Source: Daphnia pulex (Eukaryota; Arthropoda; Branchiopoda; Diplostraca; Daphniidae). Taken from it: a stretch of DNA of 64,000 bases. Numbering within the stretch: the first letter of the stretch is position 1; each line of letters begins with the position of its first letter. A program made the position numbers and the translations under genes. The notes beneath the pieces were generated by a model. The model saw only the letters and a program-made list of their open reading frames with translations. It was not told where the DNA came from and made no database searches. The stretch is taken from the NCBI RefSeq assembly GCF_021134715.1, contig NC_060018.1, positions 7,953,501-8,017,500 of the forward strand. The letters are read 5' to 3'. This document shows, in pieces, positions 1 through 64,000 of this stretch.

Positions 1-3000
1 CTTCACCAACTCTCGGTCTGCCTTCGACAAATGGAAGCGATGGTAAATATTGACACCTTTTTTTTTCTTTTTTTGGTTTCTTTCAACCAATGCTTCAATG
101 TTTATTTTATTACAAATCCCGGTTTTCTTTTTCTTTGTGTGTGTGTGTGTGTTGAGTTGTTCTTGAACAAACTGAACAAAATAGAAATTTTTTTTTTAGT
201 CGAAAATACTTTAGCCACCTACCTCCCCCACCCTCTCCCGCTTCCACGTGATGCAACCGGATATTGATGTCATAAAAATCTCCCCTATTTTGCCTCTCCG
301 CTCCTTTGCGCTTAGTTGCTCACTTCGAAAACAAAAATCTCATGCACAAGACAGAAATAGGGTTCTTTTTTTCTGTCTTTCTTTCTTTCTTTTTGTTCGA
401 CATGGAGACGGCAATGTGGCATAACCTGACTGTGTGCTGCTGCCTCTCCCTTGATGTGAATAACAAAAGCCGCATCATTTCCTCCTTCTCCCTCATGTTA
501 GTTGGCCGATGCGGGCGCCCGTTCTCCACCCACACAGCCACCCGCCACTCGAGGTTGATGAATGCCTGAACCTGACTTGCTCGTTGCTCCTCTCTCTCTC
601 TTTCTCTCTTTCTCTCTCCTTTCACTCTCTTATTCTCTTATTCCCTCTTTCTAGTCTGAAATTCATCAGGAACACACTTGTGGCTCTGGTCTGGCTGGAT
701 TATTCTGGCATCAACAACACTGCCTCAATATTTAGGCACGTAACCCAAGTGGAGGAGAAAGGCGTAGTCGATATGCCGAATTGTCAGTTGATATATCCGG
801 GCTGAAAGGCATGTGAGAGCAGATCCCTCCTTTTTCTGTTTTACTGCACACACACACACACCTCCTGATATATATCGTTTCATTTTTTTTATTACAACCA
901 TATAATTTTTATGGGAATCATCATCATCATCGCGTGAATGCAGTTCCAGCTAGTTAGTCCGACCTGGTCGGTCGCACGATGACGGCTTTCCTTTAGCTGA
1001 GATGAGCTATTAGAGCAAAGTAATCCATTAGTCGTGCTGGGAAAAGCAGCGGTTGTTAACGTAAAGAGAGTCAATGTTATTGTCCATTTTTCTTTTGTCA
1101 TGACGTTTAACCTTCCAATTGTTTATTAGCTGTCACATTTGTTGTTTTTTCTCTCTCTCTCTTTGAGTAGCCACCGTCGATTAATTTAATGTAAATTCAT
1201 TTCCATCCATTCTGCTGTGTAGTGGTCGACTCGGAGAACAGGATTTATGAAGATATCGATCAACATTCTACCGGCAGCAATTCTATGGCCGGTCTGGAAA
1301 CGTCGCCTGATAGTTTGGCCGTCTCACCGGCCAATGCCGCCGCCACCGATTCCGGTTTCTCGTCCGGCCAGACAAACGGACGCCACAATCACCATCAAGT
1401 CCCATGTAGCTCGGACGACAGTTGGGGATCTGGCGAGTTTGAAACGTTTTCCTCGGACGAGGCCGTCGACGACGATGACGACGAAGATGCCGAAAAAATC
1501 AATTCGCCAACGTATGGAATTCTCTATTTGAGCGAACTGGAAACTAAATAGCCTGACTTTAATTTCATGGTCTTGTTATCGTTCCCAAATCAGGAGATCT
1601 GGCACTCTGCGAGCCCTGCTGACTGGCAAATCTATCCGAGACAAATTGCGCGGAACGCGTAGTCGCAGTCGCGAAGAAGATAAATCGAGTTGTGCTGCTG
1701 CTATGGAGACGCCGACTGCTGGACGTGGTGTCACCTCGCCGCCGTCTGGAGAGCGTCGTTTTTCCCGTCTCTTTTCGCTGAGACGCTCCTCCGCCAGCCT
1801 CCCGTCTCCCAGTGCTCACAATAGCAGCAGCGATAACTCATTCATTTCGGCTGGTTCCACTCCGTCATCCAGCGGCAATCCGGCGGCAGAGTCGATGGCA
1901 AAAACCTCCAGCCCGTTCGGCCGACCGCTGCCATTACCTCAATTGCTGGAAGAGGACGAGATTATGGCCGGATTGGGTTTGGGCAACGGGAGTTCGACTT
2001 TGGGTTCCCTGTTTATGCGACGTCATCAGCCTCCAACGTTGCCGCCTATCCCCCCGCAGCTGAGCGCGGAGCAACTCAAACGGCGCTACATTGTCGCCAC
2101 CATTATACACAGCGAAAATTCTTACGTGTCCTCCCTTCAACGCCTTGTTAACGTGAGTTGTGGCCCCTTGTTTGGTTTCAAAAATTTCAACACCCTTTTG
2201 GGGAAAGAAAGAAAAAAAGTTTGGAGGGACTGGAGTTAAAACGTCTCTTCTAGTTATCGCTTGTTGACATTTACATTGAAAGTTCCGATCGGCAGTGATG
2301 AAACGAGGAAGTGAGCAGTTGGGCTCTCCCCCTCCGTCGCTTTATTTACTTATCAGCTCTCACCCCCCAACCCCTCTTATGCCTATGGCATGAAGTTTCC
2401 TAGCAACCTTTTTTTTTCCTTTCTTTTTAGAATAACAGGGATTTTTATTGAGGGTTGGTTAAAAATAAATAAAAACGTTGGGGAGGGGAGAACAAGATGT
2501 CCTTCCGGTCACTTCGTAGTTTTAAATTCGGTTTTGTCTTAATTTGTTTCATCCTAAAAATCAATCAAACATTTGAAACATCTTCCACGCAGGAATATAA
2601 GAAGCCGTTGGAAGAGAGCAATCCACCTATTCTTGGTTCGAACAAGATATCGACGCTGTTCCACCGCTTACCGGAGATCCTCCACTGCCATACGTTATTT
2701 CGGCTGGCCCTGTCCGAGTGCGCTCGAACGTGGGACACAGAAGAAAAGATTGGCGATGTCTTTGTGGCCAACTTTTCCAAAGCTGTGGTTTTGGACATTT
2801 ACAGCGATTTCATCAATAATTTCTCACAGTCGCTGGAGGTAGCCAAACAAGAGTCAAAACGCAAATCCGCCCTAGCTGATTTTCTCAAGGTACTTTTTCC
2901 TGTTCTTGTATTTTTTTTATTCCAGTAATCAGTATGGGAATGATCTGAACTCTTTTCATAGGTCAAACAAATATCCTCTCACGACCGGTTGTCGTTCTTC

Positions 3001-6000
3001 GGTCTCATGGTCAAGCCAGTTCAAAGATTCCCTCAATTCATCCTCTTGCTTCAGGTAGGACATTTGTTTCCGATTCGTTTTTCCACTTTGTTTGTTGTTG
3101 TGACAAATCAGTTTAATGACTTGCTTTAATTACATGGTTGGAATAGGATTTACTGAAGCACACTCCGCAAGGCCACCAGGACCGAATGTCGTTGCAGTTA
3201 GCCCTAACGCAACTGGAAAGTTTGGCCGAGTTGCTCAACGAACGAAAGCGGGAAACGGAGCAGTACCAGGCTTTCCGTGACACGCTGCGCCACGTTTCGG
3301 GCAAATTTTCACTTCGCCCGCTGGCCGATAACAACCGATACCTCCTCCGTCAGGATAATATGAATCTCGTGGTAAAAATAAAAAATCCTTTCGTTTTGGA
3401 TCCACGAATCCAATTTTTTAAATATTTTTATCCAATTTCCACGAAATATTTAGGAATTCAACCAAAGTGGGATGATTTCCAAAACAAAAGAGCGACGCTT
3501 GTTGTTGCTCAACGACCTACTCGTCTGCGTCACCGTTGCCTCTAAATCGGGAGATGATTATCGAAACTCATCCGAGAGACTAACGCTCAAATGGGCGTTC
3601 CCAATCACCGATGTGGAGGTTAGTGGCACCTATTTTTTCTTCGGTTATTTATTTTTTATTTGTTTTCTGCAACTTTGATGATCCCTCTATTTGTCTGATT
3701 GCCATCACCAGGTGGAAGATACGAGTACATCACCCACACTCAGTCGATTGCTCTCCTCCGGCTCTAACATGCGATCCTCAGAAGCCATTAGCGGCGTTGA
3801 TAATCTGTGCCAAGAAATGAACCAGCTGATGCATGATTATGAAGTGATTACGCGCATCGATTCACTGATTGTTACCCTTCACGGTCAATACGAGGTAGCT
3901 TGTTAAAAACGCATTGTCTGTGGGTGTAGTATTTCTTTTCTATTATCTTTTTTTGTTTGTTTGGGTTCTTAGACTTTGGATAGGATTGCAACGCGAGCCG
4001 CTTTGAATCGCATCCAGCAGCAGCTTCAGCAAAAGGATGAAGAGATGGCATGGATCGATTCGTGCTGTCTACAGCTGTTGGTTCGCAATCGTTCCGGGAA
4101 GGAGGAAAAGTTCACGTTTCAAACCGAATCGCCCGACATTAGAAAAGATTGGGTCATAGGTAATCGCCAAAATAATGTCCTCAAATGAGATCTTGAATTT
4201 GATCGATATGTTTTATTCATTTTTAAGAACTACGCCTGGCGCAGTTGGCCTTAGACCCCAAAAACTCACCCTCGTGGGATGTACTTGAGCAAGAGAGGCG
4301 GCCTTCGACAAAGATGCCTTTGTTTGTCAAATCTCTGCCTGTCTACAGATCGCACCATGAAACTGAAGTAATTTATTTTTTGAATAATTGTATTGTTTTT
4401 GAATGTTTCTTAATGGTCATTTTTGTTTTTACTCTTAAGGTGCGTTGCGGGTGTTTCTACACGATTCTGGTGAGAAAATCAGGGCCTAGTGTCCGCTGCC
4501 TGGGACCTCGCCTCCAAAATTACCTTTGGGTAGTAACTAGCGATGGTATCAGTAGCCACGTTACTCTGTTGACCAGCCAACAGCCGGTCGGGCCGTCCTT
4601 GAAAGAAGCCGGTGCCTTCAGTTTAGTAGAGGTCAAAGTTACATCGGTCGAGTTCTCGCCGGGAACGCAAATCCTCTACGATAACGAGTCGACGGATCAA
4701 ATTCGAGGCGATTTGGTTTGGCTGGGAACAGAAAGTCGAAGGTATTACATTATTTATTTCTCCTTCAGCGCGTCGTTCAAATATTCATGTGTCATTGATT
4801 ATTATTTCAGAATTTTACTTTATTCGGCTCACGAGCCGAGCAAAACGGGGCAGGTGGGTTCGCTCAATCTTCCGGCGCCCGTCGTTCAACTGCGTTATCA
4901 CTGGGACCAAATGTTTGTGGCTCTGGCCAACGGAATTGTGGCCATATTTAAGCGCAACAGTATCGAGGGTGGCTGGGAGCTGAACGCTCCCGCTACGCTC
5001 GTTTCCATGGGAGATGAACCGGTTGTGTCACTGCTGCCCATCGGTTCCGCCCTTTACGCCGCTTGCGGTCGAAGTGTATTCGTTCTCGACGGAATCACCG
5101 GCGAAATTCTGGTACCGACCTTGTCATTAAGAAATTGTCAAACGTTTAGTCTTAACCCATTTTCTTTTTTCTTTTAATGTAGCGCAATTTCAGTGTGCAA
5201 CAAGACCACAGTGGAACCATCAGTGCCATGGCCCACTCGGGTGTCGGTTTATGGATATCCCTGCGTCACAGCAGCACCATCTGTTTGTATCACACGGAAA
5301 CTTTTCGTCATCTGCAAGACATTAACGTGGCGTCGAATGTCAATCGCCTAACAGGGAAAAAGCTTTCGTGCAATGTCCACGTCACCGCCCTAATGGCCTC
5401 AAAAGGCCTTTTGTGGGTAGGGACCAATGTGGGTATCGCACTTAGTATCCCTCTACCTCGGCTCGAAGGTGTGCCCATCATTAGTGGTAGGGCCAACGTA
5501 TCTCACCACGCCCACAGCGGGCCGATCACCGTTTTCCTGACGATGCAAATGCAAAGTAAACCCACCATGTCGCCTGCCTATCCTTCCGTTTCGATTCCGC
5601 AACCGGTTTCACTGCCATCTAGTCTGCCGCCCAGCGGAACCATCCAAGAAGAAAGTGAGAACGAGTCGACGTCGCCGCGCAGTAAGCCCGTGGCCAGCAT
5701 CAACCAGCTGGCCAGTCATTTCAACACGGTGCCTAAAGTTCGCTCGCCACTGCTCGACAGTCCCTTGGTATTGAGGCGTCGAAGCAAAGAATCTTCTCCC
5801 TTGCTGGGCAAGCGGGTGTCGAGGACGTTGCCGAGAGGTCACGTTTTGTCCGCCACCGAGTGTGATATTTTCGGTCTTTACGGCGAACTTATGAACATTA
5901 AGGACTACGAGGAAGCCGATGGAAGTGGGTTGATGGGTGGCGGAGGCGGGGCTGGGGCCGGCGCGGTCAACAGTATGTACGAAACGCTTCGGCGGAGTGA

Positions 6001-6415
6001 TCCCGACCTAGCTGCTATTCCTGCCAAAGTCAGCACGCTGGACCGGCGGTTACACATGAAAGCGGCTCGACCGCGCTCGCTGGATCTGTCCAATTGGTCG
6101 GTGGACTCGCGCTCGTCCCTCTACACGACGTCTTCGGGTTCGGAGGATTCTGCCAGCCACACGATGACGCCCAGTGCCACGATGTCTACGATGAGCAGCG
6201 GTCAGACGGCGACGCTGAAGCGCTGCCACCAACGCAATTCAGACACGTTGAAATCATCTGTGGAAAATCCCCGAACGGTGCTGACTCTTTCCGGTGGCCG
6301 TGGATATATTTACACACACCAGAGATGTCAACACGAAGGCGAACGGAAAAACTCGGTTCCTAGTCCAGCCAACATCAACGATGCCCATATCATTTTATGG
6401 GAAATGAAATTGTGA
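1..6415 (+). CDS. Rho guanine-nucleotide exchange factor, ARHGEF10/ARHGEF17 type (5' partial)
   Basis: Activates Rho GTPases by exchanging GDP for GTP in the cytoplasm. Exons with matching GT-AG phases: 1-42 (cut by the window edge), 1223-1511, 1594-2152, 2593-2889, 2962-3054, 3147-3371, 3454-3618, 3712-3894, 3973-4159, 4228-4367, 4440-4741, 4811-5111 and 5183-6415, giving about 1,337 visible residues. A Ser-rich, acidic N-terminal part (runs of D near 1465) precedes a DH domain at about residues 275-465, with [12 protein letters not shown] at its start and [16 protein letters not shown] as the conserved late helix. A PH-like region follows (about 478-690). The C-terminal half is WD40-like, with a Ser/Pro-rich insert (about 5560-6250), and ends in [13 protein letters not shown] plus PH plus WD40-like repeats is the ARHGEF10/17 layout. 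I cannot decide between these paralogues without an alignment. Upstream exons lie outside the window. Confidence 0.9.
43..1222 (+). other. Long intron of the RhoGEF gene with microsatellites
   Basis: An 1,180-bp intron between the first two visible RhoGEF exons. It contains a TG run near 137-152, a TC-rich tract near 590-625 and a CA run near 846-861. Phase 1 on both sides supports the junction. No other gene is seen here. Confidence 0.7.
2153..2592 (+). other. RhoGEF intron (440 bp)
   Basis: Intron inside the DH domain, donor GTGAGT at 2153 and acceptor CAG ending at 2592. It joins the residues LVN to EYKKPL in frame. Nothing else is recognisable in it. Confidence 0.7.
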
Positions 6416-8489
6416 AAGTCTAATCTTTCTCACTGAAATATTGACAAATTGCAGCTGAATGGCAGTTCTAAAAAAAATATGTTCCTTTGTTTATTCCTTT
6501 GTGTGTGTGTGTGTGTATTTTTCGTTTTGTTTCCCATTTGGAGCTATCGCGTATTACGTTATTTTTTTCCAGTTTCAAAAAGTACTGTGTCCGGATGTAC
6601 TCGAATTTTTTTATTTGTTTAGTTACTCTCAGAGTTGAAGTGGTTCGACACATGCGCAGAAGAAGACTATGCTTTCATTTCTACGTTCCATTGTCTTTTG
6701 TATTCCCTTGTATATCATCATCTATGTTGGCCCATTGTATTCTGTATTCTTCCGCAAAGCGCCTTGGTCACAAAACACAAGATTGGAAACAAAACGGAAA
6801 TATATATATATTTTTTCTTGTTTCGTTTTTCTGTATAAATAAATTCCAGTCCAAATCGAGGATTAATTACCTGTATTAAATCGTACTATGAATTTTATAT
6901 TCCATATCATCGTGAAAAAGACCAAAGCTTGTCAAGTTTGGGGGCTTAATCGAAAATCTTCATTGCATGATAAATTTGGGCGTTGAAGTCTTGCAAACGA
7001 TACTACTATATGGATTCTTAGAGGCATAATCCTCCAGCATATTTATAGGATAAAGAATCGATCTAGGCCAAAGCATTCAAAAATCGGTTTAATCCCAACC
7101 AACTGTGGTCATATTTACATTGAATGACCGTTTCGTTGTTTTATTGTAAAAAATGGGGAAATAATCCTATAGTAACAGAGCAGGCTGCAGGCCAGCACAT
7201 GCGAACCGACCGTTGTGAATTTTTCCACTGTGCGACGGATTCTCTTGATGCAGTTACAATTGGTTGTTTATGTAATTTGTGCGCCCTAGTCTCTTAAAGA
7301 GGATAAGAATCGAATTTTGGCGTTTTCGTCTCTAGTGAATTTTATCGTCATGTTGACAAAAAGACTACACGGTTGGAGGTCAAACGTTTCTCGCAAAGAA
7401 CATAAGTATCCTGAAATAAGCATATGGCATGACATGAAAGGTACAAATGCTGGACGGTTTAGTTGTGAATAAAGCGTAGCGTGATAGATAACCATTTTTA
7501 GAAATGGCAAGTTGATCAGAGCAATCGATTTGTGCATGTCAAGAGCAAAATGATCTTTAGCGATGTACGGTAGGCTATGAAATTACAATGGTACGGAAAT
7601 AATGTGATCGAATGATAAAACAGGGATGACTTTTGACAGTCTACTATTGACAGTCAATATACGATTCCTGCTGCAAACCATTTATCCGATTCTGCTATTA
7701 CTGATCGGAAACTCCCTTAATAAGCTATTGTTTCTTGAAATTGAAAATGGAATTGAATTTGTGTACATAACGTCTTACTGTTTAAGTTTTTTTAGCTGCC
7801 TTCTGTGCGTTGCTTACTGCTGAAAATCTGAGTTGACGTTGCGGATTCCATTTTCGATTAGGAAACGGAAAAATAAATATTTGGCCGCAGTCGCACCAAT
7901 TGACCCTAATTACAATCCGTAATTTTATGAGTATTTTTCTATTTTAATTCCCGTTGTCGCTTGTCGGCTTCGGAATAGAACTTCGGGGTTGGCAGAAATT
8001 TTTGGTAAATTTTTTTAAAATGTTTACAGACCAAGTTAATGTTGTTTATTAAGGGCAACTCGCAACTCAATGCTTCGATCATGGGGAGCATTAAATTGAC
8101 AATCACCCTTGAATCCCCCTTGAATCGGACGGAAAAGGTACAGTTAGTCCGAGAACAATGACGACGAACAAATTTATGGCCTTGGGTTTTTATTCTTTGT
8201 TGCAACATTCTATACAGAGAACAACCCCTATATGTGATTTATAAAACAACTGGCCAAGTGGATTCAAGAATACAGCCCAGGCCCTGCCATTGATTTCCAT
8301 TCGGATTGCATGTGTAACGAAATGTTGACTATCGTCGTCTTTTACTGCGTTTTGACGGTTTTGGCGGAAAGTATACATTTTAGGCCATTGAGACATATTG
8401 TCCGGTTTTGTTTAGTCTTCAGTGAGGTTACCTAGAGCTTATTCTTCTAGGCTACATTCTAGTTGCTCTGTAGAATTCGTTCAATCAAA
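6416..8489. other. RhoGEF 3' UTR and intergenic spacer
   Basis: The RhoGEF stop codon is followed by an AT-rich 3' UTR with a TG run at about 6500-6515 and an AATAAA signal at 6838-6843. The rest, to the next start codon at 8490, has no well-supported gene apart from the weak minus-strand frames listed separately. Confidence 0.6.
7939..8396 (-). other. Two overlapping minus-strand reading frames, possible decayed gene
   Basis: Two adjacent frames, 8190-8396 (68 codons, starting MSQWPKMYTF) and 7939-8208 (89 codons), overlap by about 19 bp in different phases. This could be one coding sequence broken by a frameshift. The second holds GHKFVRRHCSRTNCTFSV, faintly like a small zinc-binding or transposase-associated domain. 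The first start lies only 93 bp from the divergent gene at 8490, so a shared two-way promoter is possible. I recognise no family. Chance open frames are an equally good explanation. Confidence 0.2.
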
Positions 8490-10033
8490 ATGGAGAATGC
8501 CGAATCTGTGAGTATGCCGAACAGGCAAGTCAAAAGTAGACATTTCGAGGATGAAGACAACGGTAAGAAAATTGTCTATAATTTACAATATTTATTCTTT
8601 TCCGTCCACTTTTTATCTTAATTTCGTAGGGAAATATTATTTGCGTTAATGTTGATCCTTGGTTTTTTATCCACTTCTTTTAAGTTTCCTTCTCGAATGA
8701 TGTTCAAACAAATTCAGAAGTTCTGCACACTACGTTTCCACCCACATAGGCCTACCGAATTACAGAAATTAATATCGTTTGATATGTGAATTCCCAACTT
8801 CAGTTTAAGACTATTGGCTACTAGCATAATGAAAATCAAAACACCAAAAATAAATAAATGAAATTTATTTGAAGAGGTTCAATCGCCCATAAGAATGTTC
8901 AGTATGGAAAACGTGGCTGACCGCGTTTTTCATCGCAAAAAGAAAATGGTAGGAGAATTCGACGACGATGAAACACGTCGGAATGATTATCGCAATAAGC
9001 TGGCCATCTTGAAAGGCGATTTGGAAAGCGGGAGTCAGAGGATGGCGATCACCGGCGAGGAAATGGAAGATTGGTTTCAGAATCTTCAGATCCGAACGCA
9101 GCAACCAAAGGACAAGAATGTGAAACCAGCTGCCCCGACCAAATTAGCTGCCACCAATAACGTTGCTACTGCTGCCGTGCGGTGAGTGATCACGTCTTCC
9201 GAAGGACTTCCAATTGAGTTCAAATAGAACAGGTGACCAAGGGTTTTGCTACTCAAACGAAATGTACTTATTAGACACAAGTAGCAACAGCACATGAGTA
9301 GCAATTCCCTCATCTCTATTGGCCATTTTACTTTTGCTTTATCTCATTTTGCAGTAATACTACTCGCCAATAAAAGAAAAAATGCCCTACGTTCATTTTA
9401 AAGTAGACCTCAGGAGGGAACAATGTACCTTGATACCGTGCATCAAAATAAAATTTGTTGAGCTGGTTTTGTTTTGTTTATAGATTAAAGGGAAATGTTC
9501 GGATCGATAAGGTAGAGAATAAAATTACATCGCCCGTTGAGACACATCAGTCACATAGGAGACATTCTCATTCACACAGGTCAGCAGCAGAAGGAATAAT
9601 TGCAGAAGAAATGGTATGTGAATTGTTTTCTAACATTTGATTGATGATGAATAATGTCTTTGGCGCATCACTGTCTGCCAATGCGTCTGGCATTTCTGCA
9701 AAAAAATATATAAAAGAACTACTGACCATTCTTTCTTTTTGACAGTGCGAAAACGTCGATGAGAAAAATCATGCTAAAGAAGTAGCTGTGCGATCAAAGA
9801 AGTTAGAAAGGCAATCAACAGAACATAAAGCACAGACAAGGCGTAAGAAGTCGTCGCATATTTCCGTTGCGGAGGTCGCCAGTGATATACGTAACAGCAA
9901 AACTCGCCCGCATGATTTCCCAACTTCTGCACGATTATCATTATCTAGTGATGCCCAAAGCAGCAACAGCAAAGCAAAATGTAGTAAAAATACTCTTTCC
10001 AGCATCAAATCAACAATTCGCGAAGAACAATAA
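8490..10033 (+). CDS. Uncharacterised four-exon gene, basic 265-residue protein
   Basis: Exons 8490-8562, 8875-9181, 9484-9613 and 9746-10033 join in frame through consensus GT-AG sites to give 265 codons plus stop. The start context is TCAAAATGG. The N-terminal half has a charged segment (HRKKKMVGEFDDDETRR) followed by a likely helical stretch (about residues 55-90). The third exon is His/Ser/Arg-rich (THQSHRRHSHSHRS). The last exon is Lys/Ser-rich and looks disordered. There is no signal peptide or membrane segment. AATAAA repeats near 10181-10198 and an A run at about 10202-10215 mark a likely poly(A) region. I do not recognise the family. The consistent splice phases argue for a real gene, perhaps a nuclear or cytoskeletal adaptor, but that is a guess. 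Confidence 0.7.
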
Positions 10034-11369
10034 GTCATCAAAAGACCCGCGATAGTTTAAATGCATGCGGCAATGTATTATCAATAATTAGAAATTGATA
10101 TACCGTACGTAAAATCCTGGTAAAATCTTAGTGATGCGCATTAATGAAACGTTGCATTAGGTAGAATGTTTGTGAGAAAAAATAAATAAATAAATAAAAG
10201 TAAAAAAAAAAAAAACGAATTCGTCGTTAGCGTGGTAATTCTGGGGACTCTAATATTACGTTTGAATCGACATTTATTCGAAATTCTTTACAAAGCACAT
10301 GATTTAGCATTGATTAATGCGTCTACAGATCGAGCGAGGAGGAAAGTTGTGATTTCTTAAAGAAATTTTTTTTTGCTTAAGATATGAATAACAACAGATT
10401 TTTAAATGTATGCATGAAAGTATCGTCCATATGCCTGAAAGCATATATAATTATAGATATAGCGATATTGTACGGATAGCCCTCAGTATATTAGCTTTAA
10501 AAACGTGGCCTACAAATCTCACACATTAAAAATATGTTTTGAGTAGAATAGGCTATATGAAATCATTAGAACTTTGGTACAATATTTATAGTTTGCGCAA
10601 AAATGGGGTTTTATAGATAGCTGATAGACCTAATAGATAGACTAAGTTAGTGTTTGGACTCCCTTCTCTGGATCAGCAGTATTGATTATTGAAAACTTTT
10701 ACTTCAAAAGGATTCAACGTTTTTTAAATAAAAACTGTCAAAAAATGTTTTTTAGAAGTGCATTATAATTGCATTATAAAACTAATACAATATTATTTCG
10801 GCTTTTTTTAGCACATTTATCTTTTTTTTTTTAAATTTTCGGTTCAAAGTTTTTTTTGTACCTACGTTGTTTTTACTAACAGATTTGTGGTTGATAATAG
10901 ATTTATACTCTCTGTAAAAAATGAGTAATACAAATATTTCGTTTTTAATGGTTAGTTCGCACGAGTAGACTATATTTTACCGCACTTTCGCCGATATAGT
11001 TGCGTCATTCTTCATGGATGGTTGCATGTCTATATCATGTCGTGCTTACACTACAAAGTCGACAGCTTAAGACTGATGACTGTATATAATACCATGGCAA
11101 AGCTTAATACGAGAAGCCTATAAATTTGTAGCACCATCTTAGAAAATATATACCTACGTATTATAAAACGAAACAACAAATTATCGCAAACTTTATTGAT
11201 TCGTTTATTTAATCATTGTTCGTTGTCTTTTTTGCAACTCGGTAACAAAACGTAACAAAAACAAGACTGCCAGCAGACCACAGAGCCGAATGCTGATTAC
11301 GTTATTTGCCTGCTCAGAGTAGGCCTATTGTTGATCTATCGAGGTTACATGCTTCAACACAAACTTGAT
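10034..11369. other. AT-rich intergenic spacer
   Basis: About 1.3 kb of low-complexity, AT-rich sequence between the uncharacterised gene and an inverted-repeat element. No reading frame with coding character, tRNA or promoter is recognised. Confidence 0.5.
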
Positions 11370-12086
11370 TATGGGAGAGGGGGCTAGTTGGCAGGTGGGG
11401 TAAGTTGGCATTTTGCTAGTTAGATCCCTTACAGACCAAAACAAATCAAGCCTTTTACACCAAATATGAAAGACAACACCCAGATTACTCATACAAAATT
11501 TCAAAAGTATACGACTTCCCCAACAGGAGTTATAGCAAAAAAAAAAAAACGGCAAAAAGTTTTTTTGGGGCCTCTCAGCACTTTTATTTTTCTCATAGTA
11601 TAAAACTCTAAGAGTGTCAGAAAACCCAAGCAAACAAGAATTAATGTTTGTCTTATTTTAAAAATAAACCCGACATTTCTACATTAAAAAGTTATTTAGT
11701 TATCAATTTATTTGTTCAAAAAGCACCCTGTGGGGTTAGTTGGCAGAAATTTTGAGGGGCATGTTGGCATACAGATTTCTCACGAGATGCTGAGTTACAA
11801 GTTTTCAAAATTCGACCTAGAAATTTTGGAGCAATGGAGAATCGTCACTTGCCAACTTACCCCGTAGGTGGGGCAAGTTGGCAGACTTTTTTTTGCAGTT
11901 TTTCTCAATTTCACAATTTCGTGTAAACGAACATTGTAAACTAATACGACCAATTCATAGAGAATTGAAATCTGAATATGATTCAATCATTCAATTTGCA
12001 AAACGTGTGGTCAAAAAATTCAAATAAATTCACAAAAAGTGACCCTGCCAACTAGCGACGATACCAACGGTACCCCCTCTCCCCTA
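11370..12086. mobile_element. MITE-like element with GGGAGAGGGGG / CTAGTTGGCAGG terminal inverted repeats
   Basis: The left end reads TGGGAGAGGGGG then CTAGTTGGCAGG. The right end, read in reverse complement, gives GGGGAGAGGGGG, about 17 extra bases, then CTAGTTGGCAGG. Copies of the phrase GTTGGCA recur inside. A perfect-but-one hairpin lies at 11850-11883 (14-bp arms, 6-base loop). No transposase frame is present, so it would be non-autonomous. Two related, more worn elements lie near 56113 and 57310. The target duplication is not clear and the superfamily is not assigned. Confidence 0.5.
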
Positions 12087-13760
12087 TACCTTAAACAAAA
12101 GACTGAGCAACTGAGAGCATACTGTACATCTGTTCGTAACTTGATATTTCTAAGTTAGACATCATCATAAAAATATTATACAAAAAAATCATCATAAAAT
12201 ATTATATACGGTTCCAAGTTTTTTAATTAAATGAAAAATAATGCTCGCCGAATAAAAAATATACAAGCCGATAAGTTAATGCCGTATATAGGCCCTTTAG
12301 CCAACTGTACATTTTCGTGAACTACAGAGGTAAACTTACTAAGAGGTATGTGAATATTCAGTGTTTATGATTTGGCGTTTTGCGTAACCATCTTAGTAGG
12401 CAGCCGAGCTGAATAAGCTGAATTCTAATAAAATGCTTTGAGAGGAGGCTTGTAAGCGCGCTATATTTTGGCTTCTCCTTGGTACTGGAGATTAGCAACA
12501 TAAACCCAATGTCATCCGACTTGTATAGTGCGATTGGCGAGTTACGCTAACGCGCGACTATAAGGAAGGAGAGCTTGCTACTTTTGAACTTTAGGCCTAC
12601 CATCGCGCGAATCGTTATAGAATTCATCCTTGAATGCGCAGCAGAACTCAAGTACCTTGCTGCTGTTAAAAGAAGGAAAAACTATTTTTGAAATGTTCTT
12701 ATAGTAAGAAAAAATCCACTACTCCGCTATATCCTGTAAATAATAAGAAAATCAAATATTTCGCAGTATCCTATCATTTTTGTAATTGACGAGACACGGA
12801 AGCACCGTCCGTTAACTTTTACTTTAGACTTTTATGAAACACCCTACAAATTAAATTATAACCTAAAAAAGGTCATTTTAATTTATCATTTCAATGAAAT
12901 TCTAAGTAAATCATAACGATTTGCTTTAAAAGACGGAAGACTACATAGGAATGACAATGGATTTTGATCCATTTGACATCGGCTTAACGATCGAGCAACG
13001 TAACGGTTTGAAAAATTCATTTGACTTACAGTCTTTTTCACGGTAACGAATTAAAGTTCTTGATGGGAACAAAAAAAATGTCAGAATAAAAACGTATGCA
13101 AGATTCCTTAAATGCTGTTAGAGAAAGCAATCATGATATATCAAGCAAATGTCAAATTAAAAAGGCATCCATCTTTACTTCACAACAAATTTCTTTAAAC
13201 AGTAATATCTACCAAATTGGATTACCCTGGCCGGTTTTCGCTGTATTAAATCCACAAAAGGTAGAGAAAGGACTTACGATTTCACGTTTGGTAATTTATT
13301 TCATTAAAGAACAGCACGTAAAAATTTCAGGTTTTTTCATCAACGTCCACTGTATATCTTTCTGATTTATAATTTACAGATTCATCACAGTCACAGAGAA
13401 CTAGCATTGATTTAATTTATTGGCTCACTTGGTTTGATCTAGCAGACCCTGACCATAGTCCACCACCAAAAGTATCCTAAATCAATGGCAGAAGAAAGAT
13501 TAACAAATATTCTCTGACATCACTAACAAACATTTCGTACTTGAAATTCTAAAGATTCCAAAGTATTAGTATAAGAACGGAAATTTCATCAAACGAAAAA
13601 TATTGATAAATATTAATTAAAAACAATAATAACCGATTTATTTCGTAAAAAATACCTAAGTTTGGTGTGATGTTTGATTTCTGTGAGCTATACCTTTACT
13701 GAGTTATTACTCGTGGCAAAAATTCAAGCGAATTCAAGTTAATAGTATATAGCTTTCTAG
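12087..13760. other. AT-rich spacer upstream of the opsin cluster
   Basis: About 1.7 kb with no recognisable gene. An 89-codon frame at 13096-13365 has no family features. Sequence matching the other opsin upstream regions begins only at about 13761. Confidence 0.5.
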
Positions 13761-13868
13761 GATTAAGTAAGAAACCTAGACACCTTAAAAATTCTCTAAT
13801 TCAATTATGCCCATTAGAAGCGTTACTGAGGACCTGTCTGATTTCCGGGAACTCCTTGAGTATATAAG
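13761..13868 (+). promoter_or_regulatory. Opsin copy 1 promoter (type I): conserved block, RCSI-like site, TATA box
   Basis: CCTAGACACCTTA block, then TAATTCAATTA at 13797-13807, which fits the TAAT-Y-N-R-ATTA palindrome of the rhodopsin conserved sequence I bound by Pax6-class homeodomains. A TATATAAG box is at 13861-13868. A type-I segment ending TTTCCGGGAACTCC lies between them. Homology with other opsin promoters starts at about 13761. Confidence 0.8.
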
Positions 13869-14106
13869 TCGCCTCTTGAGCCGTATGCCATTCGTAGCGT
13901 CAGTCGTCAAAGCACTTGCTTTCGAGGTCGCTTCTTCCGCCTATCTGCTTTCAAGCTTTACAAAGTCTTTTTCTTCCAATTCTCTTCCTGAATTCGATTG
14001 TTGTATCTTTTTGGAATCAATATCTTTTTACAGGTATGTTCAAAATGTATTAGAGCTATTTACATTTTTAAATTCTAAACTAACTTATCTGTATAAAGAT
14101 TGAAAA

Positions 14107-15547
14107 ATGGCAAACTTGACTGGTGATGCTGTTGTTGCGATGGCCCAGAAGCAGGCTTTTGATCCATGGGCTTTGCCCGATACCTTCACTCTTTATGCCT
14201 ACGCCCCAGAGGACATTCGCAGCTTTCTTCATCCTCACTGGCACTCATACAAGGCTGTGCACCCGGCATGGTATTATTTTTTGGGATTGATGTACTTGGT
14301 AATTGGCACTTGCGCTGTTGCGGGTAACGCCGTCGTCTTGAAGATCTTCAGCCGTTTCCCGGCTCTTCGAACTCCCGCCAACTTGTTGGTTATGAATTTG
14401 GCTGTGTCTGACTTCCTCCTAATGCTTGCACTTTTCCCCGAATGCGTTTACAACTTTTTCCTTGGTGGCCCATGGCGCTTTGGAGAAATGGGTTGCCAGA
14501 TCCACGCTTTCTTGGGTAAATCAAGTGAAAATTATACATTGAAAAAATTTGGCTAATTTGTTGATTATACTTCACGTGAATTAGGTGCTTGTTTCGGATA
14601 CAACCAAATCTTCACTCTGACAATGATCTCATACGATCGCTACAATGTGATTGTAAAGGGATTCAGTGGAACTCCTCTTACTTTCAGTATGATTGTGTTC
14701 TGTTTTTATCGTTAAACAAAATGAGTAAAATCGTTTTCTTATTCAGACCGCGCTGTATCCATCATCACCGTTAGCTGGATCTGGGCTTTGGGCTGGTCTA
14801 TCTGCCCATTGGTCGGCTGGGGTGCTTACGCCATGGATGGAATCATGGGAACGTATGTCATTCGGTTTATTTGGTTTTTTTTTTGAGTATTTTTTTCTAC
14901 GTTATTTCACTTTTCCAATCAACAGATGTTCTTATGACTACGTCTCCCAAAACATGAACAACAAATCCCACATTTTGGCTGCCACTTTCGCAAACTTCAT
15001 CCTGCCAATCATTGTTATTGCCGGTTGCTACTACTTCATCGTTCATGCCGTCTTCAAACACGAGGAAGAACTCCGTGCTCAGGCTAAGAAGATGAATGTT
15101 GCTTCTCTCCGTAGCAATACCGACCAACAGCAAGTTTCCGCTGAGATCCGTATTGCCAAGGTCTCCATCATGAACGTCTCGATGTGGTTGACTGCTTGGA
15201 CCCCATTCGCCGTTATCTGCATCATGGGTACCTGGGGTGATGTTTCCAAGATTACTCCTTTGGTGTCAGCCATCCCAGTCATTCTGGCCAAGACATCCTG
15301 TGCCTACAACCCACTCATCTATGCCATCTCCCATCCTAAATACCGAGAGGTAACATATTTTGTGTTCAAAATTAATGAAATACTTATAATTAATTTATCA
15401 AATGGAAATTTAATTTATTTACAGTGCCTGAAGCAAATGTATCCTTGGATGTGTATCGTTGAGGAGAAAAAATCAGTTGCTGATAACCAATCGGCCATCA
15501 CTGAAAAGACGGAAATGACTGAAACCGTCAAGTGCGAATCTGCTTAA
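14107..15547 (+). CDS. Long-wavelength-type visual opsin, copy 1
   Basis: Seven-helix photopigment that binds retinal and signals through Gq in photoreceptor membranes. Coding exons 14107-14515, 14585-14686, 14747-14852, 14926-15349 and 15425-15547 join in phase to 387 residues. A 5'-UTR exon ends at donor 14034; the acceptor AAAG at about 14098 is weak. Landmarks: N74 and D102 of helices 1 and 2, disulfide pair C130-C207, DRY at 154-156, AWTPF at 296-300, retinal lysine K328, NPLIY at 334-338, and HPKYR at 342-346, a hallmark of arthropod Gq opsins. Unusual residues are H133 and D201 at the two classical counterion positions. The third cytoplasmic loop (RAQAKKMNVASLRS) is of arthropod type. 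AATAAA lies 5 nt after the stop at 15552-15557, but an ATTAAA about 155 nt further on may be the used signal. The protein is identical to copies 2, 3 and 7. Confidence 0.95.
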
Positions 15548-16877
15548 GATAAATAAATCCATCAAATCTGGACTAGCATTCATTGGGAATGTTATCGGAC
15601 GGCTATCATACTTATTGACGACACTGGCAAACTCTAATTGACTAATGACTCTTGATTTGTGATTCCACGAATTTTCGGAGCTTTAATTTTTTTCCGTTTT
15701 TCTTATTAAAAGTTTTCGTGTACATTTGACACTCAATTTATGTTAATATTTTGTTTTTATTGGGTTGATTAATACACTGATGTTAAGAAGAGAGCATCCA
15801 CAAAAATATTTGTTTTCTCTTTAATGCAATGGATGACCGTCGCAGTTTCAATGTGATAAAAACGAATTAGAAATCATTTAACTAACTAGATGAAAGTCGC
15901 GATAGCTAAATAGCTGTAAAATCGTTCATACAGTCAAGTAGTAAATGTTATAGCTTAACGGAATTCAAGCAAGAATTTACTGATACATCTTAGGTTAGTT
16001 TTAGTTTGACATAATTTTGGCACAAATGTCTATATTTTGATTCTTTACGGTTTCTCTGTGTATGGAAATTTTCATGAATCGATTCAAATTCAGAGATGAC
16101 CTATTTTGTTAAACAAATATACTAAAATCTTGCTATTTCAATTTTCCGGTGCTCGACCAGAGAGTTGTTAGGGAACGAGAGGGTAGCGCAGAGAATCTCT
16201 AAACAAATTCTTTATTTGTTTTCGATCTAAAAGTCATATAAAGCGTCATACCAGCATTATAAAAAAATTATAAATTATTTTTGAATCTTTAATGATTAGA
16301 AAAAGTTTGTAAGAATTAGTAATTTTTATTCGGTGTATAATGTATGCATGTAGTGTACATGATCATAGAATTGTTAGGGGGAGGGGGCGTGGAGTACCTT
16401 TGGATAAATTCTGTATTTCTTCAGTAATTAAATAAATTATTGCGATATGAAGTCACACAAAGCTTCATACCTCCAATCTTATACAAAATTGAATAATTCT
16501 TTTGAATATTTCTATGATTAGAAACATTTTGTAAGAATTAGCAATCTTTTGTGTTTACACGTACAAAACATGGTTCGTTCAAAGAGGGACACTTTGAATT
16601 TTCCTAATTTCTCCTGATATTAAATACCGAATCGTTATTTCGATTTGATTCCACAAATCATATTCATGCGGAATTAAAATCCATTGTTTACGCCATTAAA
16701 ATTTCCTTCGGATTTTGCACGAGGCAGACACATTATAGATTAATCAATATTTCATTTCAGAAACGATCCTAACACAAAAAGGGTTAATTAAAAAAACTGG
16801 GTGATTGTTTGCTAAACCAAATAAAATATTCAATTGATTTTGGACAATTATGAGTAAATAGCTACTTTATTCTTACG
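15548..16877. repeat. Opsin spacer, unit 1 (3' UTR to next promoter)
   Basis: A spacer of about 1.33 kb shared nearly base for base with those after copies 2, 3, 5, 6 and, in part, 7. It carries a G-rich tract at 16377-16387 (GGGGGAGGGGG here) and no open gene. It is part of the 3.12-kb repeat unit. Confidence 0.85.
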
Positions 16878-16983
16878 GATTAAATAAGAAACCTAGACAC
16901 CTTAATAATCCTCTAATTAAATTATGACTATAAGAAACGTCACTGAGGTGCCGTCGTTTCCGGGAATTCCTTGAGTATATAAG
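16878..16983 (+). promoter_or_regulatory. Opsin copy 2 promoter (type II)
   Basis: CCTAGACACCTTA block, TAATTAAATTA at 16914-16924 (fits TAAT-Y-N-R-ATTA) and TATATAAG at 16976-16983. The intervening segment ends TTTCCGGGAATTCC, the form seen in the inner genes of each block. Confidence 0.8.
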
Positions 16984-17221
16984 TCGCCTCTTGAACCGTA
17001 TGCCATTCGTAGCGTCAGTCGTCAAAGCTCTTGCTTTCGAGGTCGCTTCTTCTGCCTATCTGCTTTCAAGCTTTACAAAGTCTTTTTCTTCCAATTCTCT
17101 TCCTGAATTCGATTGTTGTATCCTTTTGGAATCAATATCTTTTTACAGGTATGTTCAAAATGTATTAGGGCTATTTACATTTTTAAATTCTAAACTAACT
17201 TATCTGTATAAAGATTGAAAA

Positions 17222-18664
17222 ATGGCAAACTTGACTGGTGATGCTGTTGTTGCGATGGCCCAGAAGCAGGCTTTTGATCCATGGGCTTTGCCCGATACCT
17301 TCACTCTTTATGCCTACGCCCCAGAGGACATTCGCAGCTTTCTTCATCCTCACTGGCACTCATACAAGGCTGTGCACCCGGCATGGTATTATTTTTTGGG
17401 ATTGATGTACTTGGTAATTGGCACTTGCGCTGTTGCGGGTAACGCCGTCGTCTTGAAGATCTTCAGCCGTTTCCCGGCTCTTCGAACTCCCGCCAACTTG
17501 TTGGTTATGAATTTGGCTGTGTCTGACTTCCTCCTAATGCTTGCACTTTTCCCCGAATGCGTTTACAACTTTTTCCTTGGTGGCCCATGGCGCTTTGGAG
17601 AAATGGGTTGCCAGATCCACGCTTTCTTGGGTAAATCAAGTGATAATTATACATTGAAAAAATTTGGCTAATTTGTTGATTATACTTCACGTGAATTAGG
17701 TGCTTGTTTCGGATACAACCAAATCTTCACTCTGACAATGATCTCATACGATCGCTACAATGTGATTGTAAAGGGATTCAGTGGAACTCCTCTTACTTTC
17801 AGTATGATTGTGTTCTGTTTTTATCGTTAAACAAAATGAGTAAAATCGTTTTCTTATTCAGACCGCGCTGTATCCATCATCACCGTTAGCTGGATCTGGG
17901 CTTTGGGCTGGTCTATCTGCCCATTGGTCGGCTGGGGTGCTTACGCCATGGATGGAATCATGGGAACGTATGTCATTCGGTTTATTTGGTTTTCATTTTT
18001 GAGTATTTTTTTTCTACGTTATTTCACTTTTCCAATCAACAGATGTTCTTATGACTACGTCTCCCAAAACATGAACAACAAATCCCACATTTTGGCTGCC
18101 ACTTTCGCAAACTTCATCCTGCCAATCATTGTTATTGCCGGTTGCTACTACTTCATCGTTCATGCCGTCTTCAAACACGAGGAAGAACTCCGTGCTCAGG
18201 CTAAGAAGATGAATGTTGCTTCTCTCCGTAGCAATACCGACCAACAGCAAGTTTCCGCTGAGATCCGTATTGCCAAGGTCTCCATCATGAACGTCTCGAT
18301 GTGGTTGACTGCTTGGACCCCATTCGCCGTTATCTGCATCATGGGTACCTGGGGTGATGTTTCCAAGATTACTCCTTTGGTGTCAGCCATCCCAGTCATT
18401 CTGGCCAAGACATCCTGTGCCTACAACCCACTCATCTATGCCATCTCCCATCCTAAATACCGAGAGGTAACATATTTTGTGTTCAAAATTAATGAAATAC
18501 TTATAATTAATTTATCAAATGGAAATTTAATTTATTTACAGTGCCTGAAGCAAATGTATCCTTGGATGTGTATCGTTGAGGAGAAAAAATCAGTTGCTGA
18601 TAACCAATCGGCCATCACTGAAAAGACGGAAATGACTGAAACCGTCAAGTGCGAATCTGCTTAA
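17222..18664 (+). CDS. Long-wavelength-type visual opsin, copy 2
   Basis: Exons 17222-17630, 17700-17801, 17862-17967, 18043-18466 and 18542-18664, 387 residues. The protein equals copy 1. The third intron is 2 bp longer and one base in the first intron differs (GATAAT instead of GAAAAT). The start codon lies 3,115 bp after that of copy 1. Confidence 0.95.
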
Positions 18665-19998
18665 GATAAATAAATCCATCAAATCTGGACTAGCATTCAT
18701 TGGGAATGTTATCGGACGGCTATCATACTTATTGACGACACTGGCAAACTCTAATTGACTAATGACTCTTGATTTGTGATTCCACGAATTTTCGGAGCTT
18801 TAATTTTTTCCGTTTTTCTTATTAAAAGTTTTCGTGTACATTTGACACTCAATTTATGTTAATATTCTGTTTTTATTGGGTTGATTAATACACTGATGTT
18901 AAGAAGAGAGCATCCACAAAAATATTTGTTTTCTCTTTAATGCAATGGATGACCGTCGCAGTTTCAATGTGATAAAAACGAATTAGAAATCATTTAACTA
19001 ACTAGATGAAAGTCGCGATAGCTAAATAGCTGTAAAATCGTTCATACAGTCAAGTAGTAAATGTTATAGCTTAACGGAATTCAAGCAAGAATTTACTGAT
19101 ACATCTTAGGTTAGTTTTAGTTTGACATAATTTTGGCACAAATGTCTATATTTTGATTCTTTACGGTTTCTCTGTGTATGGAAATTTTCATGAATCGATT
19201 CAAATTCAGAGATGACCTATTTTGTTAAACAAATATACTAAAATCTTGCTATTTCAATTTTCCGGTGCTCGACCAGAGAGTTGTTAGGGAACGAGAGGGT
19301 AGCGCAGAGAATCTCTAAACAAATTCTTTATTTGTTTTCGATCTAAAAGTCATATAAAGCGTCATACCAGCATTATAAAAAAATTATAAATTATTTTTGA
19401 ATCTTTAATGATTAGAAAAAGTTTGTAAGAATTAGTAATTTTTATTCGGTGTATAATGTATGCATGTAGTGTACATGATTATAGAATTGTTAAGGGGGGG
19501 GGGGCGTGGAGTACCTTTGGATAAATTCTGTATTTCTTCAGTAATTAAATAAATTATTGCGATATGAAGTCACACAAAGCTTCATACCTCCAATGTTATA
19601 CAAAATTGAATAATTCTTTTGAATATTTCTATGATTAGAAACATTTTGTAAGAATTAGCAATCTTTTGTGTTTACACGTACAAAACATGGTTCGTTCAAA
19701 GAGGGACACTTTGAATTTTCCTAATTTCTCCTGATATTAAATACCGAATATATCGTTATTTCGATTTGATTCCACAAATCATATTCATGCGGAATTAAAA
19801 TCCATTGTTTACGCCATTAAAATTTCCTTCGGATTTTGCACGAGGCAGACACATTATAGATTAATCAATATTTCATTTCAGAAACGATCCTAACACAAAA
19901 AGGGTTAATTAAAAAAACTGGGTGATTGTTTGCTAAACCAAATAAAATATTCAATTGATTTTGGACAATTATGAGTAAATAGCTACTTTATTCTTAAG
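18665..19998. repeat. Opsin spacer, unit 2
   Basis: Near-identical to spacer unit 1. The G tract at 19494-19504 is an uninterrupted run of 11 G, so it varies in length and purity between units. No gene. Confidence 0.85.
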
Positions 19999-20104
19999 GA
20001 TTAAATAAGAAACCTAGACACCTTAATAATCCTCTAATTAAATTATGACTATAAGAAACGTCACTGAGGTGCCGTCGTTTCCGGGAATTCCTTGAGTATA
20101 TAAG
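19999..20104 (+). promoter_or_regulatory. Opsin copy 3 promoter (type II)
   Basis: TAATTAAATTA at 20035-20045 and TATATAAG at 20097-20104 behind the CCTAGACACCTTA block, as in copy 2. Confidence 0.8.
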
Positions 20105-20342
20105 TCGCCTCTTGAACCGTATGCCATTCGTAGCGTCAGTCGTCAAAGCTCTTGCTTTCGAGGTCGCTTCTTCTGCCTATCTGCTTTCAAGCTTTACAAA
20201 GTCTTTTTCTTCCAATTCTCTTCCTGAATTCGATTGTTGTATCCTTTTGGAATCAATATCTTTTTACAGGTATGTTCAAAATGTATTAGGGCTATTTACA
20301 TTTTTAAATTCTAAACTAACTTATCTGTATAAAGATTGAAAA

Positions 20343-21783
20343 ATGGCAAACTTGACTGGTGATGCTGTTGTTGCGATGGCCCAGAAGCAGGCTTTTGATC
20401 CATGGGCTTTGCCCGATACCTTCACTCTTTATGCCTACGCCCCAGAGGACATTCGCAGCTTTCTTCATCCTCACTGGCACTCATACAAGGCTGTGCACCC
20501 GGCATGGTATTATTTTTTGGGATTGATGTACTTGGTAATTGGCACTTGCGCTGTTGCGGGTAACGCCGTCGTCTTGAAGATCTTCAGCCGTTTCCCGGCT
20601 CTTCGAACTCCCGCCAACTTGTTGGTTATGAATTTGGCTGTGTCTGACTTCCTCCTAATGCTTGCACTTTTCCCCGAATGCGTTTACAACTTTTTCCTTG
20701 GTGGCCCATGGCGCTTTGGAGAAATGGGTTGCCAGATCCACGCTTTCTTGGGTAAATCAAGTGAAAATTATACATTGAAAAAATTTGGCTAATTTGTTGA
20801 TTATACTTCACGTGAATTAGGTGCTTGTTTCGGATACAACCAAATCTTCACTCTGACAATGATCTCATACGATCGCTACAATGTGATTGTAAAGGGATTC
20901 AGTGGAACTCCTCTTACTTTCAGTATGATTGTGTTCTGTTTTTATCGTTAAACAAAATGAGTAAAATCGTTTTCTTATTCAGACCGCGCTGTATCCATCA
21001 TCACCGTTAGCTGGATCTGGGCTTTGGGCTGGTCTATCTGCCCATTGGTCGGCTGGGGTGCTTACGCCATGGATGGAATCATGGGAACGTATGTCATTCG
21101 GTTTATTTGGTTTTTTTTTTGAGTATTTTTTTCTACGTTATTTCACTTTTCCAATCAACAGATGTTCTTATGACTACGTCTCCCAAAACATGAACAACAA
21201 ATCCCACATTTTGGCTGCCACTTTCGCAAACTTCATCCTGCCAATCATTGTTATTGCCGGTTGCTACTACTTCATCGTTCATGCCGTCTTCAAACACGAG
21301 GAAGAACTCCGTGCTCAGGCTAAGAAGATGAATGTTGCTTCTCTCCGTAGCAATACCGACCAACAGCAAGTTTCCGCTGAGATCCGTATTGCCAAGGTCT
21401 CCATCATGAACGTCTCGATGTGGTTGACTGCTTGGACCCCATTCGCCGTTATCTGCATCATGGGTACCTGGGGTGATGTTTCCAAGATTACTCCTTTGGT
21501 GTCAGCCATCCCAGTCATTCTGGCCAAGACATCCTGTGCCTACAACCCACTCATCTATGCCATCTCCCATCCTAAATACCGAGAGGTAACATATTTTGTG
21601 TTCAAAATTAATGAAATACTTATAATTAATTTATCAAATGGAAATTTAATTTATTTACAGTGCCTGAAGCAAATGTATCCTTGGATGTGTATCGTTGAGG
21701 AGAAAAAATCAGTTGCTGATAACCAATCGGCCATCACTGAAAAGACGGAAATGACTGAAACCGTCAAGTGCGAATCTGCTTAA
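20343..21783 (+). CDS. Long-wavelength-type visual opsin, copy 3
   Basis: Exons 20343-20751, 20821-20922, 20983-21088, 21162-21585 and 21661-21783, 387 residues. The protein is identical to copies 1, 2 and 7. The third intron is the same length as in copy 1. The unit is 3,121 bp from copy 2. Confidence 0.95.
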
Positions 21784-22988
21784 GATAAATAAATCCATCA
21801 AATCTGGACTAGCATTCATTGGGAATGTTATCGGACGGCTATCATACTTATTGACGACACTGGCAAACTCTAATTGACTAATGACTCTTGATTTGTGATT
21901 CCACGAATTTTCGGAGCTTTAATTTTTTCCGTTTTTCTTATTAAAAGTTTTCGTGTACATTTGACACTCAATTTATGTTAATATTCTGTTTTTATTGGGT
22001 TGATTAATACACTGATGTTAAGAAGAGAGTATCCACAAAAATATTTGTTTTCTCTTTAATGCAATGGATGACCGTCGCAGTTTCAATGTGATAAAAACGA
22101 ATTAGAAATCATTTAACTAACTAGATGAAAGTCGCGATAGCTAAATAGCTGTAAAATCGTTCATACAGTCAAGTAGTAAATGTTATAGCTTAACGGAATT
22201 CAAGCAAGAATTTACTGATACATCTTAGGTTAGTTTTAGTTTGACATAATTTTGGCACAAATGTCTATATTTTGATTCTTTACGGTTTCTCTGTGTATGG
22301 AAATTTTCATGAATCGATTCAAATTCAGAGATGACCTATTTTGTTAAACAAATATACTAAAATCTTGCTATTTCAATTTTCCGGTGCTCGACCAGAGAGT
22401 TGTTAGGGAACGAGAGGGTAGCGCAGAGAATCTCTAAACAAATTCTTTATTTGTTTTCGATCTAAAAGTCATATAAAGCGTCATACCAGCATTATAAAAA
22501 AATTATAAATTATTTTTGAATCTTTAATGATTAGAAAAAGTTTGTAAGAATTAGTAATTTTTATTCGGTGTATAATGTATGCATGTAGTGTACATGATTA
22601 TAGAATTGTTAAGGGGGGGGGCGTGGAGTACCTTTGGATAAATTCTGTATTTCTTCAGTAATTAAATAAATTATTGCGATATGAAGTCACACAAAGCTTC
22701 ATACCTCCAATGTTATACAAAATTGAATAATTCTTTTGAATATTTCTATGATTAGAAACATTTTGTAAGAATTAGCAATCTTTTGTGTTTACACGTACAA
22801 AACATGGTTCGTTCAAAGAGGGACACTTTGAATTTTCCTAATTTCTCCTGATATTAAATACCGAATATATCGTTATTTCGATTTGATTCCACAAATCATA
22901 TTCATGCGGAATTAAAATCCATTGTTTACGCCATTAAAATTTCCTTCGGATTTTGCACGAGGCAGACACATTATAGATTAATCAATAT
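21784..22988. repeat. Opsin spacer, unit 3 (interrupted by the LTR element)
   Basis: Same spacer as after copies 1 and 2, with a run of nine G at 22613-22621. It is split by the LTR array after 22988 and resumes at 26136 or 26141, depending on how the duplicated AATAT is counted. Confidence 0.85.
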
Positions 22989-23633
22989 TGTAAGGATTGG
23001 CTGTCAGTGTTCTGCTTATCGGCAAAATAGTTCATTCCCCTCGTTTGTTTATTGCTCTCTCGCTGACCTCGATACAAGTCATTCCCCCCTTCTGTTTTAT
23101 GACCCACGCTAACCTTGACTCTACTGTCAATGACCGCGTTTGACCCTGTTCTGACTTGTATAAAACCCCACCCAACGCAGTTCTTCTTCAGTCAATGCTA
23201 GGCTGTTCAATCGGTCTGGTGTTGGCTCACCCCTTCTCGAGTCAATGCTAGGCTGTTCAATCGGTCTGGTGTTGGCTCACCCCTTCTCGAGTCGATGCTA
23301 GGCTGTTCAATCGGTCTGGTGTTGGCTCACCCCTTCTCGAGTCAATGCTAGGCTGTTCAATCGGTCTGGTGTTGGCTCACCCCTTCTCGAGTCAATGCTA
23401 GGCTGTTCAGTCGGTCTAGTGTTGGCTCACTCCTTCTGGCTCGCAGGATGTCACATTCTGTCGGGTTATTGTTTCTTCTTTTTCCATTGTAGTTATGTTT
23501 TTGTATTTGCCCGCCTCATGCTAGAGAAGTCTCGCGCTTCGCATGTAGGACCGTAAAGCCATGTATGTTTCTACAATAAATTCTTTACCCCGTCTATCAC
23601 CGTGTTGAAGTGAGTAACTTTTCAGTTCTCACA
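22989..23633 (+). repeat. LTR 1
   Basis: 645 bp, TG...CA. TATAAAA at 23159-23165 and an initiator-like TTCAGTC at 23187-23193 about 30 nt later mark the U3/R border. AATAAA at 23575-23580 is the likely poly(A) signal. Contains a 50-bp tandem repeat. Confidence 0.9.
23191..23440 (+). repeat. 50-bp minisatellite inside LTR 1 (5 units)
   Basis: Five units start at 23191, 23241, 23291, 23341 and 23391. Unit 3 has GTCGATG for GTCAATG and unit 5 has diverged in its second half. The array begins just after the predicted transcription start. Confidence 0.95.
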
Positions 23634-24239
23634 TGTGGTGGCAGCGATGGGATCCCAATTCACCCCCGAGGAGACTGCTACGACGCCGCTACCTTCCGAC
23701 GCCAGAACCTTGGCCAACCGCCCACCTACCACAAAGGACGGCCACATACGACTATTTCGCTTCAAGCATCACGACCCATCCCTGACAGAACAACCGAAGA
23801 TCCATTCAGAACTGACAATTCATTTAGAGTAGACTGTATGAGTAATACAGTTGAAGTATTAATCAGAGAAACAGGAATTCGTCGTAGTCCATGGAATTAT
23901 GGAAGAATGCGTTCTAGGTTTAGACGCTCTTTATCAACATAATTTTGCGATCGACGGCCACGAAAAGCGTGCCTACCGCGTTAGGGGATCTGATCAATCC
24001 AACAACCGTAGGGACCCAGTAGTGGTGATCCAGAAAAATCTCGTTTTACCTCCATTTGCAGCATGCCTAATGGAGAGCGGGGGGGACGGCGCCAAATTCC
24101 CTCCCGGCACCTCATTCTACACTCAGTTCATCGATGTTTCCCGTCAGTTATAAAAAAAAAAACTCTTTCTTTTCCAGTGTCAGTATTTGTGTTTTGTTTT
24201 GTTAGATTGCGGGACGCAATCTCCCATGGCCCCAAGGTA
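23634..24239 (+). mobile_element. Internal segment 1 of the LTR element (gag start fused to protease end)
   Basis: Starts with TGGTGGCAGCGATGG at 23636, a candidate tRNA primer-binding site; the matching tRNA is not assigned. A short frame from 23647 (MGSQFTPEETATTPLPSDAR...) ends at 23832 and is gag-like only by position. At 23899-24153 another frame holds EECVLGLDALYQHNF, resembling the C-terminal part of a retropepsin. Stops and frame changes between them show a large internal deletion. Near the 3' end is a small hairpin, GATTGCG...CGCAATC. No clear polypurine tract is seen. Confidence 0.75.
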
Positions 24240-24884
24240 TGTAAGGATTGGCTGTCAGTGTTCTGCTTATCGGCAAAATAGTTCATTCCCCTCGTTTGTT
24301 TATTGCTCTCTCGCTGACCTCGATACAAGTCATTCCCCCCTTCTGTTTTATGACCCACGCTAACCTTGACTCTACTGTCAATGACCGCGTTTGACCCTGT
24401 TCTGACTTGTATAAAACCCCACCCAACGCAGTTCTTCTTCAGTCAATGCTAGGCTGTTCAATCGGTCTGGTGTTGGCTCACCCCTTCTCGAGTCAATGCT
24501 AGGCTGTTCAATCGGTCTGGTGTTGGCTCACCCCTTCTCGAGTCGATGCTAGGCTGTTCAATCGGTCTGGTGTTGGCTCACCCCTTCTCGAGTCAATGCT
24601 AGGCTGTTCAATCGGTCTGGTGTTGGCTCACCCCTTCTCGAGTCAATGCTAGGCTGTTCAGTCGGTCTAGTGTTGGCTCACTCCTTCTGGCTCGCAGGAT
24701 GTCACATTCTGTCGGGTTATTGTTTCTTCTTTTTCCATTGTAGTTATGTTTTTGTATTTGCCCGCCTCATGCTAGAGAAGTCTCGCGCTTCGCATGTAGG
24801 ACCGTAAAGCCATGTATGTTTCTACAATAAATTCTTTACCCCGTCTATCACCGTGTTGAAGTGAGTAACTTTTCAGTTCTCACA
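24240..24884 (+). repeat. LTR 2 (shared by both internal segments)
   Basis: Appears identical to LTR 1, including its own five-unit minisatellite at 24442-24691. It serves as 3' LTR of the first and 5' LTR of the second internal segment. Confidence 0.9.
24442..24691 (+). repeat. 50-bp minisatellite inside LTR 2 (5 units)
   Basis: Same unit order as in LTR 1, including the variant third unit and the diverged fifth. Confidence 0.9.
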
Positions 24885-25490
24885 TGTGGTGGCAGCGATG
24901 GGATCCCAATTCACCCCCGAGGAGACTGCTACGACGCCGCTACCTTCCGACGCCAGAACCTTGGCCAACCGCCCACCTACCACAAAGGACGGCCACATAC
25001 GACTATTTCGCTTCAAGCATCACGACCCATCCCTGACAGAACAACCGAAGATCCATTCAGAACTGACAATTCATTTAGAGTAGACTGTATGAGTAATACA
25101 GTTGAAGTATTAATCAGAGAAACAGGAATTCGTCGTAGTCCATGGAATTATGGAAGAATGCGTTCTAGGTTTAGACGCTCTTTATCAACATAATTTTGCG
25201 ATCGACGGCCACGAAAAGCGTGCCTACCGCGTTAGGGGATCTGATCAATCCAACAACCGTAGGGACCCAGTAGTGGTGATCCAGAAAAATCTCGTTTTAC
25301 CTCCATTTGCAGCATGCCTAATGGAGAGCGGGGGGGACGGCGCCAAATTCCCTCCCGGCACCTCATTCTACACTCAGTTCATCGATGTTTCCCGTCAGTT
25401 ATAAAAAAAAAAACTCTTTCTTTTCCAGTGTCAGTATTTGTGTTTTGTTTTGTTAGATTGCGGGACGCAATCTCCCATGGCCCCAAGGTA
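24885..25490 (+). mobile_element. Internal segment 2 of the LTR element
   Basis: Exact-looking duplicate of internal segment 1, with the same deletion junction and stops. The tandem therefore copied an already deleted element. Confidence 0.85.
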
Positions 25491-26135
25491 TGTAAGGATT
25501 GGCTGTCAGTGTTCTGCTTATCGGCAAAATAGTTCATTCCCCTCGTTTGTTTATTGCTCTCTCGCTGACCTCGATACAAGTCATTCCCCCCTTCTGTTTT
25601 ATGACCCACGCTAACCTTGACTCTACTGTCAATGACCGCGTTTGACCCTGTTCTGACTTGTATAAAACCCCACCCAACGCAGTTCTTCTTCAGTCAATGC
25701 TAGGCTGTTCAATCGGTCTGGTGTTGGCTCACCCCTTCTCGAGTCAATGCTAGGCTGTTCAATCGGTCTGGTGTTGGCTCACCCCTTCTCGAGTCGATGC
25801 TAGGCTGTTCAATCGGTCTGGTGTTGGCTCACCCCTTCTCGAGTCAATGCTAGGCTGTTCAATCGGTCTGGTGTTGGCTCACCCCTTCTCGAGTCAATGC
25901 TAGGCTGTTCAGTCGGTCTAGTGTTGGCTCACTCCTTCTGGCTCGCAGGATGTCACATTCTGTCGGGTTATTGTTTCTTCTTTTTCCATTGTAGTTATGT
26001 TTTTGTATTTGCCCGCCTCATGCTAGAGAAGTCTCGCGCTTCGCATGTAGGACCGTAAAGCCATGTATGTTTCTACAATAAATTCTTTACCCCGTCTATC
26101 ACCGTGTTGAAGTGAGTAACTTTTCAGTTCTCACA
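25491..26135 (+). repeat. LTR 3
   Basis: Third 645-bp LTR, ends CACA before the AATAT target duplication. Minisatellite at 25693-25942. It ends about 130 bp upstream of the copy 4 promoter block, with its own TATA signal on the same strand. Confidence 0.9.
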
Positions 26136-26266
26136 ATATTTCATTTCAGAAACGATCCTAACACAAAAAGGGTTAATTAAAAAAACTGGGTGATTGTTTG
26201 CTAAACCAAATAAAATATTCAATTGATTTTGGACAATTATGAGTAAATAGCTACTTTATTCTTAAG

Positions 26267-26372
26267 GATTAAATAAGAAACCTAGACACCTTAATAATCC
26301 TCTAATTAAATTATGACTATAAGAAACGTCACTGAGGTGCCGTCGTTTCCGGGAATTCCTTGAGTATATAAG
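26267..26372 (+). promoter_or_regulatory. Opsin copy 4 promoter (type II)
   Basis: TAATTAAATTA at 26303-26313 and TATATAAG at 26365-26372. Intact, but separated from its native upstream spacer by the 3.15-kb LTR array. Confidence 0.8.
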
Positions 26373-26610
26373 TCGCCTCTTGAACCGTATGCCATTCGTA
26401 GCGTCAGTCGTCAAAGCTCTTGCTTTCGAGGTCGCTTCTTCTGCCTATCTGCTTTCAAGCTTTACAAAGTCTTTTTCTTCCAATTCTCTTCCTGAATTCG
26501 ATTGTTGTATCCTTTTGGAATCAATATCTTTTTACAGGTATGTTCAAAATGTATTAGGGCTATTTACATTTTTAAATTCTAAACTAACTTATCTGTATAA
26601 AGATTGAAAA

Positions 26611-28045
26611 ATGGCAAACTTGACTGGTGATGCTGTTGTTGCGATGGCCCAGAAGCAGGCTTTTGATCCATGGGCTTTGCCCGATACCTTCACTCTTTAT
26701 GCCTACGCCCCAGAGGACATTCGCAGCTTTCTTCATCCTCACTGGCACTCATACAAGGCTGTGCACCCGGCATGGTATTATTTTTTGGGATTGATGTACT
26801 TGGTAATTGGCACTTGCGCTGTTGCGGGTAACGCCGTCGTCTTGAAGATCTTCAGCCGTTTCCCGGCTCTTCGAACTCCCGCCAACTTGTTGGTTATGAA
26901 TTTGGCTGTGTCTGACTTCCTCCTAATGCTTGCACTTTTCCCCGAATGCGTTTACAACTTTTTCCTTGGTGGCCCATGGCGCTTTGGAGAAATGGGTTGC
27001 CAGATCCACGCTTTCTTGGGTAAATCAAGTGAAAATTATACATTGAAAAAATTTGGCTAATTTGTTGATTATACTTCACGTGAATTAGGTGCTTGTTTCG
27101 GATACAACCAAATCTTCACTCTGACAATGATCTCATACGATCGCTACAATGTGATTGTAAAGGGATTCAGTGGAACTCCTCTTACTTTCAGTATGATTGT
27201 GTTCTGTTTTTATCGTTAAACAAAATGAGTAAAATCGTTTTCTTATTCAGACCGCGCTGTATCCATCATCACCGTTAGCTGGATCTGGGCTTTGGGCTGG
27301 TCTATCTGCCCATTGGTCGGCTGGGGTGCTTACGCCATGGATGGAATCATGGGAACGTATGTCATTCGGTTTATTTGGTTTTCATTTTTGAGTATTTTTT
27401 TTCTACGTTATTTCACTTTTCCAATCAACAGATGTTCTTATGACTACGTCTCCCAAAACATGAACAACAAATCCCACATTTTGGCTGCCACTTTCGCAAA
27501 CTTCATCCTGCCAATCATTGTTATTGCCGGTTGCTACTACTTCATCGTTCAAGCTGTGTTCAAACACGAGGAAGAACTCCGTGCTCAGGCTAAGAAGATG
27601 AATGTTGCTTCTCTCCGTAGCAATACCGACCAACAGCAAGTTTCCGCTGAGATCCGTATTGCCAAGGTCTCCATCATGAACGTCTCGATGTGGTTGACTG
27701 CTTGGACCCCATTCGCCGTTATCTGCATCTTGGGTACCTGGGGTGATGTTTCCAAGATTACTCCTTTGGTGTCAGCCATCCCAGTCATTCTGGCCAAGAC
27801 ATCCTGTGCCTACAACCCACTCATCTATGCCATCTCCCATCCTAAATACCGAGAGGTAACATATTTTGTGTTCAAAATTAATGAAAAACTTAAAATCTAA
27901 ATTATCAAATGGAAATTTAATTTATTTACAGTGCCTGAAGCAGATGTATCCTTGGATGTGTATCGTTGAGGAGAAAAAATCAGTTGCTGATAACCAATCG
28001 GTCATCACTGAAAAGACAGAAATGACTGAAATTGTCAAGTGCTAA
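26611..28045 (+). CDS. Long-wavelength-type visual opsin, copy 4 (variant, shortened tail)
   Basis: Exons 26611-27019, 27089-27190, 27251-27356, 27432-27855 and 27932-28045 give 384 residues. Differences from copy 1: Q for H at 246 (end of helix 5), L for M at 306 (end of helix 6), V for A at 371, I for T at 381, and a TAA after C384 that removes the last three residues. The last intron and 3' UTR differ from copies 1-3 but resemble the relic after copy 7, so the 3' end is an older lineage. All core motifs, including K328, are kept. Confidence 0.93.
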
Positions 28046-28180
28046 TCAGCATAAGAAAATCAAAAGAAAAAACCTGGGCGAGCGTTCTTTGTGAATGGTT
28101 TCGGACGGCTATCATGCATATTGACGACACTGGCAAACTCTAATTGACCAATGACCACTGATTTGTGATTCCACGTGAAT

Positions 28181-30680
28181 TTAAAAACTTTTTGTTTGTT
28201 TTTCTTATCCTGCAATTTTATTTCTGACAATTCTACATTACATTTTTGTTTTTTCTCTTCTTTAATTAGCCTCAAAATACACTTGAGCATGGAAAAATAA
28301 AAAATATTACTGTAAAAAATCAATCTATAGTTACGCATATGTTTTGCATCTGCATGGAAAACAGTTTGAAGTTGTTTGAAAACCATTTCAAAAGAATATC
28401 TGATCCAATATAAGAATCAGATAAAGTAGATTAAAACATACTTTAAAAACGGGTTGATATTTAAAATGTGTTAACGTATACAATTTTTAATTTTTTAGAT
28501 TCATTAAATTTTAATCTACAAAAAATAGGATTCATAGCAATCTACCTAGGTAGTTTTTTCAAACATATTTTCAATTTTTTTGCTGATCTTTTTTTGAGAG
28601 TCTGTAGATGGTTTCGAGGGAAATATAATCTATCAGGCTGTAATAGCTGTGACAGAGCTTTTATATGGATTCACCTTTTTCAGGAAAAGAACATATTTTA
28701 TAGAAAAAAATCTAGGTTTTTTCTTGAAATTGAAACATCAATTGTTGAGCTCCCAAAAACGTAGTACACATTTTGGTTACAGATTCCTAGTTGCGGGTCT
28801 ATTTTACGTAGCCAACACATCTGTAACAAGTCTGATACAATTCGGTTTAACGGGAAATTTGTATGAATTAGTGTTTTTTACATGTTTCGGTTAAAGTTTG
28901 TTTTATAATTTCAGATCCAGATTTGAAACTAGTTCACCGAAACTCAACCTTTGCTCAAGCTCTCCGCTCATAGCCTCAAAAGTGAGTGGATCTTAAGCTT
29001 AAGCTTGCAAAAGAAAAGTTTGGCTTCGCTCAATCACACGTTTGCTCAAGTTCATTTTTAAATTTGTTTTATTTATAGAGTGCAAAACAAACGGTGTTTT
29101 TTAAATTTTCTTGTATTAGAGTTTAGCATAGAATTTATGTCGGAAGCATTTCAAATTTTGACTTAATAAAATATAAAATAAAAAATACATTACGTTCATT
29201 TTTTATCAGTCCGATGGATTATTTTGTATAAATTTGAAAAAAGAGCTCAAGCTCAAATTTTTTTAACAAGCAATCCACCACTCAACCGCACCAAATCCAT
29301 GGACCCCACTTTTTTTCCCATTCCGCTATAGGACCTAAAAACCTGAAATAATTCAGACATATTTAGTTTTCTACTTCGGATTCATCTGTTTTTGCAGACA
29401 TTAAATATTCCCTGCCGTTCGGGAGATATTTAATGTTAAAGTTTAGGTTTTTTCAAATTTTAACAATTTTGGGGGGTCTTTGGTATCGCTTTTTGGGAAA
29501 ATGCTAACCTAAAAAAAAACAATTCTCCCAAAGTTTTCTCGGCCATCCCTCAATACCAATCCAAAAGGAATTTACATTCCAGATTAGATTGACCGAGTTA
29601 TTCCCAATCTAGTAAAGTGTAATTTTGACCAGTTTCCCACCCAGCCTAGTCGCCATTTTTTATAACTCTTCCTCGCGTTCCTGGCGGATGACAGATGTCA
29701 AGCATGGCAAAATAAATGCTGTTTTGTCTCTGTATCCCATTTTTATACAGTTCCGATGAATGAGACCTATTTTTGAAGTGCAGAAAAAATCTTATCTTGA
29801 CGGAAGTTGAAAATAAGTGAATTGAAGAGGGAATAAGATAGAGATGAACCAAAGATGAGAAATTAGTACATTTAACTTTTTTGAAATGTCCCTTGATTTC
29901 TTCGGTAATAAATACCTGTTTAAAAGTGGTAAAAAACAATAAAAGTAGCATATTACACTTCTAATATTTGATATTTGAGCACATGTTAGCGCTTTTTGGA
30001 TTTCGCCATCACGCCACAACAAACCACTAAAAAGGGTTTTTTGGCTTAACAAGATGGACGTGCAAAGAACAAAAATAAACCCAAAGTTGAAAGATTAAAT
30101 GCACAATGTAACTACACCGTTATCAAACAAAACTTTCCTCGAATTTTAATTTACTAAGCCATGCAGTTTAAACAATGATTTTTTAAAGTTATATAACTAT
30201 TCCGAGAGTAAGCTCTGATTGCATGCATGCAAAACAGTTTGAAAGAAAATTTACCAATTAAAAGATCCTAATAACGTACGCGGATAAAGCATTGGAAGCC
30301 TACCCAGGCTGGAAAACCCTATAGGACCTAGATGAACTTATAAACTTCGCTATAATCATAAGAATATATGTAACACATAAAAAAAGGTTAAAACTTTGTT
30401 TTATTCTCACTTCTTAAACTATAGTGAGCCAGTTTTGAACGCAAGCTTTTGGTAATTTCACAGTAAAAAGAATATTGAAACAAAGAATGACACAATTTTT
30501 AAAGCGGAATAACAAAGGTCTTATAACGATCCTATCAAGCAGAATCGATTCTGATTCAAAAATATTAAAAAAAGCTTCTGTTCAATTGATGTGTAGTTTT
30601 TAACACCGTTTTTTAATTTGCAATGCCTTAAAATTTATAACTAAATTGTAAATTTGCTTTGAAGTCAATCGCTATTTCGA
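28181..30680. other. AT-rich spacer between opsin blocks A and B, with repeat-like sequence
   Basis: About 2.5 kb not shared with other opsin spacers. A hairpin lies at 29398-29436 (about 15-bp arms, short loop) inside a stretch (about 29280-29640) that looks like a dispersed repeat. No gene is recognised; the reading frames of up to 108 codons are AT-rich and featureless. Confidence 0.5.
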
Positions 30681-30786
30681 AGAATAAGTAAGAACCCTAG
30701 ACTCCTTAGAAATTCTCTAATTCAATTATGTAACTTTCAACCCCACTAGTGTCGTCTGATTTCCGGGAACTCCTTGAGTATATAAG
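30681..30786 (+). promoter_or_regulatory. Opsin copy 5 promoter (type I)
   Basis: CCTAGACTCCTTA (one base off the other copies), TAATTCAATTA at 30718-30728, TTTCCGGGAACTCC and TATATAAG at 30779-30786. Same type as copies 1 and 8, the other block-leading genes. Confidence 0.8.
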
Positions 30787-31024
30787 TCGCCTCCCGAGTC
30801 GTATTCCATTTGTAGCGTCAGTCGTCAAAGCTCTTGCTTTCGAGGTCGCTTCTTCTGCCTATCTGCTTTCAAGCTTTACAAAGTCTTTTTCTTCCAATTC
30901 TCTTCCTGAATTCGATTGTTGTATCCTTTTGGAATCAATATCTTTTTACAGGTATGTTCAAAATGTATTAGGGCTATTTACATTTTGAAATTCTAAACTA
31001 ACTTATCTGTATAAAGATTGAAAA

Positions 31025-32466
31025 ATGGCAAACTTGACTGGTGATGCTGTTGTTGCGATGGCCCAGAAGCAGGCTTTTGATCCATGGGCTTTGCCCGATA
31101 CCTTCACTCTTTATGCCTACGCCCCAGAGGACATTCGCAGCTTTCTTCATCCTCACTGGCACTCATACAAGGCTGTGCACCCGGCATGGTATTATTTTTT
31201 GGGATTGATGTACTTGGTAATTGGCACTTGCGCTGTTGCGGGTAACGCCGTCGTCTTGAAGATCTTCAGCCGTTTCCCGGCTCTTCGAACTCCCGCCAAC
31301 TTGTTGGTTATGAATTTGGCTGTGTCTGACTTCCTCCTAATGCTTGCACTTTTCCCCGAATGCGTTTACAACTTTTTCCTTGGTGGCCCATGGCGCTTTG
31401 GAGAAATGGGTTGCCAGATCCACGCTTTCTTGGGTAAATCAAGTGAAAATTATACATTGAAAAAATTTGGCTAATTTGTTGATTATACTTCACGTGAATT
31501 AGGTGCTTGTTTCGGATACAACCAAATCTTCACTCTGACAATGATCTCATACGATCGCTACAATGTGATTGTAAAGGGATTCAGTGGAACTCCTCTTACT
31601 TTCAGTATGATTGTGTTCTGTTTTTATCGTTAAACAAAATGAGTAAAATCGTTTTCTTATTCAGACCGCGCTGTATCCATCATCACCGTTAGCTGGATCT
31701 GGGCTTTGGGCTGGTCTATCTGCCCATTGGTTGGCTGGGGTGCTTACGCCATGGATGGAATCATGGGAACGTATGTCATTCGGTTTATTTGGTTTTTATT
31801 TTTGAGTATTTTCTTCTACGGAATTTCACTTTTCCAATCAACAGATGTTCTTATGACTACGTCTCCCAAAACATGAACAACAAATCCCACATTTTGGCTG
31901 CCACTTTCGCAAACTTCATCCTGCCAATCATTGTTATTGCCGGTTGCTACTACTTCATCGTTCAAGCCGTGTTCAAACACGAGGAAGAGCTCCGCGCTCA
32001 GGCTAAGAAGATGAATGTTGCTTCTCTCCGTAGCAATACCGACCAACAGCAAGTTTCCGCTGAGATCCGTATTGCCAAGGTCTCCATCATGAACGTCTCG
32101 ATGTGGTTGACTGCTTGGACCCCATTCGCCGTTATCTGCATCATGGGTACCTGGGGTGATGTTTCCAAGATTACTCCTTTGGTGTCAGCCATCCCAGTCA
32201 TTCTGGCCAAGACATCCTGTGCCTACAACCCACTCATCTATGCCATCTCCCATCCTAAATACCGAGAGGTAACATATTTTGTGTTCAAAATTAATGAAAT
32301 ACTTATAATTAATTTATCAAATGGAAATTTAATTTATTTACAGTGCCTGAAGCAAATGTATCCTTGGATGTGTATCGTTGAGGAGAAAAAATCAGTTGCT
32401 GATAACCAATCGGCCATCACTGAAAAGACGGAAATGACTGAAACCGTCAAGTGCGAATCTGCTTAA
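31025..32466 (+). CDS. Long-wavelength-type visual opsin, copy 5
   Basis: Exons 31025-31433, 31503-31604, 31665-31770, 31845-32268 and 32344-32466, 387 residues. It differs from copy 1 by Q for H at 246 and is identical in protein to copy 6. Exon 4 has synonymous marks (CAAGCCGTGTTC, GAGCTCCGC) shared with copy 6. Confidence 0.95.
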
Positions 32467-33798
32467 GATAAATAAATCCATCAAATCTGGACTAGCATTC
32501 ATTGGGAATGTTATCGGACGGCTATCATACTTATTGACGACACTGGCAAACTCTAATTGACTAATGACTCTTGATTTGTGATTCCACGAATTTTCGGAGC
32601 TTTAATTTTTTTCCGTTTTTCTTATTAAAAGTTTTCGTGTACATTTGACACTCAATTTATGTTAATATTCTGTTTTTATTGGGTTGATTAATACACTGAT
32701 GTTAAGAAGAGAGCATCCACAAAAATATTTGTTTTCTCTTTAATGCAATGGATGACCGTCGCAGTTTCAATGTGATAAAAACGAATTAGAAATCATTTAA
32801 CTAACTAGATGAAAGTCGCGATAGCTAAATAGCTGTAAAATCGTTCATACAGTCAAGTAGTAAATGTTATAGCTTAACGGAATTCAAGCAAGAATTTACT
32901 GATACATTTTAGGTTAGTTTTAGTTTGACATAATTTTGGCACAAATGTCTATATTTTGATTCTTTACGGTTTCTCTGTGTATGGAAATTTTCATGAATCG
33001 ATTCAAATTCAGAGATGACCTATTTTGTTAAACAAATATACTAAAATCTTGCTATTTCAATTTTCCGGTGCTCGACCAGAGAGTTGTTAGGGAACGAGAG
33101 GGTAGCGCAGAGAATCTCTAAACAAATTCTTTATTTTTTTTCGATCTAAAAGTCATATAAAGCTTCATACCAGCATTATAAAAAAATTATAAATTATTTT
33201 TGAATCTTTAATGATTAGAAAAAGTTTGTAAGAATTAGTAATTTTTATTCGGTGTATAATGTATGCATGTAGTGTACATGATCATAGAATTGTTAAGGGG
33301 AGGGGGCGTGGAGTACCTTTGGATAAATTCTGTATTTCTTCAGTAATTAAATAAATTATTGCGATATGAAGTCACACAAAGCTTCATACCTCCAATGTTA
33401 TACAAAATTGAATAATTCTTTTGAATATTTTTATGATTAGAAACATTTTGTAAGAATTAGCAATCTTTTGTGTTTACACGTACAAAACATGGTTCGTTCA
33501 AAGAGGGACACTTTGAATTTTCCTAATTTCTCCTGATATTAAATACCGAATATATCGTTATTTCGATTTGATTCCACAAATCATATTCATGCGGAATTAA
33601 AATCCATTGTTTACGCCATTAAAATTTCCTTCGGATTTTGCACGAGGCAGACACATTATAGATTAATCAATATTTCATTTCAGAAACGATCCTAACACAA
33701 AGGGTTAATTAAAAAAACTGGGTGATTGTTTGCTAAACCAAATAAAATATTCAATTGATTTTGGACAATTATGAGTAAATAGCTACTTTATTCTTAAG
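32467..33798. repeat. Opsin spacer, unit 5
   Basis: Same spacer family as units 1-3, with a GGGGAGGGGG tract near 33297. No gene. Confidence 0.85.
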
Positions 33799-33904
33799 GA
33801 TTAAATAAGAAACCTAGACACCTTAATAATCCTCTAATTAAATTATGACTATAAGAAACGTCACTGAGGTGCCGTCGTTTCCGGGAATTCCTTGAGTATA
33901 TAAG
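33799..33904 (+). promoter_or_regulatory. Opsin copy 6 promoter (type II)
   Basis: TAATTAAATTA at 33835-33845, TATATAAG at 33897-33904. Confidence 0.8.
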
Positions 33905-34142
33905 TCGCCTCTTGAACCGTATGCCATTCGTAGCGTCAGTCGTCAAAGCTCTTGCTTTCGAGGTCGCTTCTTCTGCCTATCTGCTTTCAAGCTTTACAAA
34001 GTCTTTTTCTTCCAATTCTCTTCCTGAATTCGATTGTTGTATCCTTTTGGAATCAATATCTTTTTACAGGTATGTTCAAAATGTATTAGGGCTATTTACA
34101 TTTTTAAATTCTAAACTAACTTATCTGTATAAAGATTGAAAA

Positions 34143-35584
34143 ATGGCAAACTTGACTGGTGATGCTGTTGTTGCGATGGCCCAGAAGCAGGCTTTTGATC
34201 CATGGGCTTTGCCCGATACCTTCACTCTTTATGCCTACGCCCCAGAGGACATTCGCAGCTTTCTTCATCCTCACTGGCACTCATACAAGGCTGTGCACCC
34301 GGCATGGTATTATTTTTTGGGATTGATGTACTTGGTAATTGGCACTTGCGCTGTTGCGGGTAACGCCGTCGTCTTGAAGATCTTCAGCCGTTTCCCGGCT
34401 CTTCGAACTCCCGCCAACTTGTTGGTTATGAATTTGGCTGTGTCTGACTTCCTCCTAATGCTTGCACTTTTCCCCGAATGCGTTTACAACTTTTTCCTTG
34501 GTGGCCCATGGCGCTTTGGAGAAATGGGTTGCCAGATCCACGCTTTCTTGGGTAAATCAAGTGAAAATTATACATTGAAAAAATTTGGCTAATTTGTTGA
34601 TTATACTTCACGTGAATTAGGTGCTTGTTTCGGATACAACCAAATCTTCACTCTGACAATGATCTCATACGATCGCTACAATGTGATTGTAAAGGGATTC
34701 AGTGGAACTCCTCTTACTTTCAGTATGATTGTGTTCTGTTTTTATCGTTAAACAAAATGAGTAAAATCGTTTTCTTATTCAGACCGCGCTGTATCCATCA
34801 TCACCGTTAGCTGGATCTGGGCTTTGGGCTGGTCTATCTGCCCATTGGTTGGCTGGGGTGCTTACGCCATGGATGGAATCATGGGAACGTATGTCATTCG
34901 GTTTATTTGGTTTTTATTTTTGAGTATTTTCTTCTACGGAATTTCACTTTTCCAATCAACAGATGTTCTTATGACTACGTCTCCCAAAACATGAACAACA
35001 AATCCCACATTTTGGCTGCCACTTTCGCAAACTTCATCCTGCCAATCATTGTTATTGCCGGTTGCTACTACTTCATCGTTCAAGCCGTGTTCAAACACGA
35101 GGAAGAGCTCCGCGCTCAGGCTAAGAAGATGAATGTTGCTTCTCTCCGTAGCAATACCGACCAACAGCAAGTTTCCGCTGAGATCCGTATTGCCAAGGTC
35201 TCCATCATGAACGTCTCGATGTGGTTGACTGCTTGGACCCCATTCGCCGTTATCTGCATCATGGGTACCTGGGGTGATGTTTCCAAGATTACTCCTTTGG
35301 TGTCAGCCATCCCAGTCATTCTGGCCAAGACATCCTGTGCCTACAACCCACTCATCTATGCCATCTCCCATCCTAAATACCGAGAGGTAACATATTTTGT
35401 GTTCAAAATTAATGAAATACTTATAATTAATTTATCAAATGGAAATTTAATTTATTTACAGTGCCTGAAGCAAATGTATCCTTGGATGTGTATCGTTGAG
35501 GAGAAAAAATCAGTTGCTGATAACCAATCGGCCATCACTGAAAAGACGGAAATGACTGAAACCGTCAAGTGCGAATCTGCTTAA
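34143..35584 (+). CDS. Long-wavelength-type visual opsin, copy 6
   Basis: Exons 34143-34551, 34621-34722, 34783-34888, 34963-35386 and 35462-35584, 387 residues, identical in protein to copy 5. Start codons are 3,118 bp apart. The introns also match copy 5, so 5 and 6 are the closest pair in block B. Confidence 0.95.
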
Positions 35585-36919
35585 GATAAATAAATCCATC
35601 AAATCTGGACTAGCATTCATTGGGAATGTTATCGGACGGCTATCATACTTATTGACGACACTGGCAAACTCTAATTGACTAATGACTCTTGATTTGTGAT
35701 TCCACGAATTTTCGGAGCTTTAATTTTTTTCCGTTTTTCTTATTAAAAGTTTTCGTGTACATTTGACACTCAATTTATGTTAATATTCTGTTTTTATTGG
35801 GTTGATTAATACACTGATGTTAAGAAGAGAGCATCCACAAAAATATTTGTTTTCTCTTTAATGCAATGGATGACCGTCGCAGTTTCAATGTGATAAAAAC
35901 GAATTAGAAATCATTTAACTAACTAGATGAAAGTCGCGATAGCTAAATAGCTGTAAAATCGTTCATACAGTCAAGTAGTAAATGTTATAGCTTAACGGAA
36001 TTCAAGCAAGAATTTACTGATACATTTTAGGTTAGTTTTAGTTTGACATAATTTTGGCACAAATGTCTATATTTTGATTCTTTACGGTTTCTCTGTGTAT
36101 GGAAATTTTCATGAATCGATTCAAATTCAGAGATGACCTATTTTGTTAAACAAATATACTAAAATCTTGCTATTTCAATTTTCCGGTGCTCGACCAGAGA
36201 GTTGTTAGGGAACGAGAGGGTAGCGCAGAGAATCTCTAAACAAATTCTTTATTTCTTTTTCGATCTAAAAGTCATATAAAGCTTCATACCAGCATTATAA
36301 AAAAATTATAAATTATTTTTGAATCTTTAATGATTAGAAAAAGTTTGTAAGAATTAGTAATTTTTATTCGGTGTATAATGTATGCATGTAGTGTACATGA
36401 TCATAGAATTGTTAAGGGGAGGGGGCGTGGAGTACCTTTGGATAAATTCTGTATTTCTTCAGTAATTAAATAAATTATTGCGATATGAAGTCACACAAAG
36501 CTTCATACCTCCAATGTTATACAAAATTGAATAATTCTTTTGAATATTTTTATGATTAGAAACATTTTGTAAGAATTAGCAATCTTTTGTGTTTACACGT
36601 ACAAAACATGGTTCGTTCAAAGAGGGACACTTTGAATTTTCCTAATTTCTCCTGATATTAAATACCGAATATATCGTTATTTCGATTTGATTCCACAAAT
36701 CATATTCATGCGGAATTAAAATCCATTGTTTACGCCATTAAAATTTCCTTCGGATTTTGCACGAGGCAGACACATTATAGATTAATCAATATTTCATTTC
36801 AGAAACGATCCTAACACAAAAAGGGTTAATTAAAAAAACTGGGTGATTGTTTGCTAAACCAAATAAAATATTCAATTGATTTTGGACAATTATGAGTAAA
36901 TAGCTACTTTATTCTTAAG
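35585..36919. repeat. Opsin spacer, unit 6
   Basis: Same spacer family, with a GGGGAGGGGG tract near 36417. No gene. Confidence 0.85.
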
Positions 36920-37025
36920 GATTAAATAAGAAACCTAGACACCTTAATAATCCTCTAATTAAATTATGACTATAAGAAACGTCACTGAGGTGCCGTCGTT
37001 TCCGGGAATTCCTTGAGTATATAAG
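36920..37025 (+). promoter_or_regulatory. Opsin copy 7 promoter (type II)
   Basis: TAATTAAATTA at 36956-36966, TATATAAG at 37018-37025. Confidence 0.8.
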
Positions 37026-37263
37026 TCGCCTCTTGAACCGTATGCCATTCGTAGCGTCAGTCGTCAAAGCTCTTGCTTTCGAGGTCGCTTCTTCTGCCTA
37101 TCTGCTTTCAAGCTTTACAAAGTCTTTTTCTTCCAATTCTCTTCCTGAATTCGATTGTTGTATCCTTTTGGAATCAATATCTTTTTACAGGTATGTTCAA
37201 AATGTATTAGGGCTATTTACATTTTAAAATTCTAAACTAACTTATCTGTATAAAGATTGAAAA

Positions 37264-38704
37264 ATGGCAAACTTGACTGGTGATGCTGTTGTTGCGATGG
37301 CCCAGAAGCAGGCTTTTGATCCATGGGCTTTGCCCGATACCTTCACTCTTTATGCCTACGCCCCAGAGGACATTCGCAGCTTTCTTCATCCTCACTGGCA
37401 CTCATACAAGGCTGTGCACCCGGCATGGTATTATTTTTTGGGATTGATGTACTTGGTAATTGGCACTTGCGCTGTTGCGGGTAACGCCGTCGTCTTGAAG
37501 ATCTTCAGCCGTTTCCCGGCTCTTCGAACTCCCGCCAACTTGTTGGTTATGAATTTGGCTGTGTCTGACTTCCTCCTAATGCTTGCACTTTTCCCCGAAT
37601 GCGTTTACAACTTTTTCCTTGGTGGCCCATGGCGCTTTGGAGAAATGGGTTGCCAGATCCACGCTTTCTTGGGTAAATCAAGTGAAAATTATACATTGAA
37701 AAAATTTGGCTAATTTGTTGATTATACTTCACGTGAATTAGGTGCTTGTTTCGGATACAACCAAATCTTCACTCTGACAATGATCTCATACGATCGCTAC
37801 AATGTGATTGTAAAGGGATTCAGTGGAACTCCTCTTACTTTCAGTATGATTGTGTTCTGTTTTTATCGTTAAACAAAATGAGTAAAATCGTTTTCTTATT
37901 CAGACCGCGCTGTATCCATCATCACCGTTAGCTGGATCTGGGCTTTGGGCTGGTCTATCTGCCCATTGGTCGGCTGGGGTGCTTACGCCATGGATGGAAT
38001 CATGGGAACGTATGTCATTCGGTTTATTTGTTTGTTTTTTTGAGTATTTTTTTCTACGTTATTTCACTTTTCCAATCAACAGATGTTCTTATGACTACGT
38101 CTCCCAAAACATGAACAACAAATCCCACATTTTGGCTGCCACTTTCGCAAACTTCATCCTGCCAATCATTGTTATTGCCGGTTGCTACTACTTCATCGTT
38201 CATGCCGTCTTCAAACACGAGGAAGAACTCCGTGCTCAGGCTAAGAAGATGAATGTTGCTTCTCTCCGTAGCAATACCGACCAACAGCAAGTTTCCGCTG
38301 AGATCCGTATTGCCAAGGTCTCCATCATGAACGTCTCGATGTGGTTGACTGCTTGGACCCCATTCGCCGTTATCTGCATCATGGGTACCTGGGGTGATGT
38401 TTCCAAGATTACTCCTTTGGTGTCAGCCATCCCAGTCATTCTGGCCAAGACATCCTGTGCCTACAACCCACTCATCTATGCCATCTCCCATCCTAAATAC
38501 CGAGAGGTAACATATTTTGTGTTCAAAATTAATGAAATACTTATAACTAATTTATCAAATGGAAATTTAATTTATTTACAGTGCCTGAAGCAGATGTATC
38601 CTTGGATGTGTATCGTTGAGGAGAAAAAATCAGTTGCTGATAACCAATCGGCCATCACTGAAAAGACGGAAATGACTGAAACCGTCAAGTGCGAATCTGC
38701 TTAA
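37264..38704 (+). CDS. Long-wavelength-type visual opsin, copy 7
   Basis: Exons 37264-37672, 37742-37843, 37904-38009, 38083-38506 and 38582-38704, 387 residues. The protein equals copies 1-3 (H246, M306), not its block neighbours 5 and 6, which suggests gene conversion or unequal crossing-over between blocks. The downstream spacer (to about 39430) is more diverged than the others. Confidence 0.95.
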
Positions 38705-39454
38705 GATAAATCAATCAATCAAATCTGGACTAGCATTCATTGGGAATGTTATCGGACGGCTATCATACTTATTGACGACACTGGCAAACTCTAATTGACT
38801 AATGACTCTTGATTTGTGATTCCACGAATTTTCGGAGCTTTGATTTTTTCCGTTTTTCTTATTAAAAGTTTTTGTGTACATTTGACACTCAATTTATGTT
38901 AATATTCTGTTTTTATTGGGTTGATTAATACACTGAGGTTAAGAAGAGATTATATCGAGCTTCCGCAAAAATATTTTTTTCTCTTTTATGCAATGGATGA
39001 CCGTCGCAGTTTCAATATGATAAAAAAACGAAGTAGAAATAGTTTTTATAATTAGATTAAAGTCGTGATACCTAAATAGCTGTAAAACTCATATAGTCAT
39101 GGAGTAATATATAGTTTAACGGAATTCAAGCAAGAATTTAAAGATACATCTTAGGTTACTTTGTTTGACATATTTTTGGCACAAATGTCTATATTTTGAT
39201 TCTTTACGGTTTCTCTGTGTATGGAAATTTTCAGGAATCGATTCAAATTCAGAGATAACCTATTTTGTTAAACAAATATACTAAAATCTTGCTATTTCAA
39301 TTTTCCGGTGCGTGACCAGAGAGTTGTTAGGGAACGAGAGGGTAGCGCAGAGAAAATCTAAACAAATTCTTTATGTCTTTTGCGACCTTAAGTCACATAA
39401 AGCTTCATACCTGCATTATAAAAAAATACAAATTCTTTTGGAATCTTTGTGATG

Positions 39455-39670
39455 ATGATCATCGAAGAGAAAAAAAAAGTTGCTGATAACCAATCGGTCA
39501 TCACTGAAAAGACGGAAATGAATGAATTCGTCAAGTGTGAATCTGCATAAGAAAAAGAAAAGAATTAAACAGAGACGAATATTTTTTAATGGTATCGGAC
39601 GGCTATCATGCTTATTAAAAACACTGGCCAACTCTAATTGACTAATGACCCTTAATTTCTGATTCCAAGA
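39455..39670 (+). pseudogene. Relic of an opsin last exon and 3' UTR
   Basis: About 95 bp (39455-39549) match the end of the opsin last exon: the Glu/Lys run, VADNQSVITEKTEM and a stop. It is followed by 3'-UTR sequence shared with the other copies (TATCGGACGGCTATCATGC). No upstream exons are present. The TGCATAAGAAAA stop context resembles copy 4 (AGCATAAGAAAA) rather than copies 1-3. It is a leftover from unequal crossing-over. Confidence 0.8.
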
Positions 39671-42600
39671 GCTTGGTTTTTGGGTTATGCTTCAAGTGCA
39701 ATTTGTTGTGTTAGTTGTTCACTACATTTTGTTTCTCTTTATTAATTGGTTAAAAAATACACTTGAGTACAGAAGATAAAGATGTGAATTATACTAATTT
39801 CTACTGAAGTGCAATGAAAGACGGTTTTAAGGTGTTATTACAAAATTGGGAAACTATAACCAGCACAATACTGTCGATATATATACACTGATATATTCCA
39901 GTTAGGCATTATATTTCTAACATTAAATTTATGATAAGATATCACGCCGATTCGTTAAGTTCAAATTACACAAAATTTCGATTTTAGGTGACGTAATGTT
40001 TCAACTAATCCATCAGCAATAAAACACGAGGAGTGAGATTGAAATCTTTTAGAGGAATGAATTACCCAATTTTTCGCCAATTAATTTTTTCTTCCTAGTT
40101 ATTTATGGAAAAAAGTGATTCGGACAAGTGAGGAGACACTATTTTTTCTAAATTTTTTCACCGATATTAATTGTAAATATGCGGTAAAAAAAACTATGCA
40201 ATCGGAAGGGGATATTTTTGGTTTTTGTGATATCTTACGAATTTCCATTCCGATTTTCTCGGGGAAGAAAAAAGAAAAAAAAATAGGCTTTATTTCGTTG
40301 GAATCGCCTTGCGATTCTGAGTAGGATAGACCTATTCTGACTTTTCCGGATTACGATCCAAAAATAACTCCTCAAAAAGTGGGTATTTCGGACCGAGTGA
40401 GTGTGTGAAATTGTGTTAAATATTATCACGTAACTTTAGTCATGTGGATCTTTTGTATCCGACAGGTCGTAAAATGCTTTATGTGTTATGTGTGAGGAAA
40501 AAAATCCTCGATGATGATGAGCGAGTCACAAAAAACTCACACATTTCACACACTATTTTTCTATTCCTAGATATAGGAGATATAAGGAATAGTAAAATAT
40601 TGTGTTAAGTATAAAAAAAATATTCATATAATCAGGCGTTTTACCCGGAACCATCTCCTGACTTTAACGCATAAAAACAACGAATTTTACCCTTACCCAT
40701 TTCTCGTCGTGCATTTTACCCCCAACCTCTTTCTCCATAAGTGTTGAAAGAAGAAGCCTGCTAGCACGAGACATCCCTACGATATCTTATTCTCGTCCCA
40801 TAGTACAAACCAAGTCTCATCCTTTAGGGAAATATCCATAAGCCTAGGCTACACTAGGGGTATTTAAGGCATACGAAAAAATTTTCTTGAAAAAACCTTT
40901 AAAAGTTCGAAACATTTGCTCGACTTCGTGTTCACACTACCGAACATTTTACGTAACACCTATTTAAATAAATATTTAGGAGAGAAAAAAGCTCACAAAA
41001 GTATAACATAAATTTTCAAATTTCGTCTTTTTTTAGGCTCAACTAATACACTTTTTTAGTGAACAGCCAATAGAAATTAGGGTAGATTTTAATGGGAGGT
41101 ATTAACAAAGTATTGGTTAACAAACTTCCTTAACCGTTCCACGACCAGAAGTGTGAAAGTAGTCCTTAAAAAATTTAAATTAAAAAAATTCTGTTAAGTA
41201 TTTTCGAAATTCTAAGAAAAATTGTTACAGCTTTTTTAAGAAATATTTAAGTGCGCTTAGAAAACGCTCTAGTTTAGCCTATAATTAACCTTTTTATGTC
41301 TTAAATTGAACGTTCAATTTGTCTGGCCTGTATCGACGGAAAAGTTGGATGCATTTAGGATAGAAAATATTATACGTTCTATTGATATCCATCTACCTTC
41401 CCTTCGCATTTAATCCATAAATGATGTTTGTAAATGTCGTATTAAGTACGAGTGTTATGATAATAGATGATCTTAAAAATATTACCTTTAAATCTACGAA
41501 ATGATTTCTTTGTAATAAAAAAAATGCAGGTGTTATTGGAAATTTAATGTCGAAATAAATGCTTAGTTCTATTACATATGGAAGCTTCTATCTTTAAATT
41601 TTTTTACTTTTTTTGATACTATAGCACCTACCTAAAGTTGGGGAACCCGCGAAAGCACCTATTGGAAAAGGCGTTTTTTTCGTTCCCAAAAATACAGTTT
41701 TCGTCGGAATGCGATGATTTTTTGGACATAGCCATCAGCATTATTATAAAGCTAATGTTATGGGGGATTTTTCTATTTTCGGGAAGGGTAGGTTTTTTAC
41801 AAGCCCTAAGTTTGGGAACGCCCCGTAGAGTTATTTGTTAATTAGGGTACTTTAAAGGATTACAACTATAGAACGGGTTAAGCTAGAAGGACGCGGAAAA
41901 CTTTGAATGAAAATTTACATAAGCTCTATAACACCATTAATTGTCATATTTTTTGCATGAGATTTAATGTAGTCAATTATAAATTGAAAACGGATTTTAT
42001 TTCTTTCCTCCTTTCTAGTCCCTTTCTCCCCCCCCCCCCATTCAAACCCGCGTGCCTTTTTCTTAACTAAAACGAAAAAAGGCGCGCTAATGAAGGGGCG
42101 ACAACTCGGCGTGGGTGGAAAGGGGGGTGGATAATGAGATGTTTCTCTGATAAAATTTTCGTAAGTAAATAACAACCAAAATCAAAACGATTCCATTCAG
42201 GAAAAGATCTATAAATGATTAAAATATATATTTATTTCATTCAAGCAGGGATGGACACGATCACGCGTTTTTGTTGTCACGCTAAAATGCTGCTTTTTCC
42301 CTAATTTACCCTTTCACTACGATAACCCATCAAATTTCTGTGTATTATGTATTCCTAATGCATCGCGATCAATGCTCTCAAGGCTCTCGTTAAAATTGGA
42401 GCTTAATATTTAAAGGAAAAAGAACTTTGTGCTAATGTTTAACGTATTGAAATGAGAATCTTACATGATAAATACTCATTGTTTATAAAAATTACCATTA
42501 CAATACTACCAGTCATCGGAAAACCATTCTCAACCTAAACATTTGTCATATGTCAAGTCAAACAATGATCTTATCACGTATGATAAAAATTCATCGGGGA

Positions 42601-42830
42601 AATTATTCGAATCGATCCGATCATGGTAGTTTTGGGATATTGTTCGTTTGATCAAATCTTCACTCAGTGATCGCTAATCGATCTGGCGATTGGAGCGGAT
42701 ATTGAACGCGCTCTTTCAAACTCTGCATTCATTCATAAAAATTTGAACGAGAAATCGACATAATTAATTTAACCAAAGAACCTTTAAATTCGCTTCCCGT
42801 AACATTGTTGCTGTTAATAGCTATTTTAGG
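39671..42830. other. Spacer between opsin blocks B and C
   Basis: About 3.2 kb of AT-rich sequence. It holds one copy of a dispersed repeat (40205-40380) and a C-run plus purine-rich stretch near 42000-42130. No gene is recognised. Confidence 0.5.
40205..40380 (+). repeat. Dispersed repeat, copy 1
   Basis: Shares a long diverged match with the minus strand near 58950-59130: TTGGAATCG.CTTGCGATTCTG, then CCGGATTACGATCC, in the same order and spacing. The class is unknown. It contains short palindromes and no coding frame. Confidence 0.6.
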
Positions 42831-42938
42831 GATTAAAGAAGAAACCTAGACACCTTAAAAATTCTCTAATTCAATTAAGACCATTAGAAGCGTCACTGAG
42901 GAATTGTCTGATTTCCGGGAACTCCTTGAGTATATAAG
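42831..42938 (+). promoter_or_regulatory. Opsin copy 8 promoter (type I)
   Basis: CCTAGACACCTTA block, TAATTCAATTA at 42867-42877, TTTCCGGGAACTCC, TATATAAG at 42931-42938. Confidence 0.8.
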
Positions 42939-43176
42939 TCGCCTCCCGAGCCATATTCCATTCGTAGCGTCAGTCGTCAAAGCTCTTGCTTTCGAGGTCG
43001 CTTCTTCTGCCTATCTGCTTTCAAGCTTTACAAAGTCTTTTTCTCCCAGTTCTCTTCTTGAATTCGATTGTTGTATCCTTTTGGAATCAATATCTTTTTA
43101 CAGGTATGTTCAAAATGTATTAGGGCCATTTACATTTTTTTATTCTAAACTAACTTATCTGTACATAGATTGAAAA

Positions 43177-44618
43177 ATGGCAAATTTGACTGGTGATGCT
43201 GTTGTTGCGATGGCCCAGAAGCAGGCTTTTGATCCATGGGCTTTGCCCGATACCTTCACTCTCTATGCCTACGCCCCAGAGGACATTCGCAGCTTTCTTC
43301 ATCCTCACTGGCACTCATACAAGGCTCTGCACCCGGCATGGTATTATTTTTTGGGATTAATGTACTTGATTATTGGCACTTGCGCTGTTGCGGGTAACGC
43401 CGTCGTCTTGAAGATCTTCAGCCGTTTCCCGGCTCTTCGAACTCCCGCCAACTTGTTGGTTATGAATTTGGCTGTGTCTGACTTCCTCCTAATGCTTGCA
43501 CTTTTCCCCGAATGCGTTTACAACTTTTTCCTTGGTGGCCCATGGCGCTTTGGAGAAATGGGTTGCCAGATCCACGCTTTCTTGGGTAAATCCAGTGAAA
43601 ATTATACATTAAAAAAATTTGGCTAATTTGTTGAACATACTTTACGTGAATTAGGTGCTTGTTTCGGATACAACCAAATCTTCACTCTGACAATGATCTC
43701 ATACGATCGCTACAATGTGATTGTAAAGGGATTCAGTGGAACTCCTCTTACTTTCAGTATGATTGTGTTCTGTTTTTATCGTTAAACAAAATGAGTAAAA
43801 TCGTTTTCTTATTCAGACCGCGCTGTATCCATCATCACCGTTAGCTGGATCTGGGCTTTGGGCTGGTCTATCTGCCCATTGGTCGGCTGGGGTGCTTACG
43901 CCATGGATGGAATCATGGGAACGTAAGTCATTCAGTTTATTCGGTTTTTATTTTTTTTAGTATTTTCCTCTATAAAATTTCACTTTTCCAATCAACAGAT
44001 GTTCTTATGACTACGTCTCCCAAAACATGAACAACAAATCCCACATTTTGGCTGCCACTTTCGCAAACTTCATCCTGCCAATCATTGTTATTGCCGGTTG
44101 CTACTACTTCATCGTTCATGCCGTGTTCAAACACGAGGAAGAGCTCCGCGCTCAGGCTAAGAAGATGAATGTTGCTTCTCTCCGTAGCAATACCGACCAA
44201 CAGCAAGTGTCCGCCGAGATCCGTATTGCCAAGGTCTCCATCATGAACGTTTCGATGTGGTTGACTGCTTGGACCCCATTCGCCGTTATTTGCATCGTTG
44301 GTACCTGGGGTGATGTTTCCAAGATTACTCCATTGGTTTCAGCCATTCCAGTCATTCTGGCCAAGACATCCTGTGCCTACAACCCACTCATCTATGCCAT
44401 CTCCCATCCTAAATACCGAGAGGTAACTTGTTTCATTCAAAGTATTTGTAATATTTGTAACTTATTTACCAAATGGACATTTCTGTTATTTATAGTGCCT
44501 GAAGCAGATGTTCCCTTGGATGTGTATCGTTGAGGAGAAAAAAACAGTGGTTGATAACCAATCAGTCATCACTGAAAAGACGGAAATGACTGAAACTGTC
44601 AAGTCCGAATCTGCCTAA
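43177..44618 (+). CDS. Long-wavelength-type visual opsin, copy 8 (most divergent protein)
   Basis: Exons 43177-43585, 43655-43756, 43817-43922, 43999-44422 and 44496-44618, 387 residues. Differences from copy 1 include L for V51, I for V65, V for M306, F for Y353, T for S364, V for A366, V for A371 and S for C384. Introns 1, 3 and 4 differ clearly from the other copies, whereas exon 2, intron 2 and exon 3 are the same as in copy 1. It is followed tail to tail by copy 9. Confidence 0.95.
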
Positions 44619-44984
44619 GATAAATAAATCGATCAAATCTGGACTAGCATTCATTGGGAATGTTATCGGACGGCTATCATACTTATTGACGACACTGGCA
44701 AACTCTAATTGACTAATGACCCTTGATTTGTGATTCCACGAGTTTTAAAAGCTTGGGTTTGGGTTATGCTTATTATGTTATTTTATTTGTGTCAAATGTA
44801 CACTCCTCTTTTGTTTTGTTTTTTTTCTCGTTTGAAATTTGTTTCAAAATACATTTGGGTATGGAAGAAAACCGAAATTATTTCTTATTTTCTCAAATTT
44901 TGTTCTGATGTTTTAACAGCAAAAATAGATAGTTGCAAGTTTATTGTTGGTAAACATGATGTCAATCCAGTTTCTTAACTAGTG

Positions 44985-45560
44985 TTATGGTGATAACGTC
45001 AAAGTAATGTCTTAATAAAAATAAGAAAGTCTCATACGTTTCAAGGTCAGATTTAACATTTGAGTTGTGTTTTGATCACGAAACGCAACAGCCTTTTTAG
45101 CACAGGTACGTCTATAGAACATTTCCAATTTGTCAGCTGCGTTTGAGATAAACATCAAAGCCGGTCGTAATTTTCTTTGTTTGGACGTATAAAAGTCCTC
45201 TCTAATGAATGTCCAAACTGTTACTCCAATCGGCGTCCGAAAATTAAAGTCAAATGGATGTTGAAACCAAAAGAAAATAAACTAAGTAACAAAAATCGAC
45301 CTGAAATAAGTACTAAAGATCGGCCAATACGCAATCCATCCACCCGCTCGATCCACTAGAATAATAGAATGGAAAAATAACGTAATACGTATTTTACGCA
45401 CCTTTTCTACTAACAATTATTTTATTATTATATTTTGGATTTTCTTAAAACTAAATCTGCTACCTAACTAAAGTTACTTTTCGTTTGCTACAAGCTTCTC
45501 AGGCATTATTGCTCAATTTTTCCAACTTGGCAAATTGATTATCAATTTCTTCCTTGAAAA
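44985..45560. other. Unique centre of the opsin inverted duplication
   Basis: Sequence between the two convergent arms, not shared with other opsin spacers. A 60-codon frame at 45177-45359 has no recognisable features. Confidence 0.5.
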
Positions 45561-45869
45561 TTCATTAATTTAAAAATGCATTTTTTTTACAAAATTCATA
45601 GGAAAGATTCTGCCTGGGATTTCTTATGTACTCAAATGTATTTTGAAAGAATTTCAAACGAGAAAAAAACAAAACAAAAGAGGAGTGTACATTTGACACA
45701 AATAAAATAACATAATAAGCATAACCCAAACCCAAGCTTTCAAAACTCGTGGAATCACAAATCAAGGGTCATTAGTCAATTAGAGTTTGCCAGTGTCGTC
45801 AATAAGTATGATAGCCGTCCGATAACATTCCCAATGAATGCTAGTCCAGATTTGATCGATTTATTTATC

Positions 45870-47312
45870 TTAGGCAGATTCGGACTTGACAGTTTCAGTC
45901 ATTTCCGTCTTTTCAGTGATGACTGATTGGTTATCAACCACTGTTTTTTTCTCCTCAACGATACACATCCAAGGGAACATCTGCTTCAGGCACTATAAAT
46001 AACAGAAATGTCCATTTGGTAAATAAGTTACAAATATTACAAATACTTTGAATGAAACAAGTTACCTCTCGGTATTTAGGATGGGAGATGGCATAGATGA
46101 GTGGGTTGTAGGCACAGGATGTCTTGGCCAGAATGACTGGAATGGCTGAAACCAATGGAGTAATCTTGGAAACATCACCCCAGGTACCAACGATGCAAAT
46201 AACGGCGAATGGGGTCCAAGCAGTCAACCACATCGAAACGTTCATGATGGAGACCTTGGCAATACGGATCTCGGCGGACACTTGCTGTTGGTCGGTATTG
46301 CTACGGAGAGAAGCAACATTCATCTTCTTAGCCTGAGCGCGGAGCTCTTCCTCGTGTTTGAACACGGCATGAACGATGAAGTAGTAGCAACCGGCAATAA
46401 CAATGATTGGCAGGATGAAGTTTGCGAAAGTGGCAGCCAAAATGTGGGATTTGTTGTTCATGTTTTGGGAGACGTAGTCATAAGAACATCTGTTGATTGG
46501 AAAAGTGAAATTTTATAGAGGAAAATACTAAAAAAAAATAAAAACCGAATAAACTGAATGACTTACGTTCCCATGATTCCATCCATGGCGTAAGCACCCC
46601 AGCCGACCAATGGGCAGATAGACCAGCCCAAAGCCCAGATCCAGCTAACGGTGATGATGGATACAGCGCGGTCTGAATAAGAAAACGATTTTACTCATTT
46701 TGTTTAACGATAAAAACAGAACACAATCATACTGAAAGTAAGAGGAGTTCCACTGAATCCCTTTACAATCACATTGTAGCGATCGTATGAGATCATTGTC
46801 AGAGTGAAGATTTGGTTGTATCCGAAACAAGCACCTAATTCACGTAAAGTATGTTCAACAAATTAGCCAAATTTTTTTAATGTATAATTTTCACTGGATT
46901 TACCCAAGAAAGCGTGGATCTGGCAACCCATTTCTCCAAAGCGCCATGGGCCACCAAGGAAAAAGTTGTAAACGCATTCGGGGAAAAGTGCAAGCATTAG
47001 GAGGAAGTCAGACACAGCCAAATTCATAACCAACAAGTTGGCGGGAGTTCGAAGAGCCGGGAAACGGCTGAAGATCTTCAAGACGACGGCGTTACCCGCA
47101 ACAGCGCAAGTGCCAATAATCAAGTACATTAATCCCAAAAAATAATACCATGCCGGGTGCAGAGCCTTGTATGAGTGCCAGTGAGGATGAAGAAAGCTGC
47201 GAATGTCCTCTGGGGCGTAGGCATAGAGAGTGAAGGTATCGGGCAAAGCCCATGGATCAAAAGCCTGCTTCTGGGCCATCGCAACAACAGCATCACCAGT
47301 CAAATTTGCCAT
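45870..47312 (-). CDS. Long-wavelength-type visual opsin, copy 9 (inverted)
   Basis: Minus-strand exons 46904-47312, 46733-46834, 46567-46672, 46066-46489 and 45870-45992, 387 residues, protein identical to copy 8. The 5'-UTR exon has its donor at 47385/47386. The body and 5' UTR match copy 8, but the promoter is of type II like copies 2-4, 6 and 7, so this gene looks chimeric. It is the only opsin on the minus strand. Confidence 0.95.
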
Positions 47313-47550
47313 TTTTCAATCTATGTACAGATAAGTTAGTTTAGAATAAAAAAATGTAAATGGCCCTAATACATTTTGAACATACCTGTAAAAAGATATT
47401 GATTCCAAAAGGATACAACAATCGAATTCAAGAAGAGAACTGGGAGAAAAAGACTTTGTAAAGCTTGAAAGCAGATAGGCAGAAGAAGCGACCTCGAAAG
47501 CAAGAGCTTAGACGACTGACGCTACGAATGGCATACGGTTCAAGAGGTAA

Positions 47551-47660
47551 CTTATATACTCAAGGAGTTCCCGGAAACGACGGTACCTTAGTGACGCCTG
47601 TAATGGACATAATTAAATTAGAGGATTTGTAAGGTGTCTAGGTTTCTTACTTCTTTAATC
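47551..47660 (-). promoter_or_regulatory. Opsin copy 9 promoter (type II-like)
   Basis: Read on the minus strand: CCTAGACACCTTA, TAATTTAATTA (47610-47620), CGTCGTTTCCGGGAACTCC and TATATAAG (47551-47558). Downstream bases CTTGAACCGTATGCC match the inner-gene promoters and not copy 8. Confidence 0.8.
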
Positions 47661-48691
47661 TGTAAAATAGTTAATAACACTAACAAATATGAAATATTAC
47701 GACTATCAAAATATAAATCAAACAAGATAACAACTGCATTCATCTTCTTTCGGAAAAGTTTTTCTCTTTAATGTATATATTTATTTATTGCAATTAATTT
47801 TCATTTGTGTAAAGGGATAGTTATCCCTGAGGTATATTTACAGTAGCTACCCGAAGTCTTTGGAAGCCCGAGAGGACCTTATGCAAAAACGCTGTTTTTG
47901 CAGTCCTCTAATTAGTACAGTTTTTAACCAAATTCTTTCAAATTTGGTATGTACATAGGTAAAGGTAGTTAAAACACCTCTGATTTTTTTCAGATTTTTA
48001 TTTTCATTTCCTGAAGTACTTTTGACCGGATGTAAAAGTCTTTGGAAAGCCGAGAGGACCTTATGCAAATGAGGCCACTTTGGCCTTTTTTTCCAGTTGA
48101 ACGGCTAGGGCTAGGGAAACGCGACTTTTTTCAAAAAATCGACCTGCGTTAGCTTTATTTCAGGTCTGATTTTCAATTTTTTTGATTGATATTTCTCAGT
48201 TTCATTGGAAGTTAAAAAACGAAAAAGTAAAATTCCCCTTTTTTCCGCTCCCATACCTTTGTTTTCTCTCGCGCCAACGAAAAATTATCTATTATGATAA
48301 TAGAGAGGGAGGAAAAAATACAACGAATAAATCTAATCATTATTTTTCTAACTACACAAATAAAATCAAAATTTTCCCATCCTCTTTACCTCATCTCTGT
48401 TGCTATTCCCGAGCAATCATGGATTAATTGCAAAGCCTCGGAGTATCTTGGTTTCCAATAATCCAAATTAAAACCACGAAAAACACTTTCGTCAAATTTG
48501 TGCGTGTTTTGTTGAAATATTTGTGTGCCTGATGTGTAACAAAAACTCAATGTAACATCTTCCATGTTCGAAAAGTGTTTTATTTATAGGCTAGAATGAA
48601 AAATACAGTTCCATTCAGTGTTTGGTCATGAAGTAAAACCAGCTGCTTGGCTGCGTCCTGGTAAGGAGTTTTTCCCCTCTACCCTAACCGC

Positions 48692-48961
48692 GTGCCTACT
48701 GAAACAAAGGTTGCACCTACTTCTCCTCCCCGCCCCAAAAAACAGTTACCACAATATAATAAGGGGCTTTATGGGACTACGACTTTCCCGATCTTTTTCA
48801 ACATGAAGGGGTTACACTACTTAGCAAGAAAAAAATATGTTAAAGTTTCCAAAGCTCGCTTTGGTCTAGTCTCACCTGCGTGTATGGGTCGTGTTACGGT
48901 TCGGTATTTGTCCCAACCTGACGGCGAAACTGCCAAGCGTGTTTTGAATCTGCAAATGTAG
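48692..48961 (+). other. Unrecognised 89-codon frame in a GC-richer island
   Basis: MPTETKVAPTSPPRPKKQ followed by a basic region and ending KRVLNLQM. Base composition is richer in GC than the surroundings, as for a decayed coding or viral/transposon fragment. No family recognised and no splice context seen. Confidence 0.25.
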
Positions 48962-49329
48962 AGACCCGTAGTGGGCCTACACAGGGTCTTCATTATCATT
49001 GTCTATCTGCGGGTCGGCGCGTTTTCGTATACCCCAAGGCAATTAACGCTAGAGCTAATAGAGCTAACAAATTTCGGTTTTTCTCGCTTTTTTACTTTTT
49101 GAAAGTGCGCGCGATTTTTCTATTTTTATCAAATTATTTTGAATAGAAACCGGTTCCGTTTACAGAGTAAGGGTAAGAATTTAAAAAATGATGGGGCACG
49201 AAGATAAGCGTGTATTTGGGCGTTGTAACCCAAACTGCTTTTTAGGATGGTAAAATAACTGCCAAGTTTTATTACTAATATTCCAACATAACCCGCGTGT
49301 TACCCGTAAAGCCGTAAACAGGTGAGAGG

Positions 49330-49412
49330 ACTAGTTTGGTCTAATGGATAGCACGATGAACTAACATATATAAGATTTATAGATTATAGAATCCACGATC
49401 TATTCCCACGAG
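49330..49412 (+). pseudogene. tRNA-like sequence with degenerate A and B boxes
   Basis: TGGTCTAATGG at 49337-49347 fits a tRNA D-arm (A box). GATCTATTCC at 49397-49406 resembles a worn B box, about 50 nt later. A foldable acceptor stem is not evident, so this is more likely a tRNA-derived SINE head or pseudogene than a working tRNA. Confidence 0.3.
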
Positions 49413-50523
49413 AACATATTGAAACATTGTACGGAAAATCGTAGGAACGTTGTCCGGAATTTTAAAACCGTCGGTTTCCCCCTTAACTAAAATTCTACGG
49501 TTAGTAGTCTAACCCCCTTAAAAACAGTTCAACATGTTTTTTTTAAGTTATTCAAGTAAGCTGTCCGTATAATGGACAGTAAATTTAGTTGCAATACGAA
49601 AGGACCATGTTCCCCGTCACGTTTCAAACGAATTTCCAAAAAAAAGGTGTTAGGTTTAAAAGGTTTGGGTGTTAAAAACACCTTAAACATATTGCTGATT
49701 TACCTGCGTCTCAAGAGCAGAGGTAAATCACGTTTTCGTTTATTAATAAATCCATGATTGCATAGATAATAACATCAAATTTTTTAAAATGTGAGATAAA
49801 AAGTTCACTAAAACTTAATTGGGTCATGCCAAAAAAAGAAGAAATATGAGAATGTTTCGCGGAAAGTTTCAATAATAACTTCTACACCTGACACTACATT
49901 CCTATTTTACCTAGACAAAAGGTGTTTTTCAATTGTCTTTTTCATGTTAAATTTTAGAAATGAATAAATGTCTTTCTGTAAGGAATAAAACTATCAAGTT
50001 ATGAAGTTATAACTCGTCGAAGATTATAATAATAAATTGCAGGTTATCGTGCTTCGGAAAATGTATTAACGAAACAGTTCCTTTGGCGAATGGCTCAATT
50101 TATGGTGTGTATATACAATATACATACAGTATCTTCAATGAATTATACACAAAATATAATACAATTTGTATTAAACATGGAACGATGAAACAAAATTTAA
50201 ATCTGTAGAATATTTCAAAGGATGAACGCATTTTCTCATTGCCCACAGACAATCAATAACAAATTATTATTTACTTCGACGGAAAAGGTTTTGCATGATG
50301 ATCTTTTCGATCCGTAAATTAGGTGAATGTTCGCATTGCTTCACAGCACCATCACCATTCAACCTGTTTTTCTGTTGTAATGTCATAGGTTCGACGGGTG
50401 CAAGGAAATGATCGAATCCATCAAGGCCACTGTACCACTTGTACCAGTGTAAAACACATCACTGTTTTGAGTGTTGCATGAAGTTTCAAGAAGGAACCAT
50501 GATTTAGCTGCAAGTTAAATTGT

Positions 50524-53500
50524 TTATCTCTCTGCAACACTTGCGAAAATTAATTTTAAAAGGGTCATTAAGATGAGTCCTAAAGTAGCCGCAACTGGTT
50601 TTCTTCTAGAACTAACACCACTACTTCTGCTGCTGGCCATTAGGGCCGTGACAATGCAATCGTCATAGTCGGCATAATCGATCTGTGTTGCCGAGCAGAA
50701 GTGAACTTGCCTACAGAGAGATCCACAGTAGGGAAGACCATCTCTTAACATGTGATTAACAGTGTAATAGTTCTGGAAAACATTTGGGTGTGTTAACATT
50801 GCGGCAGCAACATTATGCAGCGCGATAGGATTTACATCGGGCATTTTGTAGAGCTGGGTGAAGTTGTAAGCCCGACGCCACTCAGCTCTTCCGTTCGCGT
50901 TTGCTTCGGTAAGATTTAAGTAGTATTGTGTGTAGTCCAAAACCTGTCGTTAAATTGAAAAAATTAAACATTTGTTTGCTGGTGTTCAATAATTACAATC
51001 GATATTGCTATGTCATTTATCAAATTATATTAGATTTCTTTTTTTTCTGAGAAATCAAAATTAAAGTTGAAAAATTACCTTTTTGTATTGTATGTTAAAT
51101 GTTAATGACTTCAAATGAATGGAATGACTTCAAATTTGCAACTGAGACTTTACGTAAGAAAATAGTAAAAAATTCTCATAAATAGGTAATAAGCGAAAAT
51201 CTTCAACAAATACTTAGGAAGTTCTTAAAACTATAGTGTGCACTAGCCTAAAAAATTCTCAAATCATAAATAAGCCATCACAAAAGACGCTAAGAAATTT
51301 GATTCACACGATTTAAAGAAGATACATTTATAACTTTTTACGTTTATATGATAAATTTCTGCGTTACTTATATTCTGTTCTTATACCTGGCCGTTATTTG
51401 TATTGAACTTGACAAGACGTATGGCTGGATTATTTGGACCAGTTCCTTCTGCCAAGCCAGGTTCCCGTGGTGAAACAGCTGGGGCCAAGAGAATCCACGA
51501 TATGGGACGACCTCAAATTGATAGATTTTTTAGTAGAAAATTAGTGTGTGATTTTAAAATAATTTAAAATAAACAAACTTAAAAAAAAACACTCGAGTTT
51601 TAAAATAATTTTAATAGTGTTTAGTGTGAGAGTAAAATGAACGACAGATAGACCATTGTATCCATGCGGTTGGCTCTGCCAAGAGTTTGAATCAGCCCCT
51701 AGTTAGAATTTGAAAATAGCCAAAATCAACCTTTTTGTATTTCGCCTTTAGGCTTTAAGGGCGAAAGAGGATTGTAGACAGCCGTAGGCAGTGCGAAAAG
51801 GGAGATTTTGGTGAGCGTTGTCTACAAATTCATCCCAAATTAAGCACAGCCCATAAAAAATGGCTGAGGATCCGTTTTAAAATGGGAGGCGCTTATTCAA
51901 ACTTTGCATTAGAAATACACATAGTTTGGTTCATTTTAAACATATAAAAAAAACCATGAAAATCAGCGTAAAAAACTTATTAAAACCAAATATGTTAAAA
52001 AAATTTAATTTCATGCAACAACCCTATTATAACTTGGATAATAAAATTTAAGATACATTGTAAGAAATTTATTGGTAGTACCGTTGTCGTCGTAAATTAC
52101 ACGGAAGCTGTCTGTATGAGCGTGTCCGAAGAACTGGCCGGCAATGACATCTGAGTAGCTCTGCACTAAACTCAGATATTTACGATTAAAACGGTCTTGA
52201 AACCAGTGCAATGCCTGTCGACTGTAGTGGCGCTCGTAAATTCCGGGTGGGACGTGGCCAAAAATATAAACCTAAAAGTTTTGTTGTTTCCATTTAGTCA
52301 GAAATTTAATTGGTGAACATACCTTGATAACTTATAACAGGTAAAATACAAAACTTCGATGTTTTAAAAATTACGCTTTCTTGTTTGATGTGTGGTTTGC
52401 TTAAATTCATCAGAACTATTTTTATAGATGCAAATAGTAAAATGGTCTATTTGTGCCTTAAAATGACGACGATGATTTTTCTCTTATTAATAAATACATA
52501 GAAATGAATAAGGACTCACGGTTCCTCGACGACGTCGTGCTTTAAGGAGGATAGACTCAAACCAGGCAAATTGTCCACCAGGATCCATTTCTTCATTCTC
52601 GGCTGTGGCATAATTAACCTCAGAATAGTAATTGGTATTTAGCGCTATTAGGTGTAATTGCAGGCGTGCCTGTTCGATAACATAGTAGCCTCCTAAAAGT
52701 AATAAAAGAACAATTCGTTAGATTTGAAATGGAAATAGTAATCAAATTAATTTTTAAAAAGAAATAAGGTATTAGTACGATAGGTATTAATAAGATTAGC
52801 ATGTACGATACATTTTCGGTATTATGGACTCCACAAATATTTTTCAAATTGTTAAATTGTTACACATCCCTCCACAATTATTATGGAAACAAAGGAATCT
52901 GTGCCAATAATCAACAGACACAATTTATATTTTTAAGATGTTTTTGTAATCAATGCTTACCTTTCTTAAAAGTAGCTTCTGCCTCTGGTGGAAGCCACAC
53001 TCGCCATAAATTAGCTAAATCATGATATGGCTGTGCTGTGTTGCTGAAAGACGTTTGGCCTCTTGGCCACACATCTGCTCCACCCACTGTTACACGGAAA
53101 AGAAATTTACCAAAATAAGAAATTTATGTGACTTTCTATTTTTGGTTTCTTAATTAAGTTTTTTTTTTAATTTATTGTAATAGTTACATTTAAGAATAGG
53201 CCTGTGCTGGATATCATAATATACGCATAATTATACCAAGAGTTTTAGGAGTAAGATAGGTTGGGATACCTTTTCACATTACTTAATTAGTGACCATGAA
53301 GACGGCCACAAGTAGTCCCAGACCAATAACTTTTTTTTTATTTCACCAAATAAAAAAACTTAGAGGTTAGCGAGTTGCTGAAGAAAGGAATTGTCAGCAA
53401 GGGTAGCACTCTTTGGTCCTTAACCACTGATCCACTTTATTCTGATGACCGAAGTGTTCTATACGTCTACTACAAGCGTTAGGTTCCAAAAGGCAAATTA

Positions 53501-56500
53501 CTGTCACTAACTTAGTCAATCCCAATGGCCATGAATAGATGCCAACTAACGCTAACAATATTCACCCTTGAGAAAACTCTTCACATTCTTATCAATTTTT
53601 TATATATTACATTTTATTTTACTTGTGATTTATTTTTAATAGATGAAACTAGTATGTGATTGAACTAATAATATACAGATGGACTAGTAAGAAAGTCTGA
53701 AATTTTATAGAAACCAACAAAAAAAGAACTACACATTAGATTGTTGCTGACTTTTTTCTTTATAACAGTTTATCTGTAGTTAACTGTTTTAATTTGGCCG
53801 AATGTAGTTTCAGTGTTTCAGCTGGAAATGTTCATTACATAAACTGATTGGTAGAAGGAAAAGGGTTATGAATATGAGGGAAAAAACTGGGAGGCAGTAG
53901 TGTACATGTTATTGACAAATCAATATATACATTTAGTGTGACCTAAATGAATAAAAAAATTGAAAAAGGCTATTTACTAACCGATGGGATATACGACCGT
54001 GCCGGGAAAGTATCGCCGTATTAGAAGACTTACGGCACTAACTGCCTCATGAACTCGACTTTTGCCATCGTCGCCTGGAGAAGCCATCCATCTTGCAGCA
54101 GAATCACTATAATGATAACAATGTGTAATTGAATAGGCCTTAATATTTGGTGAAAGGGAAAGTAAAAACAATCTAGAGTAAATTTATGTGATAATTCAAA
54201 ATAATTATTAAATCTTGCTATTTTTCACCACCGTTTTCCCCCTGGGCGTATTTGCCATCCCTCTGAGCAGTGAGGGAGACAAGGGGATATTTTACCACAC
54301 CAAATTGTCCGAAAGAGAAAATGGTGAATAATGGAAGGATGAACAATACGGTGGGAAGCGGGGGGAGGAAAGGCAAAAAGAATAATTTCGGTTTTTAAAT
54401 CCATTAAGGTTATGGTAGGAAAATTCGCAGAAATTTTTTTGCACCAAATACAAGGGTAACGAATCTATTTTTTTTATTTTTCCTCGTCTTGATAGTCACA
54501 AAAGTGACATGCCAAGGGTTCGAAAAATTCCTAAAATATCACGCCAATTTAACCCTAATAAGAACCCCCTCCCTCCAAAAAATATCATTGGGAACCAAAG
54601 CAAACTGCATTAATTGGTGCTATTCCAAATCTCTTTCCCCATATGCTGCTCTCGGTCGTACCTATACTTCTGGTAGGTACTGTATGTTCAGTACATCAAA
54701 ATATTTCTTTGTGCATTTTATTGAAGAAGGTGAAAGTTCAGTATTTTTTTAACAATTACTAAAATGAAAAATGGAAACCTTACATGACCCTACTCCTTAT
54801 CAGGATTAAATATAGCAATAGGTGCAACAGATAACGTTTACATGAGCGTTACATTCATGTTTTTCCTTAAAATATAGTGTTTTTATCAGGGTGCTCCTCA
54901 GTAGTTGGTAAGTTTTACTCAGTTAATATAATCATAGATTAATAAATTACGTTTGCCACGTAATGAAAGAATGATTCAAAAGTCCTAAATACGCAATGCG
55001 CAATACCAAAAACTGACATTAGATGGTTTACCTTAAAATTATACATGTTCTCTCATTTAACAAGTGATCCACGACTCAAGTAGAATCCGGAAGGACTTTC
55101 CAGATCTAAATCCGGAAAAGGCTTAACAAATATTGGAAAAATATTGGAAGCAAGCAGAAGGTTTTATCTGTTATACTTCATTTTAGACCCATAGAAGTCA
55201 TATCGGCCTTCATATTTAGTAGAACCAAGCTGGCTTTCGCAAGGGGCGTGGCGGAGAGTTAAAAAAAATCGCTGCCAGGCAGAGAGGGAAAAGGGGAAAA
55301 TGAGCCTCTCAGTAAATTAGTCATATCTCAACCAATAAAATCTGGAAAGGAAATTCCTGTTTGATTTTGGTGCTTGAGATAGCACTAAACCTTTCTATGA
55401 AATTAGTTTTTGCTATAGCTCTCCCACTTTTCAGAATAGTGATGTACGCCCCATTTCTGATAAAATTAAAACACCCAAACTTTAACGCATAATTAAAAAA
55501 CGGATGGGAATTTCTTCTTTCTGCAAACGCAGGTAAATCCGGCGTGCAGAGACGAATATGATTATTTTTGTTTTCTATTTTAAGGCCTTTTCTGGATTTA
55601 GATCTGAAAAGCCGCTCCGGGATTTCGGTCTAATTGAGTCGTGGATCGCTTGTTAAAAATGACGTGGAATACTTACCTTTGTCCTGAGGAAACATACTTC
55701 ATAACAGACATTAACACAAGCAAGTACCTAAAACAGGTTACACATCATGAATTGCATACATACCCAGTCCATAGAAGAAATTCAATATCTTCTCCTGTGA
55801 TGGCTTTCATTGCTTGAACAGCACTGACCACTAACTGCCACGTCGAATCACACCGATAGCTGCCAAATCTTTCGACATGGACATGCTGGCTTTGCTGCAA
55901 CTGACTGCTACTTCCACCAATCCCATTCTTTTTCATTTGGCCACTCCAGCAATCTTAATAAATCATAAATGAATAGTTAGATCTATAGCTATTGAACAGT
56001 TGGTGAACTTTGGCAATAAAATTCAGTGCAATTTATTACGAATTAACCCCGGTAATCACGACATCAGCTTAAATGGAGCCTTATTGGTGACTCTGTTGTT
56101 GTTATATTTTAGTAGGGGAGAGTGGGGCTAGAAGGACCAGGGACAAGTTGCTATTTTCTAATTACTTAGCATCGTATTTAATTTTAAAATTTGATTTTTT
56201 TACCATGTGTGCATTATCATTGTGAGCACTTGTATTATAAATTTCAGCAATTTATGACTGTAGCCATTTTGAAGACAAAAAATAACAACACTTTTCGACT
56301 CTTCTGATGTAAGATTTTTCGAAAAACTTAAGCCAAATCATTTCTTTTGGAATAAGAATAAAAATTTAAAATACTTGTCAAAAAGAAAATTATGTTCTCT
56401 TTGTAGGGGCATAAACAAAGGAATAAAGAGGCATAAAATATTTTTTCGTGTAGACGACCTTGTTGGGGCAATTTATGCCTGTCACCGTAGGGGTTAGTCG

Positions 56501-59500
56501 GCTTATGGAAAATTGCCATTGCTGAAAAAAACTGAATTATTGAAATAGGCCAAATAGCTCAAGTTACTCACAAATATTAAAAACTAAACAAAGAAAATAG
56601 ATAAACCACCCTGAAAAAATAGATCGTAGGATAAATTTGATTAAAATCGAGGTTTCAAATCGTCTCTAAATGTCGGCTGTTCTCTCATAAGAACTACAAA
56701 GAAGAGCAACTTGTTTTGTAGGAGCATATTGGGGCATCCTTGATATCATTTGATAACTTAAATAACGCTGGAATAAAAATTAATAAAAATTTCAAAAAAT
56801 AAATTCAAGATAAAATAAATTTTTGTTAGGACATTAAAAAAAATGTAAAGACGGGATAAAAAAAATTAAAAAGAATTAATATCATGAAATGGGAGAAAAA
56901 ATAAAAAAAAGTAGGCCAACCCAGACCACTCCCCCCTACCTACCCAAAAAATAACTACACTTGCTTCCTCTTGGATCACAATCAAACACGGTTTTCGTGG
57001 TTTTTTCAGCACTACAGGTGTAATACATCACTACAAAATAATGTGTTTCGAAACATACCAAAACCAGCTATAGTCAAATCGAAGGTCATTACTTCGTTTC
57101 TAGTTTTGTGCATGGGTGTCACCTTTGCTTCCTAAAAACCAAAATCCTCCGTTCGGTTTTCATTTGTAACTCCAGTGGTGGCTTTTACTTTTCATGTACT
57201 ATTTTACTATTTGCTATTTACTACTCATTTACGTAAATAAAGGGTTTTTCCATATTTTTTTAAATTTCTACACAATAATAAAATCAAGAACTTTATCATT
57301 CCATGAATAAATCGGAGAAGAACGGGGCAATTGAGGTAGTGTGTAACTTGGCACCCACCGTTTTTCGTCCTCTCGCGATCGAGGGATTGCATTTTAAAAA
57401 TTACCAGTTATAGTTTTTAATAATGCGCATCTTTAAAAAAAAAATACGGAAATATTCCATGTAGTATGGAAACAACAACTAAAATAATTTTTTGGTCCTT
57501 AAATCGTGTCGTCCATTTCGTTTTATTTTTTCTTTTGTGGACTTCCCTAGTTAGCTAAAAATTTATCAAAAATATATTTCTAAAAGTAAATTCTTTCCTC
57601 TTTCAGAAACCAATTTTTATTTATTTTTATTGACAAAATTGTTGCTTGAAAACGCAATAATAACAAAAAAACACCTTTTCTCAGGGCAACTTGGGTTGAT
57701 GGGTTAGAGATGGGAGGGAAAATTTTTCATAAAATTTAGTTGATGCGCCATCGCCAGGTGTTCTTTTAGCCCGTAATAATAACCTAGGCCGTCCTACCCC
57801 GCGTACATTATCATGTTGCCCCCCGACTCGACCCACTCTCCTTCATTTTCAAAGCGCTTTTATATTGGTTTTGAACAAAGAAATTAGCCATAAACTAAAA
57901 ATACTTTTGATAGCAAATTTTTTCCTCTTTTTTTTAAGCCTAGCGGGGATAAAAAATATTGAGAAATAAAGAAGTGGGGACTCAAAAACAAAAAAAGCGT
58001 CAACTAGTACTACTCTCCCCAATTGAATAGCAATTGTTATATTAAGATGTGTAGCTTCAAAATTTCTTTTTCAGTTCATAAAATTAAAACAATTTTCTTG
58101 CTGACAAATTCATAGAGTTTTTGCTTATTGGGATTATAGTGTTTTCCTCGATCAGTACGTATTGCATAAAAAACCTTCGCAAAAAAACCTGTAGAGATAA
58201 ATTAGAGCTAGAAGATTATGATGACAGAAAATGTTTGGTCCGATATAATTCTAATAATTTGCGAACAATTTTAGTAGCCATCTATACAGGAAACCTTGTC
58301 CTGATTAAGTCATCCTAGCTGAGTGTAAGAAAGAATTTGTTTTATCATTGTTCGTCAAACAAGCACCAGAATTTCTTAAATGTTTTCTTCAACGTGATAT
58401 GAAACCAAAATGAGTAAGAAAAAGATCCACATTGAGCATTGACTTACTTCCATCTCCAGCTCCAGTCAAATTTGCATCGTAGTGAAAATCAGTCACGTGC
58501 CAAAAATACCCTGTATGTATTTGAAATAATTTGAAAAAGTTATTTCATAATTAGTATTTCATCATATCCACTTGAAAGATTTCTTAGTACGTAGCTATTA
58601 ATAGAGCTTATCACGGACTATTTATTAGATTCCTTAATTTCTCAACATAATTTCCATTTCTCTATTCTCGTGATTATGGCATTTAAGGATAGGGAATCAA
58701 ATTAAGCTCAAATTAAATCAATTTCTTAATTATACGTACATTGATTAGTAATTTTATAGATTACGAACGTATTGAGAAAACCCCTTTTACTATACCCCCG
58801 AAAGGCGATCGGCCTGCTAACCTAGCGAAAATGTCGGGGAATCTTGGGACCTTTTACTTAACACCCGCTTGTCTTGGGGGTTTTCCTTTTATATCGTGAT
58901 TTAACCAGCGATCTCCGATTCAACCGTACTTTATAAATTATATCCTCTTTTTCCGGAGATAGTTTTCGGATCGTAATCCGGAACGGGTCTTTAAAAATTC
59001 GGACTAGGTCAATTCTGTCCAGAATCGCAAGACGATTCCAACGGAAAAAAGTCCGGATTTTTATTCTTTTCGTTCCCGAGATAATTGGGATTGTAATTCG
59101 TGAAATATCACGAAAATCCAAAGTGTCCCCCCTCCGTCCACTTCGCTTTTCGCCGTATATTCGACTCGTATAAAAAAGCTATTTGATATCAAATGTAGCA
59201 CTTTCATCCGTTCCGTCCATAAAAATTCGTTCAGATGTCCGAGATATCGCAATTTTCGTGCTACCCGATTTCCAACTATTTTTTAAGCATTTCATTCGGC
59301 GTTGCCGTTTGCATTATCTATGCTTTTTGCCCCCTTTTCTGTCCACTCCTTCGCTTTTCCATGCTTCCCTATGTATCAAGTCCCATCTGTTTCAATATAC
59401 AAGCCCTTGGTACATTGGAAACGATACATACATCGATCTGCTCAAATTGTGATTTTCTAATCAGTCCGTGATCGCAATAAGCGTTCGACAATGAGTTTTC

Positions 59501-59989
59501 TGTTTCAGGCTCAAACAAAAAATAAAAGATTATTTAATTTCGGATCATCGCTAAACTACCCTTTCGGTTTGATTACAGTAGACCCAACATGATAACGAAA
59601 CTGCGGGACGAAACTGCAGAAGAGAAGAAGTAGTTAGGCTATTATATAAATATACTATATATTAAATATTAAATAGTGCAAAATAGTGTGTATAGTGTAT
59701 AGTATTTCTAGAATAGCCGGCGGATGTCAGATTTTGCGACGTCGAACCGCATTTTCTACAATCACTAGGAACTTTTATTCATTTCGTTATGTCTTGATTT
59801 GATATTCTTATTTCCTATAGTCACTTCCCACGCCTTTTCGGACAACTGAAGTCACTTTGTAGTTGGTATCGATATTGTCTAAATGAAAGCTACAGATCAC
59901 TCACCAATGCCAGCTCGTGCGGTTGGAATCAGATGGGCGATAATCACGATCAAGCCGAATAAGGCGGTCTTCAGTCGGAACAAAGCCAT
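50524..59989 (-). CDS. Acid-sphingomyelinase-like phosphodiesterase (SMPDL3 type) with altered active site
   Basis: Secreted, zinc-dependent calcineurin-like phosphoesterase family. Minus-strand exons in order: 59905-59989, 58448-58510, 55764-55953, 53982-54106, 52961-53086, 52520-52692, 52082-52271, 51387-51511 and 50524-50943. All phases match, giving 498 residues. Signal peptide MALFRLKTALFGLIVIIAHL. Metal motif 1 DFH at 36-38; WTGD at 111-114; the usual GNHD is GGAD at 156-159; LNTNYY; GHVPPG at 259-264; GHAHTDSF at 303-310. A C-terminal hydrophobic stretch (about 475-495) suggests a GPI anchor, as in SMPDL3B. The His after WTGD (family PPH or PAH) is also missing (SAAR). Several metal ligands remain, but the key Asn and His are gone, so activity is doubtful. 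An in-frame ATG at 60088 could extend the N-terminus, but the signal peptide favours 59989. Confidence 0.88.
51512..52081. other. Phosphodiesterase intron (570 bp)
   Basis: Donor GTACTACC just after the codons for DDN on the minus strand; the acceptor gives G-RPISW in frame. No further feature is seen. Confidence 0.6.
53087..53981. other. Phosphodiesterase intron at the altered GNHD motif (895 bp)
   Basis: The intron splits the codon just before GGAD. Donor ATCG/gttagt and acceptor aacag/TGGGT are the only sites that keep the frame; reading on past the donor meets a stop at once. AT-rich, no other feature. Confidence 0.6.
54107..55763. other. Phosphodiesterase intron (1.66 kb)
   Basis: AT-rich intron between the exons for WTG and DSAAR. 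It contains repeat-looking stretches near 54240-54370 and 55060-55640, but no defined element ends or genes. Confidence 0.5.
56113..56944. mobile_element. MITE-like element with GTAGGGGAGAGTGGGG termini
   Basis: The left end GTAGGGGAGAGTGGGGC and the right end, read in reverse complement (GTAGGGGGGAGTGG), form imperfect inverted repeats about 830 bp apart. Related to the element at 11370-12086. No transposase frame. Confidence 0.45.
57310..58030. mobile_element. Degenerate or nested relatives of the GGGGAGAGTGG element
   Basis: GGGGCAATTGAGGTAG near 57325, a right-end-like GACCCACTCTCC near 57832 and another ACTCTCCCCAATTG near 58012 suggest one or two overlapping worn copies. Borders are uncertain. 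Confidence 0.3.
58511..59904. other. First intron of the phosphodiesterase (1.39 kb)
   Basis: Separates the signal-peptide exon from the DFH exon. Contains the second dispersed-repeat copy. No other gene seen. Confidence 0.6.
58950..59130 (-). repeat. Dispersed repeat, copy 2
   Basis: Reverse-complement relative of 40205-40380, with shared ordered blocks (TTGGAATCG.CTTGCGATTCTG and CCGGATTACGATCC). Frames across it are not conserved as protein between the copies. Confidence 0.6.
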
Positions 59990-60089
59990 AGCAAACGAAG
60001 CGTTGTATATCCTCTTCTTTGTCGTCTTTCTTTCTTCTTTGGTTTCTTGTTCGGTTTCTTTATTGGTTTCCCCCGTCTTCCAAGTCAAT

Positions 60090-60496
60090 CGCGAACAGTG
60101 GAGGTCGTCGTGGTAGGCTCACTTGTTAGTCTTCCACTTTTTTAACACGCAATAAAATATGAAAGAAAATGTAATAACAACATGAGTCGCTTGCTTTCGT
60201 CTGGCTTTACGGAACAAAAGAAAACAATCCTTGTTCAGACACGATTCTATGGATTACAGTTCAGTCGTCGGCATTAGCAGTAATCTTTATATTTGCGCAT
60301 AGTTTCACTTGGAACTGTGGCACGCCATTCAGAATTTTTCTTTTTACAAGATTTGTATAATAAACGAGGAGCCAGATGCTAACAAAACCATTGGGAGCAA
60401 TGATAACATTGAAATCATGAATCATAAATGACTATATGAGATCATGTTAAGATTGCAGTGTTGTAGCTATATTCGGCTCGCCGTAGACCTCTGTTC
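60090..60496. other. Upstream region of the phosphodiesterase gene
   Basis: Between the phosphodiesterase 5' end and the foldback repeat. No clear TATA box for the minus-strand gene and no other gene. Confidence 0.4.
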
Positions 60497-61096
60497 TATA
60501 GAGGTTTTTCCATTTGGTTCGTGTAAGTAGAGGGAAAAGTCGTGCGGCTAGTCGACTAGTGCGCACCATGGCGGGGGATAGCCGAAACTTGCTGCAGACT
60601 TTGCTTGATCCAAACGATAGTCACCGTAAGGCCATGTACTGTATAACCTGTCAGGCTGTCAGCAGCAAAAGTGAAACCTGTTTTTTTTCTTAAGTGTTTA
60701 AAATGACAAAAGGTTTTTGTTTCATATGTTCAACTTATGAAACAAAAATAGATCGCCGAAGTTTTTTCAAAGTGAAATGAGTTCTTTCTCAATTGAATTA
60801 CTGTTAATGTTGCATTCTGGCACTTTGAAAAAACTTCGGCGATCTATTTTTGTTTCATAAGTTGAACATATGAAACAAAAACCTTTTGTCATTTTAAACA
60901 CTTAAGAAAAAAAACAGGTTTCACTTTTGCTGCTGACAGCCTGACAGGTTACAGTACATGGCCTTACGGTGACTATCGTTTGGATCAAGCAAAGTCTGCA
61001 GCAAGTTTCGGCTATCCCCCGCCATGGTGCGCACTAGTCGACTAGCCGCACGACTTTTCCCTCTACTTACACGAACCAAATGGAAAAACCTCTATA
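60497..61096. repeat. Near-perfect foldback repeat, 276-278 bp arms, 46-bp loop
   Basis: Left arm 60497-60774 and right arm 60821-61096 are reverse complements, differing by one 2-bp indel (TA in the left arm only). Each arm holds a start codon in good context (ACCATGGCG, plus strand at 60568 and minus strand at 61025) followed by codons for MAGDSRNLLQTLLDPNDSH and a GTAAGG donor-like site. It could be a foldback transposon, a captured first exon of a gene, or a source of long hairpin RNA. Confidence 0.85.
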
Positions 61097-64000
61097 TATG
61101 TTTTTAGCCGTTATTGTGTATAAAGCAAACATGGGGTGTATGTGGTATATACGCCGGCAGCGTGCAAATAAATAATAAGATCGTGGATGATAACAGTTAC
61201 TTTTATATCACCAGAAAAGACCATGTGAAGTATTGTATAATATAGCGAGGGCGCGGTTGCAGTTCGCAACTCGGGTGGGCCAGTGTAAACAGATGGGCAG
61301 GCTATAGGAGCCTTTGGGTGGTGGACTGCAGTTGTTGTTCCGTCTCGACGCCGACACCGATCCATCCATCACGGTGGCAGCCGTGTGGATAAATAACATC
61401 CGGCACGCTCTTCTGCACTCATGGCGAGAATAGCGCTTTAGATATGGGAGCCGTCGCAGCTCAGCAGGTCTCAGAGGCTACTGTTTTCGAGCGAATGCGT
61501 TCTGGCATCTGTGTGTATATAACGGTTATGTCAACGAGTGCGGGTCGTCTTGGTTCCCCTTTGATCATTCGAACATCTGAAAACACTTGAAGGCGACCAT
61601 CACGCTATACAAATAAGCGTATAATCAGAACGTGGAGTCGTGAAAGAGACGAAGTGGAATGTGGGGGCGAAGAAAAGGAATGGCTAAATAGAGAGCCATA
61701 GAAAGGAAACGTATAGAAAACGAAGCGCATCTCAAAGAAGCTTTGGACGATATATATATATATGCAGCACTATCGTAATATTAGGATAGGCCTACCACTG
61801 GGAGCGGATCGATAAATCAAATAGGCGTGGCTTCCATCACTTCTCACAAGGACCAATTCCCCCGTTTGCCTGTAACGCTATAACACTGCTGTAGCAGTTC
61901 GAATTTTGTCATCGGAGTGGGCTTCCCATAATCGTATTACCGGTACGCGGCGTCTCGACAAACTCACGCAGTGGAATAGAGTGAAAAATTGGGCGACTAA
62001 TTATGAAATACAGTAACTAAAGTTCATAGAATTAGCAGCTATAAGCTTTTTTCCGGTAGTTTTCAGTTTTCTTTAATTTCTTCGAGAGGTTTTTGGTTCA
62101 GTCGTCAAATCATTGATTGAATATTCAAATGGATATTGTAGAGATTTACGATAGATATTGAAATTTGTAGGCTAAAACTGCACAAAAAAGTTCAGCTAAC
62201 AACGATTTTTTTAAACAAAATTTTACGTGAAATTCTAATGAATCTATTGACTAGTTTTTAATGCAGAGCCAAGTAAAGTAATAATCGTTATATAACAAGT
62301 AATTGTCCGTTTGAAAATGCAAAATCTTCCGTATTTTTTAAATTGTCAACTTTTTGAACTTGAGGACATTTACACATTTTCCACAGCATTCACAGAGCGT
62401 TTTTGTTTGTTCAGAACTTTCCATCGTCAAAAAAAAAAACTTTTTCTTAAACCCAAGTTTCCAAACTATACGAGGAAAGCGGAATTCGTGAAATTCAGCA
62501 AGCGGACAATACATTCAGATCATCAATAGTAAAAATCCATGAATGGTTCATTACTCGGCTCATTAATTACTCTCTAGTAGTAATGAAGTATACACTATAA
62601 TGAACTTTATTTCGACTTTATTAGCTACTCTCAAGTCTCAATAAGTTCTTTTAAAAACTAATTGGGTACAATACCGAATTTTTGTTTCTTTGATCAATAA
62701 GTATACCCAATAGTTTATAATTTTTTTAATTCGGAAAGTCACAAATGATGAATCTCCATGAATTAAAATGAACTGCTTTTTAAAAAATTCAAACTAATAC
62801 CACTCAAAAGTTGTTAATTAATGCAGACTCATTAATAACGACACAATCTGATAAACAATAATTTAAAAAATAAAAATGCAATTCACCAGCTCAATCATTG
62901 ATCCTCATATGCATGGCCAGTCACTTGTGGATGTACTCGGATGTACTGTATATATATACTTAGATATATGTTTTTATGTGCAATTATACAGCTTTTATCC
63001 AGACCCTTTGGTATAGATATCTAACGTACAAACCATATAAACTCGTGGTCCTTATCATTTACTCCCAGTCCTTCACTTGGCTCTTAATCTCTTATATTAA
63101 AGACTAGACTCGAGGGTGCAGTTAATCACGCCAAGGTGTATTGGCTTCGGCTGCTGGGTAGCTATCCATCTCGTTTTGTTATCTTGCTATTCTTTCTTTC
63201 TTTTCTTTCTTTTTTCTTCTTCTTCTCCTTTGTAGTTAGCTTCTCTTATAAGTCGAGATAACAATCTCATTACTACTCGTTCGTCTTCTTCTCCGGCATA
63301 TATACTATATATATACAGCTTCTCCGCTTCTCAGAAGACATTGGCAAGATGTAAGAGAGAGAAAATGAGAAAGAGAACGACGAACACGTTTATTAGAAGC
63401 CTTTAGGCGGTTGGCGTGGGGGGGGGGGGAGGGCTTGAGGTCGAGGAGAGAGACTTTGTCCAATGGATATAAGTTGGCCAACATGCAGTACTAGTAAGCT
63501 CAACCCCGATCCCTCCGTCCTGATTACACCCGTACAGCTGCTGGCTCGTATTGGATATATGCTAGACGTATCCTGCACGTGAAGAGTAGATGGATGTCGG
63601 CTATAGTTCCTCGTCGCTAGTCTATAGCGTGTAATTGTTTGTCCAGATAGCTCTTAGACTTTCCCTGGTGAACCCGTTCCCTCTTTGAGTCAATATTGTA
63701 CGTTGTGATGTCCGCACAACTTGATTGTCACCGCACTAGGCTACTGCTATTATATATATAGAGCGAGTCTTGTAAGGAGCCCAACTACTTGGACTTGATG
63801 CCATATGTAAGACGAGCCTAAACTCTCCCGTCCCGCCTATAACCATCATACTCGTGTCCTGAATCGCCTACTACATAGTCCTACATCTGACGTCCATTGT
63901 GTAATCCACTGCAGTGCATAGCTTTTGATGTGTCCTAGGCTAGTACTATACGTCTTTACATTTATTTACTTAAGCTTTTCAAATTAGCGTGGCGAGTATA
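61097..64000. other. Terminal 2.9 kb, no gene recognised
   Basis: AT-rich with simple repeats: TA run near 61752-61761, a T/C-rich tract at about 63185-63230 and a G run near 63419-63429. The frames seen (up to 84 codons) lack family features. Confidence 0.5.

Follow-up and report, generated by a model that had tools for sequence, protein, structure and literature searches.

A tandem and inverted array of long-wavelength-type opsin genes in Daphnia pulex whose copies appear to evolve in concert

Nine opsin genes, eight on the plus strand and one on the minus strand, form a tandem and inverted array in the 64,000-nucleotide stretch of the Daphnia pulex genome analysed here (the window). The array is best explained, with a probability of about 0.78, as a set of older long-wavelength-type rhabdomeric opsin loci evolving in concert, in which the gene bodies would have been overwritten recently, the edges have diverged, and the products amount to nearly one pigment.

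Nine genes and four protein types

The original prediction of nine genes in this orientation held when all nine copies (c1 to c9) were located and their reading frames checked:

14107..15547, plus: c1 coding region, five exons, protein type 1, with a 5' flank type of its own
17222..18664, plus: c2 coding region, CDS equal to c1 and c3
20343..21783, plus: c3 coding region, CDS equal to c1 and c2
26611..28054, plus: c4 coding region (coordinates from the full-frame alignment), three codons short, with divergence in the last part of exon 5 and in the 3' flank
31025..32466, plus: c5 coding region, H246Q, with a 5' flank type of its own
34143..35584, plus: c6 coding region, H246Q
37264..38704, plus: c7 coding region, protein type 1, 3' spacer 8% diverged
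43177..44618, plus: c8 coding region, inverted partner of c9
45870..47312, minus: c9 coding region, CDS equal to c8

Coding exons of 409, 102, 106, 424 and 123 nt are found in every copy, as is a 5'-UTR intron. The array copies are free of internal stops except for c4, in which E385* ends the frame three codons early. It had also been claimed that all splice sites and the retinal lysine are kept, and this proved correct: each of the nine copies has GT at the donor and AG at the acceptor of its four coding introns, and an unchanged Lys328 (numbering of the c1 protein). The proteins fall into exactly the four groups anticipated, namely c1, c2, c3 and c7; c5 and c6 (H246Q); c4; and c8 and c9 (eight changes). 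None of the residues that vary among the nine copies is the retinal lysine or part of the DRY or NPxxY motifs. Because the CDS is identical within c1/c2/c3, within c5/c6 and within c8/c9, RNA counts based on coding-sequence SNPs cannot separate the members of these groups. Differences in the UTRs do exist, at -193, -169 and -99 in c1, at -198 in c9, and as changes in the 5'-UTR of c8/c9.

The best PDB matches are Kumopsin1 (E 1.4e-90) and squid rhodopsin, and exon 1 carries the 7tm_1 domain. With K328, DRY at 154 and NPLIY at 334, c1 has the seven-transmembrane structure, retinal lysine, DRY and NPxxY of a rhabdomeric opsin, and the array genes are thus predicted to be long-wavelength-type rhabdomeric opsins. 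A genome search with the array unit, in which match counts are lower bounds, returned at least the nine array places and one match over most of the unit (83%) on contig C5. The tenth copy (c10), which lies on another contig than the array, has a stop at codon 14.

Mosaic divergence and the case for concerted evolution

Introns and spacers had also been described as almost identical. This is true of c1, c2, c3, c5 and c6, whose introns are 0-1.8% and 3' spacers 0-0.65% apart, and fails for the introns of c8/c9 (11.6-13.8% from the other seven copies), for several flanks and for the c7 spacer (8.0-8.2%). One 5' flank type is common to c2, c3, c4, c6 and c7, and the 5' flanks of c1, c5, c8 and c9 are 7.7-13.9% away from it; the c4 3' flank is 14.9-16.5% diverged. 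Divergence is placed at edges: the 5' flank is diverged in c1 and c5 and the 3' side in c4 and c7, while both are common among the inner units. As flanks, spacer and introns are diverged in part of the array, several copies appear to be older duplicates with recently overwritten bodies, and c4 would represent an older lineage. Two further features lie among the copies:

22989..26134, plus: LTR-like insertion between c3 and c4
39443..39667, plus: relic of an additional opsin copy (its 3' end)

The insertion has the order terminal-internal-terminal-internal-terminal with a period of 1251 (100% identical), TG...CA ends and an ATAT overlap at the target. The relic matches c2, and likewise the 3' end of c4, at about 82% identity.

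The inverted pair, arranged tail-to-tail, appears to be the clearest case of recent body overwriting in the array. Its two arms are 98.0% identical and separated by 743 bp:

42805..44873, plus: left inverted-repeat arm with c8
45617..47686, minus: right inverted-repeat arm with c9

In a pairwise comparison of c8 and c9 with gaps counted, 32 columns differ in the interval -367 to -198 and nine in the interval 1570 to 1694, whereas from -197 to 1569 the two show no substitution and a single 1-base indel (774). Counted as substitutions, the flanks differ at 22/140 and 6/119 positions and the body at 0 of about 1,767 (p=2e-26 and 6e-8, respectively). Since the identity is confined between older, diverged and homologous flanks on both sides, the pattern expected of concerted evolution, gene conversion would have overwritten these bodies recently.

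It could be argued that the nine genes are simply young duplicates that arose by recent amplification and never underwent conversion. The identical CDS of c1, c2 and c3, the 99.74% identity of c2 and c3 over 3.1 kb, and the 0/2,639 substitutions that separate c5 and c6 between the start codon and the spacer end agree with this, and the last pair seems to stem from an unequal crossover or a copying event in the very recent past. For c8/c9, however, the account is already contradicted, on sequence grounds, by the identical bodies between diverged homologous flanks, and the c4 tail and the c1, c5 and c7 flanks are about 8-17% diverged, as against about 0-1% for the tandem gene bodies of c1 to c7, so that for the array as a whole it is unlikely. 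Recent amplification and concerted evolution, originally offered as alternatives, are thus both supported by the sequence, for different pairs: recent copying for c5/c6 and conversion for c8/c9. It is quite unlikely that the array is an assembly artefact, with a wrong copy number or with the c1-c3 block (13754-22525) and the c5-c7 block (30675-39448) representing two haplotypes placed in tandem. The two blocks are 98.35% identical, which could reflect an allelic difference; yet their edges are unlike, as the c1 and c5 5' flanks are 11.4% apart and c3 is followed by the insertion and c4 but c7 by the relic, and the window contains no N. A clean three-gene duplication from c1-c3 to c5-c7 was likewise rejected, given the same 5' flank difference and a c7 CDS that is nearer to c1-c3 than to c5/c6.

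Selection alone is an extremely improbable reason for the likeness of the copies, even though the opsin protein is evidently under strong purifying selection, as estimated from c1 and c10 (dN 0.015, dS 0.38, dN/dS about 0.04), and the 5'-UTR exon is 87% conserved. No synonymous difference exists within c1-c3, within c5/c6 or within c8/c9, and introns are 0-0.72% apart in these sub-groups, yet the c10 introns are only 48-71% identical to those of c1 and c8; intron function constrained within sub-groups only, which this explanation needs, was not seen. Special selection behind the shared CDS of c1, c2 and c3 was dismissed as well: the spacers of these copies are themselves only 0.09-0.56% apart, a level at which synonymous differences should be few or absent, and the coding identity is no higher than the spacers predict.

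Run tests on 157 variable sites, in which sites are taken as exchangeable and p values are uncorrected, gave a c8-c9 run of 109 sites (0/2000 shuffles), and 0/2000 shuffles were recorded in 18 of 36 pairs. Significance was lacking in four of the 36 (c2-c3, 0.50; c3-c7, 0.45; c2-c7, 0.23; c3-c6, 0.055), in 5/10 pairs of the five-copy full-unit set and in 1/15 of the six-copy set. When c3 is compared with c8, a stretch of 282 bp is without differences (p=0.004). The silent changes at 947, 965 and 971 are common to c5/c6 and c8/c9, with c10 in the c1 state, and a c8/c9-type cluster in c5/c6 is proposed for 947-971 only, a clean tract over 789-971 having been discarded for mismatches at 790, 795, 796 and 797. 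The silent change at 947 is present in c4 as well. In the 5' flank, c9 groups with the c2 type (87/90), which is suggestive, but in the AU test on five rows and 142 columns a c8+c9 clade was still acceptable (p=0.083).

Under the preferred reading of concerted evolution, several loci would be older duplicates, with about 5-18% divergence still present in their outer flanks, in the c4 tail and in the relic. The bodies of the direct copies c1 to c7 look as if shaped by unequal crossing-over plus conversion, two processes that sequence does not separate for direct copies, and short conversion tracts probably passed between c8/c9 and the tandem copies. Overwriting would weaken toward the ends of the shared homology, leaving edge promoters and edge spacers diverged.

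Promoters and a possible LOPB assignment

A core promoter consisting of an RCSI/P3-like site, a TATA box and an initiator is conserved in all nine copies:

13797..13807, plus: RCSI/P3-like site of c1, with similar spacing in all nine copies
16914, 20035, 26303, 30718, 33835, 36956, 42867, plus: starts of the RCSI/P3-like sites of c2 to c8
47610-47620, minus: RCSI/P3-like site of c9
13861..13869, plus: TATATAAGT box of c1
16976, 20097, 26365, 30779, 33897, 37018, 42931, plus: starts of the TATATAAGT boxes of c2 to c8
47550-47558, minus: TATATAAGT box of c9

The RCSI/P3 pattern occurs 11 times in the window versus 1.33 expected, nine of these being at the array promoters. With a separate core promoter retained for every copy, photoreceptor expression of all nine is probable, and their products would together amount to nearly one pigment. 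A possible dosage benefit from one pigment is compatible with the nine kept core promoters and the unchanged lysine, DRY and NPxxY. There are five promoter types, one each in c1, c5, c8 and c9 and one common to c2, c3, c4, c6 and c7. A more doubtful proposal is that conversion holds the pigment uniform while the five RCSI-TATA-core promoter types change separately and direct that one pigment to different sites or times (for instance in the compound eye, ocellus or embryo), in which case selection would favour tracts ending near the transcription start.

The array resembles the large long-wavelength expansion of D. pulex, for which PMC4084641 counts 23 long-wavelength genes among 27 annotated r-opsin paralogs and reports RCSI sites upstream of LOPB only. 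Here an RCSI-like TAATNNNATTA lies within 1 kb upstream of all nine copies, so the array may perhaps correspond to the LOPB clade, and the name LOPA was dropped. The name LOPB is uncertain in its turn, because an RCSI-like pattern is also found near a C5 copy (about 0.4 kb upstream, at 3676490; one of four matches across the 50 kb that surround the C5 cluster), because nine plus one copies compare with at least 14 LOPB names on the old assembly, and because the exact CTAATTG half site, which in that account defines the Pph13-type RCSI site and not the clade, is absent from all nine RCSI-like sites. These combine one half of CTAATTC, CTAATTA or CTAATTT with another of ATAATT or TTAATT.

Comparison with known homogenised arrays

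Homogenised gene arrays are already known, and the novelty here lies in the map and in the combination of five promoter types with nearly one pigment. No conversion-tract map was found in the accessible account of LOPA/LOPB in PMC4084641, nor a description of a nine-opsin array in the available portions of the open-licence literature, including PMC12102780 and PMC11754708. According to PMC3924832, Drosophila Amy-p/Amy-d similarly form an inverted pair with coding regions in concert and independent flanks; unlike them, the identical stretch of c8/c9 takes in introns and UTRs, and seven direct copies adjoin. The hsp70 genes of Drosophila and Stratiomys (PMC3924832, PMC3071340) also occur as clustered or inverted copies with homogenised bodies and homogeneity dropping off from the CDS, but these are heat-shock genes for which shared polymorphisms were shown, whereas the present case is one of sequence comparison. 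Poeciliid LWS arrays, as presented in PMC3087554, share duplicated LWS opsins, a tail-to-tail pair and suggested conversion, and differ in having few copies and named subtypes (S180, P180, A180), while the c8/c9 CDS are identical.

If part of the set of 23 long-wavelength genes is one conversion-uniform pigment, gene counts overstate the colour channels, and if conversion keeps the pigment uniform, copy-resolved expression must come from UTRs and promoters. The same genome offers a natural comparison between the homogenised tandem opsins of the array (contig C2) and the far less alike ones on C5, where five further long-wavelength copies, used as a control, are 71.9-88.6% identical over the exon-4 region.

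Structure and divergence of the opsin array

Within the window (C2:7953501-8017500 of a genome totaling 133,188,837 bases in 13 contigs), self-comparison identified nine opsin copies between 13.75 and 47.69 kb, namely the direct tandem copies c1-c7 and the inverted pair c8 and c9, with only c9 on the minus strand. The nine intact genes form a real array evolving in concert, which is of a known kind, the array itself being a new member. As the original prediction held, all nine are intact: alignment of the copies gave five coding exons of 409, 102, 106, 424 and 123 nt and GT and AG intron ends in every copy, and a reading frame of 387 codons plus stop with the sole exception of c4, which stops three codons early. 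The four predicted protein types (c1, c2, c3 and c7; c5 and c6; c4; c8 and c9) were likewise recovered from the aligned copies, while the coding sequences fall into five groups, one silent base separating c7 from c1-c3. An intron in the 5'-UTR, upstream of the coding exons, is also present in all nine. The variable residues are 51, 65, 246, 306 and 353 plus the C-terminal tail (364-385), and do not include Lys328, DRY or NPxxY; they probably leave absorption unaffected. The nearest solved structures by sequence are Kumopsin1 of a jumping spider and squid rhodopsin.

Introns and spacers had also been described as almost identical, and this holds for c1, c2, c3, c5 and c6, which differ by 0-0.43% in coding sequence, 0-1.8% in introns and 0-0.65% in the spacer. 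However, the statement needs correction for the array as a whole, because the differences are concentrated in the flanks, the c7 spacer (8.0-8.2% divergence) and the introns of c8 and c9 (11.6-13.8% from the other seven). A common 5' flank type is found in c2, c3, c4, c6 and c7 (mutual difference 0-0.25%), from which the flanks of c1, c5, c8 and c9 each differ by 7.7-13.9%, and the 3' flank of c4 diverges by 14.9-16.5%. The coding sequences of c8 and c9 differ from those of the other seven by 2.4-2.7% (dS ~0.08, dN ~0.01).

Features within and beside the array
4227-6412, plus strand: upstream of the array, reading frames with a WD40_2 domain (domain scan)
22989-26134: LTR-like element between c3 and c4, 3.1 kb, period 1251, repeats 100% identical
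42805-44873 and 45617-47686: arms of the inverted repeat holding c8 and c9 tail to tail (self-comparison)
50527-50949, minus strand: acid sphingomyelinase C-terminal region downstream of the array (domain scan)

The domain scan covered six stretches, four of which gave a match, one being the opsin. In the LTR-like element, two internal pieces alternate with three terminal ones, the latter identical to each other; the element has TG...CA ends and carries a 50-bp minisatellite (5.1 copies) inside each terminal piece; it has 78 matches in the genome, including those in the window, with related pieces elsewhere. It interrupts, with a 4-bp overlap, a spacer that is continuous between c2 and c3. The element probably postdates the array, and its presence indicates that c3 and c4 were formerly ordinary neighbours.

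Probable conversion and crossing-over among the copies

Pairwise alignment of c8 and c9 gave 32 differing columns from -367 to -198 relative to the start codon and nine from 1570 to 1694 (gaps counted in both), and between them, from -197 to 1569, a single 1-base indel and no substitution. In the multiple alignment, substitutions numbered 22/140 at -345 to -206, 1/129 at -205 to -77, zero in every block from -76 to 1569, and 6/119 at 1570 to 1690; Fisher tests of the two flanks (22/140 and 6/119), each against 0 of ~1,767, gave 2e-26 and 6e-8, respectively. As crossing-over between inverted copies inverts the intervening piece without homogenising it, conversion is the remaining reading, and the two bodies would have been made alike by gene conversion between inverted copies. 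The 5' flank of c8 shows 11 differences to c1 over ~140 positions versus 22 to c9, although a likelihood test could not reject the grouping of c8 with c9 on this flank (p=0.083).

For the direct copies, the 5' flanks are diverged in the first copies of two runs (c1 and c5) and the 3' sides in the last copies (c4 and c7), the inner units being of the common type at both sides. Unequal crossing-over in a tandem array would leave such diverged edges, and conversion could equally do so. Between c4 and c3, seven of the eight differences in exon 5 lie from 1390 onward, followed by 20/121 in the 3' flank; because of this clustering, the C-terminal differences and early stop of c4 more likely survive from an older copy than represent fresh mutations in type 1. 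A relic at 39443-39667 matches the 3' end of c4 with 82% identity across 229 bp. At 947, 965 and 971, inside a span of 25 bp, c5/c6 carry silent changes in common with c8/c9, the first also being carried by c4, and the further copy c10 on contig C5 has the c1 state there. In addition, no difference separates c3 from c8 along 282 bp across exons 2 and 3 and intron 2 (5000 shuffles, p=0.004). In runs tests, all uncorrected, none of 2000 shuffles reached the observed value in 18 of the 36 pairs among nine copies and four pairs were not significant (c2-c3, c2-c7, c3-c6 and c3-c7), as were 5/10 pairs in the five-copy full-unit set and 1/15 in the six-copy set.

Promoters and the edge of homogenised sequence

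The homogenised sequence of c5 has its edge near the initiator (34/139 differences before -205, then 0/129), as does that of c8 and c9, whereas the edge in c1 is more gradual (15/140, 3/129 and 1/73, then 0 across the coding region). The simplest reason for this position is that the common homology of the copies ends at about -372 to -343 and that conversion is rare close to the ends of homology. In all nine promoters, TAATTNAATTA starts 307-310 bp upstream of the start codon, with TATATAAGT following at -246 and TCAGTCGTC at -207. The block TTCCGGGAAYTCCTTGAGTATATAAGT, at 13843-13869 in c1 and at equivalent places in the other copies, is kept in all nine amid diverged sequence; TTCCGGGAA is similar to a STAT-type palindrome. 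AATAAA occurs just past the stop (~+1445) in c1-c3, c5, c6, c8 and c9 and was not found there in c4 (examined to ~+1565) or c7; transcript ends may differ in these two copies.

The RCSI/P3 promoter pattern was observed 11 times in the window versus 1.33 expected, nine of these at the array promoters. One study reports that, of the LW, UV and B opsins of D. pulex, LOPB (clade B of the long-wavelength opsins) alone has RCSI motifs upstream, that Daphnia Pph13 binds such sites, and that clade-B probes label the eye and ocellus of D. magna (PMC4084641). Because of these reports, our analysis suggests that the array may be LOPB, with use in photoreceptors. However, the exact CTAATTG half site, as defined in that study, is absent from the nine array sites, one full pattern also precedes a C5 copy by ~0.4 kb (3676490), and the 9 + 1 copies found here do not match the at least 14 LOPB names, all of which count against this assignment.

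Known systems and a control cluster

Drosophila Amy genes combine concerted bodies with independent flanks (PMC3924832), much like the Daphnia array, conversion is described for hsp70 (PMC3924832, PMC3071340), and it is suggested for the LWS opsins of poeciliid fish (PMC3087554). No description of the tracts of this array was found among the open-licence papers searched, the two main Daphnia opsin papers being outside that scope. A 2017 Daphnia opsin paper reportedly describes conversion in arthropsins and a recent expansion of long-wavelength opsins. It is plausible that the nine copies serve dosage, as originally proposed; promoter divergence behind one pigment would be a bolder reading.

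The tenth copy, c10 (C5:3702248-3703678), was found by genome search with 83% identity over query bases 135-1892 of 1901, and has a stop at codon 14; the copy may be a null of recent origin, this allele may be segregating, or the stop may stem from an assembly error. Its protein is otherwise strongly conserved (dS 0.38 and dN 0.015 against c1, dN/dS ~0.04), its introns are 49-54% identical except for intron 4 (71%), and its 5'-UTR exon is 87% identical. Near it on C5, other long-wavelength opsins form a cluster, with seven copies in a protein search, which served as a within-genome control for homogenisation. The tandem copies of this cluster are 71.9-88.6% identical in the exon-4 region (five of the seven compared), and therefore tandem arrangement alone does not homogenise. 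Beside this cluster lie two directly repeated 752-bp segments that are 100% identical (C5:3666057-3666808 and 3672335-3673086).
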